DNA of 64,000 bases from Dermatophagoides farinae (Eukaryota; Arthropoda; Arachnida; Sarcoptiformes; Pyroglyphidae): assembly GCF_024713945.1 (NCBI RefSeq), contig NW_027461518.1, forward strand, positions 248,001-312,000, in the 5' to 3' direction. This document shows positions 1 through 64,000 of the stretch, one piece after another (the first letter of the stretch is position 1; every line of letters starts with the position of its first letter). The position numbers and the translations under genes are program-made. The notes under the pieces are model-generated. The model did not search any database, was not told the origin of the DNA, and worked only from the letters and a program-made list of their open reading frames with translations.

Positions 1-835
1 CAAAGAAAAAAACCAATATCTCATTGAAAAGCGCTTTGGATATTGTGCAGCCAATTTAGCCATCACAATGTGTCGTCTAGCCCTGTCTATTAACCCTGGC
101 TTTTTAAAATATGAACAGGTTCATTACATCATAGATTACGCCACTCCTTTACTAAAACTAGAACGAACTGAGGCGATAACATATGCATTAGTATGCTTAA
201 CTAATTTGGCCACTTTGAACGACGCGATAGCGGAAAAAATAGTAAACAAAACACTTGAGACCATTCTGGCAGCATACGAGTTTTTTGAGGACGAAAAACT
301 CATTCTCTACAACTTAGAACTTATGTGTAATCTTGCTCGCTACGGATACTTCGCGCAAGCGCTGTATAAAATAATTAAACATAACGATTTCAGATACTTT
401 TTTTTAATTCCTTTGGGCTTTTCAGACCAAAAAGTTCAAACAACAGCCGCCGTCTTATATAAACGCATCGCGCAAAATTCCGATATCATAGACTACTTGA
501 TAATGACAAAATATGAAGAGCTACCATTGGTAATTCATCTCATCAGCAATTTGAATACACTGATCGCCAATTCTAACACTTCTGCAGCGATATCAATGGC
601 TAATTTTGTCGTCAGCTTCATTATTTATACGATCCGTCAAAACGCGTACGAACACTTGCAACAAATCGTTCTAGCTATGTCACTCATTTTGTCATTAAAA
701 AATCCCAGCGTAAACAACACGTTCGCCAATCAGCTCAAAGTAAACAACTGTTCCAACACTTTGCTAAACTTTATTAAGACCATGCATATACCAAACGAAC
801 ACATTAAGATATGGATAGAAACATTTACAGAATGA
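1..835 (+). CDS. UCS/armadillo-repeat protein, C-terminal part (UNC-45-like)
   Basis: The reading frame is already open at base 2, so the 5' end lies outside the window. The visible 278 or so residues are all helical, in armadillo-like repeats. One block reads as a leucine-rich helix with ALVCLTNLATLND, followed by an acidic stretch (FFEDEKL) and then LELMCNLA. This order resembles the UCS myosin-chaperone domain of UNC-45/She4 proteins, which help fold myosin motors in the cytosol. That assignment is from pattern only, and another armadillo protein (importin- or HEAT-like) is possible. No membrane segment or signal is visible. The gene ends in TGA at 833-835, 285 bp before FCF1 on the same strand. 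Confidence 0.45.
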   Translation, partial: KEKNQYLIEKRFGYCAANLAITMCRLALSINPGFLKYEQVHYIIDYATPLLKLERTEAITYALVCLTNLATLNDAIAEKIVNKTLETILAAYEFFEDEKLILYNLELMCNLARYGYFAQALYKIIKHNDFRYFFLIPLGFSDQKVQTTAAVLYKRIAQNSDIIDYLIMTKYEELPLVIHLISNLNTLIANSNTSAAISMANFVVSFIIYTIRQNAYEHLQQIVLAMSLILSLKNPSVNNTFANQLKVNNCSNTLLNFIKTMHIPNEHIKIWIETFTE

Positions 836-1120
836 TAACTACGAAAATGTCTGAACTTGGATTGGACCCATATTCGATGGCTTACGAAAAGAGACACCAT
901 AAATTCATTTTTTTCTATTGGATTCGTTTTGAAGATATTAAGAATGGCACACAATATCTCTTCGATACAATCCGAACAAATTGAAGAGTTTCTCCCGATG
1001 CTTACTAATTCTCAAAAATAAAAATTAAAAGAAAAAAAAAATGGCCGTTTGGACAAATAAATTCAGAGTATTTCGAATTTAGCGGATTTTTACTTTCTGC
1101 TTTCAATTCGTTAAACATGC

Positions 1121-1717
1121 ATGGGTAGAATCAAACGAGTTCGTAAAATTCAAAAAATACTTAAAAAAACTGATGCCAGAGTAAGCGATAATCCTAGTAA
1201 TTTTGTTGGGCAAAATGTTCCGGTAAAAAAACTAACAAAAGAGGAACAACAAAAGAAAGACGGTGTTGTGTACACTGAAGAAACACCTGCTTGTTTGTTT
1301 TTCAACGCAAACTTGAACCTAGGACCTCCTTACCATGTTTTGCTCGATACCAACTTCATTAATTTTACCATTCAAAATAAAATTGATCTTTTTCGCGGAC
1401 TTGTTGACTGCTTTTTGGCGAAATGTGTACCCACAATCTCTGACTGTGTCGTGGGCGAGCTTGAAAAGATGGGCCACCGTTATCGAATGGCTCTGCGTAT
1501 TGCAAAAGATCCTCGTATAAAACGCTTGACTTGTGATCATAAAGGCACGTATGCAGATGACTGCATCGTCCAAAGAGTTACGCAACATCGCTGTTACATA
1601 GTTGCAACAAATGATAAAGAGCTTAAACAACGAATCAGAAAAATTCCAGGTGTACCTTTAGTATCGATTCAAAATCGTCAATACAAACTTGAACGTTTGC
1701 CCGATGTAGCTTTATAA
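1121..1717 (+). CDS. FCF1: rRNA-processing PIN-domain endonuclease FCF1/Utp24
   Basis: The 198-residue protein matches the FCF1 family nearly end to end in length and motif order. FCF1 is the small-subunit processome nuclease that cuts pre-rRNA at the 5' end of 18S (site A1) and in ITS1 (site A2) in the nucleolus. The basic N terminus is followed by CLFF at about 58-61. The PIN domain has the expected acidic residues: Asp76 in LLDTNFI, Glu113 in GELEKMG, Asp146/147 in TYADDC and Asp165 in ATNDKEL. The RIRKIPGVP signature follows. No intron is needed. The next gene, HSP10, starts 79 bp downstream on the same strand. Together with EMG1 and SSF1 it makes three ribosome-assembly factors in this window. 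Confidence 0.97.
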   Translation: MGRIKRVRKIQKILKKTDARVSDNPSNFVGQNVPVKKLTKEEQQKKDGVVYTEETPACLFFNANLNLGPPYHVLLDTNFINFTIQNKIDLFRGLVDCFLAKCVPTISDCVVGELEKMGHRYRMALRIAKDPRIKRLTCDHKGTYADDCIVQRVTQHRCYIVATNDKELKQRIRKIPGVPLVSIQNRQYKLERLPDVAL

Positions 1718-1796
1718 AAATTTTAGAAATATCAAATTTATATTTTATTTTTATTTGTTTGGCGTAGTCTCTGCTTATCACGACACACAGTGAACG

Positions 1797-2093
1797 ATGA
1801 GTTTGCAGTCTTTCAAGCCAATGCACAACTATCTTTTAGTTAAGCCGTTAAATGTTAAGAAATCGTTATTTCTGATTAACGACAGTGATGACTCAGAACG
1901 CTTCCAGCTAGCTGAAGTAAGTAAAATCGAAAAATTACTTTAGGTTGTCAAAACTTCTCACCAGATTACCGATATAAAACCCGGCAATAAGGTTTTAGTT
2001 CCTACTGAGGACTTGAAATTATTTATAAAGTTTGAAAAAAACGAGAAAAGTGTACTATTATCCTACAACGACATTCTAGGCAAATTCGATTAA
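1797..2093 (+). CDS. HSP10: Mitochondrial-type 10 kDa chaperonin (HSP10/Cpn10), two exons
   Basis: Neither exon is long enough to stand out alone. Exon 1 is 1797-1916 (40 codons). A 27-nt GTAAGT...TTTAG intron sits at 1917-1943. Exon 2 is 1944-2093 (49 codons and TAA). The junction is phase 0, and the product is 89 residues. It opens like a co-chaperonin (FKPMHNYLLVKPL), has a hydrophobic tripeptide LFL where GroES carries its mobile-loop contact, then GNKVLVPTED, and ends NDILGKFD, matching the family's terminal DILGK. Cpn10 caps the Cpn60 ring during protein folding in mitochondria. No cleavable targeting sequence is evident, as is usual for HSP10. The gene lies between FCF1 and ArgRS, all on the plus strand. 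Confidence 0.88.
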
Positions 2094-2212
2094 CGAGTAG
2101 GCTAGTTCAACATTTAAAAAAAGAACAGTCGAATTTTTGTTTCTGTTTTTTTGTGTATTTCTTTCGGCAAAATATATGTTCATTCTTTTTTCATAGAAAT
2201 AAAAAATTATTT

Positions 2213-4006
2213 ATGGAAAACTACAACCAGCGCTTTTGCAAGATCGACAAATCAAATATCCCGTTACGCGACAAGTTAAAGCTCTTGTTTGTAGAAGCTA
2301 TACACCGTGCTTTTCCTAAAACCATAAATGAGAAAATAAATGTTATTTTAAATCGAGTAAAAAGTGGCCCTTTCGACTACCAGTGCTCAAACGCGCTGAA
2401 CACGCCAAAACAATTCCCCAAAGATGTTTTTGACACTTTGGGTTCGATGGAAATCGCGCAAAAAATAGCGGATAACTTTCATAGTGATTCGGTTGAATCA
2501 GTGACTGTTCAAAAACCCGGTTTCATCTGCGTAACATTTTCTAACTTGTATTTAATTAATGAGCTAAAAGAAAATATTATTAAACCAAAGTTGATAGAGT
2601 GTAAAACCAACAGTATTTGCAACGTACTTGTAGATTTCAGTTCTCCCAATATTGCAAAAGAAATGCACGTTGGACATCTCAGGTCTACTATTCACGGAGA
2701 ATCCATCAGCCGAATGTTGGAATATATCGGATTATCTGTAAAACGTATCAACCACATAGGTGACTGGGGAACACAGTTTGGAATCTTAATCGAATATATC
2801 ATTCAAAACAAAGTTGACATTTATTCGAATAACCTGACTTTGTCAGCGTTAAACTCTTTGTATCAGTCTTCTCGCGCTCTATTTGATTCGAACGACGAGT
2901 TCAAGACAAAAGCTCGTAACAGAGTCGTGTTGCTGCAGCAAAAAGAAAAAGAAAGCCATACAATCTGGAAAAGACTGGTTGAATTATCCGAAATTGAATT
3001 CAAAAAAATTTACGAAAGGTTAGATATAAAACTTGAAACCTATGGAGAAAGTTTCTACCACGACATGATCGCAGACGACATTGAACGATGTAAGAAGCTG
3101 GGCATAGTAAAAATCGTTGACAACGCTACTTGTTTATTCGTAGACGACTACAAGAAATTCAAGCTTAGCGAAGTTCCGCTTATGTTGCAGAAAAGCAATG
3201 GAAGCTACGGTTACGACTCGACCGACGTTTCAACTATTTTATACAGAATAAAAAAACTGAAATGCAACTGTCTGATTTACATTACCGACATTGGTCAAAA
3301 AGACCACTTTTTACGATTGTTTCAAGCTACTAAAAAACTAGGAATCGAAAACGTCGATTTGTGGCATCTTGGTTTAGGACTGATTTGTGGCGCAGATGGA
3401 AAGAAATTCAAAACTCGCAGTGGAGAAACCGTCCGTTTGATTGACTTACTAGACGAGTCTGTAAGCAGATCCAAAGAAATTCTCAAAGTCAGACGTTCCG
3501 ACTTTACTCCAGAAGAACTAGAAACTGCAGCAACTTCAATAGGTCATTCTTCCGTTAAGTATTTCGATCTCAATCAGATTTGTTCCAACAATTACAACTT
3601 TGATTATGAGCGGATGCTCGATCCAAAAGGAAACACAGCTGTTTACATTTTATACACCTACGCAAGAATGAACGCTTTGTTAAAGAAATTAAATATGAAA
3701 CGAGAAAATTGTGAAGTTAACTTAAGTTTGAATGACATTGAACTGCAAAGCGTCTATGAACGAAAGCTCGTAGTTCATCTACTAAGATTTTCAGAATATT
3801 TAGATGAAATATTAGAAATTCTCAGCATGCACAAGCTCTGTGACTATTTATATGACTTGTGTAATCTGTACTCTTTGTTTTACGAAAACTGCAGAGTCGT
3901 AGGTTGTGATCAACAAAATTCTCGTACGATTATCACTGTTGGTTGCATGAAACTAGTCGAAACTATATGCAGCATTCTAGGCTTAAAATTACTAGAGTCT
4001 ATTTAG
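2213..4006 (+). CDS. Arginyl-tRNA synthetase (class I)
   Basis: The protein is 597 residues from the first in-frame ATG at 2213. It has the ArgRS N-terminal Add1-like region and then the class I signature HVGH at 152-155, inside PNIAKEMHVGHLRSTIHGES. NHIGDWGTQFG follows. The second class I loop is KKFKTRSGETVR, the usual ArgRS replacement for KMSKS. It ends with an anticodon-binding helical domain. It charges tRNA-Arg with arginine. The frame stays open upstream from 2093 without any ATG and encodes a basic, hydrophobic stretch, so a non-AUG organelle-targeted form is conceivable. The stop TAG (4004-4006) overlaps the stop codon of the convergent gene. Confidence 0.95.
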   Translation: MENYNQRFCKIDKSNIPLRDKLKLLFVEAIHRAFPKTINEKINVILNRVKSGPFDYQCSNALNTPKQFPKDVFDTLGSMEIAQKIADNFHSDSVESVTVQKPGFICVTFSNLYLINELKENIIKPKLIECKTNSICNVLVDFSSPNIAKEMHVGHLRSTIHGESISRMLEYIGLSVKRINHIGDWGTQFGILIEYIIQNKVDIYSNNLTLSALNSLYQSSRALFDSNDEFKTKARNRVVLLQQKEKESHTIWKRLVELSEIEFKKIYERLDIKLETYGESFYHDMIADDIERCKKLGIVKIVDNATCLFVDDYKKFKLSEVPLMLQKSNGSYGYDSTDVSTILYRIKKLKCNCLIYITDIGQKDHFLRLFQATKKLGIENVDLWHLGLGLICGADGKKFKTRSGETVRLIDLLDESVSRSKEILKVRRSDFTPEELETAATSIGHSSVKYFDLNQICSNNYNFDYERMLDPKGNTAVYILYTYARMNALLKKLNMKRENCEVNLSLNDIELQSVYERKLVVHLLRFSEYLDEILEILSMHKLCDYLYDLCNLYSLFYENCRVVGCDQQNSRTIITVGCMKLVETICSILGLKLLESI

Positions 4007-5805
4007 TTTGATGTGCTTTCAGTAATAGACGCGGCTATATTTTTTCTACGAAACTGTTTGATGAAATCCGAGCTATATTTTAAAAAAGCTTTGCAAGAAT
4101 CCTCATGTTTAATAGCTCTTGTTACGCTAAATTGTTTAACCTATGCCTAGATATATTCTTCCGGTACGTTTTCTGGAACTCTTGGCTGAACAGGTGATTT
4201 TTTTGCATATTGCTGTACTGGGTCAACCTTTTTGTTAGCATAATTGGGTTTTAAAAACTGGCTTTCCCGATGCATGTTGTGGTAAATTTCATTATTGGAA
4301 TATTTGTAAGTGTAATCATTGCAACCATATCCACCAAAGTTATTTACATTATAATGCTCAAACTCAGGCAGTCTGTTTGCAGACTGCGCGTATGGATAGT
4401 AGTACTCATTACTCATTCCACTTGCATAGTTAGGCACTTGAATATTTTCTAGCGATATTTGGTTGTAAAATCCAGACTGGTAGCCTTTCTTAAACATATT
4501 TATTTCCTTTTGCAAATATGAGTCACCTAATATCTCGCCGCAGCCTGCAATTTGCACTAACTCGGAACCGGATTTCATTAATACCTCTGATAGAATTTTA
4601 CATTTGGTCACACTGTTTTTTACTATGTCTTTAATTCGGACTGTGGAAAAATTTAATTTGTCAAAAAGCCGAAGCTTTTTAAGCAACTTATCTTCTTTCA
4701 CTCCTATGGCCGCCTCATTAGTGGATACTTCTTCAACTTCCTCAGTTTTTTTTATATCAGTTAATCCTTTTGCCAAATTTTCAAGAATTACTTCATCTGC
4801 TAATTTATCAACTTTAGCTTTGTTTAATTTTGAACCCCGAGTGCGCTTGTAAAAATTAACCTTTTCGTTACACGGTACCAAAGGGCGTATATCCCACGGT
4901 TTTTCGCCCAGCGTTCGAAACAAGTATTTAGATCCTACCATGTCGCTCAAAGAAGGAACAGGCTGCAACAACTCGTTCGGGAGTTTATGATTAAATATCT
5001 TATCGGTGAAAAGCTTAATTTCGTCAATTAAGTTAAATTTATTTTCGATCTCAGAACTGAGATTTTTTATTACCTCAGAGTGGTGAACTTTTTCATGTTG
5101 TTTTAAATCCGAAGCTAGTTGAGGCGTTATTTCAGAAATCTTCGCGAGTTTTATATTCAATTCCTTCAGATTATTTGTAATAGTGTCTGCTACGTGGTTT
5201 TTCAATTCTAAGTACTCGTCTTTTAAGTCGTTTAATAGCGTTGTTATTTTATCTAGCATCATGTTATAATGAACCAACAATTGCTCATAATCATTAATTA
5301 TGCTGTTTATTGGACCTGAATCTTTGACGGAATACGAAGCAAGTTTCATTCCGCGTTTTAATTCGTTCACAGCTAAGTACGCGCAATTCCAGTATACATT
5401 CGCCTGGTACACACGCATTTGCCGCGATTCTAAAATTTTCATTAGTATGTTTACAGTGATTGCGTAATATTCAAACCAGTAAATCAAATAAGTTAAATCA
5501 GACATCAGTGTTAAAGCGTTATATAGATTTTCATCGTCACTGTGTTCTTGAAATTTAGCCACGAGTTCAGGAGCGAAAAATTTATACGAAAGAAAGCAAC
5601 TCTGCAACGAATTTCTGTCGCCGCATCGTTTCACAACGATATATAGATATTTGTTGAGATTTGTTTGGTCAGCGTGTGTATTTTTTTCTTTTTCAATCTC
5701 CTCTTCATTTTCAGCGTCCAAAGACACATTCAATCGTTCCGCTTCTTCCCATTTTTCATTGCATTTTTCAATGACTTTATTAATAACTCCACTTGAATTA
5801 TCCAT
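4003..5805 (-). CDS. Coiled-coil protein of unknown function, two exons
   Basis: Not recognised. Exon 1 runs 5805-4168. A 27-nt intron at 4141-4167 (donor GTACCG, acceptor ATAG on the minus strand, phase 0) joins to a 45-residue exon ending in TAA at 4005-4003, giving 591 residues. Without splicing the protein would end PEEYI. With splicing it gains a lysine- and arginine-rich tail including SCKAFLKYSSDFIKQF. The N-terminal third is acidic and helical, the middle is predicted coiled coil (about 170-290), and a Tyr/Asn-rich low-complexity stretch lies near 450-520. There is no signal peptide or membrane segment. The stop codon shares bases with that of the ArgRS gene. Confidence 0.75.
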
Positions 5806-6049
5806 ACTTTAATTTAGGTGCATCGTTATTTCGCACCAACTCAAATCTGACCAAATATCGACAAAAAAAAACCGCCAAGCGTAATTTTTTCTATAATAAT
5901 TCTATTTGTACGATGTTAAAACTAATAATCGGTATGGATTTACTTTTTAAACTTGAAAAAAACTTTTTTTGTAATCTGCGTGTTTTTGATCAACCGCTTT
6001 ACTTACAAACGCGCAAGTTAAATACACTTTAACGTTAAAATAATATATA

Positions 6050-7335
6050 TTATAACATAAGCGGAAAAGGATTGTTTCTACTTAGTATTAATTTGTTTTG
6101 CTCTAAACTTATATAACCTCGAATGTGGCCAGTGCTAATTAGATATATTAAATATTCGATCGTTTCGAATTCGTCTAATTTGTTTTCGTTGGAAAAATTG
6201 AGTGCTTTATGTATAATTGACAAATCCCAAAACACTTGGTTTGGAGATTCAGCACTAAGAATGCTTATCGTAGCTTTACACACCTTTTGAATCACCACAG
6301 TCCTTAGTTTCAAAATGCATTCTATAGTTCCATCTAAAAAATATAAATTGGCGTTTTTCTTCAAAGTTGCTTCGAATAAAGCTAGTTTTCCATTTAATAC
6401 AGCGTCAACGACGTCTTTATAATGTAGAAGGTTATGGTTTTCTAAATATTTACGTTTCAGATAATAGCCTTTGTAAAGTTTAATCACAAACAGCTTGATT
6501 AAAATGTCTCGCAGCAACGAACTATTTCTTGGCGTGCACAGAGTTAACGCTTTGTGATATTCAATCAACGCGGCGTCGTACTGATCGTCGTTCATCAATT
6601 TGCATCCTGTCAAATAAACGAAGGTCGCTGCCACGTTTCTGTACAAAACAGACGAGTATATTTCAACTGAAGAAATCTGAGACAGCAAACTATTAGCCAT
6701 GTTTGTGCTTTCGGAATACAAAGCCAAACGTATACTTATGGACAGCAACGTTATGTAGACATTGAAATAACTATTGTCCAACTCTGGATTGCGGAACCTG
6801 CCGACGTGTCTTCGCAAACCGTTCAAGAGCTTTTGGAAAAACTGGCTCCGAGGCTCTTTGTCGTCGATACACGCTCGTATACATTCTATGACAAACTCTG
6901 ACATTTTGTTAAATACGGGGCAAAAATAACATTTCACTTGCGACTGTGCCATCGATATTGCCAGTAAATCACATAACTGGACTGTTTTATCCGTTATATC
7001 GGTCAGCAATTCGTATGACTTTGCGTTTCTCAGGTTTTGTAAATTCGTCAAGAGATAATAATCAAATAGAATCAAAATAAAACATTTTACCGCCTCTTGG
7101 ACATGTTGATCCTTCACTAAGCTCACAGCTTTTTGAATATCAAGTGCTTTTAAGTCCTTTAGTTGCTGCCATTGGAACGGAGAATTTTTACTGGATCCGT
7201 CAAAATCAATTATTCGTCTAGTATTAAACAACCAGTCAATATACGCCGCTAAAAATTAATTAGTTTGTCCAACTTACGGCTCTCTAATTCTATTGCCCGA
7301 TTTAAATGTGAAATCCAAGCTTCCAATCCTTTCAT
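6050..7335 (-). CDS. PCI-domain protein of the PCID2/Thp1/CSN12 family
   Basis: Two exons: 7335-7278 (ATG, 19 codons plus one base) and 7248-6050, joined over a 29-nt GTAAGT...TTTAG intron (7249-7277). The product is 418 residues. The helical repeats end in a winged-helix PCI module whose last segment, YLIYLISTGHIRGYISLEQ then NNPFP, matches the PCID2 ending (a Gly-Tyr-Ile-Ser strand followed by K-x-NPFP). Family members are the Thp1/PCID2 subunit of the TREX-2 mRNA-export complex at the nuclear pore, and the related CSN12. I cannot separate those two by eye, but the NPFP ending favours PCID2. Confidence 0.82.
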
Positions 7336-7458
7336 AAATAAATTTACATCACTAGATGCCTTACGTTTCCTACTCTAGCTTTTCGATGAACTGTTATGTT
7401 AGAGAACAAGAAAAATTAGGATTCACACAACAACAGGCTGACTAACTTTTCACGTTTA

Positions 7459-8415
7459 TTACTTCGACAATTTCTTTAATTTATTTACCGAATTTATTCT
7501 ATTTTTGCTGTTTTTTCGCGATTTACGCACTGACTGAGAAAACCGCACCACAATCTGCCTATTGTCTATAATTGCATTTTGCAGTTGTTCAAATGCATAT
7601 TCACAATCTTTCTTTGAAACATATTTAATGAATGCATATTGTAAACTTTCGTTTGTTTCAGGATCTTTGATAAGGTTAACATACTCGACTTCTCCATATT
7701 TAGAAAAAATCAATTGTAAATCTTCTGTCTCTGTCACAGGATTTAAGCGACAAACAAACAGTGTTCTGTCGTCAGGTGTTTCATTGCCCGGCTGAATATC
7801 TTTAAGCTTAGTTAGCAAGTTTATTCGCGATTTCGATTGTACCTCTTCCAATTTTTCGAGTAATCGAATGTTCCCTTTTTTGCTCTGGTCACTCATCACT
7901 TCTGCAGAGACTATTTTCACCTCTTTCAGCGGAACAAAATCTGCGTTTGTTTTTATAGAATTGAACGCATCGAGAGTTTTTTTGCTCGAAATACATTCGC
8001 CAAAAACAACGTGATGAGCATCCAGATTTGTAAGATCCTCATTAGTCAAAGTTATCAAAAAATTTGTTTTAGTTTTGTTTTCACTCGTACCACCCGTTGA
8101 CAGTAATCCCATCTTGTCGTGTTTATAGACCGAAGCAGGCTTTTCGTCTGACGACGAGGCACCTTGTAAATATTTTATGATTGTTTCCTCGTCAAACAGC
8201 TTTTTGTCTTTAAAGACTGAATTATGTGATAAAGCACTGCTTGAATTATGATCTCCTAATTCAGCTATGTAGTCTTTTTTTACAAAAACGAAACTACTGC
8301 CCGTATAATACCCGCTTTTGATAAGTTCCAAAAAATTTTTCGAAATTTCGGGACAAGCGACGTCAAACAGGCGAACATATAAACGTCCTAGTGACGTAGT
8401 TAATAGCACAATCAT
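7459..8415 (-). CDS. PPIL4: Cyclophilin-RRM protein, PPIL4 family
   Basis: A 318-residue protein with a cyclophilin-type peptidyl-prolyl isomerase domain at about 1-170 (starting MIVLLTTSLGRLYVRLF, with HHVVFGECISS) and one RNA-recognition motif at about 215-290. RNP2 reads TLFVCRLNP and RNP1 reads QYAFIKYV. A basic, serine-rich tail follows. This order is specific to PPIL4, a nuclear spliceosome-associated cyclophilin. Around residues 44-110 the domain departs from the usual FHRVIP.FMIQ motif (FVFVKKDYIAELGD), which is normal for PPIL4-type domains and suggests weak or no isomerase activity. The start ATG at 8415 is only 5 bases from the end of an open frame that follows the upstream gene. 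Confidence 0.92.
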   Translation of the reverse strand: MIVLLTTSLGRLYVRLFDVACPEISKNFLELIKSGYYTGSSFVFVKKDYIAELGDHNSSSALSHNSVFKDKKLFDEETIIKYLQGASSSDEKPASVYKHDKMGLLSTGGTSENKTKTNFLITLTNEDLTNLDAHHVVFGECISSKKTLDAFNSIKTNADFVPLKEVKIVSAEVMSDQSKKGNIRLLEKLEEVQSKSRINLLTKLKDIQPGNETPDDRTLFVCRLNPVTETEDLQLIFSKYGEVEYVNLIKDPETNESLQYAFIKYVSKKDCEYAFEQLQNAIIDNRQIVVRFSQSVRKSRKNSKNRINSVNKLKKLSK

Positions 8416-8554
8416 TTGACTATTTATTTACTAATAAAATACCAGCTATATTATTATTATAAATTATGCAATTTTCAAATTCTAGCTTCTCCAATTGTGC
8501 TAAAGCACGGCAACTAAAACTTGCGTCATAAAACTTATTTATCAACATAAGAAT

Positions 8555-9235
8555 CTACAAATCAGTCATATAAAGCGGTAATATTAACTTACTGAGTCTA
8601 GAACTAAGACGTTTAATCTTATTTGTTACATATTCTTGGTCAACTAAGTCAAATATATTATTTTTTTTACCGGTATTGGGTTGACTTTGAAAATTACAAT
8701 TTTCATCCGTCAACTTACATTCATATTGGTCTGGTAAATTTTTAACTAACTTTTTCTCGCCAAAAGACCCTTTGTTAGCTGACGTGTAAGTAGCTTTAGA
8801 ACATGGCTGAAATGATAAACTATTTCGTTGCTCAGACGTGTTACTGTTCACGCTCGGTCGTTTGGAATGAATAATATTTATTTCGTTTCTATTGATAAAA
8901 TGCTCTTGAGAAACCGATTCGGATCTGAAAATAGATTTTTTCGGACTCTCGTTACACGTGCATTGGCTAAGCTTTAGTTTTAGTTTCGCACATTCCAGTT
9001 CCAGCTCTTGAACTTTTCTATTGTAGTATCGCTTTTCCTTTATTAGTTGCTTTTCAAACTCTATCAATGCCATCGCTTCCGACTCTAGTTCTAAACTTAT
9101 TTGATCTAGCAATTCATCTCGCTGCTCAACGGTATATTCGCGCTTGAGTAATTCAGATTTTTCATGTTCCAAAATAAGCTCTTGCTCTGCTCTCCATTTT
9201 ATCCATTCTTCTTGCTCCGTCGTCAACTCATCCAT
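8555..9235 (-). CDS. Coiled-coil protein, unknown; 3' end uncertain
   Basis: Not recognised. Residues 1-95 are a continuous charged coiled coil (Glu/Lys/Leu-rich, few prolines). A Ser/Asn-rich linker follows, then a short basic C-terminal helix. There is no membrane segment. A GTAAGT donor lies 35 bases before the stop (first G at about 8592). Splicing to the TAG at 8555 would remove 38 nt and replace the tail with a hexapeptide ending at 8535. The same frame is open for a further 44 codons beyond the TAG, to 8420. The annotated end is therefore provisional. The gene is divergent from the PIP-box protein at 9328, across 92 bp. Confidence 0.65.
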   Translation of the reverse strand: MDELTTEQEEWIKWRAEQELILEHEKSELLKREYTVEQRDELLDQISLELESEAMALIEFEKQLIKEKRYYNRKVQELELECAKLKLKLSQCTCNESPKKSIFRSESVSQEHFINRNEINIIHSKRPSVNSNTSEQRNSLSFQPCSKATYTSANKGSFGEKKLVKNLPDQYECKLTDENCNFQSQPNTGKKNNIFDLVDQEYVTNKIKRLSSRLSKLILPLYMTDL

Positions 9236-9327
9236 TCAACTCTCATATTTTTAATTCGCGCTTAGCGATAAAAAGAAAATTTATTTCATATTCAAAAGTA
9301 CCCACTTTTATAATTTACGAAAAACGA
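9236..9327. promoter_or_regulatory. Short divergent promoter region
   Basis: Ninety-two AT-rich bases separate the ATG of the minus-strand coiled-coil gene from the ATG of the plus-strand PIP-box protein. Both promoters must fit here or overlap the coding regions. No canonical TATA box can be singled out, because the whole stretch is A/T-rich. Confidence 0.4.
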
Positions 9328-10011
9328 ATGAATAATAAAAAAGATGATAATGTTATCAAGAAACGTGTGAAACGAGCACCGACAAAAAATAGCTCGAATT
9401 TTATTGACTCTTCGAACGAAACTAAAACGCATAAAAAAACACCCATTTTGACTGACTTTTTTAAAAAATCAGAAACCCAATCTTCTTTAGATAACGTAGA
9501 AAATGATGCAAGAGAAGTCGAAAAAGCTGAAAACAATGATCGAAACGTTCTTAACCTAGACAATATTGAAGAAAAAGAAGTATTTTTTAATAACGAAGAT
9601 TCCGATGCCGAATTTGAGAATGATCTTACTCAAGACCTTGCTGAAATAAGTATAGACGTAGAAAATAATGTCCAAGATGACAAAAAAACCGAAACGGATC
9701 AGCAAGCTTACAAACTTCTGATCAAGCCGTACAGGCTACAACGTATTTATTGTGACACTTTCAACCCCAATATATTACAACTTTCAACTGCTCAAACGCT
9801 TTCGTGCATCGTTAGTGATCTTATGAACGAATTTATAAATTCATTTATTAGTTCTCTTATCGAAACGTCTCAGTACAATATTAGATTTGGACAGGGGAAA
9901 ACGCTCAATATAAGAGAGCAAGATTTAAATGACTTCATTGCAAATATAACGCAGCACCCTTTTAATATACTTCCTAAATTGCTAACACTGTCAGAAAATC
10001 AATCGCAATAA
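9328..10011 (+). CDS. Acidic nuclear protein with PIP-box-like motif and possible histone-fold tail
   Basis: Not identified. The 227-residue protein has a basic N terminus with KKRVKR (possible nuclear signal). TPILTDFFKK at about 38-47 resembles a PCNA-interacting motif (hydrophobic, two residues, two aromatics) but lacks the usual leading Gln. An acidic middle follows at about 50-130. The last 85 residues are helical, with the spacing of a histone fold: a long central helix around TLSCIVSDLMNEFINSFISS, then TLNIREQDLNDFI, reminiscent of the 'T-L-x-x-x-D-L' after the second histone-fold loop. A replication- or chromatin-associated subunit is a reasonable guess, no more. Confidence 0.6.
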   Translation: MNNKKDDNVIKKRVKRAPTKNSSNFIDSSNETKTHKKTPILTDFFKKSETQSSLDNVENDAREVEKAENNDRNVLNLDNIEEKEVFFNNEDSDAEFENDLTQDLAEISIDVENNVQDDKKTETDQQAYKLLIKPYRLQRIYCDTFNPNILQLSTAQTLSCIVSDLMNEFINSFISSLIETSQYNIRFGQGKTLNIREQDLNDFIANITQHPFNILPKLLTLSENQSQ

Positions 10012-10118
10012 TTATAGCTAATAAATATTTCGACTGACCTATTTAAAAACTAATTTTCTTGATTTTTCATTAATAGGTTACTAATGTTCTTTTTTCATTC
10101 CAGATCAGAGAAATAAAA

Positions 10119-10711
10119 ATGCCAAAAAAATGTAACGGGGTGGAATTACAGTATAAAATAAATAATAAATCAAAGTCTCTATGTTTTTGCACAGAATCTA
10201 GTCAAAGTACAAGTGAAAAATTTGTCTGTGAACAAATAAACTTTTGTGATTACAATCTTTGCCTAAACAACGCCAAGTGCAAGTCTATAAAGGTATACCC
10301 TTACGTCTATTGCGAGTGTCCACCTGGCAAGCAAGGCGTGTTTTGTCAAGATACTCAAGATATCTGTGCTACCAATCCTTGTTTAAACGGAGGTACCTGC
10401 GTACCTGTCGTAGGAAGCACCAGTGGCTTTACATGTGTCTGCCCAGCTCAATACACTGGAGATCGATGTGAAAGTAAGTTTAATTCGACAAATTAAACTA
10501 GAAACTATTAAATACGGAATCGGCGGATCGGGAACAGCGCTACAAGGCTACTCATTGCTTATCGTTTGGATAATAATTGTAATATCAATTTATGCAGGCA
10601 TATATTCACTTATATTATTAACTGTGGAGTGGTTTAAACTAATGGTAAGTTGGTTATAATTAATATATTAAGATAGGAAAATGTTTCGGCTGGAACGTCG
10701 TATCTCACTAA
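10119..10711 (+). CDS. Two-EGF-domain single-pass membrane protein, three exons
   Basis: Exons 10119-10473, 10502-10644 and 10673-10711 are joined across two 28-nt GTAAGT introns, giving 178 residues. A Cys-containing N-terminal region leads to two six-cysteine EGF-like domains (about 43-76 and 83-117; the second holds CLNGGTC and CVCPAQYTGDRC). A hydrophobic helix at about 136-160 and a short cytosolic tail follow. Without splicing the protein stops before the membrane helix. EGF modules occur in apicomplexan adhesins and surface proteins, so a surface or secretory-organelle role is likely. No signal peptide follows the only usable ATG. Either an upstream exon is missed or the protein enters the ER through its C-terminal helix. 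Confidence 0.78.
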
Positions 10712-10952
10712 AAATAACATCATAATTACATACGGACAAATTTTAATAAATAAATTATTGTTTCACGAATTATTCAAGTTAGGTCAATAGTCTCTCCATT
10801 AAATTATTTTTAATGGTGAACTATTAACTGGAAAATTAATTTACATAAGTCCATTAAAGTTAAGCACTTTACATGTAATTGCCACATAGAACATTATCAA
10901 GTATAAACGAGTTTTTGATTAAACTAATAATTTAGTCCAGGTAGTAAAACAA

Positions 10953-13900
10953 ATGCTAGACATTAACTCACAGTATAAATTAAGTAAGTAGATTTATTTA
11001 TTTGTATTATTAGAAATCATCGAATCTAACGACGAAGAAACACTTTTTTTGGTAGAAAGCAATAACGTAATAGGTAGCAAAAAAAAAAGTGAAAATAACC
11101 CAATCGATTCTGTTGCATGGAGTAAAGACTGCAATTTCTACAAATGTAAATTTGTCCACGACGCAAAAGTCTATTATAAAGTAGTCGACAACAAAGCAGA
11201 AGTATATGGAATGTCAATTGTTGGAGCTGCAAACACAGAAACGGCAAGAAAAATTGCTGTGTACGCGTTAAACGAGTTTATGCAGTGCAAACTTGATTTA
11301 ATAAGTAATAATAAAGCTCCAGTCCCCAGAAAAACTTTAGCGGATTTGTTATCTTTATTATTGAAAGAAAATATTTGTAATGAAACGCAGAAAAAGCAAT
11401 TGATGCAACTTCTTTACAAATTCTTTCAGTCCAAGCTAGACATTCAGAGGTTATATGGCTGCATTGCTGGTATTATAGGTTACAGTACGTTACGCAAACT
11501 ACTCGCGGCTTTGGACGCTAGTGAATCTAATTTACCAGATGCTCCAAGTGACGAATTGCTTCCAACTTTAATAAGAATGGTCATGAAAGGTACTAAATGC
11601 TATAAACCGAGCAACACTTCGCCTTTGCCAATTCCAGGATACTTATTCAATTCTGTTGAGGAAAACAAGATCTTTTTCTTACATCACTCTAACTCCGAAC
11701 TGGTGGACGTTTCTATTTCCCATCAACAGATTTTATCGATAGAACTTAATCTCACTCGAAACCTGCATAGAATAGGTCATATTTCGCAACAAATAAGTCA
11801 GGACTTAAATATACATATAGGAGGAATTTTAGAAAATGCAGTTGACCCGTACCTTAACGGATGGGGGTACTTAACTTTCTGTGATTTCAAAGCTTTAAAA
11901 TATTATTTTCAGGAGTTAACTGGAGAGTTGCCTTCGCGTGACACTTTTGGCCCAGCTTATGGCTATACGCCCGAATATAATTCAAACATTAATGTCGGGC
12001 ATCTTTACTCTTTCTCAGGAGTAAATTCAGTCAGAGTTTTGACCCTACTACGTCAACAGCTGTCTAAATTGCCAAATAATATCATGTTTATTAACAAGTT
12101 TTATAAGCTTTCAACCAGAACTTTCTCTTGGACAAATCTATCCTCTCCATCGATGCCAGAACCAAGAGCATACGCAATTTCATCAACTGTTTTTTTAGAC
12201 TGTGTAGCGGTAGGCTTTATTGTTTATGGTGGTTTAGGAGTCACAAAAACACAGGACCTTTGTTTATACAACGATTTGTGGTTCTATAACTTTGAGAAAA
12301 ATTCGTGGAATAAGATTCATATGCAAAACTTGCCCGAAGTAGCCGCTGCTGCTTGTACTTGGTTGGACACGAGTTGTTTACTGGTGCACGGAGGATTTAA
12401 TCGCAACAGAGAATTTAATAACACATTAGGTATATTTGTTTTCGACTTTATTGAAGATCAACTTAATGTTTCCTATACTAAAGTCCCCGTCACAATACCG
12501 AAAAGCTTGTCACCACACTCTTTTTGTAGAGCACTACACACCATCATGCTTATTAAAGCGACGCCAGAAGAATTTGGGTTTGTGAAACAGTCTTTCAACG
12601 TAACAAAAACTAATGAATATACCAGAGTTTTTTTTGGTAGCAGTTGGAGGTATCGATAGCGCCGACGAAACAGAAAAAAGTCAAGACTCAGAAGGTCTCG
12701 AAAAAGGAGAGCAGTCTTCCGCACAGAAAAACGAAGATACTCCCATTAATGTAACTCAAAAATCTGAAAAAAACTGTAAACAGTATGTAGGATTGATTTT
12801 CTTCGAACTAACCATAGAAAACAATTCTATTATTAAAAGTGTTACAGCTTACAAGTTGATTACAGCGGTTCCGCGTTTGTTAGCTAGCAAACAAGACAAA
12901 TATCTAGCTCGGTTATTGTGTACATTTGATCCAATCAATGTTCAAATAAAAAACACTTCTATTACTATGCCTGTCATATTATGTTCAGGAGGCTTAAGTT
13001 TATTATCTTCTAAATTCGTGCAAGTTGGCTTAAAGCCAAACAACGAAACCAAAAGTTTTATAATTACGTTTCACAATTCTGACGTATTCGATTTTATCCT
13101 GTACGGAAACCAGTTCTCTAATCAGTATTTATCAAAGATAAATAAAAAAACTTGTGAGAGCGTAACTGACGAGTTTGATCCCGAAATGGCTAAAATGTAC
13201 TTAAACTGTGTGAAAGAATCTCGCTGGAACTTCACCAAGAACGTTATAACGCCAGACATTTTCGGAATATTTAACACATTAGTAGTTTTTCCATTTACAG
13301 CGATAGGAAATTACATCAACAACTCTTGTGACCTACGTAATCGATGTACAAATTTCTGGATTGATTTATGTGTAGGTCCTTATGGAAAAATGTATTTGGC
13401 TATTACAGACAATGGACGTGGCATGAATTACAATGTTTTCAAAAAATACATTATGCAATTTGGCTTTTCCGACAGATCTGAGTCATTAAACACGTTAGAC
13501 TTTTCAAGATCAGGTACGTACGGTATCTCTTCCAAGTTTTCTTATGCTAAACTTGCTCATTCCTTACTTGTTTGTACACGGACTTCCGATTTAATCAGTT
13601 TAGGGCTCATAAGTTCGCATTTCATGAATAGCATCGGCAGCAAGCAATGTGCCGTCCCCACATTATATTGGAAACTACCCGACAAAACCTTAATTCACTC
13701 AGAATCAGAACATTTAACAAACCAAGAAACTATCACTCAATATTCTTATTTGAATTCAGCGCAAGAGCTCGCAGATTTTATTAATCTCACCCCTACTGCT
13801 TCGGGAACTCGAATCATGTTGTTCGACATGAAAGAAACAAACGGCAGTTTTTTAGCGTTCGATCAAACAGATGGGCAAATTCGGCTGAGCCATTTTTGTG

Positions 13901-15008
13901 GAGAGCCTATTTACTTCAATTTAAATGTCAACAGTCAGCATTTGGAACATTCGTTTAGAAACGGATACGCGTTGCTCAAATCTAATATAGCCTTGTACAA
14001 AGTCAATTCGACCTTTCACTACTTGCTCAATACAAAAGCATTAGAAAAAAATTACACTTACGTCGATGATACAGAAAACAAAAATAAAGAAGCGGCTAAC
14101 AAAAATTCGCCTAACTCTACGGCAAGTGAAATTACCGGACGCCCTAGAAAGCGGGCTCGCACAATTAAACAAGAGTTTCCAATGTTTACAAAAATACAGC
14201 CCAACACTTCTATTTTACTAATTAACCCGCATTTTCCATTCTACTGTCACCCAAGAGATTCAATTGATTTCAATTTAGCGACTTATATGTATTGTAGCCA
14301 TCTTTTTAACCCGACAACCTTGTACTTATCGCGACTGGCTTTAATTACAAAAGATTACGCTCTACTAAAAAATAACGACATTACTTACAATAGCTTTTAC
14401 AGGTTTTGTAAACGGAACCTTAACGGAGTGGCTGAATTAGAGTATTTGTTCAACCCATCTGACGCGAATCGAAACGGTTTCGGGTTGCTTGGGTTTGTCA
14501 ATCCTATCAAGTTACTGACAGACAAGTCTGCAACTAACAAATTTTGCGAGTTAGGAGTTTTGATCTTTTACAAGGAAAGACTTATTAAAAGAATGTTCGT
14601 GCCTTTTGCTTCGTCACCTTATGCTATGTATTCATTTTCCAAGCCTCCATTTCCTGAAACACATTTCACTGGTTCTCCTATTTTTTATTTCCCATGCACA
14701 GCTTTGATAAGTAAGTTTATACTATCTTTCCAAATATTTTAGATTTGCCAGATCATTACTGTCCCAATGCAACATATGAAGATCTAGTTTGCCAACGAAC
14801 TCCAATTTACAACGAGTTAGATACTTGCAGTAAGTTAATTTTATGTATATTTATTTTAGTTCGTAAACTCATAGGCAACTACCTGTTAGTAGTACGAGAC
14901 AAAAAAAAATTAGACGCGTGGTTAGATAATCGCAATAAAATTTATTTAGAAAATATCAGTAAGCACGAACCGTTAAGTTCTTTATTACACTTATCACTAT
15001 TAAAATAG
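10953..15008 (+). CDS. MORC: MORC-type protein: Kelch repeats plus GHKL ATPase, five exons
   Basis: Exons 10953-10983, 11014-12599, 12628-14710, 14743-14829 and 14860-15008 rejoin in frame across introns of 30, 28, 32 and 30 nt, giving 1,311 residues. Kelch-type blades are visible at about 385-500 (YNDLWFYNFEKNSWNKI, then LLVHGGFNRNREFNNTL). A GHKL ATPase follows: N-box AIGNYINNSCD at 764-774, ITDNGRGMN near 800-805, and a GTYGISSKFSYAKLA lid. A basic KRAR linker and a C-terminal helical region complete it. In Toxoplasma and Plasmodium, Kelch-MORC proteins repress chromatin with AP2 factors and histone deacetylase to control stage conversion. The glutamate that normally opens the N-box is Asn767 here, so ATP hydrolysis is doubtful. 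Confidence 0.85.
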
Positions 15009-15170
15009 TACATCGTACTTCTTGTAATTTTTTTACTCGAAAGTGTGATTTTACATTTTTTTTCTCATAAATAAAATCAAAAACTATTTTTGATTCAATC
15101 ACAGCATATTGACTCCAAAATAATTACTAATTATATCAAGCAGGAATAAAAAAATTTAATCAATATAATC

Positions 15171-15934
15171 ATGTTGTTGTTTAGTGTTATCTATTTGTAT
15201 TTGTCAAATAATCTCTTCGTTTCAGGGTATGGGATTCAGTTAAGACCCATTACTTCCAAAAATGATTTATCTCTATCAGCATCGAATACACTAAATAATG
15301 TATGTTTCACATTATTTTCAATTATTAATAGTCAAACACAATAAATCCAACTATCGAAAGAGGTGGGCCTGACAAACGAACTCGTGAAATCGTAGATATG
15401 TCAAAAAAATGTAAATTATATCATTTTACAGATTATCATCCAAATTGTTATATCCAGGATACGAATACGTTATATGCATGGAGCGTAGGTTAATTCAATT
15501 CACACTTTCTAAATAGAATTCGATCACAAAGCAGTTATATCCTTTAAACAATGTACATTTTCCAATAAGTGATGTTTTATTGAAAATATCAGTGTAAGAT
15601 TAATGATTAATCTCTTTTTAGGATGCTAAACGCAGACGTTGGATTTGTAATAAGATCCTATCATGACGTCATTGAAATTTTTTTGACTACTATTCAACAG
15701 CTTGTCGTTAGAAAAAACGATGTCGTAATTAATAACATATATTTACCTAATGTTAGACCAATCTTTATCCACGATTTATGTGTTAGTTACAATAAAAATC
15801 AGCATAAATTTACGATATATATTGATGAGGTAAAATATTTAGAATTTTTACAGCCTATTTCCCATGAATCGCATGTTGATCTGTATTTTTCAAATGGATA
15901 TACCATTTTTGAATTTTTATTTATTTGCAATTAG
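15171..15934 (+). CDS. Secreted protein of unknown function, four exons
   Basis: Exons 15171-15299, 15332-15484, 15517-15593 and 15622-15934 join across introns of 32, 32 and 28 nt, giving 223 residues with every phase consistent. The first 19 or so residues (MLLFSVIYLYLSNNLFVSG) form a signal peptide. A short Ser/Asn-rich linker and a four-Cys segment follow. The C-terminal 110 residues alternate strands and end in YIDEVKYLEF ... LYFSNGYTIFEF, which could be a jelly-roll or LamG-like fold; I cannot name it. No membrane helix or GPI signal is evident. It sits next to the EGF protein and MORC on the same strand. Its TAG stop overlaps the TAA of the convergent Sfi1 gene. Confidence 0.75.
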
Positions 15935-18900
15935 TTTCTTATAAAACTGTTTTTATGTGAATCTTCAGTTTGCACTAACATACTTGTCTCTCTAGCATTA
16001 AACACTTCTGATCCAGGCATGAATAAATCACCGTTGTACTGTTTTTTAATTTTCACATTTTGACTCAGCGGTTCATCGTTTTTTTTATATAACTCGGTAG
16101 CTAATTTTGCTGAAGGTTTCGCATGGACAGTAATAAGGTTTAAATTTTTAAATTTATTGCCTAACTCCATAAACAGGTGGATTAAGCCTTGTCCCAATCC
16201 CAAATTTCTTCCTGCTTTATCCAAAGGCCGAGTAATTTCAGGTCTATTTGTTAGTTTTGGTTCTGGAACAGATACTTTATTGGTTGGTGGAAATGAAAAA
16301 TAGTCCCAATCAGATTTATTTGAAGCTAGACCAGAACTTATGTTTAGCTCGGAATGCTCCTCGTCTTCATTACTTAGGATCGGCAACTTTTTACCTTCAT
16401 TTTTTAAAGCGACCATATTGTTGTACTGGACTTTTCTGCTTACACTAGACACCGAATTGTTAGTTATTGAATCTTCTGTATTAAAACTATAATAAGCATT
16501 AACGATCTTTTTGTTATTTGCATTCCGATTGAAACGATTATAATTTACGTTTTCGTTAGACATGTTTTCCGAACGGTGATTAGCAGATGAATTAGTAAGT
16601 TTTCTTAATCTTTCTTTTCTTATATTCTTTTGTTTGTTAGTAAGTCGAGCCCATTTTTTAAAAGCAATATTAACATAAAACAAATTCCAGTGAGCGTCTA
16701 GATTATGAGTAATTTGGATTTTTCTCCTGTGGTAGAGTAACCACTTTACAATGCAACATTTTAGTATTTGCGATAAATGCGATTTTTTCACCATTTCATA
16801 TGATTTCTTCTGTTTGCAAGCAAATTTTAGTATGTCTAGCATTGATTCTCCTAACCATAAATATATTTCTAAATTACTGAAATAAAAAGACCGTTTGTAG
16901 TGTATAATTTGATATAAAATTATTCGCCAAAGCAAAAAGTGATCATTTAATAGTTTTCTCTCAACTGCTTTTTCCAAAATAATGAATTTCTGATTTTGAT
17001 CGTGATACTTTGTCCAAATGGAAAAACATTTGGTTACTCTTTTTTTATAGACTATATGTACAAGTTTGTTTACCCGCAGTACATACAGGAAATTTCTTTT
17101 GAAATCAATTTTTGCATGACGTAACTTTTTTATTCTGTCTTTTAAGTTCTCAATAGCTTTTGATTCATTTTTTAAGATATCTGAATGGTTAATCATACAA
17201 GGCAATAATGTTTTTTTTAACAAACATATTACAATTTCTTGAGCACAACTGGGATGTTTATATAATGGTTCGCGCTTATTGATAAACTTTTCAATCACAG
17301 GAATTAGACTCTTACATTTTTTTGAGTTATAAGTTTGATATAACGCTCTGAAACCTACCGATAGGTAAAACTTTTCCAACAACTCTTGTGTTTGTAATAA
17401 ACGTTTTTTCGATTCTTTCAGTTGGATGTATTGTAAATACCAATGATCAAAAGTTTTTTGATGAACTCGAAACCGTATATGAGTTGTTAATAGCTGTTTT
17501 TTATTTTTAAGTACTTTTTGATAATACAATAATTTAGTAATGAACAATCTAAATAATCTCCGTTTGAGTTGTAATGTTATTATCCGTTCACATCTTTCTA
17601 AATGATCTAATAAAACAACGTATGTATAAATTATAGTGATGTGACAAGCACATCGACGAACAGTTAGATAATCTTGTAAGTATTTAATTAAACACTGACG
17701 TTCATTTTGAGTTTTCCACAGTGAAAAATATAACTTCAAATACTTATTTATTCGAAAATTATTAAGTTTTTTAATGTTCAATTTCTGTTTATAAACGTAA
17801 CGTAATTTGAAATATGTTTGTTTTATAATGTAAGCGAAAAAATTTTCTGAAATAAGTATTTGATTATCTAGTTTTTGAATCGTATGTGTAATCCATACGT
17901 TCAAAAAATACAAAATTAAATTTGAATTAACTAGCTTCTTAACTTTCTGAAACCTTGCATTTACTTTAAAGTATCTGTTTCGCCATATGAAATAAGCGTT
18001 CCGTTGGATTCGAGTTATATATTTAGATTTAATTAAAATTCTTATTTGTTTTATTTTTGTATTTTCATACCATAACACTAAAAATTTTTTACCCAAACTT
18101 CGATAGTTGATTAATTGAACAGTTCCTTTTATGCTTGTTGATTTATAAATTATTGCATTTATTCTTTGGCAAGCAAATATTTTGCGTTTATAAATGGAAG
18201 AATTGATTAATTTATTACTCCATTGTAAAAAATACCGTTTCAACAGTAAATCTCTGACTTGTATTTTCAAATAAGACAAACGCAAAAAACGCTTTTTTAA
18301 TGATAATAAATATCTTCTTTTTACATTAGTTTCATTTATCGAAACACATGTAGCAAAACAACTCGATAAATGATTGAAATAATTGATTAACGCTACTAAA
18401 GTTTTTTTTTGTAATTTTTGCTCGTATTTAATTTTAATAATGGAGGCAAAGTTTTTTAATTTACACATTAAAATGCTGTACACGTTCCAATTATTTAGAT
18501 TATTTTTCACTTTTTGAATGTTCAACAGCAGGTTTATCACGTTCTTATCGAAAATTTCATTATATATGTAATCTATCTTTCCATTTTCCAGCAAATTAAT
18601 GTATTGATCATCATCATCGTAACCTAACTTGTTTTCTGTGTGGCCGAATAAATCGTTTATAGAGACAATGATATCATTTTTTAAAAGCAGTTTCACCAAA
18701 TAGTTTAATTTATTTCTATACGTATTGAAATAATAGTTGCTTACACACGTTTCAAAATTTTCACTTAAAGTAGACCTAGCACTATCTGTAATGTTGAAAT
18801 TTAATATTTTTTTCGGACTTAAAAGCATTAAAATAAATTCACAAATATTGATTCTTCGATTGAAATTGTAATCAAGTATTATTTGAAGTTTTACGTATGT

Positions 18901-21192
18901 CTTGAATACTAGTTTCTTGTCGTGTTTTTGTTTTATTGTTTTATAATAATGATGATTTTTGACAGATTTGGAATACGTTTGTTTCCAATTTACAAAACAG
19001 GTATCAATTAATAACTTATTGTGTTTGTCCTTAATCTGTATATAAACTAAGTAAACTTTAGACGTGTAACTCCATTTGCTCAAACAGTTTCTTAAAATAA
19101 GTTTGTTTTTTAGATTAAGTGAGTCAAGATTTTTTATTTGATTTTGATATTTCAAGTAAAGTTCATTTTCTGACTTCCAAGCCTTAAAAGTTTTGTACTT
19201 TATGTTTTTGAGGTATTCATCATAGCTTTCGACCTGCAGTTTGTATACTTTTGCAATTTTAACGAAAAATTCTCGAATATTTTTTTGTCGATAAAGGTGT
19301 GTCACGACGACAAAGCTATTTTTTAGATCTTTTACCAAGTATAACTTATGTTTCCAAAACTTGAATTTCTGGGTCAAGAGGAAATTCGTATATTTTTTAT
19401 AAATTATTTCACTGACAATTTTTTGGTTGTACAGTATTTTTACATATCTTTTCCAGTGAAATATGTGTAAAGTGCATATCTTTAAATTTAAATAGTCATT
19501 CATCACTGCTAGCTTAGATAAAATTAAGAATTTAATCTTAGTTGTCTCGATCCATTGATCGAAGTAATACTTCAACTTTGTTTTAGTTCTTCTAACGATA
19601 AATAATTCAAAACAGTTAATACTGCTTTGTTTCTTTTTCATCGCTTCTTCAATCCTATTTTTGTGATTTTTAGTGCTTATTCGCCATTGGTTGATAAATA
19701 ATTCAGCCAATAAGAAATCTAACCGTTGTAATATTTCTGTTGAAATTACTTTAAGTTTTTTAGCAGTTTGCCACTTCTCAAAATAAAAAAATTTAACTCG
19801 CAAATGATACTTGCATAATAGTACCAATTTCATATTTTTTTGTTTTATCTTTAGGTCACACTGTATTTTCCACTTATATAGATATTTAAGCCACTTCCGT
19901 CTGTAAATCTCATTGAGCCGGATACATGCTGGTTTCAGCAATAATTCTGTGTCATAATATATGTAAAACTCATCACTTTTGTTAGAATACATAAAAAATT
20001 GCAACAGTTCAAATTTTATGCGTAGCTGTGAAGATTTATATGTGCGTAACTGCCAAGATAAAAATGTATTATACAGTAGATTATGATTTTTCAATTGCTG
20101 GATCTCCACTTCGTTTCTTCTGACATATTCAGTATACTTTTGTATATGAAAGAACGATCTGGCACATATTATTTTTTTGATCGCATTGTTATTTTCAAGT
20201 TTTAACTTCATGAGTAACTTTATCTTCCAATTGCCATTCCATTTGAAAAAATACTGCTTTGAAATTGAGGTTTTGTACGCGAATCTTATACGCCTTTGCT
20301 TTCTTTTCAGAACCAGCTGTTTTTGCCATATGTAAAAAGTTTTTCCTAAAAACATTTGCCTCGAAATATTTTTTTTAGTTGTAGGCGTATATAAGCGCCA
20401 GATCCTCAGTAAGATTTTTATCGTATCTCGTTGCAATAATTTTCTCTTATTCGATGAATAAGCAAGCTTTCTGAGGCTTTTGAAAGTTTGTTTAAGTAGA
20501 TAATGCTTATGAATCGTATCGACTCTGCGATGAAAAGAAGTATTTATGAACGTTTGACAAAACTTATTGTAATATCTTCTTGCACTAAGCAATAATATTT
20601 TTCTATGAATAAAATACATTTCTTCATTTCGAATGTTTACTAGATATAACCACCAAAGTAAATGAATTTGAAGATTAGAATAAAGTAATTGATCGTTAAT
20701 ATTTACAAGTATTGATTTTTTGTGAGAACATAAAGCGACCGCTCGCCATTTCTTAAAATAATACCCGCAATGTAAATGGCTTATTAATTGAACCGTATGA
20801 TTATTAACTTTTTTGCATTGAGTTTGCGTGAACTTTTTTCTGGCGTTATATTGTTTATACCAATTTTTAAACGACCGTTGTAGAATACTTTTGTAAATTT
20901 GATTTTTTTGGTTTAGCTTGATGACAAAATGCTTTCGCCAGATATTAAAGCTAATATTGAAAATTCGATTCCGTAAATAGTTAGAATACTTTAGTAACTT
21001 ATATAGGCAGTTTCTGTCTGTTCGGTTTATGTAACCAGATAACTTTTGCTTTGCATATAATAATAGTAATGCTCTATATTGGTTTACATTAATACGTTGA
21101 TCAAAAAAGAAAACTTCCAAAGTCTCGCCTTTTGGCTTTAAAGATTTTAAAAGAACAGTCGTAAATTCGAGTTCAATTTGAATCGACATCAA
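15931..21192 (-). CDS. SFI1: Sfi1-like centrin-binding repeat protein
   Basis: A 1,753-residue, intronless, very basic helical protein. Its main body (about 40-1,540) is a long run of degenerate units of roughly 25-40 residues, each centred on an aromatic-hydrophobic core with Trp, such as FKNWYKQY, FKKWRAVAL, FYIWQKQL, FFKWNGNWK and YFHWKR-like variants. That is the Sfi1 repeat, in which each unit binds one centrin and the array forms a filament at the spindle pole or centrosome and basal body. The last 200 residues are Ser/Asn-rich and free of repeats. Sfi1 orthologues are known in apicomplexans. Tryptophan use is far higher than in neighbouring genes. The stop overlaps that of the secreted-protein gene. 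Confidence 0.87.
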   Translation of the reverse strand: MMSIQIELEFTTVLLKSLKPKGETLEVFFFDQRINVNQYRALLLLYAKQKLSGYINRTDRNCLYKLLKYSNYLRNRIFNISFNIWRKHFVIKLNQKNQIYKSILQRSFKNWYKQYNARKKFTQTQCKKVNNHTVQLISHLHCGYYFKKWRAVALCSHKKSILVNINDQLLYSNLQIHLLWWLYLVNIRNEEMYFIHRKILLLSARRYYNKFCQTFINTSFHRRVDTIHKHYLLKQTFKSLRKLAYSSNKRKLLQRDTIKILLRIWRLYTPTTKKNISRQMFLGKTFYIWQKQLVLKRKQRRIRFAYKTSISKQYFFKWNGNWKIKLLMKLKLENNNAIKKIICARSFFHIQKYTEYVRRNEVEIQQLKNHNLLYNTFLSWQLRTYKSSQLRIKFELLQFFMYSNKSDEFYIYYDTELLLKPACIRLNEIYRRKWLKYLYKWKIQCDLKIKQKNMKLVLLCKYHLRVKFFYFEKWQTAKKLKVISTEILQRLDFLLAELFINQWRISTKNHKNRIEEAMKKKQSSINCFELFIVRRTKTKLKYYFDQWIETTKIKFLILSKLAVMNDYLNLKICTLHIFHWKRYVKILYNQKIVSEIIYKKYTNFLLTQKFKFWKHKLYLVKDLKNSFVVVTHLYRQKNIREFFVKIAKVYKLQVESYDEYLKNIKYKTFKAWKSENELYLKYQNQIKNLDSLNLKNKLILRNCLSKWSYTSKVYLVYIQIKDKHNKLLIDTCFVNWKQTYSKSVKNHHYYKTIKQKHDKKLVFKTYVKLQIILDYNFNRRINICEFILMLLSPKKILNFNITDSARSTLSENFETCVSNYYFNTYRNKLNYLVKLLLKNDIIVSINDLFGHTENKLGYDDDDQYINLLENGKIDYIYNEIFDKNVINLLLNIQKVKNNLNNWNVYSILMCKLKNFASIIKIKYEQKLQKKTLVALINYFNHLSSCFATCVSINETNVKRRYLLSLKKRFLRLSYLKIQVRDLLLKRYFLQWSNKLINSSIYKRKIFACQRINAIIYKSTSIKGTVQLINYRSLGKKFLVLWYENTKIKQIRILIKSKYITRIQRNAYFIWRNRYFKVNARFQKVKKLVNSNLILYFLNVWITHTIQKLDNQILISENFFAYIIKQTYFKLRYVYKQKLNIKKLNNFRINKYLKLYFSLWKTQNERQCLIKYLQDYLTVRRCACHITIIYTYVVLLDHLERCERIITLQLKRRLFRLFITKLLYYQKVLKNKKQLLTTHIRFRVHQKTFDHWYLQYIQLKESKKRLLQTQELLEKFYLSVGFRALYQTYNSKKCKSLIPVIEKFINKREPLYKHPSCAQEIVICLLKKTLLPCMINHSDILKNESKAIENLKDRIKKLRHAKIDFKRNFLYVLRVNKLVHIVYKKRVTKCFSIWTKYHDQNQKFIILEKAVERKLLNDHFLLWRIILYQIIHYKRSFYFSNLEIYLWLGESMLDILKFACKQKKSYEMVKKSHLSQILKCCIVKWLLYHRRKIQITHNLDAHWNLFYVNIAFKKWARLTNKQKNIRKERLRKLTNSSANHRSENMSNENVNYNRFNRNANNKKIVNAYYSFNTEDSITNNSVSSVSRKVQYNNMVALKNEGKKLPILSNEDEEHSELNISSGLASNKSDWDYFSFPPTNKVSVPEPKLTNRPEITRPLDKAGRNLGLGQGLIHLFMELGNKFKNLNLITVHAKPSAKLATELYKKNDEPLSQNVKIKKQYNGDLFMPGSEVFNARETSMLVQTEDSHKNSFIRN

Positions 21193-21400
21193 AATTTATT
21201 GACTTAAATTGATCAAATACATGGAACAGATAAATAACGATTTCTTTAGAAATATTATCGTTTTATTTATTCTAATATTATTCATTAGTAAATAATAACT
21301 TTTTAAGCATGGAATCAAAATTTATTCTTGTCATCTCTAAAAGATGATTAGTTTAGATTTTTCTAATGATTTAATCAATTTTATAAAAACATTGACATTC

Positions 21401-23860
21401 TTACATATGAATCGGCGGGATCATAGCCGAAGATGGTGGTTGATATTGATGGCTTACGTTCGAAAAACAAAACTTGTTCCATATGTCAATCATAGAAAGG
21501 CTATTTTGCGCGGTCTTGTCATCAGTTAACATTTTAATGAATAAGGACTCATAAGCCCCAGATTGAACACAAATAAAAACAGTTTTATTGATGCGTCCTA
21601 GGTTTTGCATGTGCTTAACGATTTTCAGTAACAATTTTGACTCATAATTAATATCTTGTACGTAGGTCATGGCGTAAGGATGTATGTCTTGAGCGTTTTC
21701 AGTGTTAAAGACTGCTTTGAGCCAATTTTTATTAACATCACGTCCTACCCACATTAATAAATCAATGCAATTACAACATAAATAAACGGCGTTCGCAGAT
21801 AAAACCATTTGACTTAGCCTGCATGGGATATAATTAAAAGTCTCACTATCATTATTGCTGTTCAAAGCGTACAAACTCATGATATCAATCATCAAAGGAG
21901 TGTAATATAAGAAATTGTACTGAATAGGTGTTGATTTGATTCTGTACCAGATATGATATCTATCATGGGTGTTGTACTCGTTTGATTCAGAGAATAAAGG
22001 ATTTTTGATTGAGTTTGAACAAATAAAAGCAGCTAACTGTAATTTGTTAGATGCATCAATTGGTTTTGTAATATCTGTGCTTGGCGGAATTTTCTGGTAG
22101 TGTGCCGAAAGTAACGTCATCAGAGAAGAAAATCGAGCTATTAGTGCGTTGCGACCCTCAACAAGTTTAGAATTTATCGCTTCTGTCATACTTAAAATAG
22201 TGATTAAATGAGAAACTGCTTCGACATTTATGCTAGCAGCTATTTGGGCCAGATCCGACGAAGTTTTAAACTTAGAAGTTATAATACGAATTCGTCTGTT
22301 TCCATCAGGGGTAGAGTGTAAAATAGCAAACTGAATCAATAACTCGTCGACACCAGTGTTAGTATCACTTGTTTCTAAACAAAGAGCAATAGAAGTTGAA
22401 TTAACGATCGAACTAATACTTATTAGCTCTAATCCGCGAGATTGATAATTACCATAATATCTGTTACTTACCCAACCTGTGCTTATTCTTGCACGTAGAG
22501 CAGCTTCCCAACCGGTAATTGATGCGAAATAAGTGCTTAAATCTTTAATCATTTGGTCGTAATGAAGTTGAGGATTAAAGTGCTGATAATAAAATAACTG
22601 TCCATTTGTACCACTTGCTAACTCTCCCATGTCGGCAAATCCGGGAATATTTGGCTCATTAGTAGCAATAACGACATCTAAACTAATGTGCTGATGAGGA
22701 AGAATAGCTCGTTTTGTTAAACAGAACTTGGAACGTGATCTGAGAATATTGGTAATATCATTACTGTTTTCAAGAGGAATTTGAGAATTAGGTATTTTTT
22801 TAATAATTTCTTCGTCAGTTATCGGACTTCCGTGGCACAATATTAATTTTCCACCGTTATGTCCAAAGACTATGCTGCTTGCTGCTATTGCTTTTGATGG
22901 ATTAGAAGTTTCAACATTTGTATGCATCCAAAGCGCTGGAAGTTCTTCCAATAAAGTAAGAATTTTATCTTTTGAATCAATTAAATTCCACAAGGGTTCT
23001 TCGATGGGCAAAAATATTTTAGAACTTTCAGAATTCTGTGAAATAATGTGGACTTTTCCGTTTTTGCGCAAATTATAAAAGTGTAAGCAAGTATCGTATG
23101 TCACAATGATAAAGTAACTTCTATCCCTGGCAGATATTAATTCATTTTTAACTAAATAAGTAAACGTATTACAAACCGAGTGAAAGAAACCGCTCCGTAC
23201 ACTTATCGCACTTACATCGATTGCGAGCATGTAGATCGGATTCATTGGAGGACGCGACAAGTAATCTTGAGTTGCAGTATATTCGTAAGCTGAATAATAT
23301 AATTCTGGCTTATATTCATAATCTAATCTTCGGCCTTGTCTGTTTAAAGGAGAGTAATAATCATTTGGCACATCATTGAGAGTTTTACAAATAGAACATT
23401 GCCATTTGACACCATCATGCAAAAAATCACAGTAACAGTTTATATAACTACGGCATTTTTTGCATCGAATTATTGGTGTGCTCGTACACGATTGAACGCA
23501 AGGCAGCTGAACATTTTCTGGTGAGCAATTGAAAAGCACTGCGAAAGGAATTCCTATCTTTGATTTTAACGTGTGAGAATTTGGAAACACAGATGCTGTT
23601 GGAGTAATGAAATACTGGGCTGTATCCACAATCGATGTGTTTTGACTTTGAACAGGCTGGGTAACATAAGAGTTGTATTTTTCGCCACCGGGTAAGTCTT
23701 GCGATAAGAGACCATTGTCGGATATCATGGTTTCGTTATATCCATGCGCCGTTCCCTGTGCAGCATAATTAGCGTATGAATATTGGTTTGAAAATTGACC
23801 CTGATATTGTTGAGCCTCAAGATTCGCACTGGCTTGATCAAAATAACCTCGGGCCTGCAT
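21401..23860 (-). CDS. SEC24: COPII coat cargo-adaptor subunit SEC24
   Basis: An 819-residue protein with the Sec24 order. A Tyr/Gln/Asn-rich N terminus comes first. The Sec23/24 zinc finger has Cys133, Cys136, Cys155 and Cys158, with CRSYIN and DVPNDYY around it. A vWA-like trunk domain starts at MNPIYMLAIDVSAISVRSGF. The beta-sandwich and helical domain lead to a C-terminal gelsolin-like domain. Sec24 pairs with Sec23 on ER exit sites and selects cargo. It is shorter than yeast or human forms (about 900-1,250), mainly because the N terminus is short. It is divergent from the RRN7-like gene across 275 bp. Confidence 0.95.
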   Translation of the reverse strand: MQARGYFDQASANLEAQQYQGQFSNQYSYANYAAQGTAHGYNETMISDNGLLSQDLPGGEKYNSYVTQPVQSQNTSIVDTAQYFITPTASVFPNSHTLKSKIGIPFAVLFNCSPENVQLPCVQSCTSTPIIRCKKCRSYINCYCDFLHDGVKWQCSICKTLNDVPNDYYSPLNRQGRRLDYEYKPELYYSAYEYTATQDYLSRPPMNPIYMLAIDVSAISVRSGFFHSVCNTFTYLVKNELISARDRSYFIIVTYDTCLHFYNLRKNGKVHIISQNSESSKIFLPIEEPLWNLIDSKDKILTLLEELPALWMHTNVETSNPSKAIAASSIVFGHNGGKLILCHGSPITDEEIIKKIPNSQIPLENSNDITNILRSRSKFCLTKRAILPHQHISLDVVIATNEPNIPGFADMGELASGTNGQLFYYQHFNPQLHYDQMIKDLSTYFASITGWEAALRARISTGWVSNRYYGNYQSRGLELISISSIVNSTSIALCLETSDTNTGVDELLIQFAILHSTPDGNRRIRIITSKFKTSSDLAQIAASINVEAVSHLITILSMTEAINSKLVEGRNALIARFSSLMTLLSAHYQKIPPSTDITKPIDASNKLQLAAFICSNSIKNPLFSESNEYNTHDRYHIWYRIKSTPIQYNFLYYTPLMIDIMSLYALNSNNDSETFNYIPCRLSQMVLSANAVYLCCNCIDLLMWVGRDVNKNWLKAVFNTENAQDIHPYAMTYVQDINYESKLLLKIVKHMQNLGRINKTVFICVQSGAYESLFIKMLTDDKTAQNSLSMIDIWNKFCFSNVSHQYQPPSSAMIPPIHM

Positions 23861-24135
23861 CTTCTACATATGAAAATAAAAATATCAAACTAAATCCAAA
23901 CACACTCAGAATTCAATTTAATAAGTGGAAAATGCGTGCTATTCCGATTTAGGATTTTTAGAAATAATTGTCGATTGTTTATAATGATAAGTTTTTTAGA
24001 AAAAAACAATATTTCATAAATCGGTCAATAGACGGCTCACACCTCCACTACTGTACTTGTTAATGCTGATTCGTTTTAACACATTATTTAGAAGTTTAAC
24101 AGTTATAGATACTTTATTTTGTATGTAGCGAAAGA
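23861..24135. promoter_or_regulatory. Divergent promoter region between SEC24 and RRN7-like gene
   Basis: This is 275 AT-rich bases between two start codons facing away from each other. I see no ORF, tRNA-like fold or repeat in it. Its role as a bidirectional promoter is inferred from position only. Confidence 0.45.
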
Positions 24136-26283
24136 ATGAAATGTTCCATCTGTGGAAACAGTAAACTGCTTCTCGATGAATCAGGTTACTATATGTGTCA
24201 GCTTTGTGGTACTATTTGCGAGTCTTGGCGAAAGATCGAGCGAGAAACAGTTGATGAAATTAACGATTTTGCTACTCAAGGCAAAAAAATGTACCATACT
24301 GTGATAAATGTTACCAAAACCAATGAAAAAAATAAAAAAATTGAAAAAATAACCAGTTCTCTTCCTGCACATTTATCTGGAAGAATTGACACACAAACTT
24401 TATTGATTATTTTTAAACTTCAAAAAGAACTCAAAAGTTTTTTTGAAAATAAGTTACTTGACTATTATGGTTGTCATGATCTTTCTTACAAATTGGAAGA
24501 AAGAACCAGAAGGATTTGGCAGTTATTTATTACGCAAGAATTATTGTCGAAAAACACAAATCTTTTTGAAAATTTAAGTGAAACGATCCAACAAGTTTCT
24601 TTATCAATAGATCCTAAAAAAAATTTTTATCAATACATTAAAGATCAAAAATTCAGAGACTTTGTAATTGGCAAAAAAGCTTCTATCTTTGATTTGGTAA
24701 AAGGACATATCGATCAGTTTTTAGACAAAGAGCTAACTATTGAAAGTGACAGTGAAACAATATTTGTAGTTGATCATGATGATGACCGACAGCCAAATGA
24801 ACCAATAGAGTCGCTGTTAGACCCGAACGATGATTTAAACACAAATACTAGTTATAGATTGTCTAACAGTTTACTTAAGGAAGTAATAAAATCTAGACAT
24901 CTCACTCTCAAAATGATTGTAAAACAAATATTTTTGCCTTTCATCGACAAGAATATTAAAAATAACCCTAATTCAAAAATAGTTGAAAATAGTACCTTGT
25001 TAGTAACTTTTTTGATCTTTACATTCAGTGAGTTTTGTTTACTACAAGCTGATTATTTATTTGAACAATACGGTATCCAGGTAGATTTTGGAGTTGATAA
25101 TTCATTATTTAAAAATGCCTCTGAAGAAAAAAATTTAAAGTTATTTGAAAAGTTGACATTGGTTCTTGTTGGTGAAGAAGCTATTAAAGATTATTACTCA
25201 AGTTGCATTTTTAAACGTTCATGTCTTAGTTTCTCTTGCCTGCCCATCGCTGTTGTTCTTTTATCAGCTATCACCCTGAATGTACCTCTTTGCGCTGCTG
25301 ACTTGCTTAGATTCAAAGTGAAAGGACGATTCCATAATATAGCCATGGATGAAGTAAACAAAAATGAACAGTTAGCAAATTTAAAATTGTATTTTTATTT
25401 ACCTTTGGCGAAGTATATACTAAAATGTGTTTACCTTGTTAATAATGTTATAGCCCAGCTTCCTGCAAAGGCTAGCTATGAAATACTAGACGCAAAAAAT
25501 TTTCGCGTTTATCTGAAATCGTTACTGTATCGAGGAATAATTAAAGCATTGTTGCCTGAAGAAGTTTACTGTGTGGCGGTTGTGCTTTTAAATTTATGCT
25601 TAGACGTGGAAAACTTTGTTCCAAGTTCTGTAATTAGAAAGTCTGTTTTTGAATCTTTTACGTTACTTTCGGGAATTATAGTTTGCACTTGTAGAATAGT
25701 CTTTTGCCAAATGCGACATGTTAGTAAATGTGAATGGGGTGATACAAAATCAAACTTTACTTTATGGCCAGACTTTTTAACAAATTTAGTATTAAAATTC
25801 GAAGATCCTTATATAGATCTAGATTTGCAATCAATTGCTAATGTCTTTTCGACTGAAAGCATTGATGCTCCTAAATTATTACACTCGAAGCAGGAAACGC
25901 AAGAAAATCTGAGTAAACAAATACTCAACAATAAAAATATGTTTATGAAGTTACCAGTAAAAACGGACTTAAGTGAACTTGCTCAATTCGAAATTGTTCG
26001 GCAGTCGGTTGACTGCTATATTAACGGTTTTCTTCTTGGCAAAGTATGCTTAGCTGAAGATCATAATTTATTTTTGGAGAACGATGAAGAACAGAATTTC
26101 AGGCATCTCTACCAACAAATACCGCTGGGGATTTCTGAAGTGTCATTGAATTCCAGCATTCTAACAAAAAAAATTCATCCGAGTTTACGACTAGTTATTC
26201 GCAGATTGTCTCTGTTTTTTAATGTTCCTGAACTTTCAATAATTCAGTGTTGCAGGATTATCGAAAAAAATTTTACAGTTTAA
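24136..26283 (+). CDS. RNA polymerase I TFIIB-like factor (RRN7/TAF1B)
   Basis: A 715-residue protein that opens with a zinc ribbon (Cys3, Cys6, Cys21, Cys24, in the order CSIC ... CQLC). A B-reader/linker-like basic stretch follows, and then two regions of cyclin-like helices separated by an acidic loop near 210-235. An N-terminal ribbon with cyclin folds and large insertions is the plan of Rrn7/TAF1B, the TFIIB-related subunit of the Pol I core factor (SL1) that recruits Pol I to rDNA promoters. TFIIB and Brf1 are less likely because the cyclin repeats are poorly conserved and interrupted. The last 11 bases overlap the convergent Brl1-like gene. Confidence 0.72.
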   Translation: MKCSICGNSKLLLDESGYYMCQLCGTICESWRKIERETVDEINDFATQGKKMYHTVINVTKTNEKNKKIEKITSSLPAHLSGRIDTQTLLIIFKLQKELKSFFENKLLDYYGCHDLSYKLEERTRRIWQLFITQELLSKNTNLFENLSETIQQVSLSIDPKKNFYQYIKDQKFRDFVIGKKASIFDLVKGHIDQFLDKELTIESDSETIFVVDHDDDRQPNEPIESLLDPNDDLNTNTSYRLSNSLLKEVIKSRHLTLKMIVKQIFLPFIDKNIKNNPNSKIVENSTLLVTFLIFTFSEFCLLQADYLFEQYGIQVDFGVDNSLFKNASEEKNLKLFEKLTLVLVGEEAIKDYYSSCIFKRSCLSFSCLPIAVVLLSAITLNVPLCAADLLRFKVKGRFHNIAMDEVNKNEQLANLKLYFYLPLAKYILKCVYLVNNVIAQLPAKASYEILDAKNFRVYLKSLLYRGIIKALLPEEVYCVAVVLLNLCLDVENFVPSSVIRKSVFESFTLLSGIIVCTCRIVFCQMRHVSKCEWGDTKSNFTLWPDFLTNLVLKFEDPYIDLDLQSIANVFSTESIDAPKLLHSKQETQENLSKQILNNKNMFMKLPVKTDLSELAQFEIVRQSVDCYINGFLLGKVCLAEDHNLFLENDEEQNFRHLYQQIPLGISEVSLNSSILTKKIHPSLRLVIRRLSLFFNVPELSIIQCCRIIEKNFTV

Positions 26284-26965
26284 ACTTGAAGAACACGATT
26301 ATAAGTATTATAAAAGCTATAAAAGTATACCAACTTTCTATTATCGAGTTGATAAAGTCTTTTATTATTGAAACTAGTAGTTTGTTTATGATTACCAATT
26401 TTGCTTCAGGTCTTCGAAATTTTTCCATTTCTAGCTGGAGTTGCGAGCAACGGTCTATCAAGTCAATAGGAGGTCCTAGGTGGCAATAGTTAGATTCGAA
26501 TTTCATTTGAGCAAGTTTTGCTAATTCGCGCCTTTTAAATGATTCTTCGTTTATATACACAAGTATTGACTGGTGCGTGGCTCGCAAAAAAATGAACAAC
26601 AGATAAAAAATAAGAATACCGATTATTATAACGTACAGCCAATGTTTGACTTGGTGGCTTTTCTCAAGTAGTCCCGGAGTTTGAACAGGCGAAACGAGTC
26701 TTCTGATTTTTTCAGATCCATCGCTCATCTTTTCAATGTATTCTTCTAAAACAACTGGATATGAAGTAGTAGGCTGAGGAAATCCCAGCGGTTCAGTTAT
26801 TGTGTAGTGCTTTCTAACCTTGGGAGATGCTTTAGATACTTTTGCCGGCTCAATTTCCTTTTTTTCCGGTTTTATTGTTTTCTCATCAAGTTTTTGCCAA
26901 TCGACATACTTCAACCCAAAGCTTTGGTTGGAGTTCGAACATGGTACAATGTCATCGTTTTTCAT
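26273..26965 (-). CDS. Nuclear-envelope Brl1/Brr6-like protein
   Basis: A 230-residue protein with a cytosolic N terminus of about 105 residues, a membrane helix (109-127), a perinuclear-space domain, and a second helix (213-227). Between the helices are FESNYC (Cys161), DRCSQLQLEME (Cys173) and then an amphipathic helix (IINKLLVSIIKDFINSI), which is the order of the Brr6/Brl1 domain. Brl1 and Brr6 act in nuclear pore assembly and envelope lipid balance. The family normally has four cysteines; only the central pair is obvious here and the last is replaced (LEME rather than xxCM). The assignment is therefore an inference from topology and spacing. Confidence 0.5.
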   Translation of the reverse strand: MKNDDIVPCSNSNQSFGLKYVDWQKLDEKTIKPEKKEIEPAKVSKASPKVRKHYTITEPLGFPQPTTSYPVVLEEYIEKMSDGSEKIRRLVSPVQTPGLLEKSHQVKHWLYVIIIGILIFYLLFIFLRATHQSILVYINEESFKRRELAKLAQMKFESNYCHLGPPIDLIDRCSQLQLEMEKFRRPEAKLVIINKLLVSIIKDFINSIIESWYTFIAFIILIIVFFKFKL

Positions 26966-27188
26966 AAAAAGTTCGTTGCTTTAGAAATAAGAACATTTGT
27001 CGGTACCGTGGAATCAAACGAAGTTCATGCAGGCTCAATAAATGTTTAATTTTTTCTAATTATATTATCTAAATATTATAAACTATTGCTTAATTCAGTT
27101 TTTTTAGTTTCGCAAAAAACAAATACCAAGTGTGTTAAATCCAATTTTCGAACTTTGTTTACTGGTTCGTTCATGATTTAAAAGTATT

Positions 27189-28433
27189 ATGGTTTCGAAG
27201 ACGTCAAGAGTTTCGGGTAACAGCAATTCGAAAACCCAAAACAAGTCTTCAGCTCAGGTTAAAACAACCAATGTGTGGAACTATATCAACGAAAGGTGGG
27301 TTTGTTCAAAGGACCCGGTCAGCAACGATGAAGAGCCAATAGCGACAATGTTTGAATTTCAATTGGTTGGTTTACTAGATTTTTTCGAGCAGCCTGACGC
27401 TGAACAGCGCCTAACGGATTTAGGAGTTAGCGAATCGACAAATAATTCTATCTTATGGAACTTCGAAAACACGAAAAAGCTAGTTTATTTTGTGAAACAA
27501 TATGGCACAAATTGGCCGTTAATTAATGATCGAATGCTAAAATATTTTACGCAGCCAGACCTGAAGATTGGTTTAAGTCTGCGGACACAGCTGCAATGCG
27601 TTTGTGGTGCTTCAATGAATGTGATTCTAGATAACCAACTTGCTTCAACAGCTCCCGACTGGCGAAACTGCGAACTCAAAGATAGGTTTTTTTTTATTTT
27701 AAATAACGTTCCTACGAAGGAACAGAGGTATAACTATTCCGGGATAGCCGATAGTTACCATAAGCAAGTTATCTACGACAAGTACAGTTTAAACCTGAGC
27801 GAATGTGACAAAAACATTCGAGCTATAATTAGCAAACTCCAGAACACGACCAACCAATTCAATCTGAAACACAACCTTACCGAGTCTAAGTTCTTCTCCG
27901 ACATCAAAGCCAACCAGATGCAATCGCAAAACTACCCAAAGCTGGCGAACATAAATTCCACGGACTTAGTTTCGTTCTCCGACATTTTTTCTAGCTTGTT
28001 CAAAAATAACAGTTGCGTGCTTGTCAGCTCTTTAGAAGCATCTTGTGCAGACACTATTCTGCAAAACCTAAAAACGAACTCTAAACATTCATGGCTTATC
28101 AGTGCCGGAAGAGACTACCACACCTCTATAATAAAAGTTTTAAACAACGCCAAGTTCAAAGCCGAAACGAAGGATTCCGTCTTGGAGTCTCCTCTGGGTG
28201 AAAAACTAAAAATTAATCAATATTTTATGGACGATAAATATACACCTTATATACACAGTTGCGACACATTCACTGCTTACGTTAATTCCATTTTCGAAGC
28301 ATGCATTATAGTCAACTTGGAAAAACAGCTCAAACAAATAAACCAGTCCATTAGTCAGTGGCAAAATAAATTACTCGACCTCAAACGATCAGTCAGATCG
28401 GTAAAGCGGTCACTTAAATCAAATCACCTGTGA
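27189..28433 (+). CDS. Conserved-looking protein of unknown function
   Basis: Not recognised. The 414 residues begin with a Ser/Lys-rich tail and then a globular part. Around 95-120, VYFVKQYGTNWPLINDRMLKYF resembles one helix-turn-helix of a SANT/Myb unit (a 'YG-x-N-W-x-x-I' turn), but a full repeat is not seen. A CVCGASM segment has only two Cys, too few for a zinc site. The C-terminal 50 residues are a basic coiled coil (KQLKQINQSISQWQNKL). There is no signal peptide or membrane helix. G+C is a little higher than in neighbouring intergenic DNA, consistent with coding. It is divergent from the Brl1-like gene, with 223 bp between start codons. Confidence 0.65.
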   Translation: MVSKTSRVSGNSNSKTQNKSSAQVKTTNVWNYINERWVCSKDPVSNDEEPIATMFEFQLVGLLDFFEQPDAEQRLTDLGVSESTNNSILWNFENTKKLVYFVKQYGTNWPLINDRMLKYFTQPDLKIGLSLRTQLQCVCGASMNVILDNQLASTAPDWRNCELKDRFFFILNNVPTKEQRYNYSGIADSYHKQVIYDKYSLNLSECDKNIRAIISKLQNTTNQFNLKHNLTESKFFSDIKANQMQSQNYPKLANINSTDLVSFSDIFSSLFKNNSCVLVSSLEASCADTILQNLKTNSKHSWLISAGRDYHTSIIKVLNNAKFKAETKDSVLESPLGEKLKINQYFMDDKYTPYIHSCDTFTAYVNSIFEACIIVNLEKQLKQINQSISQWQNKLLDLKRSVRSVKRSLKSNHL

Positions 28434-28536
28434 AGAATGTTGACTTTTTCGTAACGTGTATTTTTTTAAGTTTCCTACACAACTTAAATTACACAATATT
28501 ATTTTATAATTACTTTTATATCTTGTATTAAATAAA

Positions 28537-28689
28537 ATGAAAAGCATACAGGAGTACAATGATTTGAAAATTTACCACCCGGAAGATGCGTTCAGCGTCC
28601 CGGTTAACAATATCATTGTCAAAGATGGTATTATTTTCCACCCACTTCAAGTTCCAGTTTACGTTAAGAAATTTGTTCTAAAAGATTGA
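28537..28689 (+). CDS. Possible 50-residue small protein
   Basis: An ATG-initiated frame of 51 codons lies 103 bp downstream of the preceding gene on the same strand. The translation has an even, protein-like composition (for example YHPEDAFSVPVNN and LQVPVYVKKFVLKD), not the Asn/Lys/Ile/Phe bias of non-coding frames here. I recognise no family. It could be a complete microprotein or one exon of a small gene extending into 28690-28992. No membrane segment is present. Confidence 0.35.
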   Translation: MKSIQEYNDLKIYHPEDAFSVPVNNIIVKDGIIFHPLQVPVYVKKFVLKD

Positions 28690-28992
28690 TTAACGCAAAC
28701 TTTCAAAATTATCTGAAGCAAAATTAATCAGCTGTATGATAATTGGTAGCGTCTTTGTACGAACTAAAATGGTAACTTACCAACAGAGTAAAATAATCGA
28801 TCTGTTAGTACCAAATGTAAGACGTCTACTATTTATACGTGAAACTACAAATTTTATCTTGTTGTTTGCATAACCATTTTCATTTTAGCTGTAATATGGC
28901 TCAAGTACAATCTTTTCTCCAATCGTGTCAAATATTTTTGTTTTCACACGCGTACCTTTATATTTATTCTAATGCCTACGTAAATGTAGATA
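28690..28992. other. Gap with ambiguous small-exon signals
   Basis: About 300 bases with no assignable gene. On the plus strand an ATG frame at 28736 runs 45 codons. A second frame from about 28846 to 28983 encodes a clean hydrophobic helix (FYLVVCITIFILAVIWLKY) but is preceded by TGA. A good acceptor (CATTTTAG) lies near 28890, yet no consensus donor makes the phases agree. It may hold a small multi-exon gene that I cannot reconstruct. Confidence 0.3.
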
Positions 28993-30641
28993 TTAATGTT
29001 GGGGGATTTTCTCAATAATTAGTTGCTTAGCATAGTTTCTTCTGCTCAAGCTTAGTTTCTTAGCGTTCTGCATGACACACGCGCCGTTAATGTCAGACAC
29101 ATTGACGGAGTTGTTAAAAATTATTTCAATGTTGATCTCATCGGTAATTAGTTCTAAAATCTCGACATTTTTGTCGACTAAATACGTCTTATAGTTTGTG
29201 TTGCAGGAGCGGACGTGCGAACCGCAGCTAGTGATCAATTCTTTAACAGCAAAGTGAATAGGCTTTATCTGGGACGAAATCGCGTCGTTAGTCTCTGAGA
29301 CATCCAATTGTGAAAGACATATGTGAGTGAGTTTATATATAGCATCAAGTTTTTCTGCTAATTGCGTTATGTTATCTATAGTACAGCGAGTAGTTGGACC
29401 GGCGCTAGTATTATCTCGAATCAGACTTAAAATCACGCTTGAGAACAAAGCGAAAAACTGAGCCAGAAAAAACCTAATGTCTCGGTCAACATAGCGGTCA
29501 TAAATGCTAACTACATATGAGAAACCTAACTTACTATTTTTGAAAATACTGAGTAAACATAGGCTCTATCACGTTCGATAGATGCAAATTGTTGTTCACG
29601 AAACTTAGAATCGCGTTGGATATTACGGCATCGCCGTGGCTGTGCTGAATTTTCAATGAAAGCTCTAATAATTGGCGTAAAGCTACTCTGTTCATCAAGG
29701 TTGCGTTTTGCAAAAAAAATAAAAAGTCAGAAAAACATATTACCTGTGATAGGAACAGTAAATCCAGCTTCTTTATCAAGCCGTCACGAATATGAGCTTC
29801 AGAAGACAGTTTAACTATTAATTTAAAAGCTGACACAACCACATTCTGTGCGTTGTGTTCGAGCAAGTTGTGTATATGACAATGAACCAAAGAGTGAACT
29901 AAAAATTTAATTGACCAAATACTTACCGTCGTATTTTTTCGATAGAATAAGTTTCGTGTTGCGGTAAAAATAATTAAGTGTTGCCAGCAACACGTCTATC
30001 AAATCATGATTCAATAATCGAATAAAAAACCCTTCATTCGGAAGCTGAAAAATTATCTTTTTGAAGTACTCGACCATTTCAGTGCTGAGTTCATGATTAG
30101 GCGAAGGTGTATCATTTTCGGGAAGCAGATCTGCTACTGAAATCAAACAACTATTTTTCACTTCCATTCTACTGTTGTTCCATACTGGAAATACAAGATT
30201 GTTGTTAATATACTTTTTTAGGGTTGTGCTAATTTTTTTTTGTGCGGCGGACTTTTTTCCTATGTTTTTTGCAAAGCCTATGTTTACAATTCGTTCAGCT
30301 AAAAAGTCTAAATCATCCATGTGCAAAAACCGTTGTAATATATCAACTAATTTAATCTTATAAGAAGTTGAAACAGCCGTGTCAATCTCGTTGAAAATAA
30401 TAATTCTAACGCTAGTGACAATCGCTTTAACTAAGTGCGACTTGGAATATTGAAGTTTTGCATCGTCTAAAAAGGCTGAACGTTCTAAGTTTGCCTTGCT
30501 CAAAACCACAGAAAATGAACTCAGTTCTTTTAGTACAAAGTACGTTCTTACGTCTTCTTTTAAAGTGAGGTATTTGTCTATTTTTTCGACTATTGAAAGT
30601 AATTTTTCCTCTAATTCGTATTTGGCTTCGAGCGCCTCCAT
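28993..30641 (-). CDS. Helical-repeat protein of unknown function, three exons
   Basis: Exons 30641-29927, 29898-29535 and 29506-28993 (minus strand) join over two 28-nt GTAAGT introns at 29899-29926 and 29507-29534, giving 530 residues with phases 1 and 2. The whole chain is alpha-helical with Leu/Ile/Phe-rich amphipathic helices of HEAT/armadillo length (FIRLLNHDLIDVLLATLNYF; HGDAVISNAILSFVNNNL). There is no signal peptide or clear membrane span, no zinc motif and no enzymatic signature. A scaffold or complex subunit is likely, but I cannot name it. It is divergent from the 30903 gene across 261 bp. Confidence 0.7.
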
Positions 30642-30902
30642 GCTGTGTGCTGACTTTTAAGCATAAAACAAAGCTTTCATTCAAGCTATTAAATAAATTT
30701 ATTTTTTTATGATAACTGGTCTATTATTATTCTAATAATACACTACTGTACTCAGCAATCACGTGACTATAATATGCAACAATAAAACTAATTTATGAAC
30801 AAACTAAATGAGCGCTTGAAAAAGCTGTATTCAATAATCCTTTAGCTGGCTAGATTGTGGCTGGTTAATTTGCGCACTTGCCAGCAAGCATGTTATTGCA
30901 CC

Positions 30903-31971
30903 ATGAGTGAGTCGAATGTCGATATATTGCTGAAATTCGTTATTAAGTCTTCTGAACTGTACAGTTCAAATGTCGGTAAGTGTTGTAAAACGAATAAGTT
31001 TGTTAGAACTGAAAACAATTTTGTTTGACGAAAATTCCATGATTGTCAGCTCCATTTCGTCGAGTGAGCCTTGCAAATATGGTCTCATTGAAGTGATCAC
31101 CAAGGAAATAGCCAATGAGATTTCATCAAGCAGCATTATACTTAACTTGTCGAAATTGACAACGTACAAGGAAAAAGAAATTTGTTTTATTGAACTATTT
31201 TTAGTGGCAAAAAACGGCGAAAACGTACATACTTTTGCGTTGCATCAAGGAGAAATTGAAATATTCATTATTGTGAAAAACAACGCGACGAACACTGAAG
31301 AAACTGTGTCGTTTTCCATAATAAATATTATGGACATAGAGCAAGAAGCCAATCTCGTGCTTTTATGCTTTTGGTTAAAAAACGTTTATGGCTACAAGCG
31401 AGAAAGCAATATATTGTTTAATATCGCTGACGTGCTGCAAACATGGGTGTTCAAAACGTGTAAGATTGCCTATTTTGAAAATAAAACGCTCGAAATAATG
31501 AAAATAGGGCAAGAGCAAGCTAGTTTAAACATGGAAGACACTGCTGAGTACGGTACCAGCAATTTGAACATGCTGGATTTCGTCGAAGCCAAGCTGGAAA
31601 ACATTTTTTCAGCAAATTGTATGTCTCTTTCGTCACACAACATATCTAAAGTGAATGCGGTCGATAGACTTGGATTGAAAAAAAAATGCATTACCACCAT
31701 TCCACTAAACATCATCAGTGAATACTTGTACTACCTAGACCAAAGAATGGAGTGTACAGAAAAAAATACGGAAGATTTGTGGCAGCTTGTAAACCATTTG
31801 CTCACAGAAAACAACACTGTGCAAATAATGTCTAACCAGTTGGTCGAACTTACAAGTAAAATTAATCAGTTCGAAAGGCTCATACAAGACGTTTTTCAGG
31901 GAAAGTTCAAAACTGAATCGCAGATCAAAGACCTTATTTCTATATTTAATCTTTCTGTATGTGGAAAATAA
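30903..31971 (+). CDS. Unknown protein, two exons
   Basis: The true start is the ATG at 30903. Exon 1 is 30903-30975. A 31-nt GTAAGT intron (30976-31006) joins in phase 1 to the long exon, giving 345 residues. The frame also reads straight through the intron, which would give a false internal start at 30970. The N-terminal half has alternating strands and helices (KEKEICFIELFLVAKNGE). The C-terminal 80 residues are a helical, probably coiled-coil segment (VQIMSNQLVELTSKINQFERL). No family is recognised. The frame reopens directly after the stop TAA (31969-31971) into the next gene. Confidence 0.6.
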
Positions 31972-31989
31972 ATTATTAATGAATTGTAT

Positions 31990-32352
31990 ATGCATTGTTA
32001 CGTGCTCTTCAACAGCCATGCATGTTTACAGTTGCAATACAACGCACCCATGAAGACTAAATATCTAATTTCGCCTATTAAGTGTACTAAAAATTGCTGT
32101 GACTGTCACAACGTCGAACCGTATACTGGGGACTGTGAGTTCGTCATTATTGACTGTTCAAGTAATAACAAGATCCCAAAGCATAAAAAAACTTCTTGGC
32201 TAATTCCAAAAAAAAATCAATTTTCGTTTCACTGGATTAAACCAGTTCCAGAATGTGAAAAGAAACCAGATATAAAGTATTACTACGAAGCTATTCCTCT
32301 AGGTGTCATTCACGCTCAACCGAATAGTAAAATACGAACTGTAAAATTCTAG
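31990..32352 (+). CDS. Small Cys-rich protein, unknown
   Basis: A frame of 120 codons from the first ATG, with an alternative start at 32050. Seven cysteines lie in the first 56 or so residues, including a tight KNCCDCHN cluster and TGDCEF, so a metal site or disulfides are possible. The C-terminal half is basic and aromatic. It is in the same frame as the preceding gene and separated from it by a TAA. A 75-nt GTATGT...TTTACAG segment (31957-32031) could, if spliced, fuse both into one protein. The last 47 bases overlap the 3' coding end of EMG1 on the opposite strand, which is unusual even here. Confidence 0.45.
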   Translation: MHCYVLFNSHACLQLQYNAPMKTKYLISPIKCTKNCCDCHNVEPYTGDCEFVIIDCSSNNKIPKHKKTSWLIPKKNQFSFHWIKPVPECEKKPDIKYYYEAIPLGVIHAQPNSKIRTVKF

Positions 32353-32996
32353 AAGCCAGCACCACAGGGCTGAGTTCGATTTCGGGAATGAAACACATAG
32401 CGTCCTCGTTAAAAAGTGGTAATTTGTCTTTATTCATACAGATTTCAATCATTGGGCCAGGAAGTGTGGTAAACTCTGCATCAGTGTCAGTCGATTGCCA
32501 ATAAGGTTTGAATAAATCCGTAAGGTGGACATTTAAAAATGACTTATTGGCTTGCGCATGAACAGAAAGTGTGCTATGCGTATTGAACAGGATGGTTTGT
32601 TCCTCCTCAGAAGCAATTTTCAAAATAAAGTCTTTAAAGTTGTTTAACAGAACCCCGTTTTTTGACTTGTACAACGACCGTAAAACGCTTTCAAACACTC
32701 CGATCGTTCTAGGTACTCGAAACTCGGGTGACACTCGTACCCAGCTGTGATCGTTCTGGAATAACACTTCAATATAGTATTTTTTCGTTGCTATGGAGTC
32801 AAAAATATTCAGTAAACATTGATGTAATACATTTAACTTTTCTAAACCTTCTTCAGTTTTTAAATTACGTAAATTCACGTCTCTTTATATAAATTACGGT
32901 TTTTTAAACTTACGTATTGGACAAAACTATAAATAATTTACGCTTCTGACCTGTGAATTGCGTTTCTTCGCCGTTAACGCATTTTTCGTCTTGCAT
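32306..32996 (-). CDS. EMG1: Ribosome biogenesis methyltransferase EMG1/NEP1, two exons
   Basis: Exon 1 is 32996-32914 and exon 2 is 32882-32306, joined in phase 2 over a 31-nt GTAAGT intron (32883-32913), giving 219 residues. Exon 1 supplies the first SPOUT strand (KRKLFIVLSN). Exon 2 has the NEP1 core: LHQCLLNIFDS, a strand (KYYIEVLF), then VSPEFRVPRTIGVFESVL, matching the family's R-[IV]-P-R-T motif, and the C-terminal knot region ending IELSPVVLASRILQ. Nep1 is the N1-specific pseudouridine methyltransferase that modifies 18S rRNA, and is required for 40S assembly. It is slightly shorter than typical (about 240-250). Confidence 0.78.
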
Positions 32997-33084
32997 TTTC
33001 TACATTCAATATCCTAGACTAACTTTAACCGAAAAATTTCCACTTTTAATAAATCTTTCTTTGTTAAAGGCTATATAAGCTGAA

Positions 33085-36000
33085 TCAGGTAGAGTTTATA
33101 ATAATTTTAATTATTTGTTTTGTAATATATTTCCCGTAATTGGCGTCATTAACCAAAATCGCAAATGACGTGTTGTGTTGGGGTAATCTGATTGCAGCAC
33201 TGCCGTTGAAATCCCAAAAACCAAGCCCAGTTAATGTTTTAGCGGCTTCTGCGGCGTATGTTACAGAAATCTCTCTGTCTGCTTGTTTATCCAAAACTTC
33301 ATCGGATATTGAATCCTGAGAAATAATATCTGGCGAGGAAGTAACGCTGTTTGTATAGCTACATTGCGAGATGATTGCTTTGAGCCGTGAAGGGATTTTT
33401 TTAATTTTAACCGTCATATTGCTAGACGTTTTAAACGCGTTCTGGCTCATACGGCTTCCGTTCCTGCGTATATATAAAAAGTGATTTTCAGGTCTAGTTA
33501 ACATCACACTGGCGGCCATGAGCTTGAAGTCAGTTCTAAATCTGAAAATTTGGTAACCTTGATAGTACGCCATGTGTAAACCCTCAAAATCTGTGGAGTA
33601 GTCCTGAAATAAATTTTTTTGCTTGTATAGAAGATTAAGTTCTTGATCAAACTCATTTGTGCTATAGTCGCTAAATTTATGCAAGATTGAGGCTATAGCA
33701 TGCGCGTTGGCTCGCAAACAAAGCGGTGGAATAAATAGGCCGTTGATTAAATTTGAATTTAAAGCTAACGAGTCAAACAGTAAAGGTTTTAGCTTAATGA
33801 TTTCAGAGTAGGTGTGTAGATTGTCTTTGTTTTTTTTAAGTTTTTCAATCACATTAGAATAATGAGATTTGTGTGCTTTTAACTTTGCTGCGATGTTTTT
33901 CTTAGAGAACTTGCTATAAAATTTTCCTTTGGTTAATTTCAATGTTTCGTTCACTTTTTTAAGCCATTCTGTGTAATCAGCATTCTCTGTTTCGTTGTCA
34001 TTTGATTTAGCTGGATCGCTGTCAAATAGATTGCTGATGACACCCATCACGTTGAACGCTCGAGTGTTCATCACCAATCTTTTGTGGAACTTACAGTTTT
34101 GTTCAAGTGATGATTTTAATATTTTGTATTTTCGAGGACCGGACTTTTTATCACGAAGAAAGAGCATACTGTTGTATTTTATTTTATTTTTGTGACTGTG
34201 GCCGAAGCCAGGGTCCGATTTCGACTTTTTCAAAGCGGCCGCAGTAGTGGTAACGTCGACTCTTTGGACAGGCAAACTTTCAGATTTATGTATTTCAGCG
34301 AATTTGCGAATATAATGTACCAGTGGATTATCAGGTTTTTTAACTTTGTTGGTCACGACTGCCGTATTTTGTGTGTTTAAATTTGCGCAAGAAGGGATAG
34401 GGTAGTAAAAGTTTTTGGATATGAAACTTAAATTCAGTTGATTAAAAAATACGTTTTTTAAATAGTTCTGCAATGGCACGATTCCCACAATGTTCTCGAG
34501 CAGTGCGTTTAGCAAGAAAGCTTGGCTGAACAGGCAAACATTATTGTTAAAATTTTTTTGCTCCGGTTTTGTTCGTTCTATCTTTCTGAGCACGTCTGAA
34601 TATGAACCCAAAAAGTTGAATGAACAATCTTCTGGCAACCATTTGTGTAGACCACAGTTACCTATCAGTAGATCATAAACAGTAAGATTTTCATGTTCTG
34701 GTAAGCACAAACCGTACCACCAATCCCTGAGCTTGTCTGTTTTTTTGACAATGTTGTTTGAAATTAACCACATAAGCAGAGACATTAACATAACATGCAC
34801 TAGTGTGTAACAGCAAAATAAAGATTCATCGTCTACGGGGGTTTTTAAATATGAATCAGATTTTCCAGCTGCAACATTAACGAGACAAGAATCGTCTTTA
34901 AGTACAACAACTTGAACAGCTACACTGGGATTTCGGTTTACGTAGAAGAGTATGGCTCGCAATATTTTTTCTTGCAAAGTGTACTGCGGACTAACAACAA
35001 ACCTGAACGACGAAGAAGAATTTCGGTATATTAAATTGTATTTTGAATACAAATTAGACAAGCCTTGTTGAGCCTTGTTAAATATTATTTCTAAAAAGGG
35101 AATGTTTATTTGGAGTTCGACCATGACTCCATATAGTATTGAAACCACCCGGAGAAAAAATATCAGTTCTTTAGGCCACGATTTGAACGGATTATAACTG
35201 TCATTACTTTTGTAATCCTTCCACATCTGTTTTTTTTGATCTTTAGTTATCAGTTTCAAATCAGCGTTGTTATTATTAGGCGTAGAAAGCAAAGCTTTAA
35301 ACAGGTCTAGATAGGTTTCTGGATTTGCCGGCAAAGCCTGATCCATAACTTTGAATTCAAAGCCAAGATGTGCCATGGCATCAATCAAACCGAAAAGATC
35401 GACTGTAGCGCAACTGATGATGAATTTGCAATAACCGTATCGATAGCTGTCAGAAATGTTTTTGACCAGCCCCCAATCAAGCAAAACAGGCTTAGCTTCT
35501 TGTGTGAGCGGGTCGATGTTAATTAGAATATTGCCAGGATGTGGGTCGGCGTGGTAAAAACCGTTAATGAAAACCTGATGGCAAAATGCTTCTAGCAAGC
35601 TCACAAAAACAGCCTGGAGATCTATTCCATTGTTCTTTTGCTGAATGAGGTCGTTTATTTTGAAGCCTTCAATGTATTCTTGGACCATTACTTGTTTTGT
35701 AGTTAAGCTCATGTACACGCGTGGAATTATGATAGCCAATTCTGCTGTTATCATGTTATTGCGAGCTCGTTGTTGATTTTTCGCTTCTTTTAAAAAATCC
35801 AACTCTAAGTCAGCCTGCTTTTTCCACTCTGCAAGCAATGCTTGCAAATCAAAGCTATTGTCTATTTTTGCATAAACTCTTAGTATAGTTTCAAGTATCA
35901 GCATATCTTGGCTGATCAATTTCTCAATAGAAGCGTGCTGAACCTTGACAACGACAGGTTGACCGTTAATCAATTGACCTCGGTGAACCTGTCCTATTGA

Positions 36001-36445
36001 TGCGACAGCGATCGAGTCAGACTCCAGTTCTCTGAAAATATGGTCGACTGGCTGGCCCAACTGCGCAGAGATTTTTTGCTGGATCTGCGCGAAAGACGTG
36101 GGAAGCATGTTGTCTTGCGTTTGGCTAAACGCTTTAATGTAAACTTCATTGAAAATGTCTGGTCTAGTGCTGAGAAACTGAATTATCTTGACCCACCAGC
36201 CTTTAAGTTCTTTGACTGAAGCTAAAATTGAATTAGCCAGTTTATCTTGCCGAATTTTCCAGTAGTCATCTTTATATTGACCAGGCAAAACGGCGTAGTT
36301 GAATTTGTCTTGGTAATAAATAAACAGTATATTTGAAAATCTACAGAGGAACTAAAACTATATTTAACTTTACAGATCCGCGTTTTGCAAAGAAAAACTG
36401 TCAACCTACTTTAAATAGTCGAAATATAGCGGCAACGCTGCTCAT
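33085..36445 (-). CDS. ABC1/UbiB-type atypical kinase fused to degenerate beta-lactamase-like domain
   Basis: The long exon is 36351-33085. It contains no usable ATG before the kinase motifs, so the start must be upstream. The best model adds ATG at 36445 (12 codons) over a 58-nt intron (36352-36409, phase 0), giving about 1,100 residues. The kinase domain has an Ala-rich loop (AVASIGQVHRG), a beta3 lysine (VVVKVQH), the catalytic loop HADPHPGNILI and LLDWGL. The KxGQ motif reads KIIQ. ABC1/ADCK proteins support mitochondrial coenzyme Q and lipid metabolism. From about residue 480 the rest resembles the beta-lactamase/LACTB fold of plant ABC1-fusion proteins (YDLLIGNCGLHKWLPE), but no SxxK nucleophile is seen. 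Confidence 0.82.
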
Positions 36446-36833
36446 ATTGTTTATATATGCAGTACATAGAGTTTAATCAATAATACGCAGAAGTTTTTGT
36501 GTTATCAGTGGTGCAGCAATAGAAATTCAAAAAACAAAAACCCAGGCTACGAAGTGATAAACGTGATTATGCGAGCAGTCCGCTGAAAATGTAGATTTTA
36601 TGTTGGTATGCATAACACTCAGTGTTTTTTTTAATAATACTGCATTAATTAAAATATAATAATAGTTCAAAAATATTTGAAACAAAAAAGGTGCTGTACT
36701 TATATTAATGCTGAGCACATAGATAATCGAGAATTGTTATTCATTTCTACTAACGTGCTTTGTACATACATTGAATAGACTTTCTTGTTATCTTTATTAA
36801 CAAAATTCATGAGGTAATTGCGTCCTCTAGTTC
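36446..36833. promoter_or_regulatory. Divergent intergenic region, ABC1 fusion and HTH gene
   Basis: This is 388 AT-rich bases between two divergent starts. I found no ATG-led frame worth annotating, no tRNA-like cloverleaf and no repeat. It presumably carries both promoters. An alternative or additional 5' exon of the ABC1 gene could also lie here. Confidence 0.4.
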
Positions 36834-38689
36834 ATGCAAGAAAATTTTATTGATGTAGAGAATAGCGTGCCTATAGGCGGATACGAAAACCAAATTTACA
36901 ACGAAGGCTGGGGAGAAGGCAACGAAAACGAAAGTGGGGAAGATGAGTCTTGGTTGAAAATTGATCGTACACTTGCCATGGAGGTTAACATTCCGCTCGA
37001 TCATGGAGGGGAGTTGATTTCGTTTTATGAAGTGCGAAATTGGAAATTGCCTTCCTTGAACGAATTGAACCGGCTGAAAACTCGTATAACTGATGAGTGG
37101 ATCAAACCATTGAACCTCAAGCAACAAGACATCGTTCGCGCCAGCGGTCTGGGGGCCCCCTACGTATGTTATTTGTTGAAGGACCCTAACAGTCCAAACA
37201 TGAACCGCAGACGTAAAATTGAAGCTTATAGTGTGCTGACAGAGCTATTCAGGAAATATGATGAAGGATTAATTACAAAAGAACATTTTACTCGCCTCAG
37301 AAATCAACGAGTTGCCAGTCGCTTTCAAGGACCTCGGGCGGAGCGATTCACAAAAGTGAACAACTCTAACCACATGGTCAGAATGAAGCGCCGCTATTCT
37401 TATAATAACGAAATAGACGGCGACGGCGAGGAAGAAGAGGATGGCTCGAGTATAGAAGATAATATGAGTATGAAAAGCAAACGAAAACAACGAATGATTA
37501 ATTGTAAGTTATTTTGGCGCTTTGAGCGCGCTTCAATATTTTTCTAGCAAATGTTGACCAGAAATACAATGTAAATGAGCGCAAGATGCAGAATGTAATG
37601 TCAGGACCCGGCTTTATGGACGGGCCAATGCAACAAAATTACGTCAAACATTGGGTTCCCGTGACAAATACGCCTATTTATCCTGTGCATCCATATACAA
37701 CTCAGGTTGCTGCTGGCAAAATTCCGAATTCCAGCGCCACTTCTTATATGCAAAACGGGCAGAACTCGTTTATAGCTCCTTATCCAAATTGCTTTCCTAA
37801 AGTCGTTCGTACTGTGTTCCCACTTTCTAGCGCCATCGACGGCCCTGTTTCTACCAAGTTTTACGAATATAAACAAGAAAAAAACGAACAGAAAGATGAA
37901 AATCAGAATCAAGACGTATACAGTTCGTGGGTCGATTCAAAAATTTCATCAGTTTGCAATAAATGTCTCGTCTCGGGAAAAGAAGGAAACAATGCTGTAT
38001 TTAGAAACCCTCTAACTCACGCGTTTGTTTTTTTAATAAATAAAACCAGCTTGTTAATTCCGATACTGCTCGAAACCAAACCTGAATCGCTAGCAAATTT
38101 CGAAGTTCATTCTGACGAGCAATTATGGGATATCCAGTATTTAAGAAAACATGCTGAAGAACAAAACTGGCTTTCGGACAAGCATAACAGATCAGACTGT
38201 ATTTGTGTTTTGTGGAACATCAACGACTTGCCCGTTTTTATAAATGGCGTTTTAGAAAAGTGGAAACAAGACTACAAGTTCACTGACGAAGAAATGTCCA
38301 TTGTAACTTTGCAGTTTCTCTCGCAATTCGTTTATTTACGAGATATAGAAGTTGCGTTTCAAGCTTTACTGCCGCAGGTTGATCCTAGCGAAAACTTTAC
38401 CCGTGTTTTAGAAATGAATTGTATCCTCAATGATGACAAGTTGAAAATTAATGACACTTTTTCTTGGGACATAAGAGCTTCCGACATGGAGTTAGTTACG
38501 TTGTTGTCGTATTTTATCTCCGACTTTCAGCTAAGCGTACCTTCGATAACATCGATGTTTATCGACTTGAAATTGCTAATAATTAAATACCGTAAAGAAT
38601 GGGTGCAAAATATGCTTGAAAGAATGATCAATTCGGGACGAATCCAACCCGTCAATGTTCTTCCTGACTCATTATCCCTGAAGGTTTAG
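36834..38689 (+). CDS. HTH-domain protein, probable DNA-binding regulator, two exons
   Basis: Exon 1 is 36834-37503 and exon 2 is 37548-38689, joined in phase 1 across a 44-nt GTAAGT...TCTAG intron, giving 603 residues. Residues about 70-135 look like a compact helix-turn-helix of the lambda-repressor/HNF1-POU type: NLKQQDIVRASGLGAPYVCYLL, then a basic NMNRRRKIEAYSVL helix. Downstream come KRKQR and an acidic GEEEEDG run, a Met/Asn/Pro-rich linker, and a C-terminal globular region of about 270 residues that I do not recognise. Nuclear DNA binding is inferred from fold-like pattern only. It is not an AP2 domain. Confidence 0.6.
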
Positions 38690-38887
38690 ATTGTTACTTC
38701 AGACAATTGATATTATTACCGTTATTGATAAGTATATTATCCAAAATATCTATGCGTATTATAATTAATAACTTTATTGCCTGTATACTTGATTATCATA
38801 AGTAACTTATTTTTTTTTTTTCTTTCGTAAGATAAATTTATCATTGAAAGAGATTATTAATAAATGCTTTAAACGGGTTATTTAAAC

Positions 38888-39853
38888 ATGGGAGTGAATC
38901 GTAAAAATAAAGTCCATGTTGCGCCAACAGATGAAGAGCTTAGCCGCATACCGAGGTCATTGGTTGTTATCATTGGAAAACGGAGCAGCAATGTACTTAG
39001 ACTTGTGAGTGACGTTCGAAAAATGCTTTTACCGTGGACAGCAAAAAATTTAAACACCACCACCGCAAACACTTTAAAAGATTTCATTGCAGTTTGTGGA
39101 GTCTTGAATATCACACATCTCTTCGTCGTCAAGCAATCACAGTCAAACGTTTTGTTTCGCATCTGTAATAAGAAAGAGCAAAAAGGTGTCACGTTTACCT
39201 TTTGCATTTATTCTTATTCATTAATAGAAGACATCAGGCGCTTATTCGAAAATTCTTTCGCTAAGTCGAACGAGTTTTCGTCTCCCCCACTCATCGTGTT
39301 GTCTGGGTTTGAAAATAAAGACGGCTTTGTTTCAGCCGAAGCTTTGGAACTGCTTCGCAAGTGTTTTTCAACACTGTTCCCAGTTATAGATTCTAAAAGT
39401 GCTATTAATATAAAAACAACAAAGCGTATCATGGCTGTTGTTTACACTGGTGAGGCTTCTGTTTCAATTCGTCAATATTCGGTAAGATTGTCACACAAGC
39501 TTAAGGATTTGTTAAACACTGATTCTGCTCCCCAAAAAACTAACAAAAAAGTCAAACTGAATGCCAAAGAGAAAATCGATAAAGTAGAAAACTCGAATTT
39601 AGACGCTGACGCTCTCAAAAATCTTTGCATAGAAGGTCTGTCTACGGTAGAAATAGGACCCCGCCTCGACATTACACTCGCTCAAGTTCAAAGTGGAGTG
39701 TTTAGCGGAACGAACCTTTGGGTTCATCCAAATTTTGACACCGATAAAATAAAAGTTGAAGCCGTCGATTTAGATGACGAAGCTATTAGTATAGAAAATG
39801 ATAACGTTAATGACCTAATTGCGGAATCCGGATCAAGCTCATTGGAAGACTAA
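38888..39853 (+). CDS. SSF1: Brix-domain 60S assembly factor SSF1/PPAN
   Basis: A 321-residue Brix protein. It starts with IPRSLVVIIGKRS, then LVSDVRKMLLPWTAKNL, LKDFIAVCGVLNITHLFVV (matching the SSF1/PPAN pattern of a 'K-D-F-x-x-x-C-G-x-L-x-x-T-H' segment), and VTFTFCIYSYSLIEDI. The sigma70-like motif region IEGLSTVEIGPRLDITLAQVQSG closes the domain. SSF1/Peter Pan works with Rpf2-type Brix factors in nucleolar pre-60S maturation. The acidic C-terminal tail is short. No introns are needed. The gene is plus strand, 198 bp after the HTH gene. Confidence 0.92.
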   Translation: MGVNRKNKVHVAPTDEELSRIPRSLVVIIGKRSSNVLRLVSDVRKMLLPWTAKNLNTTTANTLKDFIAVCGVLNITHLFVVKQSQSNVLFRICNKKEQKGVTFTFCIYSYSLIEDIRRLFENSFAKSNEFSSPPLIVLSGFENKDGFVSAEALELLRKCFSTLFPVIDSKSAINIKTTKRIMAVVYTGEASVSIRQYSVRLSHKLKDLLNTDSAPQKTNKKVKLNAKEKIDKVENSNLDADALKNLCIEGLSTVEIGPRLDITLAQVQSGVFSGTNLWVHPNFDTDKIKVEAVDLDDEAISIENDNVNDLIAESGSSSLED

Positions 39854-39952
39854 ATTTTTTAATTTTGTTACCTGTAGTAGGTTTATTAATTTCGAACTTT
39901 TGTCAAGTTAAATTTGCGATTTTATTAAGTCTTATTTTTACTAAAATTTAAT

Positions 39953-40096
39953 TTACAAGGTCACTGACTTACTAACGAGTACGATCATTGTCAAACTGAA
40001 CAGAAATATTAAAGCGATTATTATATAAGTTAAAATTTTCGAATTTCTTAGCCTGTCTTGCTCGTTCAATCGTTGATGAATGATTGCATTTATCAT
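39953..40096 (-). CDS. 47-residue tail-anchored-type membrane microprotein
   Basis: The ATG at 40096-40094 opens 47 codons ending TAA at 39955-39953. A polar, charged N terminus (HQRLNEQDRLRNSK) is followed by one strongly hydrophobic helix of about 24 residues (TYIIIALIFLFSLTMIVLV) and a short tail. The layout resembles tail-anchored ER or mitochondrial subunits. There is a stop directly upstream in frame, so it is not a C-terminal exon of a longer frame. It lies 64 bp downstream of SRPRB on the same strand. The clean hydrophobic block makes chance less likely, but the family is unknown. Confidence 0.45.
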   Translation of the reverse strand: MINAIIHQRLNEQDRLRNSKILTYIIIALIFLFSLTMIVLVSKSVTL

Positions 40097-40159
40097 TGCA
40101 ACTTAGTCAAATGTATACTTGGTGACTCTAACTACGTTGAATAAATTAGTTAGGTGATT

Positions 40160-41061
40160 TTACTTATTACTTTTCAAATACTGTACTGTCAAAATACTTA
40201 GTATTAATGCTCTACACTTATCAGCACAGACCGTGAAATTCACTTCTGAAAGTGCATTCTATAATATTTTTTTGTAAATACTTACACAAATATTGATCTT
40301 TAAATTATTTAAATTAATCGCACTGCAAGGATCTTTTAGTTGTATTTTGGTTCTTTTAAGGCGTTTATTTGCTACCAAATGTGTTAGAAATAAATTGATC
40401 GTTTGGTACAAGTAGTGGTGTTCAGGAAAAAAAGTAATGAAGTTAGTTAGGATTGATTGGTCTTCAAGCTGATTTAACCGAATTAATTGAGCCTCGATTT
40501 CTTGAATTTTTTTCTTTTTGTCAAAATCAATTACGTTGCTTACGTTTGAAAAACATAAAATTAAATGTTTTTCTTGATTTTTTCGAATTTCAGAACAGAA
40601 TATTTTATATAAATAAAACACGGATTGCGACGAACTAAGCGGAATTGACGCGTCCAAAACCCACACAATGATGTCATAGTAACTCACAACGTGGTCGAAA
40701 TTTGTATCAGACGAATTAAAATTTTCTGACGCCAGAAATATATTCGGTGTTTCAGAGTAAAAATCGTTTGACATGTGATTCAGATCTGTTATATAAGTCT
40801 TAGATAATTTTTTTACTTCAATGGAATCTGTTATTTTAACTTCGTGATGAGTCAACATTTGCCACAACAACCGTTTTTCATTTTGATTTTCGCCACAAAT
40901 TAGCACGCTTGGTCTTCTTTTTATAGGTTTGAATTTTTCAACTACAAGATTTTGATTATATACAGTTAGATGTTTTATCACTTACAAATATACACGTTAA
41001 TAACAAATAAAAATGTGGTTAACAAGATAAACGACGTGCCATTATCAATTACAGTTCTCAT
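40160..41061 (-). CDS. Signal recognition particle receptor beta subunit (SRPRB-like), three exons
   Basis: Exons 41061-40986, 40941-40286 and 40258-40160 join over introns of 44 nt (40942-40985, phase 1) and 27 nt (40259-40285, phase 0), giving 276 residues. Exon 1 supplies an N-terminal membrane helix (SFILLTTFLFVINVYI), followed by a GTPase-like domain, the exact plan and size of SRbeta, which anchors SRalpha to the ER. After RRPSVLICGENQ comes KITDSIEV (compare the TxTS region), and later DIIVWVLDASIP and ILCFSN. The P-loop is degenerate: the Gly-Lys-Ser/Thr end reads Glu-Lys-Arg (47-49), so GTP binding may be weak. The family call rests on topology and spacing. Confidence 0.66.
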
Positions 41062-41157
41062 TATAACATTGAAAGTTTATTTGGCTTAAAATCGTTTATT
41101 TTATTTGTTGATTAATCAATTGACAAATTTGGTATAAAATAAAAATAAAAATCTAAA
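41062..41157. promoter_or_regulatory. 96-bp divergent promoter region
   Basis: Once the SRPRB first exon is placed at 41061, only 96 AT-rich bases separate it from the phosphopantetheinyl transferase ATG at 41158. Both promoters must share this stretch. No specific box can be singled out. Confidence 0.4.
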
Positions 41158-41991
41158 ATGACGGGTTTTAGTTTGTTTATCTCAAAAGTTCACAATCTAA
41201 CATCTGACGAAATTCAGCAATACAAAAAAAGTTTTACGAAAGACGAGTTGTCTAACATCGAACAACTAAAACTAAACTTCCAAAACTCTTTGTACAGCTA
41301 TTATTTTACCAAAGTTTGTTTGAGCAAAGTTATCAATTGTCCCATTGGACAAATAACAGTGAAACGAAAAAAATTGTATAAACCAGTTTTACAACAACAT
41401 GGAGAAAAAAAATATGATTTCAACGTTAGTCACGATTTCAACTTATTTGTCTTAAGTTGTATGGAAGCAGATTTAAATTCTATTGGAATCGATCTGGCTT
41501 ATACTAAACTCAAAAGCGACAAGAGATCGCCAACCGACTTCTTGGATAATATGAAAAGCACGATGACAGTCAAGGAATGGAACTTCATAAAACATGTAAA
41601 TTCAATAGATCAGATGCTGTACAGATATTTTTTGTTATGGACTATAAAAGAAAGTTTTTTAAAATGTGTTGGCTGCGGTTTGAGCTTTGAGATTGGAAAA
41701 CTTGAAATAAACATTCCAAACGAAACAATGCTTATGCATTGCACCGAAAAAATAGTATATACGACAGACTTTTTGAAAGTTTATCATCTTGAAAATTGGG
41801 AACAAATAAGAATTTTTTCGTTGTTTCAGGAAAGTTTCGAAATTGACAATTATAAGATTTCGCCCGGAATGCAAAATTATACTTTTTCAGTTTATCGAAT
41901 TACTGACGAAAACACTGGAAACTATTGGGCTACGATATGCAAACGCGGTTTGCATCAAAATCATGATTGTTCAGTAATAAGTTTTATATAA
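41158..41991 (+). CDS. 4'-phosphopantetheinyl transferase, Sfp/AASDHPPT type
   Basis: A 277-residue protein of Sfp-type (double-length) PPTase size. Conserved elements are FNVSHDFNLFVLS (the N-terminal SHD motif, 91-93), SIGIDLAY (Asp112, a Mg2+ ligand) and LWTIKESFLKCVGCGLSF (Trp161, Lys-Glu-Ser 164-166, the second metal ligand and catalytic region). It moves 4'-phosphopantetheine from CoA to a serine on acyl-carrier domains. The Sfp/AASDHPPT form usually serves cytosolic or mitochondrial carriers such as type I fatty acid or polyketide synthases, so the genome should encode such a substrate. None is visible in this window. No targeting peptide is evident. Confidence 0.9.
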   Translation: MTGFSLFISKVHNLTSDEIQQYKKSFTKDELSNIEQLKLNFQNSLYSYYFTKVCLSKVINCPIGQITVKRKKLYKPVLQQHGEKKYDFNVSHDFNLFVLSCMEADLNSIGIDLAYTKLKSDKRSPTDFLDNMKSTMTVKEWNFIKHVNSIDQMLYRYFLLWTIKESFLKCVGCGLSFEIGKLEINIPNETMLMHCTEKIVYTTDFLKVYHLENWEQIRIFSLFQESFEIDNYKISPGMQNYTFSVYRITDENTGNYWATICKRGLHQNHDCSVISFI

Positions 41992-42122
41992 AAAATTATA
42001 GTATAACCAAACAAAGATCATACAATCTGCTAATCGATATCATAAAAATAAAATTGTAAAAAAAATAATTAACAATTATTCAAAAAACACAATAACGGGA
42101 ACAAACTAGTTAAACGAGTTGT

Positions 42123-44054
42123 TTAATCAACTTCTTCAACAGTTGGACCAGATGAGGCACCGCCCATGCCGCCTGGTGGCATGTTCATACCTTCACCCAT
42201 ACCGCCTTGTGGTCCAGCAGCATAGATCTTTTGCATGATTGGCATAGCAACAGCCTCAAGTTCCTTCTGTTTGGCTTCGTATTGGTGGGTTTCAGCGTCA
42301 TTGTTAGTTTCTACCCATGAAAGAGTGTCAGTGACTTTCTGAACAAGAGTGTTAACCTCGTCTTCAGAAATCTTGCTCTTCATGTTCGGATCAGAGATTG
42401 AGCTTTTAAGAGAGAAGCAGTAGTTTTCAAGGCTGTTTCTAGCTTCAACCTTCTTGGCCTTAGTTTCATCTTCAGCCTTGAATTTTTCACTTTCCTGAAT
42501 AAGTCTTTCAATTTCTTCCTTAGAAAGTCTACCTTTATCGTTGGTGATGACAATCTTGTTTTGTCTGGAAGTAGCTTTGTCGACGGCGTAAACGTTGAGG
42601 ATACCATTGGCGTCGAGGTCGAAAGTTACTTCGATTTGAGGAGTTCCTCTTGGTGCAGGAGGAATTCCGGTTAATTCGAATTTACCGAGAAGATTGTTGT
42701 CAGCAGTCATGGCTCTTTCTCCTTCGAATACTCTGATGGCGACAGCAGTCTGGTTGTCAGAGTAAGTAGTGAAAGTTTGACTTCTCTTAGTGGGGATGGT
42801 AGTGTTTCTGTTGATAATCTTGGTGAAAACTCCTCCAGCAGTTTCGAGACCGAGGGACAATGGAGTAACATCAAGAAGAAGAATGTCTTGAACTTGGGCG
42901 TTGTTGGCGTCAGTGAGGATGGCTGCTTGAACAGCGGCACCGTATGCAACGGCTTCATCTGGGTTGATGGATTTGCATGGTTCCTTTCCGTTAAAGAAGT
43001 CAGTAATTAGCTGTTGAATTTTAGGAATACGAGTAGAACCTCCGACGAGTACAACTTCGTGGACTTGTCCCTTATCGCATCTTCCGTCTTGAAGAACTTT
43101 TTCTACGGGTTGGATGCATCTTTGGAATAAGTGAGCGTTGAGTTGTTCGAATCTAGCTCTAGTGATTGAAGCGCTGAAATCGATACCTTCGTACAAAGAA
43201 TCAACATCGATTGAAGCTACAGAGGACGAGGAAAGAGTTCTCTTTGCACGTTCACAAGCAGTTCTCAATCGTCTCAAAGCTTTCTTAGATTGAGTAAGAT
43301 CTTTGTGGTGCTTTTTAAAGAATTCGTTAGCGAAGTGGTTAACAAGTACGTTATCGAAATCTTCTCCTCCAAGGTGAGTGTCACCATTGGTGGCTCTGAC
43401 TTCAAAAATACCGCCATCGATGGTCAATAAAGAAACATCAAAGGTACCACCACCAAGATCGAAGATGAGAACATTTCGTTCACCATCAGCTTTCTTGTCA
43501 AGTCCGTAAGCAATAGCTGCGGCGGTAGGTTCGTTGATGATTCTTAAAACGTTAAGTCCAGCAATGGCACCAGCGTCCTTGGTGGCTTGTCTTTGAGAGT
43601 CGTTGAAGTAAGCTGGAACAGTGATAACTGCAGAGTTTACTTCTTTTCCGATGAAAGCAGTGGCCTGTTCCTTCATTTTACCTAAAACCATAGCGCTGAT
43701 TTCTTCAGGGCTGAATTTTTTAGTCTCACCCTTGTATTTTACTACGATTTTGGCCTGGTTATTTTCGTTTACAACTTTGAATGGCCAGTGCTTCATATCT
43801 TCTTGAATTGCTTGATCGTTAAATTGTCTTCCGATCAATCTCTTAGCGTCGAAGATTGTGTTTTCAGGGTTTTGAGCTGCCTGGTTCTTGGCTGCATCTC
43901 CAACAAGTCTTTCGTTGTCAGTGAATGCAACGTAAGATGGTGTGGTTCTGTTTCCCTGATCGTTAGGGATAATCTTAACTTCGTTATCGAAGTAAGCGAC
44001 ACATGAAAAAGTGGTACCTAAATCAATACCAACTGCAATGTTTTGAGCTGCCAT
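42123..44054 (-). CDS. HSP70: Cytosolic heat shock protein 70
   Basis: A 643-residue HSP70 with all three family signatures: [29 protein letters not shown] and [16 protein letters not shown]. The substrate-binding domain and lid follow, and the C terminus has Gly/Met-rich repeats ending EEVD, the mark of the cytosolic/nuclear form that docks TPR co-chaperones. No ER or organelle targeting is present. Codon choice is clearly more biased and G+C-richer than in the neighbours (regular GGT, GCT, AAC, AAG, CTC), as expected for a very highly expressed gene. There are no introns. It is convergent with the PPTase gene and divergent from the 44274 gene. Confidence 0.99.
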
Positions 44055-44273
44055 TTTCTTATAATTAGTAAGTTAAAAAAAATATTCTTATTTTATTAAT
44101 AAATAATGTTTTGTCGTTTGAAAAATTTTTTCTTCTAACAAATGTTTTTTCTACGCAAATTTAATTAAATTTTACTATATATATCATTTTATTATGTGAG
44201 AGTGGATGTTTGTACTTTGTAATGCTTGTAAATTAATAACTTATTTTGTTTAGCTCATTATAAACCAAGTAGA
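44055..44273. promoter_or_regulatory. Divergent promoter region of HSP70
   Basis: This is 219 AT-rich bases between the HSP70 ATG (minus strand) and the next plus-strand ATG, including an ATATATAT run near 44177-44186. I looked for alternating GAA/TTC heat-shock elements. Only a degenerate GAAAAATTTTTTC patch near 44120-44132 was seen, which I would not call with confidence. Confidence 0.4.
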
Positions 44274-45860
44274 ATGCCAGCTGAATGCGTTTTTGATTTA
44301 GAAAGCGTCAGAGAATTGAAAATTCCTCAATATATCACGACTGAACTTAAATCTAAATCAAACATTTCATTACTAGCACAAGAAGCTTTGATACTCATAA
44401 TCGACAAGTTAGTACTAGATCACGATCTGAAGTTTATCGTCTCTGATATTCCATTTTTTTTCAACAAAAGCAATGAAAAATTTTTCGACTTCAATATCGT
44501 TGAAGGTCCTAGTAACTATTTACAACTGATATATTTTGCAACCACTAATGACGGTCTTAAAAGCAAAATTCTCTGTATGATTTATTATTTTTTAATTCAA
44601 TCGCAGCACAAAAATGAGCAAACTTTGTCAAATCTAGAATTATTTTTCAAAAACAACCTTACAGAAAATTTTGTTACATTTATGTTATCTTATGATGAAG
44701 ACTTTTGGGATTCTTCGATCAGTAACGTTTTTTTAGAAATAATTCAGTATATTATCAGCTCATCAATCCACTGTTTATATTTATTAAAAGTTTGGGAATT
44801 TATTACGTCTTTTTTTACAGAAAATTATGGTAATTATTTCTTAATTAACAATAAAAATTTTGATTGCGGCGGGTACAGTGATTTTTTCGAAATTTTATTT
44901 GATCGAAAACTTGAACTCACACAAGTTTACAAAAATCATTGCAGTATCGACTTAATCGAAACGTATAATACGTCAGTTGAAGTATTTTCTAATTCTATCA
45001 GTCCAGCCGCTAGATTTTTTACAATACTATCGGTGATATTGTTTGCTTATGTCAAAGCTTTCAATTTGGAAAATGAACTAGAAATTATTTTAGTTTTTTC
45101 AGGACTCGTGAGTAGTTTAATGCATATTTTGTGCAAGGAATTTCACAAATGTGTAGAAAAAAACGAAACTAAAAATTCAGAAAACATACTACTTTTAGAA
45201 CTTTGCAGATCTTTTGATTTGTTAAAAAAAAATTTAATTTCACACTCATTTAAACCTAATTCTCGTTTGATGCAATTATGTAATAGTTTTAACAATACTT
45301 GGATTTATGATTCTATTGTTGAGTGGGTTTGTGCCAATTTAGAAAATGATGAAGTCAGTACAGTACAACTGAGTGAAACTCAAAAGTTACTCCACGCAAA
45401 AATTTTACAATTTCATTGTCCTTATATATTTGAAAATGAAAAAGAAGATTTACAAACAATTCACGAAATAATTATTGGAAGCGATAAAAGTCATGCCGGC
45501 TCGGTGAAAGTCAACAGTGGAAAATTGTTTTTGTTATATCGATGGGCTAAACTAAACGATTACGAACCTTTGATTTGGCCAGCTCAGAATTATGCAGCAC
45601 CACCAATTGAGCTAAAACATTACTTAAAAAAATTTGATAGAATTGAATCACAAATTGAGGCGTTGCAACTGCTGCGCTGGGAATGGTTCAAGCGATTTAG
45701 TACTGAAGAACAAAAAATCTTAGCTGAGAAAAAAAAGCGAACACCTATTATTGGCCAATGCGATGAATCTGTTGTTGAAAAAATCAGAGTTTACTTATCT
45801 AACACCGACGACAATTTTTCTAACTTCTTCAATGACAACGAAAGTGAAACTGGTTTCTAA
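44274..45860 (+). CDS. Unknown 528-residue protein
   Basis: Not recognised. An intronless helical protein rich in Phe, Asn, Leu and Ile. Residues about 40-370 look like HEAT-type or alpha-solenoid helices (NVFLEIIQYIISSSIHCLYLL; FFTILSVILFAYVKAF). These are hydrophobic but interrupted by charges, so I do not call membrane spans. The C-terminal 120 residues differ: a basic segment (LKHYLKKFDRIESQIEALQLL), then RWEWFKRFS and KKKRTPIIGQ, possibly a peptide-binding or coiled-coil interaction region. There is no signal peptide and no catalytic motif. It precedes kinesin-13 on the same strand by 129 bp. Confidence 0.6.
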   Translation: MPAECVFDLESVRELKIPQYITTELKSKSNISLLAQEALILIIDKLVLDHDLKFIVSDIPFFFNKSNEKFFDFNIVEGPSNYLQLIYFATTNDGLKSKILCMIYYFLIQSQHKNEQTLSNLELFFKNNLTENFVTFMLSYDEDFWDSSISNVFLEIIQYIISSSIHCLYLLKVWEFITSFFTENYGNYFLINNKNFDCGGYSDFFEILFDRKLELTQVYKNHCSIDLIETYNTSVEVFSNSISPAARFFTILSVILFAYVKAFNLENELEIILVFSGLVSSLMHILCKEFHKCVEKNETKNSENILLLELCRSFDLLKKNLISHSFKPNSRLMQLCNSFNNTWIYDSIVEWVCANLENDEVSTVQLSETQKLLHAKILQFHCPYIFENEKEDLQTIHEIIIGSDKSHAGSVKVNSGKLFLLYRWAKLNDYEPLIWPAQNYAAPPIELKHYLKKFDRIESQIEALQLLRWEWFKRFSTEEQKILAEKKKRTPIIGQCDESVVEKIRVYLSNTDDNFSNFFNDNESETGF

Positions 45861-45989
45861 AATCCAATTTGAAATTTTATTTTAATTGAAAAATGAATCA
45901 AAAAGACACAAAAGTAAATTTTGCAAATACAAAGATTGATTCAATAATTAAATCAAATTAATTCTTATTTGAACCCCTATGAGTACAAT

Positions 45990-48110
45990 ATGAATGATTC
46001 AACTAGCGTTAAAAATATGAAAAACAGCCGCACGATGCGAGATAGGTTTAGCTGTACTACTTCCGGCGCTGACTCCGAACAAAACGCACATATCACTGTA
46101 TGTATACGCAAAAAAGTGTTATTACCCTATGAAATAGATAAAAATGAATTTGATATTATTAAAGTTAATAGTCCAAACGATTTGATAGTAAACGAATTTA
46201 GACGTGAGTATAATGGAACTGAAAAAATAATCGAACATCCGTTCAAGTTTGACCGAGTATATGACGAGAACTTTACGAATGAAGCTATTTACAATGACTG
46301 TATTAAAATTTTAATTGACAGAATGTTTGAAAATGGAGGGTGCTGCAGTTGTTTTGCTTTTGGACAAACTGGTTCAGGTAAATCGTTCACCATGGTGGGC
46401 CCCGAAAAAAATTCCTTACTTCATAACGTATCGGAACATGATGGTTTATGGATAAAAGCTGGAGAAGAAATTCTAAACAAGCTGAAACAGTCTGAATTTG
46501 CGTGTTATGAATTGATGATGTCTTATTTTGAAATTCATTGTAACAAAGCTTATGATCTTCTGAACAATCACAATTTAGTTAGACCTTTGGAACACTTTGA
46601 TAAAACCGTTATTGTCAAGGATTTGCGCGAAGTATTGATTACTGACAATGCTGTTCTCAGAGAATCTATTGAAACCGGCACTTTTGCGCGTTCTACTGCT
46701 GCTAACAGCAAAAACAATGTCAGCAGTCGTAGTCACGGAATAATGCAGTTTTCGGTACGTCTGAAAAACGAGAGTTTTTCTGAAGTTACTAAGCCTACGA
46801 ACACTCGAAGTTCTCTCATAGAAAATCTGATGTCTAGAGGAAATAGCATTTCATGTTCAACTCCAGTTTCTCCTAAGTCCTTTATCAAGTTTGCTTTTAT
46901 CGACTTAGCTGGTAGTGAGCGTGGAGCTGATTCTGTTTTTTTCGGAAGATCAGCCCAGAAGGACGGAGCAGGAATAAATCGCTCACTCTTGGCTCTTAAA
47001 GAGTGTATCAGGGCTATGGACCAAGGTAAAGGTCACATTCCATTTAGAGATTCAGAGCTGACTAAAATTCTTCGCGAATACTTCTTAAACCCAAAGGCGT
47101 ACTGCATTATGCTCGCCAATATCTCCTCTTCAAATATCAATACGGATCAAACACTCAATACTTTGAAATATGCGCAACGTTTTATTACTTTGCGGGTAAA
47201 TTCCACGCCTTGTTTAGCAAAAACGTTTGATATTCCAATCAGACAAAATTCAGCAAACGAATGTTTTTCTCAAATTCCTTCAACGCAGGTAGAAATTACG
47301 AACGAAAATGTCAGTGAAGAAAATAACAACACTTCGTTTTTTAACACGCTACATCAAAAAAAAGTTACATTAAACAGATCGACCATCAGTATTCCCGTCC
47401 AAAATTCTGAAAATTTGGTATCCTCTGATGTTTTCACTAAGAAAAAAATAATTGATCCTCAACCTTACTTTGCTGAAAGTTCACAAGACAACCTCAATGA
47501 ATTCTTTGCTAAAGAAAACTTTACGCGAGCTTCTGTTGGAGCTATCTCTCATTTCGGTGGAAATGTATTTTGCCCCGCAACATCACATAATGAAAAGAAA
47601 CAGCTAAATCAAGGTGACATTTTTGAATCTACGTTTTCATCCGACATGGAAAATTTCAATGACCTCGTAATTGACGGAAAAAAAATATCAAGAGAATACC
47701 TGTTATTGTTAAATAACTACATTCCAGTTAACAAAGTCTTTGAACTGCTTAATAAAACGCCAGGCGAGAATTTTCCTCTCAAAAGCTATAATATCAAAGA
47801 CCACAACGAGTTTCGAGAAAAATACATTTCGAGTAGCGACCCAAGAGAAATTACCAATGGCATCAACTTAGTGTCACTGGACGTGTTGCAGAGTTATGAA
47901 AATTTTTTACAGGCGCAAAACTATAGTTTGCGTCACATCTTGGAGTTAAGTAGTTTACACGTTCGATTCTGCCGTATGCTTGAAGAAAACAACTTGATGA
48001 TTAACTATTCGAACAAAGAGGGTTCCAACATTGAAACTCGAATTAGAAATATCGACGAAAATCTGATTCTCGTCTCTAAAAAGCTTTTAGCAAGGAACAG
48101 GACCATATGA
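45990..48110 (+). CDS. Kinesin-13 microtubule depolymerase
   Basis: A 706-residue protein from the first real ATG at 45990. The motor domain starts at about 34 with HITVCIRKKVLLPYEID, the kinesin-13 variant of the first strand. P-loop GQTGSGKS lies at 125-132, switch I includes NVSSRSHG, and switch II is DLAGSERG. The short N terminus before the motor and the kinesin-13-type start place it with MCAK/KIF2, which depolymerise microtubule ends at spindles and basal bodies. The non-motor tail (380-706) is Asn/Ser-rich. The frame ends at TGA 48108-48110, but an overlapping frame just before it encodes a coiled-coil extension to 48217 that looks like the natural C terminus. Confidence 0.93.
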   Translation: MNDSTSVKNMKNSRTMRDRFSCTTSGADSEQNAHITVCIRKKVLLPYEIDKNEFDIIKVNSPNDLIVNEFRREYNGTEKIIEHPFKFDRVYDENFTNEAIYNDCIKILIDRMFENGGCCSCFAFGQTGSGKSFTMVGPEKNSLLHNVSEHDGLWIKAGEEILNKLKQSEFACYELMMSYFEIHCNKAYDLLNNHNLVRPLEHFDKTVIVKDLREVLITDNAVLRESIETGTFARSTAANSKNNVSSRSHGIMQFSVRLKNESFSEVTKPTNTRSSLIENLMSRGNSISCSTPVSPKSFIKFAFIDLAGSERGADSVFFGRSAQKDGAGINRSLLALKECIRAMDQGKGHIPFRDSELTKILREYFLNPKAYCIMLANISSSNINTDQTLNTLKYAQRFITLRVNSTPCLAKTFDIPIRQNSANECFSQIPSTQVEITNENVSEENNNTSFFNTLHQKKVTLNRSTISIPVQNSENLVSSDVFTKKKIIDPQPYFAESSQDNLNEFFAKENFTRASVGAISHFGGNVFCPATSHNEKKQLNQGDIFESTFSSDMENFNDLVIDGKKISREYLLLLNNYIPVNKVFELLNKTPGENFPLKSYNIKDHNEFREKYISSSDPREITNGINLVSLDVLQSYENFLQAQNYSLRHILELSSLHVRFCRMLEENNLMINYSNKEGSNIETRIRNIDENLILVSKKLLARNRTI

Positions 48111-48202
48111 GTTTGATCTTAGATTCTATAGATGAATTAAACACACTGCTTAGTTATTGGAAAGAACTAATTAATAAGCAACAAAAAATGTCAAGCGAAA
48201 CA

Positions 48203-48739
48203 TTAGAGATGTGCTGAATGTGACTGTTTTCCATACGGTTTGATATACACGATGTAGTCTTTTTGCGGTAAAAAACGAAACATTCGATCGTAACAGTACC
48301 AAGTCGACTTGCTCGGATCTAGTTCAGACTTGCCATTGTTCATGACAGCTTCGCAGTCGGTGCAATAGTCGTTGATTTCTCCGTCAACGCGTTTTTGCTT
48401 GTCACAAATAATTAAAAAATTTTCTAACACAATCCAATTTTTGTCGTTGAATACAGTTCCGGCAATTACTCTTTTATCAGGGTCGTACCATCGATTGACG
48501 TGTATCCTTTCCACGATATTATCATTCACCTCTTGATTTTTTTTTTTTGAATTCAGAGTCGTTTGCTTAAAAGTTATTGAGCCAAAATGTTTCACGGGCT
48601 TGGAGCGCCTTTCCGTCGTTGATGAAGAGACGGAAAGATTGTTGTAACCTCTTTCTGCAATCAACACTTCAGCATCTTTGTCTGTTTCTGCTTTAGTTTG
48701 TATGATCAGAGATATTAGAAAAAATTCTACAGCGCGCAT
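48203..48739 (-). CDS. Secreted protein of unknown function
   Basis: A 178-residue protein with a signal peptide (MRAVEFFLISLIIQTKAET, cleavage likely near 18-20). A Ser/Thr/Lys-rich spacer leads to a globular half that starts at VERIHVNRWYDPDKRVIAG. Four cysteines lie in the pattern IICDK ... DYCTDCEAV ... WYCYD, which could form two disulfides. There is no membrane helix, GPI signal or recognised domain. It is probably a lineage-specific secreted or organelle-lumen protein. It is convergent with kinesin-13; its end overlaps the possible kinesin extension frame by 15 bases. Confidence 0.65.
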   Translation of the reverse strand: MRAVEFFLISLIIQTKAETDKDAEVLIAERGYNNLSVSSSTTERRSKPVKHFGSITFKQTTLNSKKKNQEVNDNIVERIHVNRWYDPDKRVIAGTVFNDKNWIVLENFLIICDKQKRVDGEINDYCTDCEAVMNNGKSELDPSKSTWYCYDRMFRFLPQKDYIVYIKPYGKQSHSAHL

Positions 48740-48876
48740 GCCAGCGGAACAAAAATGCTAATTTAATTCCCACGCACTTCAAATATATTTGCGTCGGTGA
48801 CTGGTTAATTTTCTTTTAAATTTGCTTTTTATACGTATGTTAAATTTTAATATTTCACTCAGCGATTTAATTTTGG

Positions 48877-49998
48877 TCAGTAAATAAGCTGTCTGAATTT
48901 ATGTGTGATTTCGGTGACGTTGAACGAAACCGTGGACGGTATGGATTTGAGCGTTTCGGCTATTTGGTTGTAAAAACTCAGAAATACAGTTTTTCCGTAC
49001 AAAAATTTGTTGATGGTATCGTTGGACCTTTCGTGCAAAATTGAAGTTAACTGGTCTAGGGCCTCTATGGCTATCAAAAGCAAATTGTCGCTGAAAACGG
49101 GCCCCCAACCGTAAATCTTAGGAATTATGATCGTGCAGTGCGCCAGCTTCAACAAATAGACCATGATTTTGTTTTCAATACACAAGTTCTCGATGTCGAT
49201 GTTTTTGATATTGTCGAACGCAAACATCCTAATTTTGCTGTTAGAAATGTCTTTAATTACGGCTAGGTATGTCAGCTCGTCTGGCAATGTTGCGGCACTC
49301 AGCGACAGCTCGCAGCGGTCGCATTTGCAAAAGAACAGTTTGGTGGTTTGCAAAATTAAGGAGCGACACCCAGGGGAAGCACACAACAGGGTCTCATAGT
49401 CCAAATAGCTGATAGTCAGCGGATCGTGGGCGGAAATATTTTTCAGCGTCTTTCCGACCATTCTTTCTGACTTTGCGTCGTACATCAGAAAAACATTCGG
49501 ATTACATGAGTGGGCCGTTTTTGACACTTTGGCAAACAAAGCGATACGGTTGTCGCTAATCATGTGACTATTGGAAATGAAAACTACGCAAAAGACGTAG
49601 ATCTTATGTTCGTCGAGCTGCAAGTTGCACTTTTTGACGAAAGTGACTATGTACTCTTTTATTAGAGACACGCCTTGCAATGGGCACGTGTCGATGTCTG
49701 GGCAGTAGTAGTCGTCGAGGTCTAGATCTTTGCTGTCGAGCCCTTCTTCAATATACGCGATTATGCAAATCTGCAGCATATGAAAAAGCGCTTGATAATC
49801 TTCTCCCCATTGATCTATTTTCTGGTGCGTCAGTACGGACGCCAACTTGTTGTATTTGCTTGGATAGTTAGATTTTATTGTAAAATCAGCTGTCTCGTTG
49901 AAAATTATCGTGCCCTCTGTTAAACCGATTGTTGAGCACAAAGTTCGGCCGCCATAGCTGTCTTTATACGTATATGCTAGATTTTGAGATTCTTCCAT
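48877..49998 (-). CDS. SET-domain protein, SMYD-like without MYND finger
   Basis: A 373-residue protein. The C-half of the SET domain is clear: a FISNSHMI helix, KVSKTAHSCNPNVFLMYD (SMYD-type HSCxPN replacing NH.C.PN), LKNISAHDPLTISYLD (the pseudoknot region), and a post-SET cysteine cluster (CASPGCR ... FFCKCDRC). The N terminus holds the first SET strands (GLTEGTIIFNE). The MYND zinc finger that interrupts SET in animal SMYD proteins is not visible; a helical insert with few cysteines occupies its place. SMYD enzymes methylate lysines on histones or cytosolic proteins using S-adenosylmethionine. The substrate here is unknown. Confidence 0.8.
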   Translation of the reverse strand: MEESQNLAYTYKDSYGGRTLCSTIGLTEGTIIFNETADFTIKSNYPSKYNKLASVLTHQKIDQWGEDYQALFHMLQICIIAYIEEGLDSKDLDLDDYYCPDIDTCPLQGVSLIKEYIVTFVKKCNLQLDEHKIYVFCVVFISNSHMISDNRIALFAKVSKTAHSCNPNVFLMYDAKSERMVGKTLKNISAHDPLTISYLDYETLLCASPGCRSLILQTTKLFFCKCDRCELSLSAATLPDELTYLAVIKDISNSKIRMFAFDNIKNIDIENLCIENKIMVYLLKLAHCTIIIPKIYGWGPVFSDNLLLIAIEALDQLTSILHERSNDTINKFLYGKTVFLSFYNQIAETLKSIPSTVSFNVTEITHKFRQLIY

Positions 49999-50139
49999 GT
50001 TTCATTAGTTTTCTTATTTTAGTTCATTAATAAAATATTTGCTAGTTGGGTGAAAAAAAGAAAAAAATTCTCATAATTAAAAATAAGTAATCTCCACCAG
50101 TCACAAAAATATAAAAGAGAGCGCTAATAATCCGTAAAC

Positions 50140-52071
50140 TCAAACCGGAATCGTAACTTCTTTTGCTTCGTTTTTCGGCGCAGAGTTGGTTAGCGTTTTG
50201 CAATCTAACTGGTGCTGCAAATAGCTCGCAATTGTCTCGAAAATGTCGATCCATTCCGTCACGTTGAAGTCTTCGCTGTTGAGACAGAAGTATTTGCAAA
50301 ACAGCGTGTGATTATCTATCAATTCGTTTTGTAGACAAAATATCGAATTAACTCGCGCGTTGTACGATTCAAGCTGTTTGAACTGTCTGGCCAACGTTTC
50401 AAAAGACACAGAACCAGCTTTGATTACGGACAGGTGTTTGTGCGTATCTCTTAGCTTGTTTAAAAGTTCTTTTATGCTTTGGACTGCGATTTTAATGTAA
50501 TTTTGAGGTAGGTTCTTCACGAGCAAGATGTCTGCAATGGCGTTGCACACAAGCGTTTCAAACTCTGATTTTTCGAGTAACGACTGAATTGCCAAGTGGA
50601 GCTGTCTTTCTGACTCAGAATGCGCACGGATGATTTCCCGTATCCGGTCCAGTTTGATGGCCTCGTTCTTTTTAATTTTGTCTCTTAAGCTCGGCGACTC
50701 GTTGAGTATTACGCTGCACAACAGATTTATCATCACTTTAATGGGTTTGGAACTCATGGTGCGCTTGAATATGTCGTTTATGATGGTGATGAACTCGTTG
50801 ATCTGAGCTATTGTTTCGTCGAAAGTTATTATGAAGTAGTGCGCACGAAGGATTTCAAGTAAATTGGGAATTCGCAGGCACATCAACATTTTCGAGTCTA
50901 AAGGCTTGAAGTTATTCTGTTCTTCCTTGGAATACTTGTGGGCTCGCTTTAATTCTTCGTGCAGCGGGTAAAGCTGCAGCATGTAATTCGTAACTTCAGG
51001 CGTCAGTATATTGGGGTTCATTGTGGATATGATGTTCTCAATATTGTTGAAGTCTAAGTTATGGATCACCTTTTCGTTTTCAATTAGATAGTTAATTCGT
51101 TCTTCGTCTTTGATGAGAATCGAATAGTCTCTGCAGGTCAAGTGCGGCGAAGAAAAATTCTTCATTACGTTAGCCTCGTCCACAGGCGTTTTGTCAATGA
51201 CACTTCTGAACCTTCTGAACCGCTTTTCTCCAATTAAGATCGGAAAGTTCTGGTTCGTCTGCTGCTTTCCTTTAGATTTGCGCACAAACGACTCCAACTG
51301 GGTGTACTCCTGCTCCGTTATAAGCCCATCGCGTTTAAGCTGGTTTATGCTTCGTTTGCCAATGTCGACTTTCTTGAGTTTGAGACGCTCGCTGATCATT
51401 GTTACTAGGTCTATTATTTCTTGAGACAACGTTTGATCGTAGAAATAAGCGAGAGACGTAGACTGTTTTTGGATCTGTTTCAAATTCTTTTTATATATTT
51501 TGGCGTAGGTAGTCGCTAGTTCAGTAAGCGAAGTTAAATTTGAATTAACGTCGTCCAAAGTATTTTTAATATCTTGATTAATCTGAATCATGGACGCTTG
51601 AGACGCATTTGTCTTGCTTTGTTTGGAACTGTTCAACTCCATGTACACGGCTGTGACAGAAATGGCGTTGTTGCTGATTTTCGGATTGCTCGTCATCTTG
51701 TTCTCATGTAACAATCCCAACCTTCTCAAAACGTACTCCGCTTGCGAATAGTTACCGAAGTTTTTTGTGCCACTTGCATACATACTACAGTTTAGTCTTC
51801 CAAACTTGGCAATAAAAGACAGGGGAGGTGAATAAGTCCCTAAGCCGCTCGAACCGTATGAAGGAATCAATTTTTCTGGCTTAAAACCCAAGTATTCTTT
51901 AATCTGAGGGTATTTGAGCAGAGACTTATTGTAAATGTCGATGTTCCATAAAGGAAAGTAGTAATCAGGATTCTGAAACGGTCCAAAGTCGTATCCAGTC
52001 TGTAAACCCAACAAGGTTTGGCAGTAAGACTTGAAAGCATCAGACTTTTTTAACTTGTCTGAACTACCCAT
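50140..52071 (-). CDS. Formin-like FH2-domain protein
   Basis: A 643-residue protein whose middle and C-terminal part reads like a formin homology 2 domain. RINYLIENEKVIHNLDFNNIE precedes ILTPEVTNYMLQLYPLHEEL (compare the FH2 'L-x-x-E-x-x-x-x-L-L-x-x-x-P-x-x-x-E'). IPNLLEILRAHYFIITFDETI, a long helix ending SSKPIKVMINLLCSVILN, and a coiled C terminus follow. FH2 dimers nucleate and elongate actin. There is no proline-rich FH1 stretch, as in some apicomplexan formins, and no GTPase-binding or PTEN-like region. The first 150 residues are unlike known formins. An actin-interaction role is therefore plausible but not certain. Confidence 0.58.
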   Translation of the reverse strand: MGSSDKLKKSDAFKSYCQTLLGLQTGYDFGPFQNPDYYFPLWNIDIYNKSLLKYPQIKEYLGFKPEKLIPSYGSSGLGTYSPPLSFIAKFGRLNCSMYASGTKNFGNYSQAEYVLRRLGLLHENKMTSNPKISNNAISVTAVYMELNSSKQSKTNASQASMIQINQDIKNTLDDVNSNLTSLTELATTYAKIYKKNLKQIQKQSTSLAYFYDQTLSQEIIDLVTMISERLKLKKVDIGKRSINQLKRDGLITEQEYTQLESFVRKSKGKQQTNQNFPILIGEKRFRRFRSVIDKTPVDEANVMKNFSSPHLTCRDYSILIKDEERINYLIENEKVIHNLDFNNIENIISTMNPNILTPEVTNYMLQLYPLHEELKRAHKYSKEEQNNFKPLDSKMLMCLRIPNLLEILRAHYFIITFDETIAQINEFITIINDIFKRTMSSKPIKVMINLLCSVILNESPSLRDKIKKNEAIKLDRIREIIRAHSESERQLHLAIQSLLEKSEFETLVCNAIADILLVKNLPQNYIKIAVQSIKELLNKLRDTHKHLSVIKAGSVSFETLARQFKQLESYNARVNSIFCLQNELIDNHTLFCKYFCLNSEDFNVTEWIDIFETIASYLQHQLDCKTLTNSAPKNEAKEVTIPV

Positions 52072-52267
52072 TCCGTATAGTGCACCTAAAAAGGTTCATT
52101 CAGATAAAAAATCATAAAGCCCTTTTTCTTCATCGCTGTTGATTTCGATGTTGGCTGACGAAGTTTAGTTTTAATTTTATTCTTTGATGGCGAAACATTA
52201 ATTAATTTTTGAATTTATAGCCAGTAATAATTACAGCCGTGTCTTTCAGTGAGACAGGTCGGTGCTA

Positions 52268-53456
52268 ATGGGTTCGTTCGATAATCACTCTGTTGCTGTT
52301 ATTGGAGGGGGGCTTGCTGGTTTAGCAGCCACCAAGAAACTGTTTGATAAATATTTTCAAACAGAAAAATATTTATCAAACAACACTAAATTAAAAGTAG
52401 ACCTGTTTGAGAAGGAAAAAAAATATCGGGGGGTTAATTTTGTCTCACGTTCAAGATCACCAAAAAAACATCAAACAACTGATTCCAAACTATCTAGAAC
52501 AGATCAAAGCACAGATAGCAAAAAAACCAGAGCATCTAAGCTTCAACATATACAATAACTGTGAAGTCGGAAAGGCTATTCCGTTGAAAACGTTAGCGCA
52601 AAATTACAATGCCGTTATTAACTGTAGTGGCTTGATGAGACATGTAAATGTGCCCTTTTATGAATTTCACGAAAACGCTCCGGTATTGAACGGAGTAGAT
52701 TTGTGTGGCTACATTGCGCAGTTAAAATCGAGAGACAAGTCAATAGATCACAACCACAAATATATTGAACAAAATTTAATCGCGTTGCTCAATAAAATAA
52801 AAAATGGGAAACTAACCATTGTTGGCTCGGGAAACGTTTGTTTGGAAGTAATATTAATATTACTTTCCTCCAACACTTACGAAACTTTCAAACAAAACCT
52901 GCCGCCTGACGTAAAAGCCGCATTTGAACAATTCAAAGCAAATCCGTTAAAAGAAATAACCATCGTCTCTCGGTCTACGATTTTAAATTCGAAATGGAGT
53001 CTTTCTTTGCTGCGACAAACATTTCGCGAGTGTAACTTGAAAATAACTATGCCAGGCGATATAGCTCCAATGCCAAATAATCGGCTAGCAAACAGACTAA
53101 TCAACTTATTTAGAGATAATTCTGGAGAACCAAGTAACAACGAAGTTAGAGTATTTATTCACGAGAATAAAATAATTAAAAAAATTGTAAAGAATGACGA
53201 AACGTATAATTTAGAACTCGAGTCATTCAATAGTCCAGATCCTGGTAAAATAAAATATTTATCGACACATGGAATTGTTATGGCTAAAGGTTTTGACGGA
53301 AGCAGACATGCATGGCTAGATGAATTAATGTCTTTATGCCGTATCAATAAAATACCTTTTGTAAGCGCCGGATGGAGCAATCTCGGCCGGGGAACCGTGA
53401 CAGATACTATCAATGATTCGTCCTGCGCGGCAGAACGGGCATTAGCAGGTCTGTAG
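52268..53456 (+). CDS. Adrenodoxin-type ferredoxin-NADP+ reductase, frameshifted
   Basis: Two overlapping frames together give about 395 residues of an adrenodoxin reductase (FDXR/Arh1). The first frame has the FAD-binding VAVIGGGLAGLAATKKL. The second has the NADP-binding LTIVGSGNVCLEV and the C-terminal SAGWSNLGRGTVTDTINDSS, matching the family's GW..RG..G......D block. The frames meet between an A8 run (52416-52423) and a G6 run (52428-52433). Removing one base restores continuity; taking it from the A run yields the canonical Gly-Gly-Leu of the FAD motif. The enzyme passes electrons from NADPH to mitochondrial ferredoxin for Fe-S cluster assembly. Sequencing error and true mutation cannot be separated here. 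Confidence 0.85.
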
Positions 53457-53507
53457 TAAGAGACACACGATACGCAAACAACAGTTTGTTCTCCAGGAAA
53501 AATTGAA

Positions 53508-54476
53508 TCAGAAAATTGTTTTGAGTTTCGGTTCAGAAAGTTTGTATTGAGAATAATTGAAACATGAAATACTTTTTAATATTATGGTCAATAATTCTAC
53601 GAAAGTGAATTCTCTATTCTTATCCAAAAAGAAAATGAAGATAAACCAAATGACTTGGGTCAATTCTTGCCCCAACGTTTTAGTTATTTTATCCATTTCA
53701 TAGCTGATGATTTTAAATATTGTTTTCTTGAAAACTAAAAAAATGATAAATATGGCTCGTAGTTTGGATGGCAATAACGTGTTAGTTACAAGTGATTGAC
53801 GTAAAACGAAAAATTGAAAATAGATAACACTTGACAATACAACAAGGTTAGAAAGTTGTTCCTTTAATATCTTCACCATCGCAATTTCTTGGTGTTTGCT
53901 GAATTTCTTTTTTTCATAGGCTGACATAAACTGTTTTACAAAGATCAATATTATGTCGCTAAAAATCAAAAAGAGATTCGAATAAACCATCTTGCTTGTG
54001 TCTATTAAATTCAAATAATGGCATAAAATACTAATTGTAGCGGTTAAACACAATTTGATTTCTGTCGTTGTTATTTTTTTCGAAAACACTAAAGGTTCAA
54101 TTATCAATAGGATTAGTAATTTTAGTTGTGAGAAAATTTTAGTTGTATAGTTGTTAAAAATTACTTTTGTTTTCAAGTCTACATATGTCATTATTACACC
54201 CATAGTAGGAAAATGCAATGTTTTTAGGATGTCAAAATCGTGGAACAAGTCTTCGAAGTCGTAATGTTGGATGCTGAATTTAAGATATAAAATGATAATA
54301 AGTATGGTTAAAACAGTTTCAATTAATTCAGACCATAACTCGTCTAATAAACTTGTGTTTTTATTTGGAGCGAGCAAAAAGTAACGAAATAACAATGTTA
54401 AACAATCCATGACAATTGCAAACGTAAACATGGTTATTTTGTTGACATGGTCCTTCACTTGTAAACGAAATCTCAT
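53508..54476 (-). CDS. Multi-pass membrane protein, nucleotide-sugar-transporter-like
   Basis: A 322-residue, very hydrophobic protein with about eight to ten predicted membrane helices. A central segment, QLKLLILLIIEPLVFSKKITTTEIKL, follows an aromatic/Asn patch (IFNNYTTKIFS), which mirrors the nucleotide-sugar transporter signature of a Lys-containing helix, short loop and 'W/I-x-x-L-x-L' helix in the drug/metabolite transporter superfamily. Such proteins bring UDP-, GDP- or CMP-sugars into the Golgi or ER. Substrate cannot be judged, and another DMT-family transporter is possible. It is convergent with the reductase gene, 51 bp apart. Confidence 0.5.
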   Translation of the reverse strand: MRFRLQVKDHVNKITMFTFAIVMDCLTLLFRYFLLAPNKNTSLLDELWSELIETVLTILIIILYLKFSIQHYDFEDLFHDFDILKTLHFPTMGVIMTYVDLKTKVIFNNYTTKIFSQLKLLILLIIEPLVFSKKITTTEIKLCLTATISILCHYLNLIDTSKMVYSNLFLIFSDIILIFVKQFMSAYEKKKFSKHQEIAMVKILKEQLSNLVVLSSVIYFQFFVLRQSLVTNTLLPSKLRAIFIIFLVFKKTIFKIISYEMDKITKTLGQELTQVIWFIFIFFLDKNREFTFVELLTIILKSISCFNYSQYKLSEPKLKTIF

Positions 54477-54661
54477 TTCTACTGCTTTTTACAGTCATGT
54501 TTAATCAATAACTGAGAATCTATTATTGATGCGTTACAACATTAAACGAGTCATTGTTATGTATTATGGTGCGAAATCACTTAGGAGAACAAATGATAAT
54601 AATTTTCAAATTTTTTGTCAGAAAATAAAAACACATAAATTTTTCATTTTTGAAAATAATT

Positions 54662-55954
54662 CTATTTGCTTGTGTCAAATTCATTTTTGAAAAAGTATTT
54701 TAGCTTGGTTTGTAACTTGAGACCTTTGAATTTGCTAGTGGTGTTAGAATGTATTATGTGTTGATTTGGATTATATGATTTTTTCTGAGTTTTACGGTTT
54801 TCTTGGTAAATTCGCTTAAGGTTGGTTAATATGTTTTTTGGAAAATTATATTTCTTGAGTTTTTTGTAGAAGTCTTGATTCTGAGTGGTTGACAAATATA
54901 ACATAAGTAGAACGTTGAATTGAACGAAGTACTGCAATTCTTCATTGTTGTTCCACTCTTCGACAATCTTTTCAATGATAGGTCTAGGGTGATAGCTGAT
55001 TTTTTTAATTTTTTGAGCTAAAATATATATATGCTCACAGGAATCTGCAAAAAATAATGAAGTTCCTAATTTGGCAAATATTTGGTTCAATAAATCTTTC
55101 GCTTCGCCGTGAGTTCTTAATTTAGTTATAAAATTTTCTACATTTCCAAACAAGATGTAGTCTTTTTGTGGTAATATCTTAAGAGTAGAACAATCGTCAA
55201 TAATATCCAGAAAAATCACAATATTGTCAAGTAAATAATAACCGATGTGGTCATTTCGATTAAAGACGTTTTGGATAATGTAGGTAGATGAATAGTCCAC
55301 TTGGCCGTTGAAAACAGTATTTAAAGCATTTTTTGTAATGAATAATGGATAAGTTTGGAATTTCAGTTGGTTAAACTGGGTTAATGTATTTCTAGCAATC
55401 AATCCCGGTTGATATGAAACGCGAATCACGATCGGAACATCAGTTTCAATGGAATTTTCGTTCAAATTATTGCCGCCAACGATAAGATTCTTATTCAAGC
55501 TAGAATTTTTATTTTTTTTTACATAGTAATTATAAACATTGTGATTGTCAAAAAAAACCTTGAACATGTTGCTTTCTCGGCCAAAATTTGCAGATTGATA
55601 AAATAGTTCTAATATTTTGATCAGATTCATTTGCCAATCTGTGTTGTAATTTGATCCATATAGCATTCGTATTAAACAACTTTTCTTTTGATTTTCAAAG
55701 TGAAACACGGCTAACTTGAATACCTGATCAACTTGAAACTGATAAAAGTTTAGCACAGAAGCGTCTTCGATGTCTTCGATTTCAAAATTTGTCTTTGAAG
55801 ATACCAAGCTGTTAGAATTCGTGGTATCATAATCTTCTAATTGTAATTTTATACTTTTCCTCAACGTTTGCTGTTTTTGATTATTGATAGATAACAGTAG
55901 CGGATCATTGTTGAATTTGTTTAATATATGTGTGTAACCCTGACTGTCTTTCAT
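54662..55954 (-). CDS. Unknown 430-residue protein
   Basis: Not recognised. A soluble, intronless protein rich in Asn, Lys, Ile and Phe. It has mixed strands and helices in the first 260 residues (VPIVIRVSYQPGLIARNTL; YYLLDNIVIFLDIIDD). A helical C-terminal 170 residues includes SYHPRPIIEKIVEEWNNNEELQYF and a basic tail. There is no signal peptide, membrane helix, zinc motif or catalytic signature. It lies in a cluster of three minus-strand genes (53508-56514) of AT-rich, lineage-specific character. Confidence 0.58.
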   Translation of the reverse strand: MKDSQGYTHILNKFNNDPLLLSINNQKQQTLRKSIKLQLEDYDTTNSNSLVSSKTNFEIEDIEDASVLNFYQFQVDQVFKLAVFHFENQKKSCLIRMLYGSNYNTDWQMNLIKILELFYQSANFGRESNMFKVFFDNHNVYNYYVKKNKNSSLNKNLIVGGNNLNENSIETDVPIVIRVSYQPGLIARNTLTQFNQLKFQTYPLFITKNALNTVFNGQVDYSSTYIIQNVFNRNDHIGYYLLDNIVIFLDIIDDCSTLKILPQKDYILFGNVENFITKLRTHGEAKDLLNQIFAKLGTSLFFADSCEHIYILAQKIKKISYHPRPIIEKIVEEWNNNEELQYFVQFNVLLMLYLSTTQNQDFYKKLKKYNFPKNILTNLKRIYQENRKTQKKSYNPNQHIIHSNTTSKFKGLKLQTKLKYFFKNEFDTSK

Positions 55955-56136
55955 GGTATAAAATAATTGCTAAAACACCGTTCATGAAAAACTTAATATA
56001 TCTAAAATTAATTATCACGGTTACAGGAAAACCGCATACAAAATTGTTTATAATATCAACGTGCGAAATAGGGAGTTGTTCCTTTTAATCAAACATATAA
56101 ACGTTTTCTAAAGTTAAAACCTATGTTACCTATTTA

Positions 56137-56514
56137 TTAAACGTAGCTGTCTTGGTTTCTTGAAAACTTATTCTGTATATAAAAGAGTGAGCCTAGCAGG
56201 TTCGAATCCGGATAATACTCAATCGGATCCACACTTTCTTCCGTCATTTTTAAAAGCTGATCGTGAATTTTTAAATACTCTGAAGACAAATCTTTGAGCT
56301 CTCGTTCTATTGCTTCAATTCTGCTCATATTTTTTGTGAACAAAATGTTAAGTTCGTTTTGGTAAGTTGATATGCTATTTGTATTTTTTACGTTATTTGG
56401 GACGGATAAATTCGGCAGCGTTTTTAACGACAAAAAATATTTTAGTGAGAAAATTGGTAGTTTTTCCTCTACTTTGCGTAAATCAGTCCATTTGTTAAAA
56501 AAATCGATCGACAT
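56137..56514 (-). CDS. Small coiled-coil protein, unknown
   Basis: A 125-residue protein. The N-terminal half is globular (LPIFSLKYFLSLKTLPNL). Residues about 60-92 are one heptad-like coiled coil (MSRIEAIERELKDLSSEYLKIHDQLLKM), and the tail is acidic with Tyr and Pro (DPIEYYPDSNL). Size and layout suit a small subunit of a coiled-coil complex (Mediator-, kinetochore- or BLOC-like), but nothing identifies which. It is divergent from the HACD gene across 174 bp. Confidence 0.5.
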   Translation of the reverse strand: MSIDFFNKWTDLRKVEEKLPIFSLKYFLSLKTLPNLSVPNNVKNTNSISTYQNELNILFTKNMSRIEAIERELKDLSSEYLKIHDQLLKMTEESVDPIEYYPDSNLLGSLFYIQNKFSRNQDSYV

Positions 56515-56688
56515 ATTGAAAAATAATTGATATTTTACAGTTACATTTCTAAAAACTGTTTTTCAAATATTTGAAGTTTAATATTTTTGTAAATCTTTAT
56601 TTATAATAAATATTATATTTTTACACGTGATCAGATTTTTGAAAGTTTAAACTTTTAATTGTTACAGTTTGCTAGAATTTAAATTATT

Positions 56689-57558
56689 ATGTCTCGTAGA
56701 CAAAGAACAAAAAATAATTTAGACGCGAAAAGTGAAAATAGTTTGCGTTCAGACAAGCCAAAGTAGGTTTATACAGCAGTTGAGATTTTCACAAAAAAGT
56801 CAGGCTGTTACTTTTCTAAATTTACTTTTAAGGGGTAATGAACGAAACAAGCAGGTCGTTAATTCGAAGATCTTGTTTGAAGACAAGATCGCTTTGATTT
56901 ACAACATTTCGGTTCTTGCGGGCTGGATGTACATTGGGTACAATTTATTCAACGTTGTTTTATCGCATATAACGTCGCCCGGCAATACTCGAGACATACA
57001 AGATCTAGGCTTAATAGTCATGATAATAATGTTTTATTCCTTGCTAGAACCGTTGTTAGCCTTGTTTAAAATCACAAAAAATCATTTTTTCACTTGCTTG
57101 AGTAAGTTTTGTTTAGTAATATTTTTTTAGTTCAAGTTTTATCGAGACTGCATCTCACGCTATTTGTTTGGCCGGTTATATTCAGACTAGCCACTGTTTC
57201 GCAGTTGCTGTTAATTGGAGTTTGGAGTCTCAGCGAGTTTTGCAGATACCCTTACTACATCCATCAACTACTTTTTAAAAACTCAAAGAACCGCATTTTA
57301 ACTTTTATCAGATACAGTAGCTTTATAGTTTTGTATCCTTTAGGTATTACGTGCGAAATCATCAATATATTTAAAGCCTTACCAATGTTGAACTACGACA
57401 TAATGCCTAGTTTGTTCCACAATTCAATGCTCCATAGATCAGGCTTGTTAACGATGAGAAATTTATATTATTTAATTTTGCTTTTTTACATTCCGGGAAG
57501 CATTTATTTATATAATCACATGTTGATGCAAAGAAAAAAAGCATTAGAAAAGTTATAA
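56689..57558 (+). CDS. PHS1: Very-long-chain 3-hydroxyacyl-CoA dehydratase (HACD/PHS1), three exons
   Basis: Exon 1 (56689-56762, basic N terminus) joins in phase 2 over a 22-nt intron (56763-56784), or alternatively a 37-nt one (to 56799). The next exon ends at 57101. A 29-nt GTAAGT intron (57102-57130, phase 1) leads to the final exon, giving about 272 residues. Several membrane helices and the PTPLA/HACD block are clear: QVLSRLHLTLFVW, then VWSLSEFCRYPYYI (catalytic Tyr-Arg region) and FIRYSSFIVLYPLGITCEI (with the downstream catalytic Glu). This ER enzyme removes water in the third step of very-long-chain fatty acid elongation. Confidence 0.88.
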
Positions 57559-57763
57559 GTGTTTTTTGAATGAATGTATACGTATTCCGTAGGACTGGCT
57601 AAAAATTTTTTATATTTTTTATTTTACAATAATAATTTGTCAATTTCATGTTATCCAGAGAAATAAATATAAAATTCACAGAATTATTTGTTCCATTTGA
57701 TTTCTATTATTTACTGATTTAAAAACTTTATGAAAGAGCTGTTTTAATAGATTGCTCTGATAA

Positions 57764-60700
57764 ATGGACGTCTCTTTTTGTTCTCGTAAACTATGTTACG
57801 ATAGAAGATTCATCGGTACGATAACAGAATCAAATTCCCACTTATTTTCATCTAAACTTAAAAGAGTACTCTACGAAAAGATTGAAGACATTGGTCTCAA
57901 CGATAACATCACCGAACAAAAATTCAAGGACCACAAAATATACAATTGCCAGGTCTGTGATGTTGGAACAAGTACTTTTTTTTTCGATGAAAAAAATCAA
58001 ACAGTTGTTACTAAATACCCTACCACACTGCACCAATGTCTACATTGTGGAATCGTCGTCCACAGAGCTTGTTTTGGAGTTGGATTCTACTACGAAGGTG
58101 ATTTGAAGCCTAGACCTGGAAAAAACGCTTTGACGATTCCGAAAGGCATTTTGGCTTTTCTATGTGACACTTGTGAATATCGATTCAGTCTCATGGGGCT
58201 GCGCTCCGACATCGAAGACCAATCTCAACGCACCAATAATTTATTCTGTTGCGTTCTTTGTAACAACGCAGAAGGGCCCAAGCTGATTTGCTTAGCGCAG
58301 AATAATGGGTATAATAAATACCTGACGCTAATTCATCCATTTTGTCTTTTGACTTGTCCTGGTGAAATCGTATCTATTGAAAATTTTATCTCACTGAACG
58401 GTATTGTAATCGATATTTCCGCTCTTATACGATATAATTCTTCGATTCCCGTTTCTGTGGCTTGCTCAATCTGTAATTTCATTCCGCTCGATAAACAATA
58501 CCAATATCTGGTGAAATGTTGCAGCAATTCTGACTGCAAAAAATTTTACCATAACTACTGCCGATACAATTACTACAACTACTTGTGCAGAGACGAAAAA
58601 TATTCAATTCCGATCTGCTACAAGCTCAATTATCGATCGGATCAAGTTATTTACAGCATCAACGACTGTCACGACACTATCGTGAATAAGGAAGTAATCA
58701 ATACAGCTATCAACAACATCCAACCAGAGCTTTTGTCACAAATCTTGTTTGCGTGCATATTTTGTAAAAGATACATCGTGGCTAATACAGATACCAACTT
58801 TATGGGTAACACATGCTGTACGAACTGCTTGACTAGCCAACGTCACAACCTGACTAAATACTTCAACGATTGGGCTAAATACGCACTTTTTGTTCGTTTT
58901 CCAAACAGTTTAAATGACATTTTCGGTAGAAATTCCGAACCGGCCAACTTACTAACTCCTGAATACAGCCAAAAGCTGTTGAATTTATTAACAGATTGTG
59001 AATCTTTTGATTCAATTCTAAAAGTCAATAAAAATACTAAAAAAGTGTTCAAACTGGACCCAACCTACAAACTCATTTTGGAGCTTGCAGGCACGAGCAC
59101 CCAACCCACTATTGTCGGTTTCTTCTCTTTTTTACTTGCTTGTCAGCTAGTTTCAGTAAGAGCACTTTCATATTATCAGTTTATTTCCATCACATCAGAC
59201 CTTTCCGTCAAATCTGAAGAGTATAACTATTTCTTTATGTCGTTTTCATCCAATTATTTACTCTACGTTCTTGGCGATTTGCAGCCTGCTGCTGAACGTA
59301 AGCTTTTACTGAAAAAAAAATCGACGCTACAAACAAACGATTCTTTTCAAGGCTACATTGCAGACATACTGAAAACTGTTTTAACTTTTGGTTCTCTATC
59401 TCTTGTCGATTTGATTTTTCTACTACTCTTGCAAAATAGTATGCCGGCTTTTATCAAAAACAACGCCATTTTTACTTATCTTTTTCAACAAGTCGACATT
59501 GCTGTTCGCGAGTTTAAACTATTTTCTAGCTTCAAATTTGAGAATACTCAGAACTTCATGATTTTTGCTTACAACACTGCTTTGAAGTTTTCAGAGTTTA
59601 TGTACCATAAATCGCATATCTTCTCAGAAAATTTCAACCAAACTCAAACCAACGTATATGAATTCTCTAAAATGAAGCTGCTTAAACGAATAACAAAGAT
59701 TTTGCTTAACATAGATCCTGGCTTGCAAAATCAGATAGCTACTAAATTCACTTGTGATGCGAACAAGCCTTTTAACAATACTACTTCGTTACTTCTCGCA
59801 GCTTCTATCGAGTTTAATTTGTTCACCACCTTGGCGATTAGTGCATACGCCGCAAGTATGATAAATCAGTATCCACTCGAACGATTGCAACCAGAAATTA
59901 AGAAGCTTTACGCTTTTTTTAGCTCAATACCGCGTAATCTATACCAAACTTTGTTAAACTTATGTGCCCAATCTAATTGCAGGGAAGAATCTATTATTTC
60001 TCTTATCAATTCTGACTCAAGACTTAATTTTACGTCCGGTTTTGACATATTACTATCACTAATCAATGAAGAAAAGACTGTGTACGAACAGAATGCGTTG
60101 AATTTGTTCCCACTTGAATTCTTACTTAAGTTAGCCTTTATGCCGCAAGACGCTAATGAAAATACCATTAAAACCTTAAGCCAAATCAACCAGTTCTGTT
60201 CTTTACTTTTTTTTATTGATAAAAGCAAAGTGATTCCGCTTTCTCACGAGAATATTTGCCCATTACTGGCGCTACAAGATTTCTTTACATTCTGTACTGA
60301 CACGATGCGGAAAATTGATGATATTCTCGACAAGCCAAGGATCAACATCGATGAGGCTTTGACAATTATTGAGTCAGTTAAACAAAACGGTTTCGAAAAA
60401 ATTTCAGATTTGGAAACCAAGCTGCGTCTGTTGAATCAACACATAGAAACCCACGACAAAATATACAATCTAGGAAAGAGTTTTGAGTCTAACTTTCAGG
60501 AACTCCGCTGGTTCGTTGCTCGATTGCAGGAAGAAGTGGCATCCACAAATTTAAAAGTACCACCAAACCTGCAATCAATCAACTCCAGTCTTCGAAGCTG
60601 CCTAAATAAATATCAATCCTCGAAACTGAATGAGTTGATCAATTTGAACGCGAGTGTCCTCAATTGGGAGCACGAGTACAAATCCACCATGGCCAAACTC

Positions 60701-63700
60701 AAACAGTGTCTAAACAAAGAACGAAAAAACACTTCAGCTGCGGAGAAACTTGAAGAACTAATACAAAAAGCCAAAATCTTCGTTGATAAACCTCGCGGAT
60801 TTGTCGAACTCGAAGGTTTTCAAGCTTTAAGAAATTGTACTTATGAAGCAATCAATTATGCAATGAGTCTTCAGCCGGTTTGCAAACTGTTTACGCAACT
60901 TGATTTCCACTTTGAAAAAACTTATTCTAATTCGGAAGCGCTCTTTCTTTTTTACAAGTATTTTCACTTCGATTTTGAGTCACTTTTCAACGTCGTAGAG
61001 TTTATTTTCACATTAGAAAACGCAGCTAAAATTTCAATTCTTTCTTTACCAGAAATGCAGGACGCTTTCATCAGTACCACAGCGCGAGAAACTTTCGCTA
61101 ATTTAAGTTTCATAGATGCGTTTTTGAAAGAGCAATCTTCCGAACAGTCAAAACTATTTTTCGACATAGAAACTACTAACCAATTCTTACTGATTTTGAA
61201 TATCATGCAGCTTGAGATCGACTCTAATAGAATTAGTGAATTAAAAACACAACTTAGCGAACTTACTGATAAAAATTTGCAGAACCCCAGCAACTTGCAA
61301 TTTACAAACGTTATCAAGTCTATCAAAGAAAGCTACAAAAGAATCATTCACAAATGGAAAAACGCTTCCAACGAAATGTTTGAGTTGAATTTTATATACA
61401 GCGTATTGGACGAAAATTTTTGTCTGCTTACAAACGATTTAGTAAAGACGAACCAAAATAATGCTAAATACATAAACTATCATCTTTTCGACACTTCTGC
61501 AGATTCATTAATTTTTGTTTTCATGGGCCATAGAGATTATTATGACGCCCAAGCAAGCACTACGAGATATTTTCACTGCACTTTTACAGAAAACCGCAGC
61601 GACAAAGAAAAACCCACAGTGAGTATTCCCATAATTGTACCCCAGTTCCGATACGACATATTTAGCAAAGGTTACAACGAAATCCAATCCCATTATATAT
61701 TATTGTCAATTGTCTATGTCTATTTGTCGATCCATTCAAGCGTCATTTTGGACTCTTTCATTTTTATAAACAAACTAAATAACTTTTGTGAGAAATGGTC
61801 AAGTTTAACGTTTGATGAAGCGGCATTTGAAAAATACAAGCAAGAACTCAAAATGATAACAATCCAATTTGCATTTGCAGCTTCAATTTACGCAGCTGAG
61901 AAGTGTTACGCAAACCAGATAAACCTGACTCCAGAACTCGAGTCTTTGTTAATGTTCTTCTTAGATTCTAAAGATATTTTTTCTCATATCAAATGGACGT
62001 TACAACCAAACGAAATACTGAATTTGCAAGCGGATAACACGCACTACAACGTCGATCAATATTTCGTGGCTTCTAACAACGGAGATTTAGATTTGATAAA
62101 ATCACGGTTCGTGAACTCGTTTGTTATTATTTTATCTTACGCTACTTTCATCATAAACAAATGTCAATTAAGCGTGCAAGATTGTGTTTTACTCAAAGAA
62201 TGTTTAAATTTTGTTCCAGAACTGTGTAAACCAGTAAGCGAAACTATCGATTATTCAAACGCAGCTGAAGAGTTGAAACAACCTTCTTTTGAAAGTTTAA
62301 GCAAAATCTTGCTGTTTTCGTTTTATTGTAGACTAAGGCAGCCATCTAATAATCAATCTTCTAATTATAATTCGATCTTCCTAGTTAGGTATATGTACCA
62401 AATTTTGCGCATATCCACCTGGGTAGAACGGTCGAAACAATTGCTGACACGCTGCAGCAATTTTCTCAGCTACTACAAATCTTTTAGAACTGACGCAAGT
62501 ACCGCTATCATGACTCTTTCTAGATACAGAAACGAAATTATTTTGTGTTACGGTAGCAATGAAACAATTGAGAAGCTCGAATACGAATTATTGCAATATC
62601 AAAGGTTGTATACGGAAAATAATTCTATCACCGACAGGTATTGCGAAAGATTGTTGGGCAAAAAAGATAATGATTATAACTTAGATCAAAAGATTGTCAC
62701 TTCGTCCGAAGAAACAGTAAAAAACAAAATTCTTTACTTCAAACCACAGGTTTTTTACCACATATTTAGATTTATTATAAGTCACGAAGAGTTTAATTCT
62801 AAAAAAGAAACTAATGCGAAAAAAGCTTTTTTAGAAGCTCGTAATGAAGGTTCACGTGAGTCTTCAACGAAAGATCAAACCGCTTTTTACAGCTCTAAAC
62901 GAATCAACGATTTTCTGGACGAGCAATCAATGTTCTTGTCTAAAAACTCGCCCAAGTTTCTTAGTAATTTCTCTCATGAATATATTAGAAGCTTAATCGA
63001 GTTAAAAGACGATAATTTTTTGTCCAAAATTTTGTATTCACTCCAGTCTAAACAAACTTTTCTGCCAAATCGCATTTTGCAGTCTTCTATAATATTTCCC
63101 ATTCAAAAAGCTGATAAACTGTTCCGAAATGAAATTTCAGAAAAATACCACAACTCAGTTTTAATCGACACGTATTACTTTGGGTCAACGCACTGCGCTT
63201 TCCGCAACAACACTGAAAAACACGAAGAACCATTTTTTTCTCTTGTTGAACAAGAATTCAAAGAGCTGGTGTCTATTTTTAGTGAAGCTGAAAAAAGTTA
63301 CAGCAAGTTTTTAAACAAACTAGTTCCCGATTGGTCATACCACGAAAGTGACGAAGAAGCCGACGACTCAGATTCTGAAATTGATGCTGATGAAAACCCA
63401 ATGGAAGACACGTTCGATGGCATTTTACTGCATAATTCAAAAAATTCTGAATTTAAATTTAAAGTTAACTACCTAGACTGCATTTCAATTATTTACTTCT
63501 ACTGGGCCACATTAGTTTCACTCACCAAATGTCTCATTTCACAAGTAGATATACAATTGTATCAGTCTTGCCTTCACCAATTAAATAACTTTATCAAGAG
63601 AATCAAGTTTCTACAATCTAATATGATTTATTTAGATTTTTTCAACAAAATGCTAAACTGTTCAATCTTAGTAACTGACGATGTAATACTGATAGAAACA

Positions 63701-64000
63701 AAACTTTTCGGTTATTTAGGACTAAAACTCAAATATAAGACAATCTTATTGATATTTTTGCTAGGATATTTAGATTTAAATTTTCTGTGTCAAAATAGTG
63801 TTTACGCTAACAACGCTATGCCCTCAAACAACGCAAATTACTTCCCCCCATGTGCAGAAAAAGCGAGTTTCGATGTTTATAAAGCTATAAATCTTTCTCC
63901 TATTCAACAGTCTGTTTTGCTAAGTTCTTTATTTTCGAGCAAACTCTATTTTGACGTTTTCTACTATATTCAGTTGTTCATCGTCTTTTTCAGAATACAA
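57764..64000 (+). CDS. Giant PHD/ePHD zinc-finger protein, 3' end beyond window
   Basis: From the ATG at 57764 one frame is open for exactly 2,079 codons to the last base, with no stop, so the gene is partial at its 3' side. Residues about 60-200 form a PHD-knuckle-ePHD (PZP) module: Cys62/65, Cys92/95, His100/Cys103 (VVHRACFG), Cys134/137, then CCVLCNNAEG and IHPFCLLTCPGEIV. A third Cys/His finger follows near 232-270 (CSIC ... CKKFYHNYC). The rest is a vast helical scaffold with an acidic patch near 1,870-1,890. PZP modules read histone H3 tails. This suggests a very large chromatin-associated protein, perhaps lineage-specific. Confidence 0.85.
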   Translation, partial: MDVSFCSRKLCYDRRFIGTITESNSHLFSSKLKRVLYEKIEDIGLNDNITEQKFKDHKIYNCQVCDVGTSTFFFDEKNQTVVTKYPTTLHQCLHCGIVVHRACFGVGFYYEGDLKPRPGKNALTIPKGILAFLCDTCEYRFSLMGLRSDIEDQSQRTNNLFCCVLCNNAEGPKLICLAQNNGYNKYLTLIHPFCLLTCPGEIVSIENFISLNGIVIDISALIRYNSSIPVSVACSICNFIPLDKQYQYLVKCCSNSDCKKFYHNYCRYNYYNYLCRDEKYSIPICYKLNYRSDQVIYSINDCHDTIVNKEVINTAINNIQPELLSQILFACIFCKRYIVANTDTNFMGNTCCTNCLTSQRHNLTKYFNDWAKYALFVRFPNSLNDIFGRNSEPANLLTPEYSQKLLNLLTDCESFDSILKVNKNTKKVFKLDPTYKLILELAGTSTQPTIVGFFSFLLACQLVSVRALSYYQFISITSDLSVKSEEYNYFFMSFSSNYLLYVLGDLQPAAERKLLLKKKSTLQTNDSFQGYIADILKTVLTFGSLSLVDLIFLLLLQNSMPAFIKNNAIFTYLFQQVDIAVREFKLFSSFKFENTQNFMIFAYNTALKFSEFMYHKSHIFSENFNQTQTNVYEFSKMKLLKRITKILLNIDPGLQNQIATKFTCDANKPFNNTTSLLLAASIEFNLFTTLAISAYAASMINQYPLERLQPEIKKLYAFFSSIPRNLYQTLLNLCAQSNCREESIISLINSDSRLNFTSGFDILLSLINEEKTVYEQNALNLFPLEFLLKLAFMPQDANENTIKTLSQINQFCSLLFFIDKSKVIPLSHENICPLLALQDFFTFCTDTMRKIDDILDKPRINIDEALTIIESVKQNGFEKISDLETKLRLLNQHIETHDKIYNLGKSFESNFQELRWFVARLQEEVASTNLKVPPNLQSINSSLRSCLNKYQSSKLNELINLNASVLNWEHEYKSTMAKLKQCLNKERKNTSAAEKLEELIQKAKIFVDKPRGFVELEGFQALRNCTYEAINYAMSLQPVCKLFTQLDFHFEKTYSNSEALFLFYKYFHFDFESLFNVVEFIFTLENAAKISILSLPEMQDAFISTTARETFANLSFIDAFLKEQSSEQSKLFFDIETTNQFLLILNIMQLEIDSNRISELKTQLSELTDKNLQNPSNLQFTNVIKSIKESYKRIIHKWKNASNEMFELNFIYSVLDENFCLLTNDLVKTNQNNAKYINYHLFDTSADSLIFVFMGHRDYYDAQASTTRYFHCTFTENRSDKEKPTVSIPIIVPQFRYDIFSKGYNEIQSHYILLSIVYVYLSIHSSVILDSFIFINKLNNFCEKWSSLTFDEAAFEKYKQELKMITIQFAFAASIYAAEKCYANQINLTPELESLLMFFLDSKDIFSHIKWTLQPNEILNLQADNTHYNVDQYFVASNNGDLDLIKSRFVNSFVIILSYATFIINKCQLSVQDCVLLKECLNFVPELCKPVSETIDYSNAAEELKQPSFESLSKILLFSFYCRLRQPSNNQSSNYNSIFLVRYMYQILRISTWVERSKQLLTRCSNFLSYYKSFRTDASTAIMTLSRYRNEIILCYGSNETIEKLEYELLQYQRLYTENNSITDRYCERLLGKKDNDYNLDQKIVTSSEETVKNKILYFKPQVFYHIFRFIISHEEFNSKKETNAKKAFLEARNEGSRESSTKDQTAFYSSKRINDFLDEQSMFLSKNSPKFLSNFSHEYIRSLIELKDDNFLSKILYSLQSKQTFLPNRILQSSIIFPIQKADKLFRNEISEKYHNSVLIDTYYFGSTHCAFRNNTEKHEEPFFSLVEQEFKELVSIFSEAEKSYSKFLNKLVPDWSYHESDEEADDSDSEIDADENPMEDTFDGILLHNSKNSEFKFKVNYLDCISIIYFYWATLVSLTKCLISQVDIQLYQSCLHQLNNFIKRIKFLQSNMIYLDFFNKMLNCSILVTDDVILIETKLFGYLGLKLKYKTILLIFLLGYLDLNFLCQNSVYANNAMPSNNANYFPPCAEKASFDVYKAINLSPIQQSVLLSSLFSSKLYFDVFYYIQLFIVFFRIQ

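Follow-up and report, generated by a model that had tools for sequence, protein, structure and literature searches.

The window, a stretch of 64,000 nucleotides on a small contig of an assembly of the house-dust-mite type, is highly likely to be nuclear DNA of a gregarine-like apicomplexan contaminant, whose compact genes would carry introns of mostly 27-32 nt that are removed by an ordinary major spliceosome. This short-intron class is already known from the gregarine Porospora, and we find a close match to it in a second gregarine-like parasite. That the listed introns are actually spliced we infer from reading frames, a length peak and homology.

Affinity of the contig

In the following, C15 denotes the contig that holds the window, and C1, C8, C11, C14, C16 and C19 are other contigs of the same assembly. 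Judged from its sequence, C15 is very probably DNA of a gregarine-like single-celled parasite that contaminates a mite-type assembly. We assign it to a gregarine genome because of the arginyl-tRNA synthetase (ArgRS) tree, the relative of its Kelch-MORC protein, and the occurrence of alveolin and AP2 genes on its sister contigs. In the tree, the window protein falls with gregarines with a support of 99/97, on long branches. The fusion of Kelch and MORC is common to the window and Gregarina, the alveolin gene is found on C14 only, and AP2 scores above the cut-off on C14, C16 and C19 only. The contig ends carry CCCTAAA on C14 and C16 versus a CCTAA-type repeat on C11. An unexplained observation that counts against a parasite is the HSP70 of C15, the closest named matches of which are animal Hsc70s.

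Besides C15, both C8 and C1 carry ArgRS genes, that of C1 in pieces. The window protein shares 98% identity, over 89%, with a protein that bears the label Dermatophagoides pteronyssinus, and the next matches are a second protein so labelled and gregarine proteins. Some database proteins filed under this mite are thus apparently parasite-derived, a point of relevance to work on allergens and on mite biology. Gene models on such contaminant contigs can also be wrong.

It is highly improbable that the introns belong to the animal of the assembly, be it the mite itself or an animal resembling dicyemids, whose introns are tiny. The window does encode an EGF domain, and the introns reported for dicyemids are similarly small: a mean of 26.2 in 16 introns of 7 genes of Dicyema and a median of 27 bp in Dicyema sp. 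(PMC2222250, PMC6543705, PMC6736024), while those of D. japonicum average 38.2 bp (PMC6736024). However, dicyemids are intron-dense animals, with 4.9-6.2 introns per gene (PMC6543705, PMC6736024), whereas C15 has only about 0.24-0.32 per predicted gene (35-46 introns in 145 predicted genes). Its ArgRS, Kelch-MORC, alveolin and AP2 relationships indicate gregarines. A dicyemid origin, first suggested by intron size, was dropped on intron density and gene relationships. As for the mite, none of the 10 GTAAGT candidates in the sampled mite contigs is 27-32 nt long, and the clear introns there measure 51-65 nt. The original prediction had called the short class genome-wide; for the assembly this mistook a contaminant contig for the assembly's own biology.

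The length peak

We ran a gene finder based on coding statistics and donor and acceptor preferences, in which all lengths from 15 to 150 nt were equally allowed, over 264 kb of C15. Its donor preferences were chosen after the donors of the original prediction were known. With no length preference, 19 of 35 introns fell at 27-32 nt, and the same gene finder with four decoy signals placed 1/28, 2/17, 1/35 and 1/12 introns at 25-33 nt. When only GT-AG ends were specified, 11 of 31 introns were 25-33 nt long (2 to 4 of 27-36 in decoys), and nine donors in that run turned out to be GTAAGT.

A relaxed scan considered 63 GTAAGT donors for which an acceptor lay in frame 20-60 nt away; at 29 of them the length picked was 27-32 nt, an excess with P of about 3e-9 under a flat length model; the corresponding figures are 3/29 for GTATGT, 5/27 for GTGAGT and 2/15 for GTAGGT. 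An initial coding threshold was too strict, leaving 3 GT-AG pairs, and was relaxed for the later scan. There, in-frame GT..AG pairs counted irrespective of donor were not enriched at 25-33 nt (113 versus 93-116 in four controls), while GTAAGT donors gave 11/43, four scrambled donors 0-1 and five other GT donors 0-2. Since the plain count is flat, the excess depends on the GTAAGT donor or on the gene finder.

Hand-picking on C15 yielded 39 short candidates and 7 longer ones. The curated short introns span 27-32 nt with a mode of 28 (12/39), so that both the 28-nt mode and the short majority of the Porospora type are found on C15. The longer candidates (35, 37, 38, 44, 44, 46 and 47 nt) form a thin tail at 35-47 nt, and the discrete minor class of 44 nt in the original prediction is unsupported. 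Hairpins that would shorten these seven were ruled out, as their folding z-scores against shuffles lie between -1.2 and +1.2. The 44-nt intron at 37504 contains GCGC..GCGC. Sampling of the other parasite contigs turned up five candidates with a GTAAGT donor, of which one measures 28 nt and the remaining four 38-44 nt; given these mixed lengths, the length peak is demonstrated for C15 only.

The curated short introns are GT-AG in 39/39 cases, having been chosen as such, and have a G at position 5 in 38/39. Their typical form is GTAAGT...U-rich...YAG, with T in 26-31 of the 39 at positions 3-6 from the 3' end. Adenine peaks at position 11 from the 3' end (26/39) and occurs in 6, 13, 13 and 13 of 39 at positions 6, 7, 8 and 9. 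A short-word search of these 39 introns for a branch-point motif returned nothing convincing, the top word being AACG (5/39).

The listed introns

All 20 listed intervals (Table 1) start with GT and end with AG on one strand and have the stated length; excising any of them keeps the flanking sequence open to either side in one phase or more. The open-frame criterion is not independent support, because the original prediction had selected on it.

Table 1. ArgRS gene and listed introns of the window with the evidence for each
Positions	Strand	Feature	Donor..acceptor	Gene	Evidence
2213..4006	+	gene, intronless		ArgRS	groups contig with gregarines
1917..1943	+	27-nt intron	GTAAGT..TAG	Cpn10 (1797-2093)	Pfam; both relaxed scans (coding-threshold, GTAAGT-donor)
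4141..4167	-	27-nt listed intron	GTACCG		open frame both sides only; doubtful
7249..7277	-	29-nt intron	GTAAGT..TAG		gene finder without length preference; open frames 96 and 1194 nt
10474..10501	+	28-nt intron		EGF-like membrane protein, two introns (10119-10711)	open frame both sides
10645..10672	+	28-nt intron	..AAG	EGF-like (10119-10711), near 3' end	weak
10984..11013	+	30-nt intron		Kelch-MORC (10953-15008), first intron	both gene-finder runs
12600..12627	+	28-nt intron	GTAACA..GAG	Kelch-MORC, links Kelch and ATPase halves	both gene-finder runs
14711..14742	+	32-nt intron		Kelch-MORC	gene finder without length preference; Gregarina alignment gapless over junction
14830..14859	+	30-nt intron, multiple of three, no in-frame stop		Kelch-MORC	Gregarina alignment gapless over junction
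15300..15331	+	32-nt intron	GTATGT	15171-15934	phase chain
15485..15516	+	32-nt intron	GTAGGT	15171-15934	phase chain
15594..15621	+	28-nt intron	GTAAGA	15171-15934	phase chain
29507..29534	-	28-nt intron	GTAAGT..TAG		open frames 459 and 510 nt; GTAAGT-donor scan
29899..29926	-	28-nt intron	GTAAGT..TAG	same as 29507-29534	both gene-finder runs; both relaxed scans
30976..31006	+	31-nt intron	GTAAGT..TAG		both relaxed scans; open frames 129 and 960 nt
32883..32913	-	31-nt intron	GTAAGT..AAG	EMG1/NEP1	gene finder without length preference; EMG1 match across junction
37504..37547	+	44-nt intron	GTAAGT..TAG		both gene-finder runs; both relaxed scans; open frames 672 and 1137 nt
40259..40285	-	27-nt intron		near 3' end	in frame, 96 nt open downstream; weak
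40942..40985	-	44-nt intron	GTAAGT..TAG	same as 40259-40285	GTAAGT-donor scan; open frames 90 and 678 nt
57102..57130	+	29-nt intron		PTPLA (3-hydroxyacyl-CoA dehydratase-like)	Pfam PTPLA spans junction

Without length preference, the gene finder recovered 7/20 exactly (7249, 10984, 12600, 14711, 29899, 32883 and 37504), and 4/20 (10984, 12600, 29899 and 37504) when only GT-AG was specified. Homology adds 1917, 57102 and 14830 and also backs 32883, 14711 and 12600, so that in total 10 of the 20 have support beyond the open-frame rule. The relaxed GTAAGT-donor scan gave identical ends for 13 of the 15 listed introns with that donor. At 29507-29534 the gene finder without length preference takes the same donor with a different acceptor, and it misses 30976-31006.

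At the level of predicted proteins, homology favours the join at five junctions and around a sixth. The joined Cpn10 product matches Pfam over residues 6-88, across the junction, at 23.3 bits (cut-off 21.1), and its pieces give 14.0 bits and nothing. The PTPLA product scores 117.1 bits joined, its pieces 102.4 and nothing; for EMG1 the gain is small (43.9 bits versus 41.8 and nothing). With 14711-14742 retained, the best alignment drops to 229 bits, and with 14830-14859 retained to 272 bits, in each case from 280 bits. If 12600-12627 is retained, the protein stops at residue 558; the Gregarina protein has the Kelch and ATPase halves in one chain, but the alignment at this join is poor. Among eight spliced products searched against Pfam (two of them truncated after residues 150 and 140), five had no match across the join, and the EGF domain of the 10119-10711 product sits to one side of the 10474-10501 junction. 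The introns at 15300, 15485 and 15594 form a consistent phase chain that yields a single frame of 223 aa, and the junctions at 40259-40285 and 40942-40985 together give one frame.

These data make it very unlikely that chance GT..AG pairs or assembly indels were simply picked for mending frames. Such a bias is inherent in the selection on open frames, it agrees with the flat count of plain GT..AG pairs, and three sites have little else to support them: 4141-4167 was recovered by no scan and neither gene-finder run, 10645-10672 is in frame with just 36 nt open downstream and a 32-nt acceptor favoured by the GTAAGT-donor scan, and 40259 lies near a gene end. However, the length peak is absent from decoys and homology favours the joins, so that chance is contradicted for the class as a whole. 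Hence, the predicted class of short spliceosomal introns is supported by sequence, decoys and homology, with 4141-4167 doubtful and 10645 and 40259 weak.

Splicing machinery and relation to known short introns

The suggestion that U2AF or SF1 homologues had been lost is contradicted by the contigs. A homologue of SF1/branchpoint-bridging protein with a KH domain and a zinc knuckle is encoded at C15:111319-112419, and a U2AF65 homologue, of which the first RRM (RRM1) alone was detected, on C16. One domain of PRP8 lies inside a 2341-aa open frame on C14, and the SF1 helix-hairpin family is found on the mite contig C1 only. At the gathering score, Rfam found nothing in the window, in C15:1-200000 or in eight small samples; U2 and U6 snRNAs were located on mite contigs only, in searches in which the parasite assembly was partial and some of the candidates were scored. 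As SF1 and U2AF65 homologues are kept, 28-nt introns do not require the loss of either factor.

We consider it unlikely that the machinery is length-restricted, with parts such as U2AF and SF1 lost or changed and splicing confined as a result to introns of about 28 nt. The tight peak at 27-32 nt, which stands as originally described, and the same mode in Porospora agree with such a restriction, but both homologues are present and candidate introns of 35-47 nt also exist. Nothing was found that shows an altered splicing machine, and the tight size range may reflect the shortest intron that the spliceosome accepts.

Ciliates, which are also alveolates, excise short DNA segments, and the intervals could by analogy be internal eliminated sequences removed from DNA instead of RNA. 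This is extremely improbable, as the GT-AG ends, GTAAGT donors and U tract are spliceosomal, the assembled DNA still contains the intervals, and SF1, U2AF65 and PRP8 homologues are encoded.

An ordinary major spliceosome is the most likely means by which the introns are removed. U1 would pair with the near-perfect GTAAGT donor. The targets of SF1 and U2AF65 would be an A-rich site, which presumably holds the branch point and is located some 11-13 nt before the 3' end, together with the short run of U that follows. The intron length would be near the smallest that the spliceosome handles, and we propose that it lies at this limit because the genome was compacted.

The closest known system is Porospora cf. 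gigantea A and B, a marine eugregarine of lobster, in which introns of about 25-30 bp, with a mode of 28 bp, make up 71-72% of introns (PMC9250747). Like C15, it combines gregarine affinity, a compact genome and an intron mode of about 28 nt. In Porospora, an adenine located 6 bp before the 3' acceptor is strongly conserved, a feature that C15 lacks, its A peaking at position 11, and the GC content is 54.3% (PMC9250747), versus 26-42% in the 2-kb bins of the window. Babesia microti, likewise an apicomplexan with very short introns, has shorter ones of 20 bp, as cited there, and the Porospora authors liken them to their near-3' adenine (PMC9250747). It is possible, albeit doubtful, that gregarine intron length is set by the spliceosome itself, which would measure the distance between the 5' and 3' splice sites, and not by the place of the branch point; we raise this because two distant gregarines share the 28-nt mode and differ in their 3' ends, with SF1 and U2AF65 kept. 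In any case, the short-intron class of Porospora now includes a mite-associated, gregarine-like parasite.

Length class of the introns

We trained a coding model on the long open frames of 264 kb (bases 1-200000 of C15, the contig that carries the window, and the window itself) and used it in a two-strand gene finder. With GT..AG as the only splice signal and lengths of 18-120 nt permitted, 11 of 31 introns fell at 25-33 nt, and GTAAGT was the donor in nine cases. When mock signal pairs (decoys) replaced the real ones, the corresponding counts were 4/27, 3/36, 2/27 and 3/30, with donor words occurring at most three times each. The second run used donor and acceptor preferences that had been fixed after the donors of the original prediction were known, and all lengths from 15 to 150 nt were equally allowed. 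Here, 19 of 35 introns measured 27-32 nt, against 1/28, 2/17, 1/35 and 1/12 at 25-33 nt for decoys. The class of short introns claimed in the original prediction emerges without any length preference, and decoys yield fewer of them. The remaining 16 introns of the preference run likely include false long ones.

Among donors for which an in-frame acceptor lies at 20-60 nt, a length of 27-32 nt was picked in 29 of 63 cases by GTAAGT and in 3/29 (GTATGT), 5/27 (GTGAGT) and 2/15 (GTAGGT) by others. In-frame GT..AG pairs counted without a donor preference showed no excess. A curated set of 39 short introns, hand-picked by frame and ends from the original prediction and from scans, has a length mode of 28 nt, and seven longer candidates span 35-47 nt. 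One further intron (GTAAGT..TAG) is possible where an open frame ends, with only 15 nt open downstream.

On the mite contigs sampled, introns are longer: none of 10 GTAAGT candidates measured 27-32 nt, and clear introns in the HSP70 and SF1 genes measured 51-65 nt. The introns of the gregarine Porospora cf. gigantea, 71-72% of which are about 25-30 bp long with a mode of 28 (PMC9250747), belong to the same size class as those of C15.

Support for single introns by homology

Pfam matches span the joins of the Cpn10, EMG1 and PTPLA introns and gain 9.3, 2.1 (a small difference) and 14.7 bits, respectively, over the better piece, the separately scored pieces of EMG1 and PTPLA omitting the split-codon residue. 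Five other spliced products gave no Pfam match over a join: four matched no family, two of these having been searched as their first 150 and 140 residues only, and in the fifth the EGF match lay entirely to one side of the join. A gene with two candidate short introns encodes a small EGF-like protein that has a hydrophobic stretch.

The spliced Kelch-MORC protein (1311 aa) has two relatives at E ≤0.001 among 7611 candidates scored. The best (E 3e-99; its best local alignment covers 43% at 31% identity) is a Gregarina sp. protein that shares the domain fusion; its record, judged by its name alone, looks like an RNA assembly. This relative aligns free of gaps over the joins of introns 14711 and 14830 (named by their first base); for intron 12600 it has both flanking halves, the alignment being poor at the exact join. 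Retention of intron 12600 stops the protein at residue 558. The best alignment scores 280 bits as spliced and falls to 229 bits if intron 14711 is retained, or to 272 bits with intron 14830. As the latter intron is a stop-free multiple of three, its retention would add ten residues and not end the protein.

Coordinates of the features discussed (window positions unless a contig is named)
Feature	Position	Strand	Remarks
Cpn10 intron	1917-1943
ArgRS gene	2213-4006
Possible unlisted intron	8555-8592	-	38 nt
EGF-like protein	10119-10711	+
Kelch-MORC intron 14830	14830-14859	+	30 nt, multiple of three, no in-frame stop
Long open frame	15931-21192	-	1753 aa
EMG1 intron	32883-32913
HSP70 gene	42123-44054
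PTPLA intron	57102-57130
SF1 homologue	C15:111319-112419		366 aa
Second BBP-type KH domain	C14:424257-424478		within a 752-aa frame

Splicing factors and intron signals

The narrow length range had led to the suggestion of a length-restricted splicing machinery, with a loss of U2AF or SF1 as the thing to check. Contrary to such a loss, homologues of both were found, on C16 (a sister parasite contig) and C15, respectively. In the SF1 homologue, a zinc knuckle accompanies a KH domain of the BBP type (72.5 bits), and Splicing factor 1 is the best relative among PDB entries; the SF1 helix-hairpin family was matched on mite contig C1 only. A second KH domain of this type is present on parasite contig C14. 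The U2AF large subunit matches a 463-aa frame below the whole-protein cut-off. For the 166 readable residues of this frame, all 13 PDB matches are U2AF65 and NCBIfam gives the same family, the homologue being known from its first RRM only. C14 also carries a PRP8 domain, in a 2341-aa frame. U6 and U2 RNA were matched on mite contigs only. The 264 kb gave no Rfam match at the gathering score and no tRNA genes with the bacterial search setting. The 1753-aa frame matched nothing in Pfam or among PDB sequences.

Of the 39 curated introns, 34 have GTAAGT as their donor. Counted from the 3' end, T predominates at positions 3-6 and A is most frequent at position 11 (26/39; P ~2e-4 against 37% at positions 14-20, uncorrected for the positions looked at). 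The adenine that Porospora conserves 6 bp ahead of the acceptor, and that its authors liken to Babesia microti (PMC9250747), is not seen in C15. Given these patterns and the SF1 and U2AF homologues, we favor an ordinary major spliceosome, which, the genome being compact, would work close to the lower limit of intron length. The length floor may come either from the machine or from deletion pressure alone.

Origin of the contig

The window covers bases 248001-312000 of C15, a contig of 425,538 bases in a 62.4-Mb assembly of 22 contigs. Its ArgRS is 98% identical over 89% to a UniRef/nr protein labelled D. pteronyssinus (P0001), and the identity of its HSP70 to a second protein with this label (P0132) is 95%; these matches suggest that the assembly is that of a house-dust mite. 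Proteins near-identical to parasite gene products are filed here under the name of a mite. The next-best ArgRS matches are another ArgRS so labelled (P0002, 44%) and gregarines. In a 41-row tree, made from the window protein and 40 selected from the 120 matches listed, the window groups at support 99/97 with both mite-labelled proteins and with five further rows, of which four are gregarine and one is unnamed; its branch is long and was flagged by the tree program. P0002, a different ArgRS falling in the same group, is perhaps from another parasite. Within the assembly, C8 and C15 carry ArgRS genes, as does C1 in pieces.

Alveolin (PF12314) has one match in the assembly, on C14, and AP2 domains exceed the cut-off on the parasite contigs C14, C16 and C19, with a single sub-threshold match on C11. 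C14 and C16 start with CCCTAAA repeats and C11 with CCTAA-type repeats; of the 19 ends fetched from C12-C21, 18 were readable, and 2 of these have terminal repeats of this kind. Long open frames occur in samples of C12, C14 and C16-C21, the longest being 1074-3111 nt in 3-4 kb. Because C12 and C14-C21 together amount to ~2.86 Mb (C13 was seen at its ends only), the parasite genome is probably partial in this assembly.

Apicomplexan contaminants were known earlier: one survey describes gregarines from 12 assemblies, each of them an arthropod transcriptome, and its available text lacks the word Dermatophagoides (PMC5244568). A mite study met gregarine 18S in a Caparinia sample (PMC6321676). We found no report of this gregarine-like contaminant in Dermatophagoides in the literature searched, which was mostly outside subscription papers.

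The HSP70 of C15 is ~70-71% identical to animal Hsc70s, and no apicomplexan HSP70 is among the named rows of its best 120 matches. Candidate causes of this animal-like result are fast evolution, database make-up or transfer. The P0132 model is without 27 residues (81 nt) that the window copy has, a gap that looks as if an intron had been falsely called.
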